DNA of 64,000 bases from Betaproteobacteria bacterium GR16-43 (GTDB lineage: Bacteria; Pseudomonadota; Gammaproteobacteria; Burkholderiales; Usitatibacteraceae): positions 2,604,001-2,668,000 of the forward strand of contig CP019169.1 in the NCBI GenBank assembly GCA_001953215.1. Direction: 5' to 3'. A program made the translations under genes and the position numbers. Positions 1 to 64,000 of this stretch are shown here, piece by piece (position 1 is the first letter of the stretch; every line of letters begins with the position of its first letter). Under the pieces are notes generated by a model that ran no database searches, was not told the DNA's origin, and worked only from the letters and a program-made list of their open reading frames with translations.

Positions 1-2
1 GA

Positions 3-1355
3 CTACTTCAGCACCAGCGCGATCGCGAGGCCCACGGCCGCCGCGAAGAGCACGACGATGGCGCCGATGGCGACCATGCTGTGCCCGCCGCCGATGCGCG
101 TCTTCTGCGTCACCATGCCCGAGGGCAGCGCGCGCGGGCGCGTGACGTCGGGGTTGGGAAGGCGCACTTCGGGTTTCGGTGCGGCGGCCGGCTCGGCTGC
201 CGCTGCGGCGGCCTTCGCGGCCTCGGCCGCGAGCGGGCTGCCCGGTTCGATCTTGCCCTTGTACGCGCGCATCTTCTGCGTGACCGAGATGTACTCGCGG
301 AAATCCTCGGTCTGGTTGGTCATCGCCGCGAGGCGCAGCGTGGCGTCGAAGGAATCGAAGGTCTTGTCGAGGGGCAGCGGAGAAGCCGTGTCCTCGCCCA
401 CCTGCGGCTTGGCGACCACGTCCTGCGGGATCGGCAGCGTGGAGGTGTCGATCTTCTCCGGCGCGGGCGCGCTCGGGCGCTGCGCGGGAACGGGCTGCGC
501 GGTCGCCTTGAGGGCAGTGGCGGGGCGGCCGTGGTCCATCTGCCGGCGCACCTCGCGCAGGTCGTCGCCCAGTTCCTTGATCGCCTGGTAGCGGTCGTCC
601 AGCGTCTTGGCCATGGCCTTGGCGACGATCAGGTCGAGCATCGCGGGCACGGTGCGGTTGTGGTGCGAGGGCGGCACGGGCGTGGTGTTCACCGTGGCGT
701 ACATGATCGCGTTCACGTTGTCGCCGTCGAACGGGGCCACGCCGGTGAGCGCCTCGTAGAGCACGACCCCCAGCGAGAAGATGTCGCTGCGGGCATCGAT
801 GGTCTTGCCGATCACCTGCTCGGGCGACATGTAGCGCGGCGAGCCGAGGATCAGGCCCGTCATCGTCTTCACGGCGGAGTTGGGCAGGCGCGCGATGCCG
901 AAGTCGGTGATCTTCGCGATGCCGCCGCGCATCACCATGATGTTCGAGGGCTTCACGTCGCGGTGCACGATGTTCTGCTGGTGCGCGAACCAGAGGCCGT
1001 CGGCCACCTGCGCGATGATGTCGACCACGCCTTCGGGCGCCGGCAGCTTGCCGCTCGCGATGATGTCCTTGAGTTCCTGTCCCTCGAGGAATTCCATCGC
1101 CATGTAGGCGACCGACTCGGTCTTGCCCACGTCGTAGATCGTGACGATGTTCGGGTGGTTCAGGCGCCCGGCGGCCTTGATCTCCTGCTGGAAGCGCGCT
1201 TCGTACTCCTCGAGCTCCTGGCGCGACAGGTTCAGGTTGATCGTCTTGATCGCGACCGTGCGGTCGATGATCGGGTCGACGGCCTTGTACACGACGCCCA
1301 TGGCGCCCTGGCCGATCTCCGAGATGATCTTGTACCGTCCCAGCGTTGAAATCAT
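3..1355 (-). CDS. Membrane-anchored serine/threonine protein kinase
   Basis: Eukaryotic-type (Hanks) kinase of 450 aa. The kinase domain covers about residues 7-270: the glycine-rich loop GQGAMG begins near residue 15, the ATP-binding lysine is K37 in VAIK, the catalytic loop HRDVKPSN has H131 and D133, DFGIA follows, and the activation segment ends with SPRYMSPEQ. A proline/alanine-rich linker leads to one C-terminal transmembrane helix in the last 25 residues, so the kinase probably faces the cytoplasm as a tail-anchored protein. There is no extracellular sensor domain. The ATG at 1355 lies 2 nt after the stop of the upstream TPR lipoprotein gene; longer in-frame extensions would read through that gene in another frame and were rejected. 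It is the last gene of a three-gene operon with the lipoprotein and a class III cyclase. Kinase assignment is secure; substrates are unknown. Confidence 0.93.
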   Translation of the reverse strand: MISTLGRYKIISEIGQGAMGVVYKAVDPIIDRTVAIKTINLNLSRQELEEYEARFQQEIKAAGRLNHPNIVTIYDVGKTESVAYMAMEFLEGQELKDIIASGKLPAPEGVVDIIAQVADGLWFAHQQNIVHRDVKPSNIMVMRGGIAKITDFGIARLPNSAVKTMTGLILGSPRYMSPEQVIGKTIDARSDIFSLGVVLYEALTGVAPFDGDNVNAIMYATVNTTPVPPSHHNRTVPAMLDLIVAKAMAKTLDDRYQAIKELGDDLREVRRQMDHGRPATALKATAQPVPAQRPSAPAPEKIDTSTLPIPQDVVAKPQVGEDTASPLPLDKTFDSFDATLRLAAMTNQTEDFREYISVTQKMRAYKGKIEPGSPLAAEAAKAAAAAAEPAAAPKPEVRLPNPDVTRPRALPSGMVTQKTRIGGGHSMVAIGAIVVLFAAAVGLAIALVLK

Positions 1356-1357
1356 GT

Positions 1358-2245
1358 CTAGTTTTTCTTGGGGGGTGTGGCGCCCGCGGTCGGCGGTGTC
1401 ACCGCGGATTTCGTGGCGGCCTTCTCCGCCCTTTCCTTGTCGGCCTTCTCCTTCGCCGCCTTCTCGGCGACCATCCGCTTGCCCTGCGCCTTGGCGGAGG
1501 CGAAGGTCTTGGTCCACTGCGGATGCCCGGCCTCGGCCGGGGACAGGTCGAAGTCCGGGTCGATTTCGTAGATCTTCACGAACTCGGCGCGGCACTGCGG
1601 GTACTTGCTCTCGAGGCACAGGCAGAACGCGGTGTGCTTCATCGCCTTCACCTGGTCGGCCTTGTCCTTCAGGCCTTCCTTCAGCGACAGCTCGAGCAGG
1701 CGATGGGCCTCGGGGTAGTCGCCGGCGTCGTACTTCACCATCCCGTCGGCGAGGAACTGCTCGGCCTTCGCGAGCGGAATGCGCGGGCGCGACGCGGCCG
1801 CGGCGGCTTCGCGCTCGGCGATCAGCTGCGTGCGCACGCTGCGGTACACCGGACCCCAGATCGGGTGGCCGTCCTCGGCCTGCGTGAGCGCGAAGTCGGG
1901 GTTGATCTCGAAGGCGCGGCGGAATTCGTCGCGGCACTGCGCCTCGCGGTTGGAGACGCAGTGGATCATCGCGAGGTACTTGCGCGCGGTGGACTGGTCC
2001 GCCTTGGAGAGCATGCCGTGCTCGAGGGACTGCGCGAGGTTCTTCTGCGCGTTGTCCATGTCGCCGCCATCGAACTGCTTCTGGCCGAGCGCGAGTTGCT
2101 CCGCGGCGCGCGCGCGCAGGGTGCCCTCGGTGATCTGCGGGGAGACCGGCGCGGGCTTCGGCGGATCGCCCAGGCGCTTCTGGAGGTCGGCGCAGGCGCC
2201 GAGCAACAGCAGGGCCGGGAACAGGGCGAGGGCGAGTCGCTTCAT
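1358..2245 (-). CDS. TPR-like lipoprotein
   Basis: 295 aa. The N-terminus MKRLALALFPALLLLGAC is a lipoprotein signal with lipobox LLGAC, so the mature protein should be lipidated at that Cys and sit in the periplasm on a membrane. The body holds two copies of a roughly 115-residue helical unit, each with a pattern like AEQ(F/L)AL/AxGxxxYDxGDxxxAxxxLxxSLExGL, then a conserved-looking segment with C(V/L)SxxxQCRxEFxxxxEIxPDFxLxxAExGHPxW. This is TPR-like alpha-solenoid architecture with two paired Cys-containing motifs. The C-terminus is Lys/Ala-rich and ends in a proline-containing tail. The start overlaps the stop of the cyclase gene (ATGA), which implies translational coupling. A role as periplasmic partner of the flanking cyclase and kinase is inferred from context only. 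Confidence 0.75.
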   Translation of the reverse strand: MKRLALALFPALLLLGACADLQKRLGDPPKPAPVSPQITEGTLRARAAEQLALGQKQFDGGDMDNAQKNLAQSLEHGMLSKADQSTARKYLAMIHCVSNREAQCRDEFRRAFEINPDFALTQAEDGHPIWGPVYRSVRTQLIAEREAAAAASRPRIPLAKAEQFLADGMVKYDAGDYPEAHRLLELSLKEGLKDKADQVKAMKHTAFCLCLESKYPQCRAEFVKIYEIDPDFDLSPAEAGHPQWTKTFASAKAQGKRMVAEKAAKEKADKERAEKAATKSAVTPPTAGATPPKKN

Positions 2246-3561
2246 TGGAAGCGGTGGCGCACGGTGATCTCGTCGCGGGCCTTGAGGTCCAGCGTCTCGA
2301 CGTGCGCGGGGAAGGTGGAGTTGCGGATCTCGATCTTGTACTTGCCCGGATCGAGCTTGAGGGACTTCATCGGCGGGACGACGCCGCGCGCCTTCCCGTT
2401 CACGAACACTTCACCCCAGGGCTGCACCGAGAACACGAGCGTGGCCGGGATGCCGGTGGGCTTCGCGGGATCGGTCGCGGGCTTGGCCACGTCGGGCTTC
2501 GCGGGATCGGCCTTCGTGGGCGTCTTCGAAGGATCGGCCTTCGCGTCGGTCTTCGCGGGAGCGGGCGCGGGAACCTGGCCCGGGGCCGGCGCGGGTTCGA
2601 GCACCTTGCCTTCGGGGCGGATCGGATCGGTTTTCGGATCGGCGGCCTTCGCGGCATCCGGAGCAGGCGCGGGGGCCGGCGCGGGCTCCACGGGCTTCGG
2701 CGGCTCGGCCTTCGCGGGATCGACCTTCGGGGGCTCGGCCTGCGCGATCGTCACGGGAGGCGAGGCCGCGGCGACTTCCGGCGCGGGCGGCGACTTCTTC
2801 GTCGCCACGAGCACGCCCAGCACGATCACGAGCGAGGCCAGGCCCACGGCCAGCATCGTGAGTTTTTTCTTGTCCTGCACGAACGACGGGATGGTGAGCG
2901 TGACCGTGGTGGTGCCGGCGGCCTGGATCTTGGGGCGCGTCACGCTGGGGCTCGTGGTGGAGGCGCGGTCCTGCATGCCGGCGCGGGCCTTCTGGATCGC
3001 GCCCTCGTGGTGGCCCACCACGTAGATCTCGTGCTCGCGCACGTGCTTGTCGGTGCGGGAGCCTTCGTACTGGAACAGCTTCGCGTATTCGCTCGCGAGG
3101 TTCGACACCACGTCGTAGTACGAACGCGACACGACGATCTGCCCGGGGCGCGCGAAGCTCATGATGCGCTGCGCCACGTTGATGCCGTCGCCGATGATGT
3201 TCGGGTGTCCGTTGATGTCCTTCACCAGCTTCACGGGGCCGAGGTTGATGCCCATGCGCACCGCGTCGTCGCTCGAAGCCTCGACCTGGGTTGCCGTCAT
3301 GCCTTCGCGCACCATCGCTTCGCGCAGCGAGAGCGTGACGAACAGCGCATCTTCCGGGTCGCCCAGGAAGCTGATGGCCGCGCCATCGCCCGTGTCCAGG
3401 ATGATCCGGTCGTTGACCGGGATGTCCTTGATCGCTTCGGACAGGTTGTTCGTGAGGCTGGTCTTGAGGCGGATTTGTTCCGTGACCGGCTTCTTCGAAT
3501 AGCCGACGAGGTCGATGAACACGACGCTGCAAATGAACGTTCGGTTGGCCTGATCGAGCAT
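2242..3561 (-). CDS. Class III adenylate/guanylate cyclase-domain protein with PEGA-like domain
   Basis: 439 aa. Residues about 8-190 match the class III nucleotide cyclase homology domain: FIDLVGYS supplies the first metal Asp, GDGAAISF the second, and GDGINVAQRI carries the Asn and Arg expected for transition-state stabilisation, so the site looks competent. One transmembrane helix (LTMLAVGLASLVIVLGVLVA) lies near residues 213-236. A long Pro/Ala/Lys-rich linker follows, and the last 75 residues (VQPWGEVFVNGKARG, LDPGKYKIEIR) resemble a PEGA surface-layer-type beta domain. The topology implied is a cytoplasmic cyclase and a periplasmic PEGA domain. Whether the product is cAMP, cGMP or neither cannot be decided here. 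It is the first gene of the operon with the TPR lipoprotein and the kinase; the ATG at 3561 begins just before the conserved domain. Confidence 0.85.
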   Translation of the reverse strand: MLDQANRTFICSVVFIDLVGYSKKPVTEQIRLKTSLTNNLSEAIKDIPVNDRIILDTGDGAAISFLGDPEDALFVTLSLREAMVREGMTATQVEASSDDAVRMGINLGPVKLVKDINGHPNIIGDGINVAQRIMSFARPGQIVVSRSYYDVVSNLASEYAKLFQYEGSRTDKHVREHEIYVVGHHEGAIQKARAGMQDRASTTSPSVTRPKIQAAGTTTVTLTIPSFVQDKKKLTMLAVGLASLVIVLGVLVATKKSPPAPEVAAASPPVTIAQAEPPKVDPAKAEPPKPVEPAPAPAPAPDAAKAADPKTDPIRPEGKVLEPAPAPGQVPAPAPAKTDAKADPSKTPTKADPAKPDVAKPATDPAKPTGIPATLVFSVQPWGEVFVNGKARGVVPPMKSLKLDPGKYKIEIRNSTFPAHVETLDLKARDEITVRHRFQ

Positions 3562-3688
3562 CGTGCGACCTTGGGATGGAGGCTTTAAGCCCGCCCCTAA
3601 TTAATTGTGGTAAAGCAACAACTTACAGGGCGAATTTCGGGCAAGTCCTAGTCTATCCGATTCCTCGCCGCTACGCCTGTGGCGGACG

Positions 3689-4447
3689 TCACATTCGCAG
3701 GGTTTCCCCGCTGCGGCCCCGGCTGTCGGGTCCCAGCAGGTACAGGTACGACACCGCGACGGATTCGGCGCTCCGCAGCCGAGAGCGATCTTCCCCCGGA
3801 TGGCTCATCGCGCGCTGCGGAGTATTCATGGGTCCGGGCACCAGCACATTCATGCGGGGCGTTCCCGATTTCTCGAGTTCGTCGGCCCAGACCTTCGCCA
3901 GCGCCGGCAGTGCGGACTTGCCGATCGCGAACGCGCCCCAGAACGCCGCGGGATCGAGCCCATGGGTTTCCCCGGTGAACACCACGGAAGCGTCGGGCGC
4001 CGCGGCGAGGAGCGGCAGGCACGCACGGGTGAGCGCCGCGGGCGCGGCGAGGTTCACTCGCAGCAGGACGAGCCACGACTCGAGCCCCTGGTGGGCCAGG
4101 GGCGTGAGCGGCACGAAGTGGCTCGCGCAGTGCGCGATGCCGTCGAGACGTTTCAGCTCGCGGCGAAGGAGGTGCGCCAGCTGCTCGAATTGCGCGGTGC
4201 CCGCCTCCGCGAGGTCGAACGGCACCAGGACGGGCTCGGCCCCGCCGGCGGCCTCGATCGCATCGGCCGTCGCCTCGAGCTTCTTCGGCTTGCGGCCGAG
4301 CAGCGCGACCGTGGCGCCATGCGCGGCGCAGGCCAGGGCCACGGCCTGGCCGAGCCCCTGGCCGGCACCCGTGACCAGGACGGCGCGGCCTTCGAGCAGG
4401 TTGGTCGGCGGGGTGTAGCCGGGCGGCAGGGAGGAGGTCGGGGTCAT
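3689..4447 (-). CDS. YciK-like SDR oxidoreductase with altered active site
   Basis: 252 aa short-chain dehydrogenase/reductase. The Rossmann dinucleotide motif TGAGQGLG starts near residue 26, the HCAS segment stands where NNAG is usual, and [11 protein letters not shown] matches the SDR PG motif. The C-terminal part ([16 protein letters not shown]) resembles E. coli YciK (LYLWLMGDDSRRKTG). The usual YxxxK is FAIGK here: F173 replaces the catalytic Tyr and K177 is kept; the place of the catalytic Ser, 13 residues earlier, is occupied by E160. Classical SDR chemistry is therefore doubtful. The ATG overlaps the hpnE stop (ATGA), so it is the last gene of the squalene operon, but I know of no step in hpnCDE chemistry that needs it. 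The function is left open. Confidence 0.82.
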
Positions 4448-5778
4448 CGCTGGTCCAGGTATTCGGAAGTGGCCTTCGCGGCGGCGAGGCCGCTGCGCAC
4501 CGCGCCTTCGAGCGTGGCGGGATAGCCCACGTCGGTGAAGTCTCCCGCGAGCAGCAGGCCGGGCTCGCCGGTTTCGTTCTTCGGGCGAAAGGCGCCCGGC
4601 GTGCACGCAAACGTGGCGCGCCGCTCGCTGATGGCCTTGGTCCATTCGGGCGCGGGCAACGGACCGAATGCCGCGTCGATCTCCCGGTGCGCGAGCGTGC
4701 CGAGCACGTCCTGGTCGAGTTCCTCGTGCGCGCCCGAGGCGGAGATGACGGCCGCCAGCAGGCCGCGCACGCCCGAGATGGCCTCGCGATCGAAGACCCA
4801 CTGCACGTGCCCCCCCACGAGGCCGACCATCGGGAAGGGCAGGTGCACGGACGCGTCGTACTGGAGGTACACCGTGGTGATGGGTTCGTGCTTCAGGTTC
4901 TGCAGCCGGGCCGTGAGCTCGTCCAGGCGCGCGACCGGTTCCAGCAGCGCGGGGACCTGGAACGGCGCCACGGCGCACACCACTGCGTCGAAGGTCCGGG
5001 CCGAGGCGCCCGTGCGCACGTTCCACGCTTGTCCCGAAGCCTCCACCGAGAGGATGCGGGCCCCGAGCACGATTTCGGCGCCGCGCTCCCCGAGCCACGC
5101 GAGGGCCGCATCCGGAAACAGCGTCGAGAGGTCCACCGAGGGAATGACCAGGTCGGAGTCGGCGCGGGTGCCGAAGAGGGCATCGCGAAGCACATGGACG
5201 AAGACCTGCGCATCCGCGTTCGCCGCGGGCGTGTTCAGTGCCGCGACGCACAGCGGCTCCCAAAGCAATTCCCTCGTGGCCGGCGGTTGCTCGTGCCGCT
5301 CGAGCAGCGCCGCGACCGTGACGCCGGGTGCGACGCGAAACTCCGCGCGGCGCAGCGAGAGCCCGAATCGCATCGCGGCCAGGCGCTCGCGCCAGGTGAG
5401 GCCGTCGGCCGTGAGCATCGCGACCAGCAGGTGCAGCGGCGCGGGCAAGCGCGGCGCACGCATCGCGAGCCGCCCCGCGACGCGCAGCGTGAGCGGGCAG
5501 CGCAGGATCGCCGAATCGGGCACGCCCACTTCCTTCATCAGCGCCAGGGTGTCGCGATAGGCGCCGAGCAGCAGGTGCTGGCCGTTGTCGAGCGCCGCTC
5601 CGCGATACTCCACGCGGCGCGCGCGGCCGCCGGCGGTGCGATTCGCCTCGAAGACCGTGACCACGCGCCCCTGGCGCACCAGGGCCACCGCGGCCGCGAG
5701 GCCTGCGTAGCCCGCGCCGATGATCGCGATGCGTTGCGGGGAGGGCGGCGCCGCTCGCGTCGCCGCGCCGGCGCTCAA
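4444..5778 (-). CDS. hpnE: Hydroxysqualene dehydroxylase (squalene-associated FAD-dependent desaturase)
   Basis: About 444 aa flavoprotein of the amine-oxidase/phytoene-desaturase family. The FAD-binding motif [12 protein letters not shown] lies near residues 18-30, followed by [13 protein letters not shown] and [11 protein letters not shown], which are typical of HpnE. The C-terminal flavin motif is [24 protein letters not shown] in outline (residues about 410-433). In the HpnCDE route HpnE reduces hydroxysqualene to squalene. I chose the TTG at 5778 because it overlaps the hpnD stop (TTGA) and gives a normal family length; a GTG at 5790 is the alternative. No ATG exists between the hpnD end and the FAD motif. 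It is coupled to hpnD upstream and to the SDR downstream. Confidence 0.9.
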
Positions 5779-6608
5779 GACGACACCCACGTCTTCCACG
5801 CGATCCAGAGCTTGCGCAGCGGCGTGAGCGCGATGCGGCGGTCGAGGACGTCGAATCCGTCGCGCCGGATTTCCGAGAGCAGCGTGCGGTAGATCGCCGC
5901 CATGATGAGGCCGGCCCGCTGGTCGCGGCGGTCTTCGGGCGCGAGCTTCGCGAAGGCTTCCTCGTAGTAGCGCTCCGCGCGCTCGTACTGGAGGGCCATG
6001 AGGCCGCGGAACGCGTCGCCGCCCTTGCGTGCGAGGATGTCCTCGGGCGTGAGGCCGTGCGCCGCCAGTTCGTCGACCGGCAGGTACACGCGGCCGCGGC
6101 GGGCATCCTCGCCCACGTCCCGGATGATGTTGGTGAGCTGGAACGCGATGCCGAGCGCTTCGGCGTATTCGAGTGAGGCGGGATTGCGATAGCCGAAGAT
6201 CGACGCCGAGAGCTGGCCCACCACGCCGGCGGCGCGATGGCAGTAGAGGCGCAGCGCCTCGAAATCCGCGTAGCGCCGGTGCGTGAGGTCCATCTCCATG
6301 CCGTCGACGATTTCGTTCATGCGGGCCGCATCGAGGCGGCACGAAGCGATGAACGGCGACAGCGCCTTCGTGACCGGATGCTGCGGCTGGCCGGTGAAGA
6401 GGTTCGCGATCTCGGTGCGCCACCACGCGAGCTTGATGCGCGCGACGTCGGGTTCCATCGTCTCGTCGACGATGTCGTCGACCTCGCGGCAGAACGCGTA
6501 GAGCGCCGTGATCGCCCGCCGGCGCTCCGGGGGCAGGAACAGGAAGCTGTAGTAGAAGCTCGAGCCGCTCTGTGCGGCCTTCTGCTGGCAGTATTCGTCG
6601 GGGGTCAT
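5775..6608 (-). CDS. hpnD: Presqualene diphosphate synthase
   Basis: 277 aa trans-prenyltransferase of the squalene/phytoene synthase family. The first Asp-rich motif DDIVD is at residues 44-48 and the second, DVGED, at 164-168, followed by ARRGRVYLP; both bind Mg-diphosphate in this family. N-terminal [15 protein letters not shown] and AWWRTEI are typical of HpnD. It condenses two farnesyl diphosphates to presqualene diphosphate, the first step of the HpnD-HpnC-HpnE route to squalene. The ATG immediately follows the hpnC stop with no spacer, and the stop overlaps the hpnE start. No squalene-hopene cyclase gene lies in this window, so the downstream hopanoid genes must be elsewhere if present. 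Confidence 0.94.
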
Positions 6609-7421
6609 CTAAAGGCGCAACAACGCGCGTCCCAGGATGCGGGCCCAATCGCCCTTGCCCAAGATGGGGCGATGCCGGAAGACATCGCCTCGCGCGGCGT
6701 CGATTTTATCGAGAATCCGCGTACCTCCCGCGACAACCGCGCGGATTTCGAGTCCCATGCGTCCCGGCAACGTTCGTCCGAGCGGGGCACCCGAGCGCAG
6801 CAGCTCGCGCGAACGCGTGCATTGGAAAGCCATGAGCGCGGGCCATGCGCCGCCGCCGTCGCCCGCGGCGATCGCGGCCTCGGAGACCCCGAAGCGCGCG
6901 AGGTCCTCCTGCGGGATGTAGACGCGACCCTTCGGCCAGTCCACCGCCACGTCCTGCCAGAAATTGATGAACTGCAGCGCCGAGCAGATCGCATCGGAGC
7001 GCGCGAGGCTTTCGGCGTCGGTGCGCCGGAAAAGGTGCAACAAGAGGCGGCCGACCGGGTTCGCGGAGCGGCGGCTGTAGTCGAGCAGCTCGCCGTAATC
7101 GCGGTAGCGTTTCTTCACCACGTCCTGCGAGAACGCGTCGATCAGGTCGCGCAGCAGGCCGATCGGCAAGGCGTGGGCGCGGATCGCGTGCGCCAGGCGC
7201 TCGAACGGCGCCTCGGCGGGTGTGGCCCCCGCTTCGATCGCGTCCAGCGCGCGGCTGTAGGCGGCCAGGCCGGCGAGGCGCTCGGCGTCGGTCGCGTCTC
7301 CCTCGTCGGCGATGTCGTCCGCGCCGCGGGCGAAGGCGTAGATCGCCTCGACCGGCGCGCGCAGGCGCGCGGGCAACAGCCAGGACGCGACCGGGAAATT
7401 CTCGTAGTGGTCGACAGGCAA
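6609..7421 (-). CDS. hpnC: Hydroxysqualene synthase (squalene synthase HpnC)
   Basis: 270 aa squalene/phytoene synthase-family protein. The Asp-rich motifs are DDIADE at residues 35-40 and DVAVD at 157-161, the latter in [20 protein letters not shown], which is diagnostic for HpnC. It converts presqualene diphosphate to hydroxysqualene. The N-terminus [16 protein letters not shown] matches HpnC starts, and the initiator is TTG at 7421; no in-frame ATG precedes the conserved region. It is the first gene of hpnC-hpnD-hpnE-SDR, with a perfect -10 hexamer about 30 nt upstream. Each downstream gene is adjacent or overlapping, so the operon is tightly coupled. Confidence 0.93.
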
Positions 7422-7451
7422 GGGGCGTCGGGAAGCTTTTGAATTTCCTCG

Positions 7452-7457
7452 ATTATA
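7452..7457 (-). promoter_or_regulatory. Putative -10 element of the hpn operon
   Basis: A perfect TATAAT on the minus strand ends about 30 nt before the hpnC TTG. No good -35 hexamer is visible at 16-18 nt, so this is only a -10 match. It lies back-to-back with a second TATAAT on the plus strand ahead of tRNA-Leu, giving a divergent promoter region. Confidence 0.45.
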
Positions 7458-7506
7458 TCCAGCCGGAGGCGGTTATCACCGGGTCCCGGGGACCCCCGCT
7501 TTGGGG

Positions 7507-7512
7507 TATAAT
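7507..7512 (+). promoter_or_regulatory. Putative -10 element of tRNA-Leu/tig
   Basis: TATAAT lies 9 nt before the first base of the tRNA-Leu gene, the spacing expected for a tRNA promoter. No convincing -35 box is seen upstream, where the sequence is a G/C run. Transcription could continue into tig, since no terminator with a T-run separates them. Confidence 0.5.
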
Positions 7513-7521
7513 TTTGCGACC

Positions 7522-7606
7522 GCGAAAGTGGCGGAATTGGTAGACGCACTGGATTTAGGTTCCAGCGCCGAAAGGCATGTGGGTTCGAGTCCCTCCTTTC
7601 GCACCA
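7522..7606 (+). tRNA. tRNA-Leu(TAG)
   Basis: 85 nt including an encoded CCA. Acceptor arm GCGAAAG pairs with CTTTCGC, the discriminator is A, and the D-loop has GGTAGACGC. The anticodon stem CTGGA/TCCAG encloses TTTAGGT, giving anticodon TAG. The long variable arm and the T-arm GGGTTCGAGTCCC fit a class II tRNA-Leu. Confidence 0.95.
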
Positions 7607-7677
7607 GGTCGCTTCCCACCGGGCATACCCGGTCCGCCCTCGCCACGGCATCAGGGAAAACTAACAAGGAAAATGCT

Positions 7678-8991
7678 ATGCAGCAGGCAGTCCAGAACAC
7701 GTCCAGTCCGCTCGAACGCAACCTCACGGTGTCGGTGCCCATCTCCGAGATCGAGAAGGAGATCGACGCACGCCTCAAGAAGCTCGCGCGCACGGTGCGC
7801 ATGGAAGGCTTCCGTCCCGGCAAGGTTCCCCTGAAGATGGTCGAGCGCCAGTTCGGCTACCAGGTCCGCAATGAAGTCGTGAGCGACTCGGTGCAGCGTT
7901 CGTTCGTGGATGCCGTGAAGGGCCAGAACTACCGCGTGGCGGGCTTCCCGCGCTTCCAGCCGGTGCAGTCCTCGCCGGGTGCCACGCCGACCAACATCGA
8001 GTTCACCGCCACCTTCGAGGTCTATCCCGAAGTGAACATGGGTGACCTCGCGGGCGCGAAAGTCACGCGTCCCCAGGTGAAGGTGGGCGACGAGAACGTG
8101 GCCAAGACGCTGGAGACCCTCCGCAAGCAACGCGCCACGTTCGAGAAAGTCGAGCGCGCCGCGGCGGTCGGCGACCTCGTGAACGTCGATTTCCGCGGCA
8201 CCATCGGCGGCGCGCCGTTCGAAGGCAACGAAGCGAAGAATTTCGCGGTGGTCCTGGGCGAATCCCAGATGCTGCCGGACTTCGAGGCGGCCATCGCGGG
8301 CCTGAAGGCCGGCGAAACCAAGGTGTTCCCGCTCAAGTTTCCCGACGACTATGCCGATGCCGTGAAAGGCAAGACGGCCGAATTCACCGTGACCGTGAAC
8401 CAGGTCGCGGCGCCGAACCTTCCGGTGCTGGATTCGGCCTTCGCCACGCAATTGGGCGTCGAGAGCGGCGACATCGAGCAGTTGAAGCGCGAAGTGCGCG
8501 AGAACATCGAGAAGGAAGTCGACAAGCGCGTGAAGGGCCAGGTAAAGGACCAGGTGATGGAAGCCCTGCTGGGCGCCGCCACCTTCGAACTGCCGCGCGC
8601 CCTCGTCGACCAGGAAGTGCAGCGCATGCAGCAGGCGGCCATCGAGGAGTTGAAGTCCCGCGGGATGACCACCAATCAAATGGCGTTGCCGGCGGAACTC
8701 TTCACCGAGCGGGCCACGCGCCGCGTGAAGCTGGGCTTGCTCGTCGCCGACCTCGTGAAGCGAAACGACCTCGTTCCGAAGCCCGAGCAGGTGAGGAAGG
8801 CGGTCGAGGCGCATGCCGACAGCTACGAGCACCCCGACCAGCTGGTGCGCTGGTTCTACAACGACCCCAGCCGGCTCGCCGATGTCGAGGCGGTTGTGAT
8901 GGAGGACAACGTCGTAGAATGGGCCCTGGGCAAGATGAAGGTCGCAGACGAGCCCACCGGCTTCGACGACCTGATGGGAAAGAAAGCGTGA
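7678..8991 (+). CDS. tig: Trigger factor, ribosome-associated chaperone and PPIase
   Basis: 437 aa. The N-terminal ribosome-binding domain (residues about 1-120) carries the signature [17 protein letters not shown], the loop that docks beside the exit tunnel. An FKBP-type PPIase domain follows at about 160-245 ([31 protein letters not shown]), then the helical C-terminal arm region. It holds nascent chains and assists folding in the cytosol. The ATG at 7678 has AAGGA 7 nt upstream and matches the family N-terminus after a short lead; longer in-frame extensions run back through the tRNA and are not real. Its stop overlaps a GTG that could extend clpP. It heads the classic tig-clpP-clpX-lon cluster. 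Confidence 0.97.
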
Positions 8992-8993
8992 CC

Positions 8994-9635
<642 letters not shown>

Positions 9636-9654
9636 CGATCGCGCACGAGGAACC

Positions 9655-10923
<1,269 letters not shown>

Positions 10924-10960
10924 CCGCGCGGTCCTTGCCCGGTACGTCCCCCGCCTGGGG

Positions 10961-10989
10961 CTTGCGGGTTGGTTTCGCCGCCCCCACGT
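10961..10989 (+). promoter_or_regulatory. Putative heat-shock (sigma-32) promoter of lon
   Basis: CTTGCGG (10961-10967), a 14-nt spacer, then CCCCACGT (10982-10989). The E. coli sigma-32 consensus is CTTGAAA, 11-16 nt, CCCCATNT; the first four bases of the -35 and all but one specified base of the -10 match. It lies 39 nt before the lon ATG. lon is a heat-shock gene in many proteobacteria, so the location is sensible, but G/C-rich DNA makes chance matches to CCCC easy. Confidence 0.45.
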
Positions 10990-11028
10990 ATTCCCCAATG
11001 CATTCGTAGTCCATTCCAGGAAAGCCCC

Positions 11029-13434
<2,406 letters not shown>

Positions 13435-13449
13435 GCCGGGAGCTCGAAC

Positions 13450-13722
13450 GTGAACAAGTCCGATCTCATCGAAGCGATCGCGAAGAAGGCTGACATCTCG
13501 AAGGCCGCGGCCGAGCGGGCCCTCGAGGGCACCATCGGCGCCATCCACGCCACCCTGCGCAAGGGCGGTTCCGTGAGCCTGGTGGGCTTCGGGACCTTCT
13601 ACGTGGGCAAGCGCGCCGCCCGCGGGGGCCGCAACCCGCGTACCGGGGCGGCCATCCGCATCAAGGCCGCTAAAGTCCCCAAGTTTCGCGCTGGAAAGGC
13701 CCTCAAGGATGCGGTAAACTAG
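13450..13722 (+). CDS. hupB: DNA-binding protein HU (beta type)
   Basis: 90 aa. The start [18 protein letters not shown] and the arm signature [18 protein letters not shown] followed by [19 protein letters not shown] are diagnostic for HU. It is a nucleoid-associated dimer that bends DNA. The initiator is GTG at 13450 with GGGAG just upstream. The position directly after lon matches E. coli and many other proteobacteria. Two tRNA genes separate it from ppiD. Confidence 0.97.
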
Positions 13723-13756
13723 GGGGCTTAGTTGTTGTTTTGCAAGCCTTGCTTGC

Positions 13757-13832
13757 GGGTGCTTAGCTCAGTTGGTAGAGCGTCGCCCTTACAAGGCGAA
13801 TGTCGGCGGTTCGAACCCGTCAGCACCCACCA
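13757..13832 (+). tRNA. tRNA-Val(TAC)
   Basis: 76 nt with encoded CCA. Acceptor arm GGGTGCT pairs with AGCACCC; the D-arm is TAGCTCAGTTGGTAGAGC; the anticodon loop CTTACAA gives anticodon TAC; the T-arm contains GGTTCGAACCC. Confidence 0.95.
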
Positions 13833-13864
13833 GAGGCTGTTCGATTTGGTGCCAGCAGCACAGA

Positions 13865-13941
13865 GGAGTGGTAGTTCAGTTGGTTAGAATACCGGCCTGT
13901 CACGCCGGGGGTCGCGGGTTCGAGTCCCGTCCACTCCGCCA
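13865..13941 (+). tRNA. tRNA-Asp(GTC)
   Basis: 77 nt with encoded CCA. Acceptor arm GGAGTGG pairs with CCACTCC and the discriminator is G. The anticodon loop CTGTCAC gives GTC, and the T-arm has GGGTTCGAGTCCC. It lies 32 nt after tRNA-Val, probably in the same transcript. Confidence 0.96.
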
Positions 13942-13948
13942 GATCCCA

Positions 13949-13976
13949 GGGCGAACCCAAGCGGGTTCGCCCTTTT
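13949..13976 (+). terminator. Rho-independent terminator after tRNA-Asp
   Basis: A perfect 10-bp stem GGGCGAACCC/GGGTTCGCCC with an AAGC loop is followed by TTTT. It lies 7 nt after the tRNA-Asp CCA and 22 nt before the ppiD ATG, so it should end the lon-hupB-tRNA transcript or attenuate entry into ppiD. Confidence 0.85.
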
Positions 13977-13998
13977 CATTTCGATAAGGTTCCTTCCG

Positions 13999-15975
13999 AT
14001 GCTTGAGCAGATCCGCGAATTCGGCAACAAGAAGATCGTCCGCCTCTTGTTTGCGCTCTTCCTGGTCATTCCCTTCGGCCTCTTCGGGATCGACTACTAC
14101 TTCAAGTCGCCGGTGGGCGGGGACACCATCGCCACCGTCGGGTCCACGCGCATCGGGCAGCAGGAGTTCGACAACGCCGTGCGCCGCCAGACGGACCAGT
14201 ACCGCCAGCAGTTCGGCGCCAACTTCGACGCCTCCATGATGGAGAACCCGGAGATGCGCAAGGGCGTGCTGGATCGCATCGTGTCCGAGCGGCTGGTGGC
14301 CGTCGGAGCGCAGGAAGCGGGCATCCGCATCGGCGACAAGCAACTGGCCGAGCGCATCACGACCGAGCCGTTCTTCCTCGACCCGAACGGCAAGTTCTCG
14401 CAGAAGACCTACGAGCAGATCGCCAAGCAGGAAGGCCTCACGCCCGCGGGCCTGGACGAGCGCCTGCGCGAGAACATGCGGCTCGCGAACTACCGCGAAG
14501 CGATCCTCGACACGGCCTTCGTTCCGCGCTCGACGCTGGACAACTTCATCCGCCTCTCGGAGCAGTCGCGCGAAGTGAGCGTGGTGATCCTCGCCCCCGA
14601 GGCGTACGCGGCCAAGGTCGCCATCACGCCCGAGCAGGCGAAGGCCTGGTACGAATCGCACAAGGCGGAGTTCACGGTGCCCGAACAGGTGCGCGCCGAG
14701 TTCGTCCAGTTGTCCGCCGAGGTGCTCGCCGCCCAGGCCCAGGTGAAGCCCGAGGAAGTGGCGACGGTCTACAACGACGGGAACAAGGCCGGCCGCTGGG
14801 GGCAGCGCGAAGAGCGCCGCGCCTCGCACATCCTCATCACGGTGAAGCCCGACGCCAAGGACGACGAGAAGAAGGCCGCCGAGGCGAAGGCCCGCGCGCT
14901 CGCCGATGCGGTCCGCAAGAATCCGAAGACCTTTGCCGATGTAGCCAAGAAGGAATCGCAGGATCCGGGCTCCGCCGCGCAGGGTGGCGACCTGGGCTTC
15001 TTCCCCCGCGGCGCGATGGTCAAGCCCTTCGAAGAGGCGGCCTACGCCGCCAAGAAGGGCGACATCGTGGGCCCGGTGGCGAGCGACTTCGGCTATCACG
15101 TGATCCAGCTCACGGACATCAAGCCCGAGCGCGTGAAGTCGCTGGCCGACGCCACGCCCGAGATCGAGGCGGAGCTGAAGAAGAACGCCGCGGCGAAGAA
15201 TTTCGCCGAAGTGGCCGAGCCCTTCGCCAACATCGTCTACGAACAGCCCTCGAGCCTGAAGCCCGCCGCCGACCTCCTCAAGCTGGCCGTGCAGCCAACC
15301 AACTGGTTCTCGAAAGCGGGCGGCGCGCCGCCGTCGCTGGGCAACCCGAAGATCCTGGCCGAGCTTTTCTCGGACGATGCGCTGAAGAACAAGCGCAACA
15401 CCTCGGCCGTCGAGGTGCGCCCGGGCGTGCTGGTGTCGGCCCGCGTGCTCGAGCACAAGCCCTCCGAAGTCCGTCCCTTCGAAACCGTCCAGGCCGAAGT
15501 GCAGCGCCGCCTGCAGCGCGAAGAGGCGCTGAAGCTCGCGCAAGCCGATGGCGAGGCGAAGCTGAAGGTCCTGCAGGAGGGCAAGGAAGCCGACCTCAAG
15601 TGGCCCGCGCCGCTCGCGGTGAACCGCCAGAAGCCGGGCGGGCTCTTCCCGCAGGCCCTCGATGCGGCCCTTCGCGCCGACGCGAAGAAGCTCCCGGGCT
15701 ACGTGGGCGTTTCCACGCCCGGCGGCTACTCGCTGGTGAAGGTGAGCAAGATCATCGAGCTCGAGAAGATCGACGACGCGAAGCGCGAAGGCCTGGGCAC
15801 GCAACTGCGTTCCGCGGTGGCCGCGCAGGACCTCGAAGCCTCGCTCGCGAGCGTGCGCAGCCGCGTGGGCGTGAGCGTTCGCAAGGACGTGCTCGAGCGC
15901 AAGGCCGATGGCACCGCGGTGCAGCAGACGCAGGTGCCGGCGGCCCCGCGCGCACCTTCCAAACTGGGGAGCTAA
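13999..15975 (+). CDS. ppiD: Periplasmic folding chaperone/PPIase PpiD
   Basis: 658 aa, close to the E. coli length of 623. The N-terminus has a cytoplasmic stub (MLEQIREFGNKKIV) and one membrane anchor at about residues 14-35, placing the rest in the periplasm. SurA-N-like helical segments follow, and a parvulin domain lies at about 272-370: RRASHILI, GGDLGFFPRG, FEEAAYA and DFGYHVIQL. A second degenerate parvulin-like region and a long C-terminal part follow. It acts on newly translocated outer-membrane and periplasmic proteins near SecYEG. The 3' end carries the first partial copy of a 20-nt tandem repeat that continues to the fabI stop. Confidence 0.95.
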   Translation: MLEQIREFGNKKIVRLLFALFLVIPFGLFGIDYYFKSPVGGDTIATVGSTRIGQQEFDNAVRRQTDQYRQQFGANFDASMMENPEMRKGVLDRIVSERLVAVGAQEAGIRIGDKQLAERITTEPFFLDPNGKFSQKTYEQIAKQEGLTPAGLDERLRENMRLANYREAILDTAFVPRSTLDNFIRLSEQSREVSVVILAPEAYAAKVAITPEQAKAWYESHKAEFTVPEQVRAEFVQLSAEVLAAQAQVKPEEVATVYNDGNKAGRWGQREERRASHILITVKPDAKDDEKKAAEAKARALADAVRKNPKTFADVAKKESQDPGSAAQGGDLGFFPRGAMVKPFEEAAYAAKKGDIVGPVASDFGYHVIQLTDIKPERVKSLADATPEIEAELKKNAAAKNFAEVAEPFANIVYEQPSSLKPAADLLKLAVQPTNWFSKAGGAPPSLGNPKILAELFSDDALKNKRNTSAVEVRPGVLVSARVLEHKPSEVRPFETVQAEVQRRLQREEALKLAQADGEAKLKVLQEGKEADLKWPAPLAVNRQKPGGLFPQALDAALRADAKKLPGYVGVSTPGGYSLVKVSKIIELEKIDDAKREGLGTQLRSAVAAQDLEASLASVRSRVGVSVRKDVLERKADGTAVQQTQVPAAPRAPSKLGS

Positions 15976-16035
15976 CAGCTCGGCTGGGGAGCACGCAGCC
16001 CGGTTGGGGAGCGCGCAGCCCGGCCGGGGTGCTGG
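15976..16035. repeat. Three tandem copies of a 20-nt repeat
   Basis: Three direct 20-nt units of the type CAGCYCGGYYGGGGAGCRCG fill the whole gap between the convergent ppiD and fabI stops; the third copy diverges at its end. A further partial copy (AACTGGGGAGCTAA) forms the last codons of ppiD. No T-run terminator is visible here. Confidence 0.8.
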
Positions 16036-16821
16036 CTACTCGGCGTCCATCCCCGGCGTGGTGGTGCTGAAGCCGGCGTCGACGTACATCACCTCGCCGG
16101 TCACGCCGGAGGCGAGGTCCGAAAGCAGGAACGCCGCCGCGTTGCCCACCTCGTCGATCGTCACGTTGCGCCGCAGCGGCGCGTGCTTCTCGACGAAATG
16201 CAGGATCTTCGAGAACCCGCCGATGCCCGCGGCCGCCAGCGTCTTGATCGGGCCCGCCGAGATCGCGTTCACGCGGATGCCCTCGGGCCCCAGGCTCGAG
16301 GCGAGGTAGCGCACGCCGGCCTCCAGGCTCGCCTTGGCGAGCCCCATCACGTTGTAGTTCGGCACCGCGCTCACGGCGCCCAGGTAGGACAGCGTGACGA
16401 TCGATCCGGGCCGGCCCTTCATCAGCGGCGCGGCCCCCCGGGCGAGCGCGGCGAGGCTGTAGCTGGAGATGTCGTGGGCGATGCGGAAGTTCTCGCGTGT
16501 CACGCTCTCGTGGAAGCCGCCCTTCAGCGCCTCGCGCGGGGCGAAGGCGATGGCGTGCACCACGCCGTCCAGCACGCCCCAGTCGCGCTTCACCGATTCG
16601 AACAGCGCATCGATCTGCGCGTCGTCGGCCACGTCGCACGGATAGACCCGCGTCACGCCGAGCGACTTCGCGAGGTCTTCGACCCGCTCCTTGATGCCGT
16701 CCCCGGCATACGTGACGCAGATTTCGGCGCCTTCGCGCTGGCAGGCCTTGGCGATGCCGTAGGCGATCGAGCGGTTCGACAGCAGTCCCGTGATCAGGAT
16801 CTTCCGGCCTTGCAGGAACAT
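16036..16821 (-). CDS. fabI: Enoyl-[acyl-carrier-protein] reductase (NADH)
   Basis: 261 aa SDR-fold enzyme of type II fatty acid synthesis that reduces trans-2-enoyl-ACP in the last step of each elongation cycle. The N-terminal nucleotide motif is the FabI form [13 protein letters not shown]. The catalytic Tyr-x6-Lys is in [20 protein letters not shown], and [12 protein letters not shown] is the substrate-loop region, all diagnostic for FabI rather than FabG or FabV. The ATG at 16821 follows AAAGGTG; a longer in-frame extension upstream runs into the divergent gene and is not needed. It faces ppiD convergently and diverges from the solute-binding protein gene at 16892. Confidence 0.96.
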
Positions 16822-16853
16822 TTCGTGACACCTTTCTGGGGGGTAGGGCGCAG

Positions 16854-16859
16854 TATAAT
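16854..16859 (+). promoter_or_regulatory. Putative -10 element of the peptide-transport cluster
   Basis: TATAAT lies in the 70-nt fabI/SBP divergent gap, 32 nt before the first SBP ATG. No clear -35 hexamer is visible at 16-18 nt upstream. Confidence 0.45.
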
Positions 16860-16891
16860 CGCGCGCTGGCCGCTCTCGGCCCCACGGTCCC

Positions 16892-18718
16892 ATGAGGACT
16901 CGGTTCATGTACTCGACGCGCCTCCTTCCGGCCCTCGTGATCGCGGGCCTGCTCGCAACCGGCCTCGCCCCCGCGCCTTCGGCCGCCGCCGACTCCTCCA
17001 AGGTCTTCCGCTACGCCTTCCGCGTGGCCGAGACGAGCTTCGATCCGGCCGCCGTCTCCGACCTCTACTCGTCGACGGTCATCGCGAACGTGTTCGACGC
17101 GCCGCTCGGCTACGACTTCCTCGCGCGCCCGTCGAAGCTGGTGCCGAACACGCTGGCCGAAATGCCGACGGTCAGCGAGGGCGGCACGCTCTACACGATG
17201 CGCGTGAAGCCCGGCATCTACTTCATCGACGATCCGGCCTTCCACGGGAAGAAGCGCGAGCTGGTCGCGGAGGACTACGTCTATTCGATCAAGCGGCTCT
17301 TCGACCCGAAGGTGAAGTCGCCGAACCTCTACCAGCTCGAGGGCTACATCCTCGGCATGGACGAAGCGCTCGCGAAGGCGCGCAAGACCAACCGCTTCGA
17401 CTTCGACGAGCGCCTCGAGGGCCTTCACGCGCTCGACCGATACACCTGGCAGGTGCGCCTCAAGCAGCCCAACTACAACTTCCTGTACTACCTCGCGCAT
17501 TGCAACCTCACCTGCGCGGTGGCGCGCGAGGTGGTCGAGCACTACGGCGAGAAGGTGGGTGAGCATCCCGTGGGAACGGGGCCCTTCAAGCTCACGTTCT
17601 GGAAGCGCTCCTCGAAGATGGTCTTCGACGCCAACCCGGCCTACCGCCAGGAGACCTACGACGCGACGCCGCCCGCCGGTGACGCGGGCGGGGAAGCGAT
17701 CGCCGCCACGCTCAAGGGCAGGAAGATGCCGATGGTGGGGCGCATCGAGGTCTACGTGATCGAGGAGCCGCAGCCGCGCTGGCTCGCGTTCCTCAACAAC
17801 GAACACGACTTCGTCGAGCGCGTGCCGGAAGAGTTCGCCACCGTCGCCTTCCCCGGCGGCGTGCTTGCGCCCAACCTGCAGCGCCGCGGCATGGTGCTCG
17901 ACCGCAATCCGGGCATGGAGCTCACGTACTCGTACTTCGCGATGCAGGATCCGGTGGTCGGCGGCTACGAGCCGCAGAAGATCGCGCTGCGCCGCGCGAT
18001 CGTGCTGGGCCAGGACGTGGGCTCGGAGATCTCGATCGCGAGGAAGAGCCAGGCCATCCCGGCGCACTCGCCCATCGGGCCGGGGGCGTCGGGCTACGAC
18101 GAGAATTTCCGTTCCACCGCCTCGGAGTACAACCCCGCCAAGTCGAAGGCGCTGCTCGACATGTACGGCTACGTGGACTGCAACGGCGACGGATGGCGCG
18201 ACCTTCCGCGCGAGAAGCCCGCCGACGAGTGCAAGTCCTTCTCGATCGAATACGCCTCGGCGCCCAACGCGGACCAGAAGCCGATCGACGAGAACTGGAA
18301 GAAGAACATGGATGCCATCGGCATCAACATGCGCTTCAAGAAGGCGAAGTGGCCCGACCTCCTCAAGGCCTCGCAGGCCGGCAAGCTGCAGATGTGGGGC
18401 CCGGGCTGGAGCGCCACCGTCCCCGACGCCGACGTGTTCTTCGTGATGCTCTACGGGCCCAACGCCGGCCAGGCGAACCACGCGCGCTTCCAGTTGCCCG
18501 AGTTCGACCGTTTGTATTTGCAGGCCAAGCGGCTGCCGGATGGGCCCGAGCGGAACGCCATCTACCGCGAGATGAACCGCCTCTTCCTCGTCTACGCGCC
18601 GTGGCGGCTGGGCACCCACCGCATCCTGTCCGACATCTCGCAACCGTGGACGATCGGCTATCGGCGCCACCCCGTGATGCGGGGATGGTGGAAGTACATC
18701 GACATCAACCGGTCCTAA
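16892..18718 (+). CDS. ABC transporter substrate-binding protein, family 5 (copy 1)
   Basis: 608 aa exported solute-binding protein of the DppA/OppA/YejA (SBP_bac_5) class. The signal peptide ends near PSAAA (about residue 31). Conserved family segments include [14 protein letters not shown], the signature [10 protein letters not shown], and a C-terminal DGWRDLP-containing loop (NGDGWRDLP). It should bind oligopeptides in the periplasm for the permeases encoded downstream. An internal ATG at 16907 ([10 protein letters not shown]) is an alternative start that gives an equally good signal peptide. The next SBP gene begins 3 nt after its stop. Copies 1-3 are clear paralogues; substrate specificity cannot be read from sequence. 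Confidence 0.92.
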
Positions 18719-18721
18719 CCC

Positions 18722-20500
18722 ATGCGCATCCTGATCGCGATCCTCGTCGCCCTCTCGTTCTCCGCGACCGCCGAGCAGAAGGTGCTTCGCATCCCGTTCC
18801 TGATCGCCGAGACCAACTTCGATCCCGCGTTCGCCTCGGACCTCTACTCGAACAACGTCATCGACGAGATCCTCGAGCCGCCGCTCACGTACGACATGCT
18901 CGCGCGCCCCGCGAAGCTGAAGCCGCAGACCGTGGAGGCGATGCCCGAGATCACCGAAGGCGGGCGCATCTACACGATGCGCGTGAAGAAGGGCATCTAC
19001 TTTTCGGACGATCCGGTGTTCAAGGGCAAGAAGCGCGAGCTCGTGGCGCAGGACTTCATCTACGCGATCCAGCGCCTGATCGACCCGAAGATGTCCTCGC
19101 CCAACTCCTGGATGGTCGACGGCAAGATCGAAGGCCTGGACGAGATGCGCGACAAGGCCAAGAAGGCCGGCAAGCTCGATTACGACGCGCCCATCTCCGG
19201 GCTGCGCGCGCTCGACCGCCACACGCTGCAGATCCGCCTCGCGAAGCCCGACTACAACTTCCTCTACATCCTCGCGCTCGGCACGCTCGGCGCGCAGGCC
19301 CGCGAAGTGGTGGAGCACTACGGCAGCGAGATCGGCGGCCACCCGGTCGGCACAGGTGCCTTCGTGCTGAAGGAGTGGAAGCGTTCCTCGAAGATCGTGC
19401 TCGAGCGCAATCCCACCTTCCGCGAGGAGTACTACGACGCGCAGCCCGCCGCCGCCGATGTCGAGGGCCAGAAGCTGGCCGCGGAGATGAAGGGCAAGCG
19501 CCTGCCGTGCATCGACCGCGTCGAGATCTACATCATCGAGGAGTCGCAGCCGCGCTGGCTCGCGTTCCTCAACAACGAGCTGGACTGGATCAATTTCCCC
19601 TACGAGTTCCGCAGCACGGTGGTTCCGGACGGAACGCACCTCGCGCCGTGGGCGAAGAAGCGCGGCTTCAAGACGTTCCCCAGCGTCGAGGCCGGCACCA
19701 CGTACCTGTACTACAACATGAAGGATCCGGTGTGGGGCGGCTACAAGCCCGAGCAAGTGGCCCTGCGCAGGGCCGTGGGCTTCGCCTACGACATCGACGA
19801 GGAGATCAACCTCGTGAGGAACGGCTTCGGCGTCGAGGCCGTGACGCCCGTGCCGCCCGGGGTCCTCGGCTTCGACGCGAACTTCAACCTCGGCCGCACG
19901 CACGACCCGGCCAAGGCGAAGGCGCTCCTCGACATGTTCGGGTACGTCGATCGCGACGGCGACGGCTGGCGCGAGACGCCCGACGGCAAGCCGCTGGTGT
20001 TCGAGTACGCGACGGGCCCGAGCCAGCTGGAGCGCCTGTTCACCCAGTTGTGGAAGAAGAACCTGGACACGATCGGCATCCGCATGGAGGTGGTGGTCGA
20101 GAAGTGGCCCGACCTGCGGAAGAAGTCCAAGCTTGGCAAGCTGCAGAACTGGCACCTGGCCTGGAACGGCGACTTCCCCGACGCCGAGAATTTCTACCAG
20201 CTCCTCTACGGCCCCAACTGCGGCAGCTCCAACGACGGCTGCTTCCAGTTGCCCGAGTTCGACCGCCTCTACGAGAAGGCCCTGGCCATCCCGCCGACCA
20301 ACGCGGAGGAGCGCGCGAAGGTCTACCAGCAGATGGCGCGCCTCGTGGCCGTCTACCAGCCGTGGAAGCTGAACGTGCACCGGAAGCGCATCGATTTCGT
20401 CCAGCCCTGGGTGCTGGGATGGCGCAAGCAGCAGTTCCTCCACGAGGCCATGCGGTATGCGGACATCGATCTGGAAATCCGCGCCAAGTATATGAAATAA
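18722..20500 (+). CDS. ABC transporter substrate-binding protein, family 5 (copy 2)
   Basis: 592 aa paralogue of copies 1 and 3. A short signal peptide (MRILIAILVALSFSATA) precedes EQKVLRIPFLIAETNFDPA. It shares LTYDMLARPAKL, GTGAFVLKEWKRSSKIVLERNP and the DRDGDGWRETPDGKP loop with its neighbours. It lacks the N-terminal extension of copy 1. The gene follows copy 1 after 3 nt, so they are co-transcribed. The role is periplasmic oligopeptide binding for the transporter encoded at 22348-26054. Confidence 0.92.
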   Translation: MRILIAILVALSFSATAEQKVLRIPFLIAETNFDPAFASDLYSNNVIDEILEPPLTYDMLARPAKLKPQTVEAMPEITEGGRIYTMRVKKGIYFSDDPVFKGKKRELVAQDFIYAIQRLIDPKMSSPNSWMVDGKIEGLDEMRDKAKKAGKLDYDAPISGLRALDRHTLQIRLAKPDYNFLYILALGTLGAQAREVVEHYGSEIGGHPVGTGAFVLKEWKRSSKIVLERNPTFREEYYDAQPAAADVEGQKLAAEMKGKRLPCIDRVEIYIIEESQPRWLAFLNNELDWINFPYEFRSTVVPDGTHLAPWAKKRGFKTFPSVEAGTTYLYYNMKDPVWGGYKPEQVALRRAVGFAYDIDEEINLVRNGFGVEAVTPVPPGVLGFDANFNLGRTHDPAKAKALLDMFGYVDRDGDGWRETPDGKPLVFEYATGPSQLERLFTQLWKKNLDTIGIRMEVVVEKWPDLRKKSKLGKLQNWHLAWNGDFPDAENFYQLLYGPNCGSSNDGCFQLPEFDRLYEKALAIPPTNAEERAKVYQQMARLVAVYQPWKLNVHRKRIDFVQPWVLGWRKQQFLHEAMRYADIDLEIRAKYMK

Positions 20501-20503
20501 CGA

Positions 20504-20509
20504 TATAAT
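20504..20509 (+). promoter_or_regulatory. Putative internal -10 element before SBP copy 3
   Basis: TATAAT lies just after the stop of SBP copy 2 and 30 nt before the TTG start of copy 3, in a locally A/T-rich patch. It could allow copy 3 and the permease/ATPase genes to be expressed apart from copies 1 and 2. No clear -35 is seen. Confidence 0.4.
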
Positions 20510-20539
20510 TTCCCCTGTTTTCCGCATTCGGATTTCCGC

Positions 20540-22351
20540 TTGAAACGCCTCCGCCTCGCCGTCCTCGCCCTGGCCGCTTGCCTCGCCGTCGCGCACCCTG
20601 CGCTGGCCGCCGAGAAGAAGGTCATTCGCATGGCGTTTCGCACGGCCGAGACGGGCTTCGACCCGCAGAAGATCTTCGATCGCTATTCGGTGGGCATCTG
20701 CGAGAACCTGTTCGAGCCATTGCTCACGTACGACTACCTCGCGCGGCCCGTGAAGCTCGTGCCCCTGGTCGCGGAGGCCGTGCCGCAGCCGGAGGAGGGC
20801 GGCACGCGCTACACATTCCGCATCCGGCCCGGCATCCTCTTCGCGGACGATCCGGCGTTCAAGGGCAAGAAGCGCGAGCTGACCGCGCAGGATTTCGCGT
20901 ACTCGATCCGCCGCTTCCGCGACCCGAAGCTCGCGAGCCCGTACGAATGGCTGTTCGAGAACAAGCTGGTGGGTCTCGATGAGCTCGCCGTGAAGGCGAA
21001 GAAGACCGGCACCCTCGACATGGACACGCCGATCCCGGGTATCGAAGTGCGCGACCGCTACACGATCAGCTTCAAGCTGGTCGAGCCCGACTTCAACTTC
21101 GCCTACTCGCTCGCGATGCCGAACGTGGTGCCGGTCGCGCGCGAGGTGGTGGAGGCCTATCCCGACGACACGATGGGCCATCCGGTGGGCACCGGTCCGT
21201 TCGTGCTGAAGGAGTGGGTGCGCCGCTCGAAGATCGTGCTCGAGAGGAATCCCAACCACCGCGGCTACGAGCTCGACACGCGCTATGCCGACCCGTCCGA
21301 CCCGTGGGACAAGGCGGCCATCGAGGCGCTGCGCGGCAAGCGCCTGCCGGTGCTCGACCGCGTGGAGATCTATCCCATCGAGGAGGAGCAGCCGCGCTAC
21401 CTCGCGTTCCTGAACCGCGAGCACGACCTCATCGACGAGACGCCCTTCGAGTTCATCGAGCAGATCCTGCCCAACGGCAAGCTCGCCCCCGCGCTGGCGA
21501 AGCAGGGCGTGCACGTCTTCCGCGAGGAGGCGCCCGAGACGACCTACGACGTCTTCAACACCGAGGATCCCGTGGTCGGCGGCTACACGGCCGAGAAGGT
21601 GGCGCTGCGCCGCGCCATGGTGCTCGCGCACGACCGGCCGCAGGAAGTGAACATCGTGCGCAAGGGGCAGGGAATGCCGGCCGAGACCCCGGTGCCGCCG
21701 GGCATCGTAGGGTTCGACCCGGCGTTCCATTCGCCGCAGCAGGAATACGATCCTCCGCGCGCCAAGGCCCTGCTCGACATGTACGGCTACGTCGACAAGG
21801 ACGGCGACGGCTGGCGCGATCTTCCCGACGGCAAGCCGTTCACCATCACGTACAAGTACAACGCGCGCACGCAGGAGCAACGCCAGATCGCGGAGCTGTG
21901 GTCGAAGTCGATGGCCGCCATCGGCATCCGCGTCGAGGCCGCGGCCGTGCAGTTCGCCGACCTCCTGCAGGACAAGCGCGTGGGCAAGTTCCAGATGGCG
22001 TCCTCGGCGTGGACGGCGGATTACCCCGACGCGCAGAACTTCCTGCAGCTCCTCTACGGACCCAACACCGGCCAGTCGAACGAGGCGCGCTTCAAGCTGC
22101 CCGAGTACGACAAGGCGTACGAGAAGTCGCAACGCTTCCCCGACGGCGCCGAGCGCAGCCTGCTCTACCGCGAGATGAACCGGTTGATCCTCGCGTATGC
22201 CCCGTGGCGCCTGGGCGTGCACCGCGTCTTCAACCACCTGCAGTACCCTTGGGTGAAGGCCTACAAGAAACACCCGATCCTCTATACCAACTTCAAATAC
22301 CTGGATGTCGACGTGGCGGCGCAGCAGGCCGCCCAAGGAGCCTCACGATGA
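20540..22351 (+). CDS. ABC transporter substrate-binding protein, family 5 (copy 3)
   Basis: 603 aa. The start is TTG at 20540, giving MKRLRLAVLALAACLAVAHPALA as a good signal peptide; no ATG is available before the conserved domain. The domain opens KKVIRMAFRTAETGFDPQ and contains GTGPFVLKEWVRRSKIVLERNP and [15 protein letters not shown]. It is the copy physically linked to the transporter: its stop overlaps the permease ATG (ATGA). It is presumably the main binding protein for this permease, with copies 1 and 2 as extra specificities, which is an inference. Confidence 0.92.
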   Translation: MKRLRLAVLALAACLAVAHPALAAEKKVIRMAFRTAETGFDPQKIFDRYSVGICENLFEPLLTYDYLARPVKLVPLVAEAVPQPEEGGTRYTFRIRPGILFADDPAFKGKKRELTAQDFAYSIRRFRDPKLASPYEWLFENKLVGLDELAVKAKKTGTLDMDTPIPGIEVRDRYTISFKLVEPDFNFAYSLAMPNVVPVAREVVEAYPDDTMGHPVGTGPFVLKEWVRRSKIVLERNPNHRGYELDTRYADPSDPWDKAAIEALRGKRLPVLDRVEIYPIEEEQPRYLAFLNREHDLIDETPFEFIEQILPNGKLAPALAKQGVHVFREEAPETTYDVFNTEDPVVGGYTAEKVALRRAMVLAHDRPQEVNIVRKGQGMPAETPVPPGIVGFDPAFHSPQQEYDPPRAKALLDMYGYVDKDGDGWRDLPDGKPFTITYKYNARTQEQRQIAELWSKSMAAIGIRVEAAAVQFADLLQDKRVGKFQMASSAWTADYPDAQNFLQLLYGPNTGQSNEARFKLPEYDKAYEKSQRFPDGAERSLLYREMNRLILAYAPWRLGVHRVFNHLQYPWVKAYKKHPILYTNFKYLDVDVAAQQAAQGASR

Positions 22352-23286
22352 CCGCGTACGTAGTCCGCAGGCTGTGGCAGATGATCCCGACCCTCGCGGG
22401 CGTGATCCTGCTGATCTTCTTCCTGTTCAACTGGGTGGGAGGCGACCCCGCGCAGGTGCTCGCCGGGAAGATCTCCAACCCCGAGCAGATCGCCAACATC
22501 CGGAAGCAGCTCGGCGTGGACGAGCCCTACTGGTACCAGCTCTGGGTCTTCGTGAAGCAGGTCTTCACGTTCGACTTCGGCCGCAGCTGGTCCACCAACG
22601 AAGAGGTTTCGCGCATCCTGCTCACGCGCGTCGGGCCCACGCTCACGATCATGGTCCCGGTGCTCATCATCGAGACCACGCTCGCCGTCACCTTCGCGAT
22701 CATGGTCGCCTACGTGCGCGGCACGCTGACCGACCGCATGATCATGATCGTCTGCACCACGGCGATGTCGATCAGCTTCCTGGTCTACATCATCGTGTTC
22801 CAGTGGCTCTTCGGGTTCATCCTCGGGTGGTTCCCGGTGCAGGGCTGGAGCGAGAGTTTCTGGAAGAACCTCTCCACCTACGCGCCGCTGCCCATCCTGC
22901 TCGCGGTGGCCGTGGGCCTCGCCCCGCAGCTGCGCCTCTACCGCTCGTTCTTCCTCGAGGAGATCAACCAGGACTACGTGCGCACCGCGCGCGCCAAGGG
23001 CCTGCCCGAGAAGAAGGTCATGATGAAGCACGTGCTGAGGAACGCGCTGATCCCGATCCTCACCAACATCGGCATCTATCTCCCGAGCGTCTTCGTGGGC
23101 TCCTTCCTGCTCGAGGTCTTCTTCTCGATCCCGGGCCTGGGCCGCGAGATCATCACCGCGGTGAACCGCAGCGACTTCCCCGTCATCAAGGCGGTGACGG
23201 TCTACCTCGCGATGCTCACCATGATCATCAACTTGCTGGTCGACGTGATGTACAAGTTCGTCGATCCGCGCGTTTCGTTCAAATAA
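22348..23286 (+). CDS. Oligopeptide ABC transporter permease (DppB/OppB type)
   Basis: 312 aa inner-membrane permease. The N-terminus MTAYVVRRLWQMIPTLAGVI is typical of DppB-like subunits. About six membrane helices are visible. The EAA loop, which couples to the ATPase, appears as DYVRTARAKGLPEKKVMMKHVLRNALIPI in outline (residues about 210-240). C-terminal VDPRVSFK is the usual ending (VDPR+). ATG 22348 has AGGAG upstream inside the SBP gene and overlaps its stop. It pairs with the DppC-type subunit 10 nt downstream. Confidence 0.94.
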   Translation: MTAYVVRRLWQMIPTLAGVILLIFFLFNWVGGDPAQVLAGKISNPEQIANIRKQLGVDEPYWYQLWVFVKQVFTFDFGRSWSTNEEVSRILLTRVGPTLTIMVPVLIIETTLAVTFAIMVAYVRGTLTDRMIMIVCTTAMSISFLVYIIVFQWLFGFILGWFPVQGWSESFWKNLSTYAPLPILLAVAVGLAPQLRLYRSFFLEEINQDYVRTARAKGLPEKKVMMKHVLRNALIPILTNIGIYLPSVFVGSFLLEVFFSIPGLGREIITAVNRSDFPVIKAVTVYLAMLTMIINLLVDVMYKFVDPRVSFK

Positions 23287-23296
23287 GGGCCCGCCC

Positions 23297-24352
23297 ATGA
23301 GCGCAGTCCTCACCGAAAACACCCCCCCGCGCGCACCGCAGGAATCGCCGGGCCTCTGGACGCTCGCCTGGCGGCGGCTCCTTCAGGATCGCGTCGGCAT
23401 GGTCGCCCTCGCGGTCGTGATCCTGTTCATCGCGATGATGCTGGCCTCGTTCACGGGGCTCATCGCGCGCGACTGGAGCAAGGAGTCCGGCGTCTCCTAC
23501 GCCAACCCCGCGTTCCTCGCGGGGCAGGAGAACCTCGAGGCGAAGGCCGTCGCGGCCGGCGGTGCGGTCTCCAAGGCCGCGCCCGTGGACCTCTCCGACG
23601 TCGACCCGCTCGCCCCGCGCTACAAGGAGTGGGAAGAGCGCGCGGCCAAGATCGCCGTGACGGAGACCAAGCGCGCCGAGACGCTGGCCTTCGGCGGCGA
23701 CAAGTGGGGCCGCGATGTGCTGCTGAAGGTGATCAAGGGCTCGGAGGTTTCGATCTTCGTGGGCCTGGTGGCCGCGGTGCTGGCCACCATCATCGGCACC
23801 TTCCTCGGGGCGATGGCGGGCTACTGGGGCGGAAAGACCAACGACTTCCTCGAGTGGTTCTACAACATCTTCACCTCCATCCCGTACATCCTGCTCATCC
23901 TCGCGTTCGCGGCGGTGTTCAAGAAAGGCCTGGACACGATCATCGTGATCCTCGCGCTCACGGGCTGGACCGGCATCTACCGGCTGGTGCGCGCCGAATA
24001 CATCAAGCACAGCGCGCGCGAGTATGTGAAAGCGGCCCAGGCGATCGGCGCCTCGCACATGTCGCGCATGTTCATCCACATCCTGCCCAACGCCTCGCAC
24101 GTGATCCTGGTGCAGCTTTCGCAGCACGTGGTGAGCTTCATCAAGGCCGAGGTGATCCTCTCCTTCCTCGGGCTGGGCGTGCCGGTGGACATGGTCTCCT
24201 GGGGCACGATGCTCGCCGAAGCGCAGAACGAGCTCGTGATCGGCAAGTGGTGGCAGCTCTTCGCCGCCGGCGCCTCGATGGCGTTGCTGGTGACCGCGTT
24301 CTCGCTCCTCACGGATTCGCTGCGCGACGCGCTCGATCCCAAGCTGAAATAA
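23297..24352 (+). CDS. Oligopeptide ABC transporter permease (DppC/OppC type)
   Basis: 351 aa. The first membrane helix lies at about residues 35-58, followed by an unusually long polar insert (about 60-130, with LSDVDPLAPRYKEWEERAAKI) before FGGDKWGRDVL, the usual DppC lead into the permease core. Such an insert recalls YejE rather than DppC. The EAA loop is EYVKAAQAIGASHMSRMFIHILPN in outline, and the C-terminus LRDALDPKLK is typical. Together with the upstream B-type subunit it forms the transmembrane channel. The ATPase gene starts 4 nt after its stop. Confidence 0.93.
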   Translation: MSAVLTENTPPRAPQESPGLWTLAWRRLLQDRVGMVALAVVILFIAMMLASFTGLIARDWSKESGVSYANPAFLAGQENLEAKAVAAGGAVSKAAPVDLSDVDPLAPRYKEWEERAAKIAVTETKRAETLAFGGDKWGRDVLLKVIKGSEVSIFVGLVAAVLATIIGTFLGAMAGYWGGKTNDFLEWFYNIFTSIPYILLILAFAAVFKKGLDTIIVILALTGWTGIYRLVRAEYIKHSAREYVKAAQAIGASHMSRMFIHILPNASHVILVQLSQHVVSFIKAEVILSFLGLGVPVDMVSWGTMLAEAQNELVIGKWWQLFAAGASMALLVTAFSLLTDSLRDALDPKLK

Positions 24353-24356
24353 GAAC

Positions 24357-26054
24357 ATGACCGACACCACACCGATCCTGCAGATCCGCAACCTCGACGT
24401 CCGTTTCCGCGTCGACCGCAAGCACGAGCCGTTCCGCGCGGTGAAGGGCATCTCGTTCGACGTGCCGACCAACACCACCGTGGCGCTGGTGGGCGAGTCG
24501 GGCAGCGGCAAGAGCGTCACCGCGATGTCGATCCTGAAGCTGCTCCCGGAGAACGCCATCGTCTCGCCCGAGAGCGAGATCCTGTACGCGGGCAAGAACC
24601 TCGCGCGCGCCACGCTCGCCGACATGCAGGCGATCCGCGGCAAGGAAATCTCGGTGATCTTCCAGGAGCCGATGACCTCGCTGAACCCGGTGTTCCCGGT
24701 GGGCGAGCAGATCAGCGAGGTGCTGCGCACCCACATGGGCCTGGCACCGCGCTCGGCGCGCGAGCGGGCCGTGGCGCTCCTGAACGAAGTCGGCATCCCC
24801 AACCCGCAGTTGCGCGTGCATTCCTTCCCGCACGAGCTCTCGGGCGGGCAGCAGCAGCGCGTGATGATCGCCATGGCGATCGCCTGCGAGCCGAAGCTGC
24901 TCATCGCCGACGAGCCCACCACGGCGCTCGACGTCACCATCCAGAAACAGATCCTCGACCTCATCGCGAGCCTGCAGGAGAAGCACCAGATGTCGGTGCT
25001 CTTCATCACGCACGACCTCGGGGTCGTCGGCGACATCGCGGACCACGTGGTGGTGATGCAGGGCGGCGAGATCAAGGAGAAGGGCCTCGTCCACCAGATC
25101 TTCCACGACCCGAAGGACCCGTACACCAAGGCGCTGCTCGCCTGCCGCCCGCGCCTGGATCGGCGCCCGGTACGCCTGCCGGTAATCGAGGACTTCCTGC
25201 GCAACGAGACCGGCCCGAAGCTGGAGGAGCGCCATCGCGGCACCGCCGAAGGCGACGCCGTGATCCTCGAAGTGAAGAACCTCACCAAGACGTTCTTCCT
25301 CAAGGAGGGCTTCTTCGGCAAGCGAGCCGTGCCCGCCGTGAAGGACGTGAGCTTCCGCCTGCGCAAGGGCAAGACGCTGGGGCTGGTCGGCGAGTCCGGT
25401 TCGGGCAAGACGACCGTGGGCCTCACGCTCATGCGCCTGCACGACGCGACCTCCGGCGAGGTGTTGTTCGAGGGCAAGAATCTCCTCTCGCTCACCGACC
25501 GCGAGATGATGGCCTACCGCCGCCGCATCCAGATCATCTTCCAGAACCCGTATGCCTCGCTGAACCCGCGCATGACGGTCGGGCAGATCCTGGTCGAGCC
25601 GATGAAGATCCACGGCATCGGCAAGGACCAGCGCGAGCGCGTGGACCACGCCTTCAGCCTGCTGAAGCGCGTGGGCCTCTCGGAGCAATCGTTCTACAAG
25701 TACCCGCACGAGTTCTCGGGTGGCCAGCGCCAGCGGATCGCGATCGCCCGCTGCCTCACGATGAAACCCGACGTGCTGATCTGCGACGAATCCGTCTCGG
25801 CCCTCGACGTCTCCGTGCAGGCGCAGGTGCTGAACCTCCTGCAGGACCTCCAGGACGAGTTCGGCCTCTCGTACATCTTCATCTCGCACGACCTCGCGGT
25901 GGTGAAGTACATCTCCGACCAGGTGATGGTGATGAACGAGGGCGCGGTGATCGAGATCGCCGACTCCGACGAGATCTACCTCAATCCCCAGCAGGACTAC
26001 ACACGCAAGCTGCTCTCCTCGATCCCAAAAGGACTCGAGCACCAGGCAGCCTGA
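24357..26054 (+). CDS. Fused double ATPase of the oligopeptide ABC transporter (DppD-DppF/YejF type)
   Basis: 565 aa with two complete ABC domains. Domain 1: Walker A GESGSGKS (residues about 45-52), signature LSGGQQQR, Walker B LLIADEPTTALD. Domain 2: Walker A GESGSGKT near residue 345, signature FSGGQRQR, Walker B VLICDESVSALD. Both have the D-loop and H-switch (ITHDLG, ISHDLA). Each half ends with the oligopeptide-specific extension (HDPKDPYTKALLACRPRL; NPQQDYTRKLLSSIP). A single gene for both ATPases is the YejF arrangement. The second Walker B has Ser for the usual Pro after DE, which should not affect catalysis. Confidence 0.95.
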   Translation: MTDTTPILQIRNLDVRFRVDRKHEPFRAVKGISFDVPTNTTVALVGESGSGKSVTAMSILKLLPENAIVSPESEILYAGKNLARATLADMQAIRGKEISVIFQEPMTSLNPVFPVGEQISEVLRTHMGLAPRSARERAVALLNEVGIPNPQLRVHSFPHELSGGQQQRVMIAMAIACEPKLLIADEPTTALDVTIQKQILDLIASLQEKHQMSVLFITHDLGVVGDIADHVVVMQGGEIKEKGLVHQIFHDPKDPYTKALLACRPRLDRRPVRLPVIEDFLRNETGPKLEERHRGTAEGDAVILEVKNLTKTFFLKEGFFGKRAVPAVKDVSFRLRKGKTLGLVGESGSGKTTVGLTLMRLHDATSGEVLFEGKNLLSLTDREMMAYRRRIQIIFQNPYASLNPRMTVGQILVEPMKIHGIGKDQRERVDHAFSLLKRVGLSEQSFYKYPHEFSGGQRQRIAIARCLTMKPDVLICDESVSALDVSVQAQVLNLLQDLQDEFGLSYIFISHDLAVVKYISDQVMVMNEGAVIEIADSDEIYLNPQQDYTRKLLSSIPKGLEHQAA

Positions 26055-26065
26055 AGGAGCGCTCC

Positions 26066-28024
<1,959 letters not shown>

Positions 28025-28051
28025 CACCGCAGGACCCCAGGGTTCCGCGTG

Positions 28052-28267
28052 GGGTGGCGAGGGGTGGGTAGGACCTTTTTTCGGTCCGGGGGCCGTGGAT
28101 CACTTGGCACCTTCGAGTGCGAGCGCGACGAAAATGCGGCCTGCTTTTGCGGGCTCTACCGAGAGTGAAGTGGCTGCGTTTTCATGAGGCCGCACTTCGG
28201 CTCGACGAACATTGCGAACACCGCGCGGCCCGGACCGAAAAAGAGGTCCTACCCACCCCTGCCACCC
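28052..28267. repeat. MITE-like element with about 39-nt inverted ends
   Basis: The left arm (28052-28090) and the right arm (28229-28267) are inverted copies that align over 39 nt with only one small indel on each side. The shared core reads GGGGTGGGTAGGACC, then a T-run, then CGGTCCGGG. The interior contains a second, shorter inverted pair (around 28130-28143 and 28190-28205, sharing TGCGGCCT/AGGCCGCA). There is no coding capacity. The structure fits a small non-autonomous palindromic element; transposition is not demonstrated. Confidence 0.65.
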
Positions 28268-28369
28268 GAACTGCGAGCCCACGGGCTCGCATGCGGAAAG
28301 ACAAGCAGCGGACGCGCACGATTCACCGATGTGCCGTGCTTGATCCCGATCGCTATCGCAGTCACGGTC

Positions 28370-28465
28370 GCGACGACCCCGCCGGCCGGGGCAGGGAGGG
28401 AACCGCGAGCGAATGCGAGTGGCATTCGAGCAGGCTGGACCTTCCCCGGCCGGCGGGGTCGTCGC
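28370..28465. repeat. Nested palindrome with perfect 22-bp arms
   Basis: GCGACGACCCCGCCGGCCGG-GG (28370-28391) is repeated exactly in inverse at 28444-28465. Inside is a second perfect stem, CGAATGC/GCATTCG (28410-28416 and 28422-28428), around GAGTG. No T-run follows, so a simple terminator is unlikely. It ends about 68 nt before the sigma factor ATG. Confidence 0.8.
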
Positions 28466-28533
28466 AAGGTGCCGCACGCCAGCGGTGATCCGCGTCACAG
28501 TCCGCGCCGGGCCTCTCCCGCCATAATGGGGGC

Positions 28534-29094
28534 ATGGACGGGGAGGAAGACATCACGGCGCTGCTGGCGGGCGCGCGGGCGGGGGATACCGCCGCGCGCG
28601 ACCGCGCCGTCACCGCCCTCTACCGGGAACTCTCCCGCCTCGCGCGCTCGAAGCTGAACGCCGAGTCCACCCTCACCAACCTCGACGCCACCGCGCTCGT
28701 GAACGAGTGCTGGATCCGCCTCGCGCAAGGCGCGCCCGGCCGCTGGGAGAACCGCCGCGCGTTCCTCGCCTATGCGGCGACCGCGATGCGCAGCGTCATC
28801 GTCGATGTCGCGCGCGAGCGGAACGCGCAGAAGCGCGGCAGCGGCGTGCGCGAGGTGACGCTCACCACCGGCGTGGCCGAGGAAGCCTTCGCCGGCGACG
28901 AAATCGAGTCGCTCGATTCCGCGCTTCGGGACCTGGGCAAGATGAACCCCCAGCTGCTCCAGATCGTCGAGATGCGCTACTTCGCCGGGCTCACGGTGGA
29001 GGACGTGGCCGTAGAGCTCGGTCTCTCGCCGATGACGGTGAAGCGCAAGTGGCAATCGGCGCGCGCCTTCCTGTTCAAGAAACTGCGAGACTGA
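28534..29094 (+). CDS. ECF-family RNA polymerase sigma factor
   Basis: 186 aa. Region 2 is at about residues 20-100 (ALYRELSRLARSKL, NECWIRLAQ, AYAATAMRSVIVDVARERNAQKRG) and region 4 at about 125-186, with the helix-turn-helix LTVEDVAVELGLSPMTVKRKW. It belongs to the ECF group that commonly sits beside a Ser/Thr kinase instead of an anti-sigma factor; that pairing is seen here, with the kinase gene starting 8 nt after its stop. No anti-sigma gene is present. Targets are unknown; the exported-protein array that starts about 2.9 kb downstream on the same strand is a candidate by position only. Confidence 0.93.
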   Translation: MDGEEDITALLAGARAGDTAARDRAVTALYRELSRLARSKLNAESTLTNLDATALVNECWIRLAQGAPGRWENRRAFLAYAATAMRSVIVDVARERNAQKRGSGVREVTLTTGVAEEAFAGDEIESLDSALRDLGKMNPQLLQIVEMRYFAGLTVEDVAVELGLSPMTVKRKWQSARAFLFKKLRD

Positions 29095-29102
29095 AGGCCC
29101 CC

Positions 29103-31946
<2,844 letters not shown>

Positions 31947-32022
31947 CTGGTCCGTTTTCCCGGGCTTTCCGTCCTTACCGGCATGGGGCTTCGTTTCGAA
32001 GCGCCTTGCCGAGGGAGGAAGC

Positions 32023-33063
32023 ATGGTGGGCTGGAACCGGATTGCGCTCGGAACGATCGCCTGGCTGGCGCTGTTGCCCCCGTCTGCGAGCGCCGCGGAC
32101 ATCGTCCTGACCCCGCCCTCGGGTGGGGGCGTGAGCGTGACCAGCGCCAGTGGCGGCGCAACCCGCTTCCGGGTGGATGACAACGCCGCCACGCTCCCGG
32201 GCAACCTCTTGCTGGATCACTCGACCGCCACCACCGGCAACGTGATGAAGGGGGGCAGCCGTTTCATCCACAACTTCGGCAGCGCCAATACGTTCATCGG
32301 ACTGTCCGCCGGGAACCTGGCGATCTCGGGCAGCGGCAACAGCGGCGTCGGCTTCCTGACCCTCTCCAGCGTCACCCTCGGGAACGACAACACGGCCGTC
32401 GGCGCTGCCGCGCTGCAGGACGTCACCGATGGAGACCTCAACACCGCGGTCGGCAGGAGAGCGCTATCCAATCTGACGACGGGCCAGTTCAATATCGGGA
32501 TCGGCGCGGACGCCGGGGTCAATGTCACGACCGGCAACAACAACATCCTGGTCGGCCATCCGGGCGTCGCGGGAGAGAGTTTCGCCATTCGCATCGGACC
32601 GACGGTCAATACGGGCTTGTACAAGACGTACATCGCCGGCGTCCGCTTCGGCTCGACGCTCACGAATACGGTCCCGGTCCTGATCGATCCGAACGGCCAG
32701 CTCACCACCAACTTCTCGTCGCGGCGCTTCAAGGACGACATCGCCGACATGGGCGAGGCCAGCAGCGCGTTGATGCGGCTGCGGCCCGTGACCTTCCACT
32801 ACAAGGCCGATCCGAATCCCGCGAATCGCGCCCTCCAGTACGGACTGATCGCCGAGGAAGTGGACGAGGTCTATCCCGAGCTGGTCGCCCGATCCAACGA
32901 CGGGCAGATCGAGACGGTGATGTACCAGTTCCTGCCGCCGATGCTGCTGAACGAATTCCAGAAGCAGCAGCGCACGATCGCCGCGCAAGCGAAGCGCATT
33001 GGCGCCCTCGAAGCCGACCTGGCCGCCATCAAGCAGGCCCTCGGCCTGCGACAAGGGGAATGA
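32023..33063 (+). CDS. Exported S74/ICA-domain repeat protein, paralogue 1
   Basis: 346 aa, the shortest and most divergent of eight tandem paralogues. The signal peptide ends near SASA and the mature chain begins ADIVLTPPSGGG. A short run of loop-strand repeats (GNDNTAVGAAAL, GDLNTAVGRRAL, GQFNIGIGADAG) makes a predicted beta-roll or fibre shaft. The C-terminal S74 intramolecular-chaperone domain starts at SSRRFKDDIADM and includes LRPVTFHYKA, LQYGLIAEEVDEVYPELV and MLLNEFQKQQ, and is followed by a short coiled coil. In phage spikes this domain trimerises the fibre and cuts itself off at the Ser before xRxK. A strong GAGGGAGGAA ribosome site precedes the ATG. The next gene starts 4 nt after its stop. 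Confidence 0.85.
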   Translation: MVGWNRIALGTIAWLALLPPSASAADIVLTPPSGGGVSVTSASGGATRFRVDDNAATLPGNLLLDHSTATTGNVMKGGSRFIHNFGSANTFIGLSAGNLAISGSGNSGVGFLTLSSVTLGNDNTAVGAAALQDVTDGDLNTAVGRRALSNLTTGQFNIGIGADAGVNVTTGNNNILVGHPGVAGESFAIRIGPTVNTGLYKTYIAGVRFGSTLTNTVPVLIDPNGQLTTNFSSRRFKDDIADMGEASSALMRLRPVTFHYKADPNPANRALQYGLIAEEVDEVYPELVARSNDGQIETVMYQFLPPMLLNEFQKQQRTIAAQAKRIGALEADLAAIKQALGLRQGE

Positions 33064-33067
33064 ACGC

Positions 33068-34459
33068 ATGAAGCGCCCAGTCCTCGTTCGCGTTCTTGCG
33101 ACGCTCGCCGCCGCCGCGTGCGCTTCGTCCGCGCTCGCGGCGGACATCGTGCTCACCCCGCCCGAACGCGGGGGCGTGACCATCACCAACTCCTTCGGCG
33201 ACTTGATTCGCCTCCGCGTCTCCGATGATGGCAGCGTCGCCATTCCGGGCGTCGGCGCCGTCCCATTGCCGGCTACCGGACTTTGCGTCGAGATCGCCAC
33301 CGGCAAGGTCGGCACGTGCCTATTGCCCCCCGCACCGGTGACCAATCTGATTCTGGAGAACCCCTCGACCGCGGGCGCGGGCAACATCCTCAAGGGCTCC
33401 AACCGGTTCATCCACAACTTCGGCTCCGGCAACACCTTCATCGGGGAGCTTGCCGGGAATTTCACGATGACCGGCCTGAACAATACCGGCAGCGGACTCA
33501 CGGCACTCAACGCGAACACCACGGGTGAGGCCAACACGGCAGCCGGCTCCACCGCGCTCGGCAACAACACGACCGGAGACAACAACACGGCGATCGGCAC
33601 AGCCGCGCTCTTCAGCAATACGACCGGCAATGACAACACCGCGACCGGCGTGGGAGCGCTTGCCTTCAACACGACGGGCTACTTCAACACCGCCGGCGGC
33701 AGGGGCGCGCTCTTCAGCAACTCGACGGGCGACAACGCCACTGCGGTCGGCTACCTCGCGCTGACGAGCAACACCACCGGCGCCGGGAACACGGCTGTCG
33801 GCGCTCGATCCCTGAAGAACACCACCACAGGGGTCGGCAATGTTGCCGTCGGCAGGGACACCCTCCTCTCGAATCAAACCGGCGTACGCAACATTGCCAT
33901 TGGCGAATTCGCCGGCGTCGCAATCTCGTCCGGCAACTACAACATCCACCTGGGCCATCACGGGGTTCCCTCCGACACCAACATGATCCGCATCGGGGAT
34001 CCGTCGGACCAGTCCAGGACCTTCATCGCCGGCATCCGCGGTACGACCACGGGCGCAGCCAATGCGATCCCGGTGGTGATCGACAGCAACGGCCAGTTGG
34101 GCACCGTGAGTTCGTCCGAGCGTTTCAAGGACGACATCGCCGACATGGCCGCCGCGAGCGACGCGCTGATGAAGCTGCGCCCGGTCACCTTTCACTACAG
34201 GGCCGACCAGGATCCCGCGGGCCGCACCCTGCAGTACGGGCTCATCGCGGAAGAGGTCGCGCAGGTCTATCCGGGATTGGTCGCGCATTCCGCCGACGGG
34301 CAGGTCGAGACGGTGATGGTGCAATTCCTGCCCGCCATGCTGTTGAACGAAGTGCAGAAGCAGCGCCGCACGATCGACCGCCTCGAAAGCGAGCTCTCGG
34401 GGATGCAGGAATTGCGCAGCGAGCTGGCCGCCCTCAAGCAGCATCTCGGGCTGCGCTGA
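33068..34459 (+). CDS. Exported S74/ICA-domain repeat protein, paralogue 2
   Basis: 463 aa, the longest paralogue. The signal peptide MKRPVLVRVLATLAAAACA...LA leads to ADIVLTPPERGG. Unlike the others it has an insert of about 40 residues near 60-100 with two Cys (ATGLCVEIATGKVGTCLLPP). The shaft then contains about ten NTTGxxNTAxGxxAL-type units, the largest number in the array. The S74 domain begins SSERFKDDIADM and ends in a predicted coiled coil (RLESELSGMQELRSELAALKQHL). The gap to paralogue 1 is 4 nt. The expected self-cleavage site is just before the Ser of SERFK, by analogy with the family. Confidence 0.86.
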   Translation: MKRPVLVRVLATLAAAACASSALAADIVLTPPERGGVTITNSFGDLIRLRVSDDGSVAIPGVGAVPLPATGLCVEIATGKVGTCLLPPAPVTNLILENPSTAGAGNILKGSNRFIHNFGSGNTFIGELAGNFTMTGLNNTGSGLTALNANTTGEANTAAGSTALGNNTTGDNNTAIGTAALFSNTTGNDNTATGVGALAFNTTGYFNTAGGRGALFSNSTGDNATAVGYLALTSNTTGAGNTAVGARSLKNTTTGVGNVAVGRDTLLSNQTGVRNIAIGEFAGVAISSGNYNIHLGHHGVPSDTNMIRIGDPSDQSRTFIAGIRGTTTGAANAIPVVIDSNGQLGTVSSSERFKDDIADMAAASDALMKLRPVTFHYRADQDPAGRTLQYGLIAEEVAQVYPGLVAHSADGQVETVMVQFLPAMLLNEVQKQRRTIDRLESELSGMQELRSELAALKQHLGLR

Positions 34460-34469
34460 CGGAGGCCGC

Positions 34470-35654
34470 ATGAAATCCCTTCGAATCCTTCCGCACCTCG
34501 CCGTCGCCGCGACGGCAAGCGCGTTCGCGGCGCAGGCGGACGACATCGTCCTCACTCCGCCCGCCGGTGGTGGCGTGAGCGTGACCAGCGCCGCCGGCAA
34601 CGTGACCCAGTTCCGGGTTGCCGACGACGGCAGCGTCACGATGCCCGGGACCCTCTACAAGGGGACCGACCGGTTTCTCTACACGTTCGGCATCTACAAC
34701 GCCTTCATCGGATTGTCGGCGGGCAACTTCACGATGACCGGGGGGCACAACGTCGGCTTCGGCGGCAACGTGTTCGCGGCGAACACCACGGGTACGTTGA
34801 ACGCGGCGATGGGATCGTTTGCGTTCGGCAACAACACGACCGGCTCCATCAACGCGGCCTTTGGGGAGTCGTCGCTCCATGAAAATACGACGGGCTCCCA
34901 GAACACGGCTTCCGGCAGGGGCGCCTTGTTCAACAACACGGCCGGCGACAGCAACACCGCCGTCGGCGCGGGTGCGCTCTTCGCCAATACGACGGGGCTC
35001 AACAACGTCGCCGTCGGCTATGGCGCGATGCCGCAGAACACGACCGGCTCCCACAACATCGCGCTGGGCGTTTCTTCCGGGAACCTCACGACGGGCAGTT
35101 TCAACATCCTCATCGGCAATGGGGGCTCCCCGGGAGAGGGGAACACGATGCGCTTCGGAAACCCGAACCACACGCGGGCTTTCGTCGCCGGCATCCGCGG
35201 GGTCACGACCGGCAGCGCCAATGCGATCCCCGTGATGATCGACGCCAACGGTCAGCTCGGTACCGCAAGTTCGTCGGCACGCTTCAAGGACGACATCGCC
35301 GACATGGCTTCGGCCACGGACGCGCTGATGCAATTGCGCCCCGTGACGTTTCACTACAAGGAAGACCAGGACCCCGCGGGGCGCACGCTCCAGTACGGGC
35401 TCATCGCCGAGGAGGTCGCGCAGATCTACCCCGGTCTCGTCGCGCATTCTGCCGACGGGCAGGTCGAGACGGTGATGGCCCAGTTCCTGCCGCCGATGCT
35501 GCTGAACGAATTCCAGAAGCAGCAACGCACGATCGCTTCGCAATCGGAGCGGATCGCCTCGCAATCGGAGCGGCTCGCCAGCCAGGCCGCGCGCCTCGAT
35601 GCGCTCGAGGGCGAGCTGGCCGAATTTCGAAGGATGCTCGGGAGACCTCGATGA
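34470..35654 (+). CDS. Exported S74/ICA-domain repeat protein, paralogue 3
   Basis: 394 aa. The signal peptide ends at FAAQA and the mature start is DDIVLTPPAGGG. The collar segment reads FRVADDGSVTMPGTLYKGTDRFLYTFG, where most paralogues have NRFIHNFG in outline. The shaft has about seven NTTG units. The S74 domain begins SSARFKDDIADM, and the last 60 residues form a long heptad-like tail with SQSER repeated. The tail is almost identical to that of paralogue 5, not to its neighbours, pointing to recent duplication or gene conversion. GGAGG lies before the ATG. The stop overlaps the ATG of paralogue 4 (ATGA). Confidence 0.86.
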   Translation: MKSLRILPHLAVAATASAFAAQADDIVLTPPAGGGVSVTSAAGNVTQFRVADDGSVTMPGTLYKGTDRFLYTFGIYNAFIGLSAGNFTMTGGHNVGFGGNVFAANTTGTLNAAMGSFAFGNNTTGSINAAFGESSLHENTTGSQNTASGRGALFNNTAGDSNTAVGAGALFANTTGLNNVAVGYGAMPQNTTGSHNIALGVSSGNLTTGSFNILIGNGGSPGEGNTMRFGNPNHTRAFVAGIRGVTTGSANAIPVMIDANGQLGTASSSARFKDDIADMASATDALMQLRPVTFHYKEDQDPAGRTLQYGLIAEEVAQIYPGLVAHSADGQVETVMAQFLPPMLLNEFQKQQRTIASQSERIASQSERLASQAARLDALEGELAEFRRMLGRPR

Positions 35655-36919
35655 AGCGCTCGCATTTCCGCCGCGCGGCCCTGGTTGTTGCGTGTGCACT
35701 TTCACCGGTGCGGGCCGCGGACATCCTCCTCACCCCTCCCGCGGGGGGAGGCGTCAGCGTGACGAATGCGACGGGCGCCCTGACGCGCCTTCGCATCGCC
35801 GACGACGGCAGCGTCACGATTCCGGGGGGCAACCTGTCGCTCGCCAATCCGTCCAGCGCGATCGCGGGAAGCATCCTGACGGGCACCAACCGGTTCATCC
35901 ACAACTTCGGCTCGGGCAACACCTTCCTCGGGGAACTCGCGGGAAATTTCTCCCTGTCGGGAACCAACAACACCGGAAGCGGCGCCAACGCCCTGGCCGT
36001 CAACACCACCGGCACGGCCAACACCGCGACGGGTTCTTCCGCGCTGAACAGCAACACGACCGGCAGCAACAACACCGCCGCCGGCACACTGGCGCTTGCC
36101 GCCAACACGACAGGCCCGGACAACACCGCCGTCGGCACGGCGGCCCTCGCGTTCAACACGACCGGCTTCCAGAACACCGCCAGCGGCAGGGATGCGCTCT
36201 TCAGCAATACGACGGGCCACGCCAACACCGCGGTCGGATACCAGGTGCTGAAGAACACCACCACCGGCAGCGTCAATGTCGGGGTCGGCTATCAAAGCCT
36301 CGTGGGCAACACCACGGGACAGGGCAACACCGCCATCGGCCAGCAGGCGCTCCACGACAACACGACCGGTGAGCTGAACATCGCCATCGGATATCTCGCG
36401 GGATACCACCTCTCGACGGGCGACTTCAATATCGCCATCGGCAGCCAGGGCGTTTTCAACGATGCCAACACGATCCGCGTCGGCGATTCGCTGTTCCAGT
36501 CGCGGACGTTCATTGCCGGCATCCGCGGGATCACGACCGGAAGCGCCAACGCGATCCCCGTGATGATCGACAGCAATGGCCAGCTGGGCACGGTGAGCTC
36601 GTCGGCGCGGTTCAAGGACGACATCGCCGACATGGAATCCTCCACGGACGCTCTGATGCAGCTGCGGCCCGTGACCTTCCACTACAAGGCCGACCAGGAT
36701 CCCGAGGGACGGACGCTGCAGTACGGCCTGGTGGCCGAGGAGGTCGCGCAGGTCTACCCGGGCCTCGTCGCGCGCACGCCCGATGGGCAGGTCGAGACGG
36801 TGATGTACCAATTCCTCCCGTCGATGCTGCTGAACGAATTCCAGAAGCTGCGACGCGCGAACGATGCGATGGCGGCGGAGCTGGCGGAGATCAAGCGGAT
36901 GCTCGGGAGACAACGATGA
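35651..36919 (+). CDS. Exported S74/ICA-domain repeat protein, paralogue 4
   Basis: 422 aa. The signal peptide MKRSHFRRAALVVACALSPVRA precedes ADILLTPPAGGG. The collar NLSLANPSSAIAGSILTGTNRF is related to that of paralogue 2 (LENPSTAGAGNILKGSNRF). About nine NTTG units form the shaft (for example NTTGSNNTAAGTLAL). The S74 domain begins SSARFKDDIADM with LRPVTFHYKADQDPEGRTLQYGLVAEEV in outline. The C-terminal coiled coil is short (AMAAELAEIKRMLGRQR). Both ends overlap neighbouring genes by ATGA, so translation is coupled. The ribosome site GGGAGA for the next gene lies inside its last codons. Confidence 0.86.
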   Translation: MKRSHFRRAALVVACALSPVRAADILLTPPAGGGVSVTNATGALTRLRIADDGSVTIPGGNLSLANPSSAIAGSILTGTNRFIHNFGSGNTFLGELAGNFSLSGTNNTGSGANALAVNTTGTANTATGSSALNSNTTGSNNTAAGTLALAANTTGPDNTAVGTAALAFNTTGFQNTASGRDALFSNTTGHANTAVGYQVLKNTTTGSVNVGVGYQSLVGNTTGQGNTAIGQQALHDNTTGELNIAIGYLAGYHLSTGDFNIAIGSQGVFNDANTIRVGDSLFQSRTFIAGIRGITTGSANAIPVMIDSNGQLGTVSSSARFKDDIADMESSTDALMQLRPVTFHYKADQDPEGRTLQYGLVAEEVAQVYPGLVARTPDGQVETVMYQFLPSMLLNEFQKLRRANDAMAAELAEIKRMLGRQR

Positions 36920-38181
36920 CGCTGCATCGCACGGTCCTCGCCATCGCGGTTGCGATGGCCTGGTCCACTTCGTCCGTGCAAGGGGCGGACATCGTCCTCA
37001 CGCCGTCGGCGGGCGGTGGCGTGAGCGTGACCAGTGCCGACGGGAGCGTCACGCGCCTGCGCGTCGCCGAGGACGGCAGCGTCACGATTCCCGGCACCAT
37101 CTTCAAGGGCTCCAACCGGTTCATCCACAACTTCGGCACCGGCAATACCTTCATCGGGGAGCAGGCCGGGAATTTCATCATGACCGGCGCGAACAATACC
37201 GCCACCGGCTTGACGGCGCTCGCCTCCAATACGTACGGCGCGGCCAATACGGCGATCGGATCCGCCGCGCTCGGCAACAACACGGAAGGAAGCAACAACA
37301 CCGCGACCGGCGCGCTCGCACTCGGCTTCAGTACGACCGGCAACAACAACACCGCTACGGGTGCGGGAGCGTTGGTCTACAACATGGGGGGCGACAATAC
37401 TGCCGTGGGTTCCTCCGCCCTTTTCGCGAACCTTGGCGGTACCAGCAATGTGGCTGTCGGTTCCAGGGCGCTCAAGGAGAACACGCTGGGCGGCGGCAAC
37501 ACGGCGGTGGGAACGCAGGCATCCGGCAACAACAAGGGAGGCGATTCGAATACGGCGGTGGGCGCGGGCGCGCTGGGCTTCAATGCGACCGGCTCCGGCA
37601 ACATTGCGCTGGGCATGGGCGCCGGCGCCAACATCACGGGCAGCTCGAATATCGCGATCGGCAACATTGGAAATACGGTCGAAAGCGGCACCATTCGCAT
37701 CGGCGACTCGTCGGACCATTCCCGGGCCTTCATCGCCGGCATCCGCGGCAAGACCACCGGGAGCGCGAATGCGATTCCCGTGATGATCGATGCCAACGGC
37801 CAGCTCGGCACGGTGAGCTCGTCGGCGCGCTTCAAGGACGACATCGCCGACATGGATTCGGCCACGGACGCGCTGATGCAGTTGCGCCCTGTGACGTTCC
37901 ACTACAAGGAAGACCAGGACCCCGCGGGGCGCACGCTCCAGTACGGGCTCATCGCCGAAGAGGTCGCGCAGGTCTATCCGGGATTGGTCGCGCACTCGGC
38001 CGACGGGCAGGTCGAGACGGTGATGGTCCAGTTCCTGCCGCCGATGCTGTTGAACGAATTCCAGAAGCAGCAGCGCACGATTGCATCGCAATCGGAGCGG
38101 CTCGCGAGCCAGGCCGCGCGCCTCGAGGCGCTCGAAGGCGAGCTGGCTGAATTCCGAAGGATGCTCGGGAGGCCACGATGA
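36916..38181 (+). CDS. Exported S74/ICA-domain repeat protein, paralogue 5
   Basis: 421 aa. The signal peptide MTLHRTVLAIAVAMAWSTSS is similar to that of paralogue 6, and the mature start is ADIVLTPSAGGG. The shaft alternates NTTG units with variants such as NNMGG- or NKGGDSNTAVGAGAL-like units, so it is less regular. The S74 domain begins SSARFKDDIADM; the tail SQSERLASQAARLEALEGEL is a near copy of that in paralogue 3. A DNA run of more than 50 nt around ACTACAAGGAAGACCAGGAC is identical between the two genes. It overlaps both neighbours by ATGA. Confidence 0.86.
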   Translation: MTLHRTVLAIAVAMAWSTSSVQGADIVLTPSAGGGVSVTSADGSVTRLRVAEDGSVTIPGTIFKGSNRFIHNFGTGNTFIGEQAGNFIMTGANNTATGLTALASNTYGAANTAIGSAALGNNTEGSNNTATGALALGFSTTGNNNTATGAGALVYNMGGDNTAVGSSALFANLGGTSNVAVGSRALKENTLGGGNTAVGTQASGNNKGGDSNTAVGAGALGFNATGSGNIALGMGAGANITGSSNIAIGNIGNTVESGTIRIGDSSDHSRAFIAGIRGKTTGSANAIPVMIDANGQLGTVSSSARFKDDIADMDSATDALMQLRPVTFHYKEDQDPAGRTLQYGLIAEEVAQVYPGLVAHSADGQVETVMVQFLPPMLLNEFQKQQRTIASQSERLASQAARLEALEGELAEFRRMLGRPR

Positions 38182-39317
38182 AGCTGCGCCGCACCGTCCT
38201 CGCCCTCGCGGTCGCGATGGCTTGCTCCACTTCATTCGCGCAAGTGGCGGACATCGTGCTCACACCGGCAGCGGGCGCGGGCGTGAGCATTACCGACGCC
38301 ACGGGCACGGTCACGCGCCTGCGCGTGGGCGACGACAGTGCCGTCCAGCTCGGCGGCCACCTCAAGCTGCCGAACACCTCGACGACGGCCGGCATCCTCT
38401 ACATCGGCCCGTCGACGTTCCTCCACAACATGGGAACGTTCAACACCTTCGCGGGAAGGAATGCGGGGAACGCCTCCGCGATCACTGGCATCCGCAACGC
38501 GGGCTTCGGCGGTGCGGCGCTCTTCAACAACACGACGGGCACCGAGAACACGGCGCTCGGGGAATCGACGCTGGTCGCCAACATCGACGGGCGGCAGAAC
38601 GTCGCCGCGGGTTATCTCGCGATGCTCCATAACACCAGCGGCGACGAGAACGTCGGCATCGGGTTCCAGGCGATCCTCAACAACACGACGGGCAACAGCA
38701 ACATCGGGATCGGCTGGGGGGTGCTCAATTCGAACACGACCGGCAGCTCGAACATCGCGATCGGGCGCACCGCCGGAATCCAGCTCACGACGGGCAACTC
38801 CAACATCGACATCGGCAACCAGGGTGTGGCCGGCGAGGGCAACACGATCCGCATCGGCGACGGCAACCAGAACCGTGCGTTCATCGCGGGCATCCGAGGC
38901 ATCACCACCGGCAGCGCCAATGCCATCCCCGTGATGATCGACGCCAACGGACAGCTCGGGACCTTGAGCTCGTCCGCGCGATTCAAGGAGGACGTCGCCG
39001 ACATGGGCGACGCGAGCGATGCGCTGATGCAACTGCGCCCGATCACGTTCCACTACAGGGCCGACCAGGACCCCGCGGGGCGCACGCTCCAGTACGGACT
39101 CGTCGCGGAGGAAGTGGAGAAGGTCCTCCCCGGACTCGTTGCACATTCGGCCGACGGACAGGTGGAGACGGTGATGTACCACTTCCTGCCCCCGATGCTG
39201 CTGAACCAGGTGCAGAAGCAGCAACGCACGATCGACGCGCAGGCCGCGGAGCTGCGAGCGTTGCGCGGCGCGCTGGCCGCCATCGAGCGGCGACTCGAAC
39301 GACTCGGATCTCGATGA
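38178..39317 (+). CDS. Exported S74/ICA-domain repeat protein, paralogue 6
   Basis: 379 aa. The signal peptide MKLRRTVLALAVAMACSTSFAQ contains a Cys at residue 16 but no clear lipobox, so ordinary signal peptidase cleavage before ADIVLTPAAGAG is more likely. The collar differs from the rest (LGGHLKLPNTSTTAGILYIGPSTFLHNMG in outline). The shaft has about six NTTG units, for example NNTTGNSNIGIGWGVL. The S74 domain begins SSARFKEDVADM, the only copy with EDV, and ends in a basic tail (RALRGALAAIERRLERLGSR). It overlaps both neighbours by ATGA. Confidence 0.85.
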   Translation: MKLRRTVLALAVAMACSTSFAQVADIVLTPAAGAGVSITDATGTVTRLRVGDDSAVQLGGHLKLPNTSTTAGILYIGPSTFLHNMGTFNTFAGRNAGNASAITGIRNAGFGGAALFNNTTGTENTALGESTLVANIDGRQNVAAGYLAMLHNTSGDENVGIGFQAILNNTTGNSNIGIGWGVLNSNTTGSSNIAIGRTAGIQLTTGNSNIDIGNQGVAGEGNTIRIGDGNQNRAFIAGIRGITTGSANAIPVMIDANGQLGTLSSSARFKEDVADMGDASDALMQLRPITFHYRADQDPAGRTLQYGLVAEEVEKVLPGLVAHSADGQVETVMYHFLPPMLLNQVQKQQRTIDAQAAELRALRGALAAIERRLERLGSR

Positions 39318-40606
39318 TGGAAATACGCATGCGACTCGATCGACTCATTTCCGTCGGAGTCTTCACGGCCGCGGCGAGCGCGTTCGCTGCGCAGCCCGGC
39401 GACATCGTGCTCACGCCGGCTGCGGGCGGCGGCGTGAGCATCACCGACGCCTCGGGCAACACCACGCGCCTTCGCGTCGCCGACGACGGCAGCGTCACCA
39501 TTCCGGGAACGATCCTCAAGGGCGGGCTCCCGTTCCTCCACGCCTTCGGAACCGCCAACGCGTTCCTCGGGACCTCGGCGGGCAACTTCACGATGACCGG
39601 CGCCAACAACACCGGCCTCGGCTCGGCGGCGCTCCTGTCCAACACGACCGGCCACGAGAACACGGCCGTCGGGGGGTTGGCTCTGGTGTCCAACACGACC
39701 GGGGAAGGAAATACCGCGCTGGGCTACGGCACTCTCTTTGCGACCACGACCGCCACCAACAACACGGCAGTCGGATTCAACGCGCTGCGCAACGCGAACG
39801 GCAACAACAACACGGCCGTCGGCTCGGAGGCGCTCCGCGCCAATACGACGGGCGGGTACAACACGGCCATCGGAGAAGCCACGCTGATCCGGAATCTGTC
39901 GGGAACGTCGAACATCGCGGTTGGTGCCGCCTCGCTGAACGAGAACACCGTCGGCGGGAGCAATACGGCGGTCGGCCTCAGCTCCATGCTGAACAACGTG
40001 TCCGGTCACAACAATGTGGCCGTGGGTTACTTCGCGCTCTCCGACAACACCAGCGGGAACTTCAACGTCGCCATCGGCAACGGCGCGGGCAGCAATATCA
40101 CGACGGGTTCGAACAACGTCCACATCGCGTCCGACTCCCCCCTGAACGACGAAAGCCAGACGATTCGGATCGGCACCGCCGTGGGTCAGACGCGCGCGTT
40201 TGTCGCCGGTATCCGTGGCATCACCACCGGCAGCGCCAACGCCATTCCCGTGTTGATCGACAGCAACGGGCAGCTGGGCACGCTGAGTTCCTCGGAGCGC
40301 TTCAAGGACGACATCGCCGACATGGGCGAGGCCAGCGATGCGCTGATGAACCTGCGACCCGTCACGTTCCACTACAAGGCCGACCAGGATCCCGCAGGGC
40401 GCACGCTCCAGTACGGCTTGATCGCCGAGGAAGTGGAGAAGGTCTATCCGGGCCTCGTCGCGCACTCGCCCGATGGGAGAGTCGAAACGGTGATGGTCCA
40501 GTTCCTGCCGGCGATGCTCCTGAACGAAGTGCAGAAGCAGCGGCAAACCGTCGATGCGTTGCGCAGCGAACTGGCCGATCTCAAGCGCCAGCTCGGCCTG
40601 CGCTGA
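39314..40606 (+). CDS. Exported S74/ICA-domain repeat protein, paralogue 7
   Basis: 430 aa from ATG 39314; a second ATG at 39329 (MRLDRLISVGVFTAAASAFA) would give a more usual signal peptide and may be the real start, though the first keeps the ATGA overlap. The mature start is near GDIVLTPAAGGG. The shaft has about nine units, including NNTAVGFNAL and NTVGGSNTAVGLSSM. The S74 domain begins SSERFKDDIADMGEASDAL and ends with a coiled coil (VDALRSELADLKRQLGLR). The gap to paralogue 8 is 13 nt. Confidence 0.84.
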   Translation: MMEIRMRLDRLISVGVFTAAASAFAAQPGDIVLTPAAGGGVSITDASGNTTRLRVADDGSVTIPGTILKGGLPFLHAFGTANAFLGTSAGNFTMTGANNTGLGSAALLSNTTGHENTAVGGLALVSNTTGEGNTALGYGTLFATTTATNNTAVGFNALRNANGNNNTAVGSEALRANTTGGYNTAIGEATLIRNLSGTSNIAVGAASLNENTVGGSNTAVGLSSMLNNVSGHNNVAVGYFALSDNTSGNFNVAIGNGAGSNITTGSNNVHIASDSPLNDESQTIRIGTAVGQTRAFVAGIRGITTGSANAIPVLIDSNGQLGTLSSSERFKDDIADMGEASDALMNLRPVTFHYKADQDPAGRTLQYGLIAEEVEKVYPGLVAHSPDGRVETVMVQFLPAMLLNEVQKQRQTVDALRSELADLKRQLGLR

Positions 40607-40619
40607 AAGGAAGACCGAG

Positions 40620-41858
40620 ATGAAACGTCCCGCAATGCTCCCGATCGCGGCCCTCGTGGTCGCCGTGAATGCCCTGTCCGCGCAACCCGCCGACATCGTG
40701 CTCACCCCGCCACCCGGCGCGGGCGTGAGCGTGACCAACGCCGCCGGAAACGTGACGCAATTCCGCGTCGCCGAAGACGGCAGCGTCACCATCCCCGGGA
40801 CCATCCTGAAGGGCGGGCTCTCGTTCATCCACAACTTCGGATCCGCGAACGCCTTCTTCGGCGCCTCGGCTGGCAACTTCACGATGACCGGCGGGAACAA
40901 CACCGGCCTCGGCGCGGCGACACTCCTCTCCAACACGACGGGCCAACGCAACACTGCCGTGGGGGCGCTGGCCCTCGTGGCCAACGCGACCGGCAACGGG
41001 AACACCGGCCTCGGCTACAACGCGCTCTTCCAGAACACGGGTGGCGCCAACAACACGGCCACCGGCGCAAACGCGCTCAATGCCAACTCGACCGGTGTCA
41101 GCAATGTCGCCACGGGTTCCAACGCCCTCATCAACAACACGAGCGCCTCCGAAAACACGGCCCTCGGATTCAACGCGCTGTACACCGCCACTTCCGGAAG
41201 CTTCAACACCGCGGCCGGAGCCTTTGCGCTGGTGTTTGCGAACGGCAGCAGCAACACGGCCCTGGGAGACAGCGCACTGCAGAATGTCACGAGCGGCGAC
41301 GCCAATATCGGCATTGGGTACAACGCCGGAAGCAATGTCACCACGGGCGACCACAACATCGCCATCGGCGGCTTTGGCGCGGCCGACGAGAGCAACACGA
41401 TCCGCATCGGCACGGCGGCGCACCAAACGCGGATCTTCGTCGCCGCCATCCGCGGCGTGACGACGGGCCTGGCCAATGCGGTCCCGGTGGTGATCGACAA
41501 CAACGGGCAACTCGGCACCGTCAACTCTTCGGAGCGCTTCAAGGACGACATCGCCGACATGGGCGAGGCGAGCGACGCGCTGATGCAGTTGCGGCCCGTC
41601 ACGTTCCACTACAAGCAGGACCAGGACCCCGCCGGCCGCACGCTCCAGTACGGGCTGATCGCGGAAGAGGTGGCGCAGGTCTATCCGGGCTTGATCGCGC
41701 ACTCGGCCGACGGGCAGGTCGAGACGGTGATGACCCAGTTCCTGCCCGCGATGCTGTTGAACGAAGTCCAGAAACAGCGTCGCACCATTGAACGGCTCGA
41801 GAACGCGTTGGCCGCGATGCAACGGCGGCTCGGAATTTCCCAGGAGGAAACGAAATGA
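40620..41858 (+). CDS. Exported S74/ICA-domain repeat protein, paralogue 8
   Basis: 412 aa. AAGGAAGA precedes ATG 40620; the signal peptide MKRPAMLPIAALVVAVNALSAQ is followed by PADIVLTPPPGAG. The shaft has about eight units, for example NTTGQRNTAVGALAL and NNTSASENTALGFNAL. The S74 domain begins SSERFKDDIADMGEASDAL, as in paralogue 7, and the coiled coil ends ...RRLGISQEETK. That last segment encodes AGGAGGAAA, a very strong ribosome site for the next gene, whose ATG overlaps this stop. The S74 array is thus translationally joined to the VCBS-propeller gene at 41855. Confidence 0.86.
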   Translation: MKRPAMLPIAALVVAVNALSAQPADIVLTPPPGAGVSVTNAAGNVTQFRVAEDGSVTIPGTILKGGLSFIHNFGSANAFFGASAGNFTMTGGNNTGLGAATLLSNTTGQRNTAVGALALVANATGNGNTGLGYNALFQNTGGANNTATGANALNANSTGVSNVATGSNALINNTSASENTALGFNALYTATSGSFNTAAGAFALVFANGSSNTALGDSALQNVTSGDANIGIGYNAGSNVTTGDHNIAIGGFGAADESNTIRIGTAAHQTRIFVAAIRGVTTGLANAVPVVIDNNGQLGTVNSSERFKDDIADMGEASDALMQLRPVTFHYKQDQDPAGRTLQYGLIAEEVAQVYPGLIAHSADGQVETVMTQFLPAMLLNEVQKQRRTIERLENALAAMQRRLGISQEETK

Positions 41859-43471
41859 ACGGCAAGGCAATCCTGTACGCGGCGGGCTTCGTGACCGCAC
41901 TCCTCGCGGGCGGCAACACGGCGCGCGCCGCGCAAATTGTCGTTCCCGCCGGGGCGACCTTCACGCTGGGCACGAGTACGTTGAGCCTCGCGTGCGCCGA
42001 CCTCGTCGTGCAGGGCACGATGGCCATCGGTCCGTCGCAGGTGGGCTTCGCCGGCAACGTGACCATCGCCGCGGGCGGGACCCTCGCCGGCGGCACGGGC
42101 ACGCTCACGGTCGGAGGCAACTGGACCAATGTCGGGAATTTCGGGCGCGCCAGCAGCACCGTGCGATTCACCGACGGCTGCACGAGCTCGCCGGTCCAGT
42201 TCGCCGGCAGCACGGCGTTCACGAACCTGCAGCTCTCCAGCGTCACCGGGCGCACCTTCATCCTGCCCGCGGGCAACGCGCTTTCGGTCGAGGGCGACTT
42301 GCTGCTGCTCGGCATCGCCGGCACGCCCATCCAGGTCGTTTCGACGAACCCGCTGGTGCCGACTTCCATCGCGCTCGGCCCCAATGCGACGCTCACCAGC
42401 AACAACGTGTCGTTCGGCCCCAACGTGACGATCACCGCACCCCTGGATGCGCGTCCGGACTTCAACAATGACGGCAAGGCCGATCTCCTGTTCCGCAACA
42501 CCGACGGCTCCTCCGCGATCTGGCAGATGAACGGCCTCGCGATCGCGTCCAGCGCGCAGATCTTCCCCGCGGGCACGGCCTGGCAAGTCGCGCACATGGC
42601 CGACCTGAACGGCGACGGCAAGACCGACCTCGTCTGGCAGAACCCGGATGGCCGCGTGACCGTATATCTGATGGACGGCACCACGGCGGTCACCAAGCAA
42701 CTCATCCTGCCGGCCGGGGGCGGCTGGACCGTGACGCAAGCCGCGGACCTGGACGGCGACGGCAAGGCCGACCTCATCTTCCGGAATACCGACGGCACCA
42801 TCGCCGCGTGGTTGATGGACGGTGCCGTAATGACGGCCGGTTCGACGATCCTCGGTGCCGGTTCGGGATGGAGCGTCACGAAGACCGGCGATTTCGACGG
42901 CGACGGCAAGGCCGACCTCGTGTGGACGCATACCGATGGACGCGTCGCGATCTGGCTGATGGACGGACTCACCGTGAAGTCCACGAACCAGATCCTCAAC
43001 GCCGGCACGGGCTGGAGCGTCACGCACGTCACGGACTTCGACGGCGACGGGAAGTCGGATCTCCTCTGGCAGAACACCGATGGGTCCATCGCGGTGTGGC
43101 TCATGAACGGCAACGTCATGGCGAGCGGCAGCGGATTGCTCGGGGCCGGCACCGGCTGGAGCGTCACCCGCACCGGCGACTTCAACGGCGACGGGAAGGC
43201 AGACCTCTTCTTCCTGCACACGGATGGACGCGCCGCGATCTATCTCATGAACGGCCTCACGCCGACGGCCACGACGCAGATCCTCAACGCGGGCGGCGGC
43301 TGGAGTGCCAAGCGCCTGCAGGACGTGAACGGCGACGGCAAGGCCGACATCGTCTGGGAAAACGTCGACGGATCGGTCGCCATCTGGCTCATGAACGGCA
43401 CGACGATGACGAGCGGCGCCGGCGTCATGGGGCCCGGCACCGGGTGGAGCGTGAGCCCCGTCAGCCCGTAG
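41855..43471 (+). CDS. Exported beta-solenoid protein with C-terminal seven-blade VCBS propeller
   Basis: 538 aa. After a signal peptide (MNGKAILYAAGFVTALLAGGNTARA) comes a Gly/Thr-rich segment to about residue 200 that looks like an autotransporter-type beta-solenoid (TFTLGTSTLSLACADLVVQG, TLTVGGNWTNVGNF). Residues 202-538 are seven tandem 48-residue FG-GAP/VCBS units of the form DxDGDGKADLxxxxTDGRxAIWLMNG, each ending in GxGWxV. Seven such units make a closed beta-propeller in integrins and related proteins; each DxDGDG loop probably binds calcium. It has no enzymatic domain. The first gene of the VCBS series, it is coupled to the S74 array by an ATGA overlap. A structural or adhesive role is inferred. 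Confidence 0.82.
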   Translation: MNGKAILYAAGFVTALLAGGNTARAAQIVVPAGATFTLGTSTLSLACADLVVQGTMAIGPSQVGFAGNVTIAAGGTLAGGTGTLTVGGNWTNVGNFGRASSTVRFTDGCTSSPVQFAGSTAFTNLQLSSVTGRTFILPAGNALSVEGDLLLLGIAGTPIQVVSTNPLVPTSIALGPNATLTSNNVSFGPNVTITAPLDARPDFNNDGKADLLFRNTDGSSAIWQMNGLAIASSAQIFPAGTAWQVAHMADLNGDGKTDLVWQNPDGRVTVYLMDGTTAVTKQLILPAGGGWTVTQAADLDGDGKADLIFRNTDGTIAAWLMDGAVMTAGSTILGAGSGWSVTKTGDFDGDGKADLVWTHTDGRVAIWLMDGLTVKSTNQILNAGTGWSVTHVTDFDGDGKSDLLWQNTDGSIAVWLMNGNVMASGSGLLGAGTGWSVTRTGDFNGDGKADLFFLHTDGRAAIYLMNGLTPTATTQILNAGGGWSAKRLQDVNGDGKADIVWENVDGSVAIWLMNGTTMTSGAGVMGPGTGWSVSPVSP

Positions 43472-43497
43472 CAAGCAAGAGGTAGCAGTGACGCGGA

Positions 43498-43525
43498 GCG
43501 TCGGGCTGTCGTCACAGCCCGACGC
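43498..43525 (+). terminator. Terminator-like hairpin after the first VCBS gene
   Basis: A perfect 12-bp stem GCGTCGGGCTGT/ACAGCCCGACGC with a CGTC loop starts 26 nt after the stop at 43471. No T-run follows, so it is not a canonical intrinsic terminator; it may act as an mRNA 3' stabiliser or pause site. It separates the S74-array operon from the HzsA-like gene. Confidence 0.45.
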
Positions 43526-43621
43526 ATCCGTACGCGCGCCAGTCCCGTATGGATGCCAAGCCCTTGGTGCAAAAGGCGGTGATATTCACAGGCATATTGC
43601 TTGCGTCGTGACCGTCTATCC

Positions 43622-46600
43622 ATGAAGAATAAACGGACCATGACCGCCAAACTCACTTCTGTGCTCCCCATCCTCGATCGTCTCTGTGCCGGTTGCGCGT
43701 TCTTGGCACTCCTTTGCATCAGCGCGGCCAGCAGTGCCGCACCTTCCAACCCGATCCTCTTCGTCACGCAGGTCCCGAGCCTCGGAGACTTCGCGGGCCG
43801 GGCATCGACCTTCGCCAATCACATGACCACGCCGGATCAAGTGGTTCGCGGCGGCGACCTGATGATTCGCTATCCCGACGGCTCGCTGCGCAACCTCACG
43901 CAGGAAGCGGGCTTCGGATTGACGGGCGGCCTGCAGGGCGCGACGTCTATTGCGGTGCGCGAACCCAGCGTGCACTGGAGTGCGAACAAGGCCGTGTTCA
44001 GCATGCTGGTCGGCGCGCCCGCGGTGCAGTACGCGCAGCTCACCTTCTACTGGCAGCTCTACGAAGTGACGGGGCTGGGCCAGGGCCAGACCGCGACGAT
44101 CACGAAAGTGCCGAACCAGCCGGCCGGCTACAACAACGTCTCGCCGTTCTACGGCACGGACGACCGCATCCTGTTCACGTCGGATCGCCCGTTCAACGGG
44201 CAGGCGCACCTCTATCCGCAGGCCGACGAGTACGAGAGCACGCCCACCGTCACCGGCATCTGGAGCCTCAATCCCGCCACCGGAAACCTGCGGCTGCTGA
44301 ACCACACGCCGAGCGGCGCGTTCTCGCCCTCGATCGATGCGTTCGGCCGCGTCATCTTCACGCGCTGGGACCACCTGCAGCGCGACCAGCAGGCCGACCA
44401 GGATGCCGAGACGCCGACCTACGGCTCGTTCAATTACGCGAGCGAGGCGCCGGGTGCCGCGCACCTGGCGCGCTCCGAGATGTTCCCGGAGCCGCGCGCG
44501 GACAGCATGAGCCCGACCAACGGCCCGGTGAACGGCCACCGCTTCAACCAGTTCACGCCCTGGCAGATGAACGAGGACGGCACGGGCGAAGAGACGCTGA
44601 ACCACATCGGTCGCCACGAGCTGTCGTTCGGTTACCTGATCAAGTCGTTCGCGAACGATGCCGCGCTGTCGGACTACAGCATCGACAACCTGCACGCGAA
44701 CAATTTCTCGGTCGGCATGGACACGGGCCTCTTCCAGTTGCGCGAGGATCCCGCTACGCCGGGCACGTTCTTCTCGGTCTACACCCGTGAATTCGCAACA
44801 CTCGCCTCGGGGCAGATCTTCAAGCTGAACGGATCGCCCACCACCAATGCCGATTTGATGGCGCTCACGGCGATCACCGGAACCGCGGGCACCACCGGCG
44901 GGCGCTACCGCAATCCGCTGCCGCTCAGCAACGGCGAGCTGGTCTCGAGCCACACGCTCGCCTCCGGCCTCACGCCCAACCTGATGAACGACTTCCGCCT
45001 GAAGCAGCTCAACAAGAACGTGGGCACCGGGCTCTACGAAGCCGGGGCGACGCTCACCGCCGGCATCGTGAAGTCGGTGACGTGGTGGTCGCCGGACGAA
45101 TTGCGGTCGTTCAACGGCCCGCTGTGGGAGATCGAAGCCGTGGAAGTGGTGGCGCGCACGCGTCCCTCGCGTCCCGCCGCGCCGCTCGAGCCGTCCGAAC
45201 GCGACGTCTTCACGGAAGTGGGCGTCAACGAGACGACGTTCCGCAACTGGCTCACCACCAACGAACTCGCGCTCATCATCACGCGCGACCACACGACGCG
45301 CGATCGCGGCGACAAGCTCCAGCCCTTCAACCTGCGCGTGCCGGGTGGCGTGCAGACGCTGGGCGGCGCGGGCAAGGTCTACGACGTCGCGAATTTCCAG
45401 ATCCTGCAGGGCGATGTGATCCGCGGCTACGACAATCGCGAAGGCCGCCGCGTCATCGCGCAGCCGCTGCATGCGCCGAATGTGCCGAACCTCCCGAATC
45501 CCGGCGGTCCCGCGGGCAGCGTGAAGATCGCGCTCGACGGATCCTCCGCCGCTTTCGTGCCCGCGCGCCGTGCGCTGGCGTGGCAGAGCACCGACGTGAC
45601 GGGCGAGCCGGTCGTGCGCGAGCGCGTGTGGGTCACGTTCCAGCCCGGCGAAGTGCGCGTGTGCGCTTCCTGCCACGGCGCGAACCAGAAGATCCAGTCG
45701 GGCGCGAACTCGCCGGTGAACAAGCCGGAAGCCTTGCGTGCGTTGCTGCAATCGTGGAAAGCCTCGCAGCCCCCGCCGCCCTCCGCGGCCAAGCGCGTTC
45801 CGGACTTCAACGGCAACGGCAGTGCCGACCTCCTGTGGCGCAATGCCGACGGCCGCCAGGCGATCTACCTCATGGATGGCGTCACCGCCACGGCCACGCA
45901 GGAGATCATCGGCGCCGGCACGGGTTGGACGGTCGCACGCGTCGCGGACTTCAACGGCGACGGCAAGAGCGACCTCGTGTGGCAGCACACCGACGGACGC
46001 ATCGCGCTCTACCTCATGAACGGAGCGACGACCACGTCCACGCAGCAGATCCTGAACGCGGGCGGCGGCTGGAGCGTCACGCAGACACCGGACCTCGACG
46101 GCGACGGCAAGGCCGACCTCGTCTTCCAGAACGCCGACGGCACCATCGCCGCGTGGCTGATGGACGGCCTCGCGATGAAGTCGGGCGGGACGCTGATCGG
46201 CGCGGGTTCCGGCTGGAGCGTCATTCGCACCGGCGACTTCGACGGCGATGGCAAGGCCGACCTCGTGTGGCAACACACCGACGGCCGCGTCGCGATCTGG
46301 CTGATGGATGGCCTCACGGTGAAGTCCACGCAGCAGATCCTCAACGCCGGCACGGGCTGGACGGTCACGCACGCCGCAGACTTCAACGGCGACGGCAAGA
46401 GCGACCTCCTGTGGCAGAACGCCGATGGCTCCATCGCGGTGTGGCTGATGAACGGCACCACGATGGCCTCCGGTTCCGGATTGCTCGGCGCCGGCACGGG
46501 CTGGAGCGTCACGCGCACCGGCGACTTCAACGGCGACGGCAAGGCGGATCTCTTCTTCCTGCACACCGATGGCCGTGCCGCGATCTACCTCATGAACGGC

Positions 46601-46816
46601 CTCGTGCCCACGCAGACCACGCAGATCCTCAACGCGGGCGGCGGCTGGAGCGCGAAGCGCGTGCAGGACATGAACGGCGATGGCCTGGCCGACATCGTGT
46701 GGGAGAACGTGGACGGGCGCGTCGCGATCTGGCTCATGAACGGAACCGCGTTCGTGAGCGGCTCGGGCATCCTCGGCACGGGCACCGGCTGGACCGTGAG
46801 CGGCGTGAGTCCGTGA
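43622..46816 (+). CDS. HzsA-like PD40/haem-motif protein with C-terminal seven-blade VCBS propeller
   Basis: 1064 aa. After an N-terminal signal segment (ILDRLCAGCAFLALLCISAASSAA; ATG 43640 is an alternative start), residues about 40-720 resemble the widespread family related to the hydrazine synthase alpha subunit: TDDRILFTSDRPF, HLYPQADEYES, FGRVIFTRWDHLQRDQQAD. A single CASCHG at C681-H685 is a c-type haem attachment motif. Residues 728-1064 are seven VCBS blades nearly in register with those of the other five proteins here. The haem motif implies periplasmic or extracellular haem attachment; the reaction is unknown, and nothing suggests anammox chemistry. The preceding 150-nt gap contains the hairpin and possibly a promoter. 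Confidence 0.8.
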   Translation: MKNKRTMTAKLTSVLPILDRLCAGCAFLALLCISAASSAAPSNPILFVTQVPSLGDFAGRASTFANHMTTPDQVVRGGDLMIRYPDGSLRNLTQEAGFGLTGGLQGATSIAVREPSVHWSANKAVFSMLVGAPAVQYAQLTFYWQLYEVTGLGQGQTATITKVPNQPAGYNNVSPFYGTDDRILFTSDRPFNGQAHLYPQADEYESTPTVTGIWSLNPATGNLRLLNHTPSGAFSPSIDAFGRVIFTRWDHLQRDQQADQDAETPTYGSFNYASEAPGAAHLARSEMFPEPRADSMSPTNGPVNGHRFNQFTPWQMNEDGTGEETLNHIGRHELSFGYLIKSFANDAALSDYSIDNLHANNFSVGMDTGLFQLREDPATPGTFFSVYTREFATLASGQIFKLNGSPTTNADLMALTAITGTAGTTGGRYRNPLPLSNGELVSSHTLASGLTPNLMNDFRLKQLNKNVGTGLYEAGATLTAGIVKSVTWWSPDELRSFNGPLWEIEAVEVVARTRPSRPAAPLEPSERDVFTEVGVNETTFRNWLTTNELALIITRDHTTRDRGDKLQPFNLRVPGGVQTLGGAGKVYDVANFQILQGDVIRGYDNREGRRVIAQPLHAPNVPNLPNPGGPAGSVKIALDGSSAAFVPARRALAWQSTDVTGEPVVRERVWVTFQPGEVRVCASCHGANQKIQSGANSPVNKPEALRALLQSWKASQPPPPSAAKRVPDFNGNGSADLLWRNADGRQAIYLMDGVTATATQEIIGAGTGWTVARVADFNGDGKSDLVWQHTDGRIALYLMNGATTTSTQQILNAGGGWSVTQTPDLDGDGKADLVFQNADGTIAAWLMDGLAMKSGGTLIGAGSGWSVIRTGDFDGDGKADLVWQHTDGRVAIWLMDGLTVKSTQQILNAGTGWTVTHAADFNGDGKSDLLWQNADGSIAVWLMNGTTMASGSGLLGAGTGWSVTRTGDFNGDGKADLFFLHTDGRAAIYLMNGLVPTQTTQILNAGGGWSAKRVQDMNGDGLADIVWENVDGRVAIWLMNGTAFVSGSGILGTGTGWTVSGVSP

Positions 46817-46827
46817 TCGTCTCGCAA

Positions 46828-46865
46828 CCGGGAGGCTGACGCCCTGCGACGGGCGTGTCTCCCGG
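46828..46865 (+). terminator. Terminator-like nested hairpin
   Basis: Outer arms CCGGGAG (46828-46834) and CTCCCGG (46859-46865) flank an inner stem ACGCCC/GGGCGT around TGCGAC, 12 nt after the stop of the HzsA-like gene. There is no T-run. Like the hairpin at 43498 it sits directly after a VCBS gene. Confidence 0.4.
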
Positions 46866-46962
46866 GGGCGACAGTTGCCGCGGCCCCCGGACCGGGACGG
46901 TGAAAAAACCGTTTCGCATCAAGGGTCTGCATCCCGGCATGGCGATTGCTCCCTGGGGCCTC

Positions 46963-49407
46963 ATGCACACACTTCCCTTGCGTCTCGCGATCGGCCTGTT
47001 CACGGCCGCCCTGGCGGCTTCGGCCGGGGCCACGACCTACCAGGTCGGCCCCACCCGCGCCTTCACCCAGATCACGCAGGTCACCGGGATGCTGAACCCC
47101 GGCGACGTGGTCGAGGTCGACGGCAACGCCACCTACAACACCGTGTTCCTCACGCGCAGCGGCAGCGTCGCGCAACCGATCACGATCCGCGGCATGGCCG
47201 CCGGCGCGCAGCGCCCGGTGATCCACTCGAACCTCGCGAACGACGACGGCCTGCGCATGGACGTGGACAACTACGTGGTCGAGGACATGGTCGTCGCCGG
47301 CGCGCGCGTGAAGTGCGTCTACCTGCACGGCAACAACCTCACGCTGCGGCGCGTCCAGGTCCATACCTGCACCAAGCACGGCATCCTCGGCGCCGACACC
47401 GACACCGGCAACATGACGTTGACCGAGGTCGAGGTCTTCAACCAGGGCAACTCCGCCGCGCCGAGCGCGTTCGACCATCCGATCTACATCGCCACCGACC
47501 ACGATCTCTATCCCACGGCCGTGCTGCGCATCGAGCGCAGCTGGGTGCACGACAACTTCTCGGGCAACTCGATCAAGAGCCGCGCGCGCAACGCCAAGTT
47601 CTTCCACAACTGGCTCGAGACCACCAACTCGCAGAACCACACCATCGAGGCGATCGGTCCCGACGGGCAATCGTGCCCGGTGCCCAACGGCAGCAATGCC
47701 GCGATCCTCTGCAACGCCGAGATCGTGGGCAACGTGCTCATCGCGCGCGGCAACAACGCCAACATGATGCGGCTGGGCGGTGACGGGACCGGCGAGTCGT
47801 TCGGCCGCTACCACCTCGTGAACAACACGTTCATCGCGAACGGGACGTTCAACTCGAACAGCTCGGCGATGATCCGCGCGTTCGACGGCATCGACTCGAT
47901 CGAGCTGCACAACAACATCTTCTGGATCCAGCAGGGCGATACCGTCGGCATCCGCATCGTGCGCGACGCCGAGGCGGCCTGGGTGAGCGGCCGCCGCGTC
48001 ACCGGCACGCGCAACCTCGTCACCGGCAGCGCCGCGACGTACGCGAGCGGCATCCCGGCGCAGCAGATCGCGGGCCTCACCAACACCATCTTCGCGACCA
48101 CGGCCTCGGTCTTCGTGAACGTGAGCGCGGCCGCGCTCACCACGCCGGGCCCCCTCGACGTGCGCCTCTCGGCCGCTTCGCCGGCGCGCCTGGCCGGCAA
48201 CGCGGGCAACACCAGCAGCGCGACCTTCGAAGTCCCGAACCCGACCAACCTGCCGGCCTTCCTGCCGCCGCGCATGCGTCCCGACCCGGGCTCGCCGCTC
48301 ACGCAGGTGCCGCGCCCGCTCGCGACCAACGACGACGGCCACGTGGTGCCGAACGCGACCTCGCTGGGCGCCTACGAGTTCACCGCGATGCCGTTCGACT
48401 TCAGCGCCGACGGCAAGAGCGACCTGCTGTGGCAGAACGCCGATGGCCGCGCCGCCATCTGGTTGATGAACGGCCTCGCGGCGACGGCGACGCAAGAGAT
48501 CATCGGCGCCGGCACGGGCTGGAGCGTCGTGCAGGTCGCGGACCTGAACGGCGACGGGCAGAAGGACCTCGTGTGGCAGCACACCGACGGACGCGCCGCG
48601 GTGTACCTGATGAATGGAACGACGCCCATCGCGACGCAGCAGATCCTCAATGCCGGCCCGTGGACCATCACGCACACGCCGGATCTCAACGGCGACGGCA
48701 AGGCGGACCTCGTCTTCCAGAACACGGATGGCACCGTCGCCGTCTGGCTGATGAACGGCACCGCGATGACGGCCGGCGCCAGCATCATCGGCGCGGGCAC
48801 GGGATGGAGCGTCACGCGCACCGGTGACTTCGACGGCGACGGCAAGGACGACCTGCTGTTCCAGAATGCCGACGGCCGCGTTGCGATCTGGCTCATGAAC
48901 GGAGTTTCGGTGAAGAGCACGGGGCAGATCCTCAATGCCGGCACCGGGTGGAGCGTGACCCACACGCCGGACCTGGACGGCGACGGCAAGGCGGACCTCG
49001 TCTGGCACAACACGGACGGCAGCACCGCGGTGTGGCTGATGAACGGCACCGCGATGACCTCGGGCACGGGCCTGCTGGGCGCGGGCACCGGGTGGAGCGT
49101 CACGCGCGCGGCCGACTTCGATGGCGACGGCAAGAGCGACCTCGTGTGGGAACACACCGATGGGCGCATCGCGATCTGGCTCATGAACGGCATCGCGCCT
49201 TCCTCGACCACGCAGATCCTCAACGCCGGGGGCGGCTGGACCGTGCGGCGCACGCCGGACCTGAACGGCGACGGCAAGGCCGACCTCGTCTTCCACAATG
49301 CCGACGGCCGCGTGGCCGCCTGGCTGATGAACGGCGCCGCGATGACCAGCGGCACGCAAATCCTCGGCACCGGCACGGGCTGGGGCGTTTCGGGAGTGAG
49401 CCAATGA
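46963..49407 (+). CDS. Exported right-handed beta-helix protein with C-terminal seven-blade VCBS propeller
   Basis: 814 aa from ATG 46963, chosen because MHTLPLRLAIGLFTAALAASAGA is a compact signal peptide; ATG 46939 and GTG 46900 are in-frame alternatives. The N-terminal domain (about residues 24-400) reads as a pectate-lyase-like parallel beta-helix: TYQVGPTRAFTQIT, ITIRGMAAGAQRPVIHSN, VVEDMVVAGARVKCVYLHGNNLTLRRV in outline, HGILGADTDTGNMTLTEVEVF. Such folds often bind or cleave polysaccharide, but no catalytic residues can be named. Residues 479-814 are seven VCBS blades; blade 2 has one residue deleted near PWTITH. The stop overlaps the GH44 gene ATG, so the two are translationally coupled. 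Confidence 0.8.
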   Translation: MHTLPLRLAIGLFTAALAASAGATTYQVGPTRAFTQITQVTGMLNPGDVVEVDGNATYNTVFLTRSGSVAQPITIRGMAAGAQRPVIHSNLANDDGLRMDVDNYVVEDMVVAGARVKCVYLHGNNLTLRRVQVHTCTKHGILGADTDTGNMTLTEVEVFNQGNSAAPSAFDHPIYIATDHDLYPTAVLRIERSWVHDNFSGNSIKSRARNAKFFHNWLETTNSQNHTIEAIGPDGQSCPVPNGSNAAILCNAEIVGNVLIARGNNANMMRLGGDGTGESFGRYHLVNNTFIANGTFNSNSSAMIRAFDGIDSIELHNNIFWIQQGDTVGIRIVRDAEAAWVSGRRVTGTRNLVTGSAATYASGIPAQQIAGLTNTIFATTASVFVNVSAAALTTPGPLDVRLSAASPARLAGNAGNTSSATFEVPNPTNLPAFLPPRMRPDPGSPLTQVPRPLATNDDGHVVPNATSLGAYEFTAMPFDFSADGKSDLLWQNADGRAAIWLMNGLAATATQEIIGAGTGWSVVQVADLNGDGQKDLVWQHTDGRAAVYLMNGTTPIATQQILNAGPWTITHTPDLNGDGKADLVFQNTDGTVAVWLMNGTAMTAGASIIGAGTGWSVTRTGDFDGDGKDDLLFQNADGRVAIWLMNGVSVKSTGQILNAGTGWSVTHTPDLDGDGKADLVWHNTDGSTAVWLMNGTAMTSGTGLLGAGTGWSVTRAADFDGDGKSDLVWEHTDGRIAIWLMNGIAPSSTTQILNAGGGWTVRRTPDLNGDGKADLVFHNADGRVAAWLMNGAAMTSGTQILGTGTGWGVSGVSQ

Positions 49408-52052
49408 ACCATCGAGCCCGCATTCTGGCCGCGGCGTGCTTCCTCGCCGCCACCGGCGCGTACGCGGACAATCCGCTCGCCACCATCACCGTGAACGCGC
49501 TGTCCAACCGCCACGCGATCGACGCGCGCGTCTACGGCCTGGCCTTCGCGAGCACGGCGCAGCTCCTCGAGTTGAACGTGCCGCTGAACCGGCACGGCGG
49601 CAACGGCACCACGCGCTACAACTGGCAGGTGAACGCGTCGAACCACGCGTTCGACTGGTACTTCCAGAGCCTGGATGACGGCAGCGCCACGCCGGCCGCG
49701 AGCTGGGACGATTTCGTGCAGTCGTCGAAGTCGGGCGGCGCGCAAGCGGCGATCACGGTGCCGATGATCGGCTGGGTGGCGAAGCTGGGTGCCAACCGCC
49801 AGCGGCTCTCGAGCTTTTCGATCGCGAAGTACGGCGCGCAACAGGCCAACGACTGGCAGTGGTTCCCCGACGCCGGCAACGGCGTGAGGACCAACGGCCA
49901 GTTGATCACGGGCAACGATCCCACCGACGCGAACGTCCTCGTCGATTCCACGTTCCAGCAGCAGGGCGTGCAGCACCTCGTGACCCGCTGGGGCGCCGCG
50001 GCCTCGGGCGGCGTGCGCTACTACATCCTCGATAACGAGCACAGCATCTGGCAGGGGACGCATCGCGACGTGCACCCCGCGGGCGCAACGATGGATGAGA
50101 TCCGCGGGAAGATGATCGACCACGCGACGAAGATCAAGGCGGTCGATCCCGATGCGATCGTGTTCGGCCCCGAGGAGTGGGGCTGGAGCGGCTACCTCTA
50201 CAGCGGCGCGGACCAGCAGGCGGGGGCCGCCAACGGCTGGAGCAATTTCCCCGATCGCAACGCGCACGGCGGCGCGGATTATCTTCCCTGGCTGCTCGGG
50301 CAGATGCGCGCGAACGAACTCGCCACGGGCAAGCGCCTGCTCGACGTCTTCACGGTCCACTACTACCCGCAGGGCGGCGAGTACGGCAACGACACGTCGC
50401 AGGCCATGCAGTTGCGGCGCAACCGTTCGACGCGCTCGCTTTGGGATCCGAACTACACCGACGAGACTTGGATCAACGACAAGGTGCGGCTGATCCCGCG
50501 CCTCAAGCAATGGGCCGCGGCGAACTATCCCGGCACGCCCGTGGGCATCACCGAATGGAACTGGGGCGCCGAAGGCCACATCAATGGCGCCACGGCGCTG
50601 GCCGACGTCTTCGGCATCTTCGGCCGCGAGGGGCTCGACGTCGGCGCGTACTGGACGACGCCGGGCACCGGTACGCCGGCGTACAACGCGATCAAGATGT
50701 ACCGCAACTACGACGGCGCGAAGTCCACGTTCGGCGACACGAGCGTCTCGGCGAGCGGGCCGAACCCGGACAACGTCGCGGTCTTCGCGGCGCAGCGATC
50801 CTCGGACCGCGCGCTCACGGTGATGGTGATCAACAAGTACCTCACGGCGAATACGCCTGTGCGCGTGGACCTGCAGGGATTCGCGGCGGGCGGCGCCGCG
50901 AGGGTTTGGCAACTCGGTGCCGGAAACACGATCGCGCGTCTCGCGGATGCGAGCGTCACGAGCGCGCGGATCGACGTCACGGTGCCGCCGCAAAGCATCA
51001 CGCTGCTGGTGATTCCCGCGGCGGCCGCGCCGATCACGAACGACTTCGACGGTAGCGGCAAGGCCGATCTCCTGTTCCAGAACACGGACGGCCGCGCGGC
51101 CATCTGGTTGATGAACGGCGTGGCACCCACGGCCACGCAGGAAATCATCGGGGCCGGCACCGGTTGGAGTGCCGTGCAGGTCGCCGACTTCAATGGGGAC
51201 GGCAAGGCCGACCTCGTCTGGCAGCACACCGATGGCCGCATGGCGATCTACCTCATGAACGGCACGACGCCGACGACGACCACGCAACTGCTCAACGCCG
51301 GCAGCGGCTGGAGCGTCACGCACGCCGCGGATCTCGATGGCGATGGCAAGGCGGACCTCGTCTTCCGGAACACGGATGGCAGCGCGGCCGTGTGGCTCAT
51401 GAACGGCACGGCGATGGCGAGCGGCGCCGGCGTGATGGGCCCCGGCACGGGCTGGAGCGTCACGAAGGTCGCGGACTTCGACGGCGACGGCAAGGCCGAC
51501 CTGTTGTGGACCCACACGGATGGCCGCATCGCGATCTGGCTCATGAATGGTCTTACCGTGAAATCGACGAACCAGATCCTCAATGCCGGCAGCGGCTGGA
51601 GTGTTGCGCATGCGATCGATCTCAACGGAGACGGCAAGGCCGACCTCGTGTGGCAGCACACCGACGGCAGCGTCGCGTTGTGGCTGATGAACGGAGCCGC
51701 GATGGCGAGTGGAAGCGGCCTGCTCGGAGCCGGAACGGGATGGAGCGTGCAGCGCGTGGCCGACTTCGACGGCGACGGGAAGGGCGATCTCCTCTTCGGG
51801 CACACGGACGGGCGCGCGGCGATCTACCTGATGAACGGGCTCACCCCAGCCACGACCACGCAGATCCTCAACGCGGGCGGCGGTTGGACCGCGAAGCGCA
51901 CGCTCGACCTCAATGGCGACGGCAAGGCGGACATCGTCTTCCAGAACGCCGACGGCCGCACGGCGGTGTGGTTGATGAACGGCACGGCGATGACTTCCAG
52001 CAGCCAACTCGTAGGGACGGGCACGGGCTGGGCGGTATCAGGCACCCCGTGA
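49404..52052 (+). CDS. GH44 endoglucanase/xyloglucanase with C-terminal seven-blade VCBS propeller
   Basis: 882 aa. The signal peptide MNHRARILAAACFLAATGAYA is followed by a glycoside hydrolase family 44 domain (about residues 25-540): RHGGNGTTRYNWQVNASNHAFDWYF is the family hallmark in outline. Candidate catalytic glutamates are E212 in ILDNEH, where the family usually has DNEP, and E384 in ITEWNWG. GPEEWGWSGY lies between them. GH44 enzymes cut beta-1,4 glucans such as cellulose derivatives and xyloglucan. Residues 547-882 are seven VCBS blades. The gene starts inside the stop of the beta-helix gene (ATGA), suggesting that the two proteins act on related polysaccharide. The propeller sits where carbohydrate-binding modules usually occur in such enzymes. 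Confidence 0.85.
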   Translation: MNHRARILAAACFLAATGAYADNPLATITVNALSNRHAIDARVYGLAFASTAQLLELNVPLNRHGGNGTTRYNWQVNASNHAFDWYFQSLDDGSATPAASWDDFVQSSKSGGAQAAITVPMIGWVAKLGANRQRLSSFSIAKYGAQQANDWQWFPDAGNGVRTNGQLITGNDPTDANVLVDSTFQQQGVQHLVTRWGAAASGGVRYYILDNEHSIWQGTHRDVHPAGATMDEIRGKMIDHATKIKAVDPDAIVFGPEEWGWSGYLYSGADQQAGAANGWSNFPDRNAHGGADYLPWLLGQMRANELATGKRLLDVFTVHYYPQGGEYGNDTSQAMQLRRNRSTRSLWDPNYTDETWINDKVRLIPRLKQWAAANYPGTPVGITEWNWGAEGHINGATALADVFGIFGREGLDVGAYWTTPGTGTPAYNAIKMYRNYDGAKSTFGDTSVSASGPNPDNVAVFAAQRSSDRALTVMVINKYLTANTPVRVDLQGFAAGGAARVWQLGAGNTIARLADASVTSARIDVTVPPQSITLLVIPAAAAPITNDFDGSGKADLLFQNTDGRAAIWLMNGVAPTATQEIIGAGTGWSAVQVADFNGDGKADLVWQHTDGRMAIYLMNGTTPTTTTQLLNAGSGWSVTHAADLDGDGKADLVFRNTDGSAAVWLMNGTAMASGAGVMGPGTGWSVTKVADFDGDGKADLLWTHTDGRIAIWLMNGLTVKSTNQILNAGSGWSVAHAIDLNGDGKADLVWQHTDGSVALWLMNGAAMASGSGLLGAGTGWSVQRVADFDGDGKGDLLFGHTDGRAAIYLMNGLTPATTTQILNAGGGWTAKRTLDLNGDGKADIVFQNADGRTAVWLMNGTAMTSSSQLVGTGTGWAVSGTP

Positions 52053-52121
52053 CGGTGCGGTAGGCGCTGGGCGGGAGTTCCGGCACAATCGCCCGCATTA
52101 ACATCCCTCAAGGGGTGAGCC

Positions 52122-55100
52122 ATGGCGCACCGCCTCGTCACCGCCTGCCTGCTGGCAGCGGCATGCCTGTTTCCCGTCTCGCCCGCATCGGCCCAGACGA
52201 TCTCGTGGACGAAGTCCTTCACAGGCGTGCCCGGTGGCTGGGCTACCGTGGGGGACTGGCTGCAGGATGGCCCGCGCACGATCGCGACGTTTCCCAATGG
52301 CGACCTCGTGGTCGTGGGCGCCCTCCGCAACGGCAACGGCATGGTCACGGCGCGCTACAGCGCCGCGACGGGCGCGGTGCTTTGGAGCGCGCGGCACACC
52401 GGCTACGTCATCGAAGCCACCACGGCCGAGGCCGCAACGGCCGTCACCGTCGACCCGGACGGCAACGTGGTCGTGGCGGGGCTGGCGGACAGCTATACCT
52501 ACGAGAATCGCGTCGAGATCGTCGCCGTGAAATACGCCGGCGCCACCGGTGCGTTGCTCTGGAGCACGACGCACGGGCGCGCGAACGGAACCTACGAGCG
52601 CCCCTACGCGATCGCGACGAACGCCGCCGGCGACGTCTTCATCACCGGTGCCTCCGGAGCCTCGACCTACGAGAACAACGCGGTCTTCACCATCAAGCTC
52701 TCGGGGCAGACGGGCCAGCGCACCTGGACCCACGTCCTCCCGGGACTCTCGTACGACCACGGAACCGCCCTCGTGGTGGACGTTGCGGGCCATGCCTACG
52801 TCGGCGGCCGAATCGGCGATGCCTTCCAGGTCTTCAAGCTCGACGGGGCGACGGGCATGCAGGCGTGGAGCGCCTCGCTCCCGGGGCAGGGCGAGGCGAG
52901 GACACTCGTGCTGGCGCCGGGCGGTGACGTCCTGGCCGGTGGCGACAGCGCGGGGGTCGGGCGCATCGTGAAGCTCAACCCGGCCACCGGCGCCGTGCAG
53001 TGGTCACAGTCGTATCCGAACGGCGGCTGGTTCGTGCGCATGGCGCCCCGGCTCGATCCCGACGGCAACGTGATCGCGGCAGGGCACGTGGCAAGCTTCG
53101 CGTACGTGGCCAAGTTCTCCGGGGCCACGGGTGCCGTGCTGTGGGGCGTGGCGCTGGACTCGGGAAACGACTTCGCCGTCAGCGCGGTCGACGTCGATGC
53201 GCAGGGTAACGTGGGCGTGACCGGCAGCCAGTCGTACGCGAACTTCCGCGTGACGCGCCTGCGGGGCTCGGACGGCCAGGCGTCGTGGAGCGCGGACAAC
53301 CCTGCGGGTCCGTCCGGCCAGGCGAAGGGTGTCGCGGTGGCGTTCGATGCCGCGGGCAACCTGCTCGCGGCGGGTGGCGTCGCATCGGGTCCGTCGATCT
53401 ACGCGGAAACCTGGCGAATCGTGAAGTACGCGCCCGCGCCCGGGCCGGCCCTCTGGAGCGCAGGCGTGCCGCAGCTGCCGGGCTACGCGATCCTTCGGGG
53501 CAAACACGTGACGGGCGTGCGATCGGGTCGTGTCGCAGTGCTCTCGCAAATGTCCCAGGTCTCGTACTCGCGCGCGGATCGCCTGGACGTCGTGAACGCG
53601 AAGACCGGCACCACGATCTGGAGTCTCACGGAAACGGATATTTCCGGCGCCCTCTCGGAAGGCTATCCGGCCAACCCGCGCGTTGCGATGGATGCGACGG
53701 GCAACGTGGTCGTGACGGGTGGCCCGCATTCGCAACCGCCGGACGCGAAGATGCTCACCCGGAAGTTCCAGGCCGCTTCCGGCGCGGTCGCCTGGACCGC
53801 GACGTCCACCGCGGCCGCCATCGGCAACGCCATCGCGATGGACGCCAACGGCCATGTCGCGGTGCTCGGGAGATCGGAGACCGATTGGGTGGTGGCCAAG
53901 TACGACGGCGCCAGCGGAACGCGCCTCTGGGAGGTCGTGCTCTCCGCGATGGGCCCGTCCAGCGGATACCAGCAGGCCAATGCGATCGCAATGGACTCGG
54001 CGGGCAACGTGGTCGTGACGGGGCGCTACACCAACGCCTCGGCCACGGCGGGAGGGGCGAGGACCTTCAAGCTCGCCGCGGCGAACGGCGCCATCCTCTG
54101 GGACAAGTTGATCCCCGGCGAGCACCTCGCGGTCGCCATCGACGCGCAGGACAACGTGGTCGCCACGGGCGACTTCTTCCAGTACCCGGACACGTTCATG
54201 CAGACCGTGAAGTACGCGCCGGACGGAACCGAACTCTGGACGCGCCTCTACACGGTGGACGGCACCGCGCGCGGCGTGTCGCGGGCGTTGGCGATCAATC
54301 CCCAGGGCGAAATCGTCATCGGCGGGTACACGGCGCCCATCAACCCTCCGGGGTCGACCAGTGCCCGCATCGTGAAGTATTCGGCGGCGGGCGTCGTGCT
54401 GTGGACTGCCGCGAGCGGCGCGCCCGGCAGTTACGCCGCGGCGATCGATGTCGCGTTCGATGGCCTGGGCAATGTGGTCGCCGGCACCTACGAAGCGGAG
54501 CCGGGCGCCCGTGGCAAGTCGCGCGCGATCAAGCTCGCGGGCGCGACGGGCGCCTCGCTCTGGGTCCGGGGCGTCCAGCCTCCGCCGATCGAAGGGTTCC
54601 TCTATGACCTCACGGTGGTGCGCGTGGATTCCGACAACGCGGTCCTGGTGGCGACCGATTCGTGGGTCCCGGACGGGGTCTTCAATGTCACGCTCTCGCG
54701 CGTGGTCGATGCCGACACGCGGCCGCCGGTCGCGGTGGACTTCGACGGCAGCGGCAAGGCCGATCTCCTGTTCGAGAACACCGACGGCCGCGCGGCCATC
54801 TGGTTGATGAACGGCATCACGCCGACCGCCACGCAGGAAATCATCGGGGCCGGCACGGGCTGGAGCGTCACCCAGGTCGCCGACTTCAACGCCGACGGCA
54901 AGACCGATCTCGTGTGGAAGCACACGGATGGCCGCATGGCGATCTACCTGATGAATGGGACCACGCCCGCGACCACCACGCAGCTGTTGAATGCGGGAAG
55001 CGGCTGGAGCGTGATCCAGACGCCCGACGTCGATGGCGACGGCAAGGCCGACCTCCTGTTCCAGAACACGGACGGCAGCGCGGCAATCTGGTTGATGAAC

Positions 55101-55751
55101 GGTGCCGCGATGAGTTCGGGCGCCAGCATCATCGGTCCGGGCTCGGGATGGAGCGTGACGAAGGTCGCGGACTTCGACGGCGACGGCAAGAGCGATCTGC
55201 TGTGGACGCACACCGATGGCCGCGTGGCGATCTGGTTGATGAACGGCCTCGCCGTGAAGTCGACGAACCAGATCCTCAATGCAGCCAGTGGCTGGAGTGT
55301 CGCGCACACGATCGACTTGAACGGCGACGGCAAGGCCGACCTCGTGTGGCAGCACACCGATGGCAGCGTCGCGTTGTGGCTGATGAATGGCGCGGTCATG
55401 GCGTCCGGCTCCGGGCTCCTCGGCGCGGGAACCGGATGGAGCGTCCAGCGCGTGGCCGATTTCGACGGCGACGGAAAGGGCGATCTCCTCTTCGGTCACA
55501 CGGACGGGCGCGCGGCGATCTACCTCATGAACGGGCTCATGCCGACCATGACCACGCAGATCCTCAACGCGGGTGGCGGCTGGACCGCGAAGCGGACGCT
55601 GGACCTCAATGGCGACGGCAAGGCGGACATCGTCTTCCAGAACGCGGACGGCCGCACGGCGGTGTGGCTGATGAACGGCACGGCGATGACGTCGAGCGCG
55701 CAACTGCTCGGAACGGGAACGGGATATGGCGTCTCCGCGGTCAGCCAGTAG
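52122..55751 (+). CDS. Exported SBBP/PQQ-like propeller protein with C-terminal seven-blade VCBS propeller
   Basis: 1209 aa. The signal peptide MAHRLVTACLLAAACLFPVSPASA precedes about 840 residues of repeats of the kind GNVVVAGLADS...VKYAGATGALLWS, the SBBP beta-propeller/PQQ-like pattern with repeated GATGA(V/L)LW turns, probably two propellers in series. No PQQ-dehydrogenase catalytic residues are evident. Residues 873-1209 are seven VCBS blades, closest to those of the GH44 protein: blades 4-7 are almost identical in both. AAGGGGTGA lies just before the ATG. The role is unknown; by architecture it is an exported binding or scaffold protein. Confidence 0.8.
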   Translation: MAHRLVTACLLAAACLFPVSPASAQTISWTKSFTGVPGGWATVGDWLQDGPRTIATFPNGDLVVVGALRNGNGMVTARYSAATGAVLWSARHTGYVIEATTAEAATAVTVDPDGNVVVAGLADSYTYENRVEIVAVKYAGATGALLWSTTHGRANGTYERPYAIATNAAGDVFITGASGASTYENNAVFTIKLSGQTGQRTWTHVLPGLSYDHGTALVVDVAGHAYVGGRIGDAFQVFKLDGATGMQAWSASLPGQGEARTLVLAPGGDVLAGGDSAGVGRIVKLNPATGAVQWSQSYPNGGWFVRMAPRLDPDGNVIAAGHVASFAYVAKFSGATGAVLWGVALDSGNDFAVSAVDVDAQGNVGVTGSQSYANFRVTRLRGSDGQASWSADNPAGPSGQAKGVAVAFDAAGNLLAAGGVASGPSIYAETWRIVKYAPAPGPALWSAGVPQLPGYAILRGKHVTGVRSGRVAVLSQMSQVSYSRADRLDVVNAKTGTTIWSLTETDISGALSEGYPANPRVAMDATGNVVVTGGPHSQPPDAKMLTRKFQAASGAVAWTATSTAAAIGNAIAMDANGHVAVLGRSETDWVVAKYDGASGTRLWEVVLSAMGPSSGYQQANAIAMDSAGNVVVTGRYTNASATAGGARTFKLAAANGAILWDKLIPGEHLAVAIDAQDNVVATGDFFQYPDTFMQTVKYAPDGTELWTRLYTVDGTARGVSRALAINPQGEIVIGGYTAPINPPGSTSARIVKYSAAGVVLWTAASGAPGSYAAAIDVAFDGLGNVVAGTYEAEPGARGKSRAIKLAGATGASLWVRGVQPPPIEGFLYDLTVVRVDSDNAVLVATDSWVPDGVFNVTLSRVVDADTRPPVAVDFDGSGKADLLFENTDGRAAIWLMNGITPTATQEIIGAGTGWSVTQVADFNADGKTDLVWKHTDGRMAIYLMNGTTPATTTQLLNAGSGWSVIQTPDVDGDGKADLLFQNTDGSAAIWLMNGAAMSSGASIIGPGSGWSVTKVADFDGDGKSDLLWTHTDGRVAIWLMNGLAVKSTNQILNAASGWSVAHTIDLNGDGKADLVWQHTDGSVALWLMNGAVMASGSGLLGAGTGWSVQRVADFDGDGKGDLLFGHTDGRAAIYLMNGLMPTMTTQILNAGGGWTAKRTLDLNGDGKADIVFQNADGRTAVWLMNGTAMTSSAQLLGTGTGYGVSAVSQ

Positions 55752-55802
55752 GGGCACACCGCGGAGAGCCATACCCATTAAATATCCCACCGCGAGGTTC
55801 CA

Positions 55803-55808
55803 TATATT
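55803..55808 (+). promoter_or_regulatory. Putative -10 element before the SGNH/VCBS gene
   Basis: TATATT lies in an A/T-rich patch (CCATATATTTTACGG) 48 nt before the ATG. This is the only clearly A/T-rich upstream region among the VCBS genes. No convincing -35 is visible. Confidence 0.35.
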
Positions 55809-55856
55809 TTACGGACCTTCGGCCGAGGCCTAGAGTCGGGATTCTCGGAGGGGTTC

Positions 55857-58800
55857 ATGCCCAAAAAAATACAATCCGCGGCGCTCGCATGCGCCGCGCT
55901 CCTGCTTGCGGGTGGCACGCTCGCGGCCCCCTTCACGCCCGGCAACGTCATCGTCTACCGCATCGGCAGCGGCGGCGCGGCCACGCTCACGGCCAACGGG
56001 AACCCCGTCTTCCTCGACGAGTACACGGCCTCGGGCACGCTCGTGCAATCGGTGCCGCTGCCTTCGGCGGCGGCGGGCGCCAGCAAAGCGCTGATCGCAA
56101 GCGGCACGGCGACCACGGATGGACACCTTGCGCGTTCCGCCGACGGCACGTGCATCGCCGTGCCGGGCTATGGCCGTGACCTCGGGACGGGCGCCGGCAA
56201 CGTGGTCTCGGGAACGATCGTGGGCGGGACCCCGATCCCGCGCGTCGTCGCACGCGTGACTAGCGCGGGCACGGTGGACGTGACGACCGCGTTGACGGAC
56301 TCCGCCGTGGCGGACAACTTCCGCAGCGCGACGTCCGTCGATTGCAGCGTGTTCTGGGTCGCCGGCGCGGCCGGCGGCGCCCGCTACGCGACGCGGGGAG
56401 CCACGACCTCGACGCAACTCACGGTGGTCGATGGTTCGAACCCGAGCCCGCGCGTGGCCGGCATTTTCGCGGGCCAGCTCTACATCTCCGCGCCGAATCC
56501 GCAGCGCGGCGTGGCACCCGTCGGCACCGGACTTCCCACCACGGGCCCCGCGGCCTACGTGCGCCTGCCCGGCCTCACGAACACCAACAGCACGAGCCCC
56601 TACGGCTTCTTCTTCGCGGATCTCGACGGCACTCCGGGCGTGGATACGCTCTACATCGCGGACGACCTGGGCGCGGCCCTCACGAAATTCTCGCTGGTCG
56701 GCGGCACCTGGGTCTCGAACGGCATCGTCGGCGTCGACGCGGACGACTATCGCTTCCTCACGGGCGTGGTGAGCGGCACCACGGTGACGCTCTACGCGGT
56801 GCGCGGCGGCAACCAGCTCGTCACGCTCACGGATGCGTCGGGCTACAACGGCGCGTTCGCCGGCACGCCGACCCTCCTTGCGACCGCGGCCGCGAACACG
56901 ACGTTTCGCGGCGTGACGCTCTCCCCGGTGCTGTCGGCCACGCCGCTCGCCGGGCCCGGCGGCTCCGTCTCGCCCGCGACCGCGCAGGCCGTCTCGCCCG
57001 GCGGCATGGCTGAATTCACGATCGTCGCCGACCCGAGCCACGATCGCGTCGTGACGGGCACGTGCGGCGGCGGTTTCGTGGGCAGTACCAACACGTATCG
57101 CACGAATGCCATCAATGCGAGCTGCACCGTGGACGCGTCCTTCCCGTCGATCGTGTTCCGCACGGTGACGTTCAGCTCGACGACGCATGGCACCGTCTCC
57201 GCCGACGGACCGGTGCAGGTCCAGCAGGGCACGACGTTCTCCTTCTCCGCCACGCCCGAGTCCGGCTACAAGGCCACGGTGGGCGGAAGCTGCGGAGTGA
57301 CGCCCACCGGCGGCAACGGCTACGTGACGCAGCCGATCAGTGCCGATTGCACGGTGGCCGTTTCGTTCGACCCGTTGCCGACTTACGCGGTGACTCCGTC
57401 CACGAACAACGCGCACGGCACGCTGACTCCCACGGGCGCGACCCTCGTCCTGCAGGGGCAGGCGCTTTCGTTCACGGTGACGCCCGAAGCGGGCTACAAC
57501 GCCGCGGTACGCGGCACGTGCGGCGGCGCGTGGACCAATGCGAACACCTACGTGACCGCGCCCATCCTGGGACCGTGCACGGTGCAGGCCACGTTCGCGA
57601 CCAGGCTCGTCCTCTTCGTGGGCAACAGCTACACGTTCGGCCGCGTCGATCCGGTGATGAGCTACAACGCCGCGAACGTGGCGGACCTCACGCACGCGAT
57701 GTGGCTCACGAACCCCACGGGCTCCAACAGCTTCGAGCCGCACCCGTGGGGCGGCATCCCGGGCGCCTTCAAGAAGATGATCGACCAGGCGGGCCTCGAC
57801 TGGGACGTGTCGATCTCCGCGCGCAATGCCGCATCGCTGCGCGGGCATTTCCTCAATTCGAACCCGGCGGGCTGGGACCTGCGCGGCAACGTCGCCTCGC
57901 AGCCGTTCGACACGGTGGTCCTGCAGGAGCTCAGCGATGGCGCGCTCCCCGACGGCCGTGGCGCCAACGCGAACCTCGCGAACTTCAACACCTACGCCGA
58001 CAAGCTCGAGAAATGGGTGCACTTCGGCGCGGCGGATCCGGAAACCGGCTCGCCGCAGCCGAACGTGAACGCCCGAACGACCGCGAACGTGTACCTGTAC
58101 CAGACGTGGGCGCGTCCCGACATGATCGCGCCGAACGGCACGGCGGGCCCGTTCTACACCGCCGCAGAGGGCCTCGAGTTGATGACGCAGCACCTGCACG
58201 ACGCGTACTTCGGCCGCGCGTCCAGCAACCTCGACTTCGAGGCGGTGAGCCCTGTCGGCGATGCGTTCCTGCGCGCGGTGCAGGAAGGCTTCGCGATGCG
58301 CGACCCGTACGTGCCCGAGCCCGGCAAGATCAACCTCTGGTTCACGGAAGACAACTTCCATCCCAGCAAGCATGGCTCGTATCTCAGCGCGCTCGTGCAC
58401 TTCGCGACGTTGACGGGTCTCGATCCCACGACGCTCGGCTCCGGCGAACTCGCGGCGGCGGACCTTGGCATCACGCCGGTCGAAGCGACGGAGCTGCAGC
58501 TTGCCGCGCGGCTCGCGGTGCTGCCGAAAGCGCCGTCGATCGGGGTAGCGACGCCGGGTCCGGCCGCTGCGATCGTCTCGTTTACGCCACCGGACAATGC
58601 CGGCCGGCTGCCGATCCTCGACTACACCGTCACTTGCTTCCAGTCCCAGGAGACGCACAGCGCCACGGGCACGACTTCACCGATCGCCGTGGTCGGGCTC
58701 AATCGTTTCCTGGGCGCCCAATGTTCGGTGGCCGCTCGCAACAGCGTCGGCTCGGGGACGGCTTCCAGCCTCTCCGATTCGATCTTCGCGGGAGTGGGTG

Positions 58801-59849
58801 CGCACGCGGCCATCGGCAGTTTCAACCTCGATGGGCGCGACGACATCGTGTGGCGCCATGCCGACGGGCGCGTGGCCATTTGGCTGATGGACGGCTTGCG
58901 CCTGGTGGCCGGCGCGGGAATCTTTCCGGCGGGGACGGGCTGGCGGGTCGTGCAAGTGACGAACTTCGATGGGGATCCCGGGCGAGCCGATCTGCTTTGG
59001 CAGCACACGGATGGCCGCATTGCGATCTATGCAATGGATGGCCTCACGGCGCTGGCCAAGGTCAACGTCGCCGGGCCGGGCACGCCCACGGTGACGCATG
59101 CGGTTCACCTCAAGTCGTCCTTCTTCACGGGCGACCTGTTGCTCCGTGCCAATGATGGGTCCCTGTTCGCCTGGGTGATCAATCCCAACACGATGATGTA
59201 CGACACCAAGATGCAGCTGGATCTGGGTGGCGAGCCGGGTTGGCGCGTCGCCGGCACGGGGAAATTCAGCAATCTCCCGATGAGTTCCATCCTGCTGGCG
59301 CATGACGACGGGCGGGTCATGAAGTGGGACATGGACGAGGCCTTTCCGCTGGCGAAGACGAACCTCCTTCCGGCGGGAACGGGATGGAGCGTTCATCGGG
59401 TGGCCGATCTCGACGGCGACCTCAACTCCGACATCCTCTGGCGGCACGCCGATGGCAGCGTTGCCGCGTGGCGTATGAACGGCAATGAGATCGTCGAAGG
59501 CGCGACCCTCCTCGGACCGGGCACCGGCTGGAGCATCACGCACACCGCCGATTTCAACGGCGACGGCAAGGACGACCTTCTCTGGCGACACGCGGATGGT
59601 CGCGTCGCGATCTGGCTCATGAACGGCATCACCCCGATCGCGACCACGGAAATCCTCGGTCCCGGCACGGGCTGGACCGTGCGAAACCTGCTCGACTTCA
59701 ACGGCGATGGAAAACGCGACATCCTTTGGGTCCATACGGATGGGAGCGTGGCCATCTGGTTGATGAACGGTACGTCCGTGATGGACGGTGCGACGATCCT
59801 CGGCCCCGGGACGGGCTGGGATCCGGTGGGGGTCTCGCCGTACTTCTAG
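55857..59849 (+). CDS. Exported multidomain SGNH-hydrolase-like protein with degenerate seven-blade VCBS propeller
   Basis: 1330 aa. A signal peptide (MPKKIQSAALACAALLLAGGTLAA) and a strong GGAGGGG ribosome site mark the start. Residues about 25-350 read as a beta-propeller-like part; about 360-580 carry three bacterial Ig-like/InlB-B-type repeats (GTVSADGPVQVQQGTTFSFSATPESGY in outline) each with a GxCG Cys. Residues about 583-870 look like an SGNH/GDSL hydrolase: FVGNSYTFG with Ser591, and DNFHPSKHGS with Asp832 and His835, giving a plausible triad. An Fn3-like domain follows (about 895-985). Residues 988-1330 form seven VCBS-like units, of which units 2-4 have lost the DxDGDG loop. Likely an extracellular esterase; the substrate is unknown. 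Confidence 0.78.
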   Translation: MPKKIQSAALACAALLLAGGTLAAPFTPGNVIVYRIGSGGAATLTANGNPVFLDEYTASGTLVQSVPLPSAAAGASKALIASGTATTDGHLARSADGTCIAVPGYGRDLGTGAGNVVSGTIVGGTPIPRVVARVTSAGTVDVTTALTDSAVADNFRSATSVDCSVFWVAGAAGGARYATRGATTSTQLTVVDGSNPSPRVAGIFAGQLYISAPNPQRGVAPVGTGLPTTGPAAYVRLPGLTNTNSTSPYGFFFADLDGTPGVDTLYIADDLGAALTKFSLVGGTWVSNGIVGVDADDYRFLTGVVSGTTVTLYAVRGGNQLVTLTDASGYNGAFAGTPTLLATAAANTTFRGVTLSPVLSATPLAGPGGSVSPATAQAVSPGGMAEFTIVADPSHDRVVTGTCGGGFVGSTNTYRTNAINASCTVDASFPSIVFRTVTFSSTTHGTVSADGPVQVQQGTTFSFSATPESGYKATVGGSCGVTPTGGNGYVTQPISADCTVAVSFDPLPTYAVTPSTNNAHGTLTPTGATLVLQGQALSFTVTPEAGYNAAVRGTCGGAWTNANTYVTAPILGPCTVQATFATRLVLFVGNSYTFGRVDPVMSYNAANVADLTHAMWLTNPTGSNSFEPHPWGGIPGAFKKMIDQAGLDWDVSISARNAASLRGHFLNSNPAGWDLRGNVASQPFDTVVLQELSDGALPDGRGANANLANFNTYADKLEKWVHFGAADPETGSPQPNVNARTTANVYLYQTWARPDMIAPNGTAGPFYTAAEGLELMTQHLHDAYFGRASSNLDFEAVSPVGDAFLRAVQEGFAMRDPYVPEPGKINLWFTEDNFHPSKHGSYLSALVHFATLTGLDPTTLGSGELAAADLGITPVEATELQLAARLAVLPKAPSIGVATPGPAAAIVSFTPPDNAGRLPILDYTVTCFQSQETHSATGTTSPIAVVGLNRFLGAQCSVAARNSVGSGTASSLSDSIFAGVGAHAAIGSFNLDGRDDIVWRHADGRVAIWLMDGLRLVAGAGIFPAGTGWRVVQVTNFDGDPGRADLLWQHTDGRIAIYAMDGLTALAKVNVAGPGTPTVTHAVHLKSSFFTGDLLLRANDGSLFAWVINPNTMMYDTKMQLDLGGEPGWRVAGTGKFSNLPMSSILLAHDDGRVMKWDMDEAFPLAKTNLLPAGTGWSVHRVADLDGDLNSDILWRHADGSVAAWRMNGNEIVEGATLLGPGTGWSITHTADFNGDGKDDLLWRHADGRVAIWLMNGITPIATTEILGPGTGWTVRNLLDFNGDGKRDILWVHTDGSVAIWLMNGTSVMDGATILGPGTGWDPVGVSPYF

Positions 59850-59998
59850 GGTCCAGGCGGGCAGCAGGTCCCAGAGGCGGCAGGCCCCTGGGAGGCAGGG
59901 CGAAGTTTTTTTCAGCGGCCGTGATCCTCGGCCGCCCCGGATCGCGATAGGTCGGATAGGGACACCTATTTCCGCTTCTCGCATCCGGGGAAAAAAAC

Positions 59999-62900
59999 AT
60001 GAACGCCTTGCCGCGCGCACTTCGCTGCCTCGCCACGCTTCTCCTTCTCACGCTTTCCCTCGACGCCGCCGCGCAGGCTTTCGCCGGCGACCTGGTGCGG
60101 CGGGCGGCCGCCAAGCGGACCGTGGCTCCGGCGCCCTTCCTGGCCGACGCAAGCCGCACGCGTCCGGTGGAGATCGACCGCGAGGCGATCGCCAAGGCGG
60201 GCCGGGCCCTCCTGGCCAAGCGCGCCGAAGCGCCCCTGCTCAACATCGCGTTCTTCGACGACGTGGTGACCACCGTCGAGATCACCGGCAGCGAGCGCAC
60301 GCAGGGCGGCGGCACGGCCCTGGTCGGGCGCATCGCCGGTGACCCGGCCAGCTCCGCGGTGATCGTGGACAACGGCGGCGCGCTCACCGTGCTGGTGGCG
60401 GGCGCGCAGGGCCGCTTCAGCCTGCACGGCTCCGCGGAGCGCGGCTACGTCGCAGCGCAGGTCACGAAGGATCTCGTCCCGACGGTCAAGAGTGACGAAG
60501 CTCGCGTGCCCGAGTGGGCGCGCTTCCTGGAGAAGTCCGGGAAGGCCAAGCGGGCCCCGACCGCCGGGGCGAAGGTCGAACGCCTCGAGGATGACGGCAA
60601 CACCATCGATGTGATGGTGCTCTACACGCAGGCCGTGAGCGGGCTGTACCAGACGATCGCGCAACTGGAGGCCGTGATCGACGCGCAGGTCGCGCTCACG
60701 AACCTGGTGTACCAGAACTCCAACGTGAAGCACCGCATCCGGCTCGTCTACAAGGGCTACCTTCCGTACCTGGAAGCCGACGTGCGCCAGGATCTCTATC
60801 GCCTGAACGACAAGACCCATTTGTCCGGCGGCAGCGTGCAGATCCTGCGCGACGCCTACCGCGCCGACCTCGTGAGCGTGTGGGGCGCCTGGCCGCAGGT
60901 CTGCGGCATCGCCTTCGTCGGCGACGCCGAGGTGCACGCGATGGAGGCGTACGCCACCAGCCTCGTGAACGCGCCGTCCTGCACTGGAGCCGGCAGCTAC
61001 ACCTTCGCCCACGAGCTCGGTCACTCGATGTACCTGTCGCACAACCGCGAGCAATACGCCTATCCGTTCCCGCAACGCCTCACGCCGGAAGGCAGCCGGA
61101 TCAGCGTGGACGTCGGTTACGCGCATGGCTACCTGGACGACGTCAACCGCTTCTATACGGTGATGTCGTACCCGGGCGCGGTCTCCGGCGCCAGAGTCCC
61201 GTATTTCTCGAACCCCAACCTCACGTTCGACAATCGCGCGTTCTACCCGGGCGCGGCCGCGAATGCGCCGCTGGGCGACGCCGTGCTCGCCCACGAGCAG
61301 CACGCCCTCGATGACACGCGCGAGACGGTGGCCAACTACCGCGTCTCGCTCGAGGCGGTGAACGTGCCCGGCACGGTCATCTTCAGGCAGCCGTACCAGC
61401 CGGCGCGCGACACCGACGGCAGCGTGACCCTCAAGGTCGCGCGCGTCGCGGGTGACGCAGGTACCGTGCTCGCGACTTACACGACGGTTCCGGGAACCGC
61501 GCTGCCGGGCGTGCACTACACGCCGGTCACCGGCCAGCTCTCCTGGGGCCCGGGCGACGACACCGAGCGCGAGGTCATCGTGCCGATCGCCGCTGCCGTC
61601 TCCGGCGCGTCGAAGACGTTCACCGTGTCGCTCGCGACCTCCACGGCCGGCGCGTACGCGGGCGGGCAGGAAGGCCTGGGCGCCAACATCGCGGTCGTGA
61701 TCGAAGACGACCAACCCGATCCCTTCCCCGGCACGCAGCTTCCCGCAGGATTCACGTCCACGCACTCCGCGGGCAACCCGTGGTCGGCGGACACGAAGCA
61801 GGGCTTCACCAGCACGACGAGCCTGCAGTCCGGCCTGGTGTATCCGGGCACGTCCGACTTGAACTACTCCGACATCTTCGCCGGCGGCAACGTCACGTTC
61901 GTCTTCAAGATGTCCTCCAGCGAGGGGGGTGCCAGCAGCTTCGAGTTCTCGATCGACGGCGCACCCGCGTACGTCCGCCAGGGCGGCGAGACGCCGTGGA
62001 CCTTCGTTTCCATCTACGTGCCGCCGGGGCAGCACGCGCTGCGCTGGCGCTTCACCAACAGCGGCACCGAACCCAGCTACTCCGAAGACCGCATGTGGGT
62101 GGACGAGATCACGCTGCCGTCGCAGCCCGCGGCCAACATCTCGCACCTGGCCTACATCGCCAACACGGGCGTGAATACGCTCTCGGCGATCGACGTGCGC
62201 ACCAATAACGTCGTCTCCACCCTGCCGGTGTGCGCCAGCCCGAAAGGTGTCGCCGTGCATCCGAACGGCCTCAAGGCGTACGTGGTCTGCAGCTCGGGCA
62301 GCGTCGCGGTGGTCGACACGGTGATGAATACCGTCATCAAGACGCTCTCGCCGGGCAGCAACCCCCACAGCGTGGCGGTCACGCCCGACGGGACGCGCGC
62401 CTACGTGACGCACTTCAACCTGGGGCAGGTCTCCGTGATCGACACGGCGACCGACACGCTGCTCCCGCCGATCCCGGCGACCGGCGCGAGCGGCATCGAT
62501 ATCAACCGCGCAGGCACGCGCGCCTACGTCTCGAGGGCCAACGGCAGCGAGGTGCACGCGATCGACCTCACCACGGGCACGTCGCTGGGCAGCGTGCTGT
62601 GGAGCTTCAACCCGTACAACCCGATCGGCATCGCGGTCGCCCAGGACACGAACAAGGTCTACTCGGTCGCCAACCAGAACGGCAACGTGAAGATCTACGA
62701 CGCGAACACCAACACGTACCCGACCTGGATTGCGGTCGGCGGACAGCCCGTGGGCATCGCGCTGCATGACGGAACGCGTCGCGGCTACGTCACCACCGGC
62801 ACGGGCGGCACGCTCGCGGTGGTCGACCTGAACACCAACGGCGTCATCGCCCAGGTTCCAGTCGGTTCGGGCTACGGTGTCGCGGTGACCGCCGACGGCG

Positions 62901-64000
62901 GCCGCGCATACGTGCTCGACGGTTCCAATGGCACCGTGAAGGTCGTCGACACGAACCTGCTGCAGGTCATCGCGACGGTGAGCGTCGGATCGAGCTCGGC
63001 CGGGCTCGGCAAGTTCATCAAGCCGGCCACGGTGGCCGCGCCGCCCACCGACATCATCGCGGGACCGGGCAACGAGAACATCACGCTCACGTTCCCCGCG
63101 ACCGTCAACGACGGCGGCATGCCGGTCATCCGCTACGAGGCCACCTGCCAGCCCGGCAATGTGACGGCCAGCGCCACGGGCACGACCATCGTCGTGAATG
63201 GCCTCGCCAACGGCGTAGCCTCGAGCTGCACGGTGCGCACCGTGAACGCGCGCGGCACCGGCCCGGCCTCGGCCGTCGCGAGCGCCACTCCGAACACGGG
63301 CACCACGATCATGAGCGCGAACGCGACCACGTTCACCGTGCTCTCCGCGGGCAGCTTCCGCGTCACCACGAGTGGCGTCACGCCGACGTCGTACACCGCC
63401 ACGGGCACGCTGCCCGCGGGCGTGGCACTGTCGGCGGGTGGCTTCATCACGGGCGCGCCGGCCAGCGGCACGGCGGGCGTCTATCCGTTCACGATCAACG
63501 CGATGAGCGGTGCGAGCGTCGCGGGCACGCAGTCCTTCACGTTGACCGTCGCGAAGATTCCGCAGGCGATCACGTACGAAGGCTTTCCCACGATGTCCGA
63601 GACCGGCGCGCCGGTGACGCTGGCCGCCACCGGCGGCGGATCGGGCAACCCGGTGACGTTCACGTCGGGCAGCCTCGGCGTCTGCACCGTCTCCGGCAAC
63701 GTCGTCACGATGGTCGACGGCGGCGTCTGCGTGATCCTCGCGGACCAGGCGGGAAGTACGGACTATTCGGCCGCGCCGCAGCGCCGCTCGGACACGACGA
63801 TCCGCTTCACGCAGACGGTGGCCTTCGCGCCCGCGCTCCCCGCGTCCAGCGGGCTGAACACCGCGGCTCGCGTCGAAGCGTGGACCAACCTGGGCGTCCG
63901 GGTGGCCACCTACGTCAGCACGCCGGACACCTGCTCGCAGGACAACTCGTATCCGCGCACGCTGTACTTCAACAAGCCCGGCACTTGCACGGTGTACGCC
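59999..64000 (+). CDS. Giant exported metzincin-like protease with Calx-beta and YVTN propeller domains (3' end outside window)
   Basis: At least 1334 codons, open at the right edge. The signal peptide MNALPRALRCLATLLLLTLS is followed by a propeptide-like part and a metalloprotease domain (about residues 200-440): HELGHSMYLSH with zinc ligands H338, H342 and H348 and base E339, and a Met-turn VMSYPG with M389. The metzincin Gly before the third His is Tyr here. Then come a Calx-beta domain (about 460-570), a jelly-roll-like segment with MWVDEITLP, a YVTN-type seven-repeat propeller (about 715-1000; AYIANTGVNTLSAIDV, GVAVHPNGLKAYV), an Fn3 domain and Ig-like (He_PIG-type) repeats. No VCBS blades appear before the edge. 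It is probably secreted, and its last domain is unknown. Confidence 0.8.
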   Translation, partial: MNALPRALRCLATLLLLTLSLDAAAQAFAGDLVRRAAAKRTVAPAPFLADASRTRPVEIDREAIAKAGRALLAKRAEAPLLNIAFFDDVVTTVEITGSERTQGGGTALVGRIAGDPASSAVIVDNGGALTVLVAGAQGRFSLHGSAERGYVAAQVTKDLVPTVKSDEARVPEWARFLEKSGKAKRAPTAGAKVERLEDDGNTIDVMVLYTQAVSGLYQTIAQLEAVIDAQVALTNLVYQNSNVKHRIRLVYKGYLPYLEADVRQDLYRLNDKTHLSGGSVQILRDAYRADLVSVWGAWPQVCGIAFVGDAEVHAMEAYATSLVNAPSCTGAGSYTFAHELGHSMYLSHNREQYAYPFPQRLTPEGSRISVDVGYAHGYLDDVNRFYTVMSYPGAVSGARVPYFSNPNLTFDNRAFYPGAAANAPLGDAVLAHEQHALDDTRETVANYRVSLEAVNVPGTVIFRQPYQPARDTDGSVTLKVARVAGDAGTVLATYTTVPGTALPGVHYTPVTGQLSWGPGDDTEREVIVPIAAAVSGASKTFTVSLATSTAGAYAGGQEGLGANIAVVIEDDQPDPFPGTQLPAGFTSTHSAGNPWSADTKQGFTSTTSLQSGLVYPGTSDLNYSDIFAGGNVTFVFKMSSSEGGASSFEFSIDGAPAYVRQGGETPWTFVSIYVPPGQHALRWRFTNSGTEPSYSEDRMWVDEITLPSQPAANISHLAYIANTGVNTLSAIDVRTNNVVSTLPVCASPKGVAVHPNGLKAYVVCSSGSVAVVDTVMNTVIKTLSPGSNPHSVAVTPDGTRAYVTHFNLGQVSVIDTATDTLLPPIPATGASGIDINRAGTRAYVSRANGSEVHAIDLTTGTSLGSVLWSFNPYNPIGIAVAQDTNKVYSVANQNGNVKIYDANTNTYPTWIAVGGQPVGIALHDGTRRGYVTTGTGGTLAVVDLNTNGVIAQVPVGSGYGVAVTADGGRAYVLDGSNGTVKVVDTNLLQVIATVSVGSSSAGLGKFIKPATVAAPPTDIIAGPGNENITLTFPATVNDGGMPVIRYEATCQPGNVTASATGTTIVVNGLANGVASSCTVRTVNARGTGPASAVASATPNTGTTIMSANATTFTVLSAGSFRVTTSGVTPTSYTATGTLPAGVALSAGGFITGAPASGTAGVYPFTINAMSGASVAGTQSFTLTVAKIPQAITYEGFPTMSETGAPVTLAATGGGSGNPVTFTSGSLGVCTVSGNVVTMVDGGVCVILADQAGSTDYSAAPQRRSDTTIRFTQTVAFAPALPASSGLNTAARVEAWTNLGVRVATYVSTPDTCSQDNSYPRTLYFNKPGTCTVYA

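Follow-up and report, generated by a model that had tools for sequence, protein, structure and literature searches.

A seven-blade FG-GAP propeller at the C-terminus of fifty exported proteins in one genome, a possible docking tag

The tagged genes of the window

The window, the whole stretch of 64,000 nucleotides analyzed here, contains between positions 41855 and 59849 six plus-strand genes in series, each ending in seven FG-GAP units (Table 1). This common C-terminus had been reported in a preliminary description of the DNA; it is confirmed, and the phenomenon is larger than was said there. A seventh gene, U08, has its seven-blade module past the window end, at genome positions 2671130-2672143. 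Blade 1 begins at residues 202, 728, 487, 547, 873, and 988, in agreement with the earlier values, the start in U04 being residue 487, or 479 if a later ATG at 46963 is taken as the initiation codon. The regular 48-residue spacing described for the units holds in general and is broken by one spacing of 47 in the third gene and by spacings of 49 and 51 in the sixth (U07), in which blade 3 is degenerate (score 11). Pfam finds seven FG-GAP_3 stretches in the first gene, U02 (E 3.5e-64).

Table 1. Positions in the window of the tagged genes and of two genes upstream of them
Feature	Position	Strand	Content	Module position
ECF sigma factor (PF07638)	28534..29094	+	upstream of the tagged cluster	
Ser/Thr protein kinase with TPR repeats	28707..31946	+	start probably past 29094	
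U02	41855..43471	+	signal peptide; N-terminal part of about 200 aa without Pfam match	42458-43468
U03	43622..46816	+	HzsA-like (HZS_alpha) cargo	45803-46813
U04	46939..49407	+	N-terminal part without Pfam match (beta-helix in the preliminary description)	48397-49404
U05	49404..52052	+	GH44 cargo (E 1.6e-71)	51042-52049
U06	52122..55751	+	SBBP/PQQ-like propeller cargo	54738-55748
U07	55857..59849	+	large cargo; most divergent seven-unit module	58818-59846
U08	59999..64000	+	reprolysin-type metalloprotease, Calx-beta, Kelch, and fn3 cargo	

The N-terminal parts—hereafter the cargo—are indeed all different, no pair among the six being linked by BLASTP at E ≤ 1e-5. Among the names first given to them, HZS_alpha (6.9e-9) and GH44 are borne out, "SBBP" corresponds only to an NCBIfam match far under the cut-off, and the cargoes called "solenoid", "beta-helix", and "SGNH" have no Pfam match at E ≤ 0.01. 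The U07 cargo has parts in common with U22, another tagged protein of this genome (G000), and with one protein of the relative G015. The ECF sigma factor upstream is a possible regulator of the cluster; another pair of ECF factor and kinase lies within the cluster, and one more stands beside the tagged genes of the congener G001.

Fifty copies in one genome

A genome-wide search for further copies located the module outside the window as well, in a total of 50 proteins of the 4.81-Mb genome; U01 (at 1.593 Mb), with internal and irregular VCBS-like matches, is excluded from this number. Seven blades in series are present in all 50. The module is about 337 residues long and reaches the last residues of the protein: 48 of the proteins end 1–8 residues past the last blade, and U24 and U25 extend 164–165 residues beyond the propeller. 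One stray weak blade match occurs additionally close to the N-terminus of U12 and of U13, and U11 consists of hardly more than a signal peptide and the module. The Pfam FG-GAP_3 model is matched above its cut-off, with 150 scored matches from 370 first-look candidates in the genome. In a comparison across genomes, first-look candidates, which are not equivalent to scored matches, number 365 here and at most 107 in any of the 178 genomes listed from a class sample of 377 (199 have no match). This excess, together with the existence of 50 such proteins, implies that the seven-unit C-termini did not arise by chance.

The calcium-loop sequence Dx[DN]x[DN]GxxD is found in 294 of the 350 blades. For the U06 module, AlphaFold2 predicts 28 strands arranged as seven groups of four (pLDDT 94.2, pTM 0.90), a model that fits the single seven-blade propeller supposed earlier. 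A full-length model of U02 computed without an alignment was poor (pLDDT 59) and was discarded. Foldseek comparison with the PDB yielded, among the matches listed, generic propellers with TM scores mostly of about 0.4–0.6 and some lower, and the best solved relative by sequence search is the secreted esterase 9oee (E 4.4e-17). The module thus resembles FG-GAP/VCBS (integrin-type) propellers in blade sequence, calcium loop, and predicted strand grouping. However, in the repetitive VCBS propellers treated in PMC9218822 the blade number may vary inside a lineage, whereas here it is constant.

The cargo of the 50 proteins includes proteases, GH44, cytochromes c, RCC1, NHL, PQQ, and Ig/fn3 proteins, as well as GSDH. 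By a hydropathy rule, 48 of the 50 have signal-peptide-like N-termini at the chosen starts, 24 of the 50 starts having been shifted by eye toward a signal peptide; at the starts of the longest ORFs, 32 of 50 module proteins qualify as compared with 16 of 77 non-module calls. As judged by reading, the last 14 residues contain no helix or basic cluster in 48 of the 50; these 48 end within the last propeller unit, e.g., ...GTGWSVSGVSP. Dockerin_1 (PF00404) has no match in this genome at E ≤ 0.001.

At the DNA level, the likeness of close copies typically runs from blade 1 to near the stop codon, the start of similarity ranging from −16 to +285 nt (5–95% range; 228 rows, four of which represent overlapping neighbor genes rather than copies). 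The U02 module, for example, is 91% identical in nucleotides to that of U48, which has NHL-repeat cargo and lies 1.34 Mb distant. Module and cargo are decoupled: only 15 of the 50 cargoes are homologous to that of the nearest module neighbor. In 10 of 11 picked close module pairs dN/dS is 0.11–0.22, and in the remaining one 0.40. Identical silent-site runs are in excess (24 of 1225 pairs, about 8 expected). Third bases at same-residue four-fold sites agree in 54% of cases versus 42% from base composition, which suggests that most copies are old—even though some pairs are still close—and weakens the reading of the set as a recent burst. Expansion blade by blade is rejected, since all proteins have seven in series and each blade most resembles the blade at the same position in other proteins (0.50–0.69, above their other blades; tabulated for the set minus U07).

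Differing C-terminal tags in related genomes

In a tree of 113 modules, comprising 14 of 80 named loci and leaving aside G015, all 50 modules of this genome form one clade. Same-genome clades are likewise formed by the modules of G003 (4 of 4), G021 (6 of 6), G022 (6 of 6), and G010 (32 of 33). The latter belongs to a different genus and has a separate set of modules, most of them with six blades: its 38 listed ORFs comprise 32 with six blades in series, one with seven, and five that are partial or out of frame. The cargo of U31 is 73% identical in G010, the modules only 42%, with six blades there versus seven here. The same cargo is followed by two terminal ISTRGQV repeats in G001 and by two SGWG repeats in G002. 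Neither of these tags shows BLASTP similarity better than E 0.15 to the module or to the other, and neither has a Pfam family or a solved relative better than E 0.4; in NCBIfam, the ISTRGQV tag has one match over the cut-off (DVUA0089 family).

The complete genome of G001 encodes 18 ORFs with a C-terminal ISTRGQV repeat, which is matched in one of 28 family genomes. Cargo homologous to tagged cargo of the present genome occurs in 14–16 of these 18 ORFs and in none of 59 untagged calls (six of the latter, which lie partly on a tagged ORF, are likely miscalls). Such homology need not mean orthology, since many of the matches fall in families of exported proteins that are widespread (RCC1, NHL, DUF5122); U31, U35, U33, U36, and U10 are more telling evidence for a correspondence of cargo. 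A search for the module in G001 gave no match, and FG-GAP_3 matches there number five.

Still other relatives bear a dockerin-like end on homologous cargo. Among 25 dockerin-like ORFs, counted in part of the dockerin contigs, 17 match cargo of the kind found here (some via common fn3 or Ig domains) and eight do not; three have 483–803 residues behind the tag. A single dockerin match occurs in G018 and another in G024. IPTL-CTERM is matched once in the present genome, four times in G003, five times in G010, and ten times in G001. When four tags were sought in the 28 family genomes, none was found at the thresholds used in G006, G007, G012, G019, and G020, although G019 has 59 FG-GAP_3 matches. 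The tag classes of the genomes are therefore neither exclusive nor complete: they overlap and do not cover all genomes. The clades of the FG-GAP module, like the ISTRGQV tag, each seem to be confined to a single genome.

A terminal position is common for this fold, though no rule. The module is internal in the relatives L072, L075, L080, L082, and L088, and in the named distant relatives the propeller lies at most 10 residues from the ORF end in 29 of 73 closed ORFs. The sample of the order was confined to genomes at least 90% complete, with five candidates scored per genome. In G015, near-identical C-terminal ends occur on differing cargo.

A proposed shared partner outside the cell

The proposal that one C-terminal module serves interchangeable cargo is well supported by the 50 copies on unrelated cargo families. 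The likeness to dockerins that had been suggested gains further, since homologous cargo of relatives ends variously in a module resembling dockerins, in a propeller of six blades, or in further kinds of repeat. Like type I dockerins, the module is a calcium-loop C-terminal unit distributed across many cargoes; unlike them, it is built from a different repeat, in a genome lacking the family match. The comparison with PEP-CTERM, a short motif followed by a transmembrane helix and a basic cluster, is apt insofar as PMC1569441 describes, for PEP-CTERM/EpsH (exosortase), genomes in which numerous and varied proteins with signal peptides have a C-terminal element in common that is tied to exopolysaccharide genes; here, 50 such proteins share an element, terminal in 48. 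In contrast to PEP-CTERM, the shared element is a repeat domain of some 337 residues with no short motif, helix, or basic cluster. According to PMC3161981, the Vibrio cholerae protein Bap1 is secreted, contains FG-GAP domains, and functions in an exopolysaccharide matrix. Bap1 and RbmC, however, are two dedicated matrix proteins rather than dozens of cargoes with a tag. The naming of IPTL-CTERM, MYXO-CTERM, and "choice-of-anchor" proteins reflects the same kinds of extracellular cargo with differing C-terminal anchors. IPTL-CTERM and MYXO-CTERM are short signals, whereas the tags described here are domains of 165–340 residues. A genome-wide FG-GAP C-terminal tag was not reported among the matches listed in the open-licence PMC literature.

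The C-terminal sorting tags known to date are mostly short motifs linked to one processing enzyme. Docking or retention seems to fit the module better than sorting, and inner-membrane export is probably not its job, since the proteins bear Sec-type signal peptides of their own. The proteins would be exported via these peptides, which are visible in the sequence, and then cross the outer membrane, whereupon the shared propeller would retain all cargo at one common extracellular site. This site would most likely be the cell's own exopolysaccharide or capsule, with the calcium-loop propeller as a lectin-like binder. In favor of this assignment are mainly the tag clusters adjoining polysaccharide genes in two genomes, cluster B of the present one, with a Poly_export gene at genome positions 2999353-3000561, and the cluster of G001 (AlgX, MBOAT, glycosyltransferase); the annotated neighbors of cluster A, exclusive of its right flank, include no polysaccharide gene. 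U36, moreover, matches the NCBIfam model of Mep72 (E 2.7e-25, under the cut-off), a biofilm metzincin with C-terminal carbohydrate-binding domains whose autolysis is slowed by alginate (PMC4334185). We give an even chance to the reading that the seven-blade propeller is a genome-private docking tag, likely for the bacterium's own exopolysaccharide or capsule.

Since all tags of a genome would have to suit one partner, the copies would stay alike and be exchangeable between cargoes; the observed decoupling may have come about by gene conversion or cassette fusion. A change of partner in another lineage could then lead to a cargo repertoire largely refitted with a new tag. The range of tags on homologous cargo across the family (seven-blade and six-blade propellers, dockerin-like end, ISTRGQV repeat, and SGWG repeat) leads us to propose, tentatively, that house tags turn over within it: unrelated modules would be adopted lineage by lineage and be alike within a genome, tracking a fast-changing partner such as exopolysaccharide. 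If so, the repertoire of cargo and the means of its attachment would be separable in evolution, with a genome-private propeller here and other modules in a sister species, and the same cargo bearing the tags of two congeners could be compared directly for binding to each species' surface. Docking systems without family models might then be sought as the last 300 residues common to many unrelated exported proteins of a single genome.

The propeller might instead bind one cohesin-like or outer-membrane protein. Dockerins bind proteins and not glycans, so that a shared glycan partner suits the dockerin parallel poorly, and the dockerin-like ends on relatives' homologous cargo point toward a protein receptor; a single shared partner of this type would equally explain the alikeness of the copies. 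No candidate receptor was recognized among the annotated neighbor genes, however, and we regard this alternative as unlikely. Quite unlikely, too, is an outer-membrane secretion signal, i.e., recognition of the folded propeller on unrelated periplasmic proteins by a type II or other system. The Sec-type signal peptides are consistent with such a role, and Mep72, a related protease, is described in PMC4334185 as a type II secretion substrate. Yet congeners differ in the tag on homologous cargo, which a conserved machine would not readily permit. That the propeller is a substrate-binding accessory domain, comparable to carbohydrate-binding modules on enzymes and implying no common location, is improbable: part of the cargo is enzymatic (GH44, proteases, GSDH) and VCBS propellers include lectins (PMC9218822), but a large share of the cargo comes from families that do not act on glycans (RCC1, NHL, cytochromes, Ig), and U11 has next to no cargo. 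Least credible is that the pattern is mainly an effect of recombination, in which a 1-kb cassette of little functional value has spread through duplication and gene conversion, since the DNA edges that are sharp in the median case, the surplus of identical silent-site runs, and the near-identical ends in G015 stand against dN/dS values of 0.11–0.40 across the 11 picked pairs, seven blades kept in every copy, and the other C-terminal tags on the homologous cargo of relatives.

The propeller module and its cargo in the source genome

Translation and scanning with a blade model built from the source genome itself (G000) bore out the preliminary description that six genes of the window end in seven FG-GAP units starting at residues 202, 728, 479, 547, 873 and 988 (6/6). 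Further proteins elsewhere carry the same module. The window occupies 2604001–2668000 on one 4.81-Mb contig, and querying the genome with a single complete module returned 53 matches, corresponding after gene calling to 50 proteins (U02–U51). Fifteen module genes, those of the window among them, lie within 70 kb (cluster A) and 30 within 105 kb (cluster B); the remaining five are singletons. All 50 contain seven serial blades by the blade model, with weak ones in U07, U38, U40 and U41, and in 48 the C-terminus follows 1–8 residues past the last matched blade position. U24 and U25 share an additional end of 164–165 residues beyond the propeller. An AlphaFold2 model of the U06 module, based on an alignment of the window and named relatives, has seven groups of four strands, 28 in all (pLDDT 94.2, pTM 0.90), and is consistent with a seven-blade propeller.

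At the chosen starts, a hydropathy rule classed the N-termini of 48/50 proteins as signal-peptide-like, and those of the remaining two, U12 and U47, appear so by eye. Because 24 of these starts had been shifted by eye, the like-for-like comparison was made at longest-ORF starts, where the same rule scored 32/50 module proteins versus 16/77 non-module calls.

The view of the N-terminal parts as interchangeable cargo agrees with Pfam searches of all 50, which returned many different families: HZS_alpha, GH44, reprolysin-type metalloproteases (U08, U36), subtilase (U23), Exo_endo_phos (U22), GSDH (U35), cytochrome c (U19; in U20 this match and another to a cytochrome family fall below the cut-off), RCC1 (U14, U15, U49), NHL (U16, U48), DUF5122 and PQQ propellers, Sortilin/BNR (U24), and Calx-beta, fn3 and Ig domains. 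Several cargo parts gave no Pfam match, and U11 has merely 43 residues ahead of blade 1.

Module and cargo in evolution

Modules of G000 are 42–94% identical as proteins (median 61%); cargo similarity is detected in only 113/1225 pairs (BLASTP E≤1e-5). Across the 228 DNA matches of >600 nt and >75% identity (four are overlapping neighbours), similarity in the median case begins exactly with the first base of blade 1 and stops 8–12 nt short of the stop codon's end. Closely similar modules are carried by unrelated cargo, as in U02 and U48 (91% identical, 1.34 Mb apart), U14 (RCC1) and U23 (subtilase; 88%), and U19 (cytochrome) and U48 (NHL; 85%). The nearest module neighbour bears homologous cargo in 15/50 cases. 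Strongly cargo-homologous pairs (34) have a module identity of 0.66, versus 0.62 in the 1116 pairs whose cargo shows no detected similarity. In 11 picked close module pairs, dN/dS is 0.11–0.22 with one exception (0.40). Identical silent-site runs, observed in 24/1225 pairs versus about 8 expected, hint at gene conversion among modules. The C-terminal blades are more conserved between proteins (blade 1, 0.50; blade 6, 0.69; blade 7, 0.65). Blades 3, 5 and 7 resemble one another, as do blades 4 and 6, and this alternation therefore suggests the trace of an old two-blade ancestral unit.

The module is matched in 10/28 family genomes (E≤1e-20). At this threshold the complete congeners G001 and G002 have no match, although G001 contains five single FG-GAP_3 matches. 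Of 399 genomes sampled across the order, each ≥90% complete, G000 and G010 alone have a match of E≤1e-30. FG-GAP_3 first-look candidates in a class sample of 377 genomes number 365 in G000 versus no more than 107 in any of the 178 listed genomes. G010, of another genus, has its own set, with six serial blades in 32 of 38 listed ORFs and seven in one. In a tree of 113 modules all 50 from G000 form one clade (support 0.90), and modules likewise group by genome in G003 (4/4), G021 (6/6), G022 (6/6) and G010 (32/33). Eight ORFs of G015, one of them a short reading frame, are at least 98% identical across the last 184 residues. The first ~1500 residues of one, G15_5, have no match >80 residues to the other such ORFs; over its last 430 residues, five of the six other long ORFs are 98.8–99.8% identical to it and G15_6 is 78% identical.

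Different tags on homologous cargo

The U31 cargo, which has no Pfam family, is 73% identical to a G010 homologue over 644 residues; their modules are 42% identical and unequal in blade number. The same cargo ends in two ISTRGQV repeats in G001 (69% over 677 residues) and in two SGWG repeats in G002 (53% over 645 residues). The U36 protease cargo ends in each genome's own FG-GAP module in G010 and G021, in a dockerin-like tag in G016 and G027, and in an ISTRGQV repeat in G001; the homologue in G002 carries neither tag, and in G025 the contig ends before the C-terminus. In G015, G018 and G019, proteins with a partial match to U36 have a divergent FG-GAP module at the C-terminus.

The ISTRGQV tag has 24 matches in G001 and none in the other 27 family genomes (E≤1e-20), and lies 0–19 residues from the stop in 18 ORFs. 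In 16/18 of these ORFs (E≤1e-15, 100 residues) or, more strictly, 14/18 (E≤1e-30, 250 residues) the cargo has a homologue among the tagged cargo of G000, versus 0/59 untagged gene calls in the same G001 stretches, which were picked by tag and not by cargo. Many of these matches concern the widespread RCC1, NHL and DUF5122 families; U31, U35, U33, U36 and U10 give more specific ones. Dockerin_1 is matched in G016 (23), G017 (15), G026 (11), G025 (3) and G027 (3), all devoid of module matches; G018 and G024, which have such matches, contain one Dockerin_1 match each. The dockerin-like tag lies 0–19 residues before the end in 22 of 25 ORFs read (3 otherwise), and 17/25 match G000-type cargo. BLASTP comparison of the module with the ISTRGQV, SGWG and dockerin-like tags, and of these tags with one another, gave nothing better than E 0.15. 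Judged from sequence, the architecture, its conservation and the different tags on homologous cargo support the module as a common C-terminal tag.

Gene neighbourhoods and the putative ligand

Cluster B is flanked on its left by glycosyltransferases and a Poly_export protein, and on its right by a PhyH and APS-kinase gene, then a glycosyltransferase and an ABC-2 permease; AlgX, MBOAT and glycosyltransferase genes flank the G001 tag cluster. Sugar binding is a described habit of this propeller class (PMC9218822), and Mep72 is described as a protease of biofilms whose C-terminal domains bind carbohydrate (PMC4334185), although its model matches U36 below the cut-off. With Bap1 (PMC3161981), these neighbourhoods and analogies favour the lineage's own exopolysaccharide as the putative tag ligand. 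PEP-CTERM, like the tag clusters here, is described as going with exopolysaccharide genes (PMC1569441). Rival explanations have the module bind a protein receptor, act as a secretion signal or serve as a substrate-binding domain, or attribute its spread to plain recombination.

The order of the genes flanking and punctuating cluster A is kept in G002 (simple greedy gene caller). Its four intervals, with 15 module genes plus S74 genes, span about 46.0, 5.6, 21.2 and 11.2 kb in G000 and about 2.4, 1.4, 0.6 and 0.5 kb, in the same order, in G002. With small intervals between conserved flanks, the genes were therefore either gained in G000 or lost in G002 one interval at a time. An ECF sigma factor and Ser/Thr kinase pair adjoins tagged genes twice in cluster A and once in G001 (sigma factor there assigned by similarity only), where the tags differ. 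Further features are collected in the table.

Features of the window, other loci of G000 and the congeners G001 and G002 (L, sequence loci)
Feature	Location	Remark
Three tandem family 5 solute-binding protein genes	window 16892–22351	
Oligopeptide-type ABC transporter	window 23297–26054	adjoins the solute-binding genes
ECF sigma factor and Ser/Thr kinase-TPR pair	window 28534–31946	cluster A
Eight tandem Peptidase_S74 (endosialidase chaperone) ORFs	window 31771–41858	immediately ahead of module genes; G002 counterpart only about 2.4 kb
Module genes U02–U07	window 41855–59849	
ECF sigma factor and Ser/Thr kinase-TPR pair	L031:4242–7742	cluster A
Phage Tail Collar protein	L031:13940–14461	between U09 and U10; Pfam
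Three Tail Collar look-alikes	L044, genome 4027789–4029359	beside U50; by eye
Extra ends of U24 and U25	L049, L036	C-terminal to propeller; contain cysteine
Similar ECF and kinase pair	G001, L255	beside ISTRGQV-tagged genes
ISTRGQV tag	L224:3778–4554	no Pfam family; one NCBIfam match, DVUA0089 family
SGWG tandem repeat	L225:3451–4206	end of G002 U31 homologue; no Pfam match
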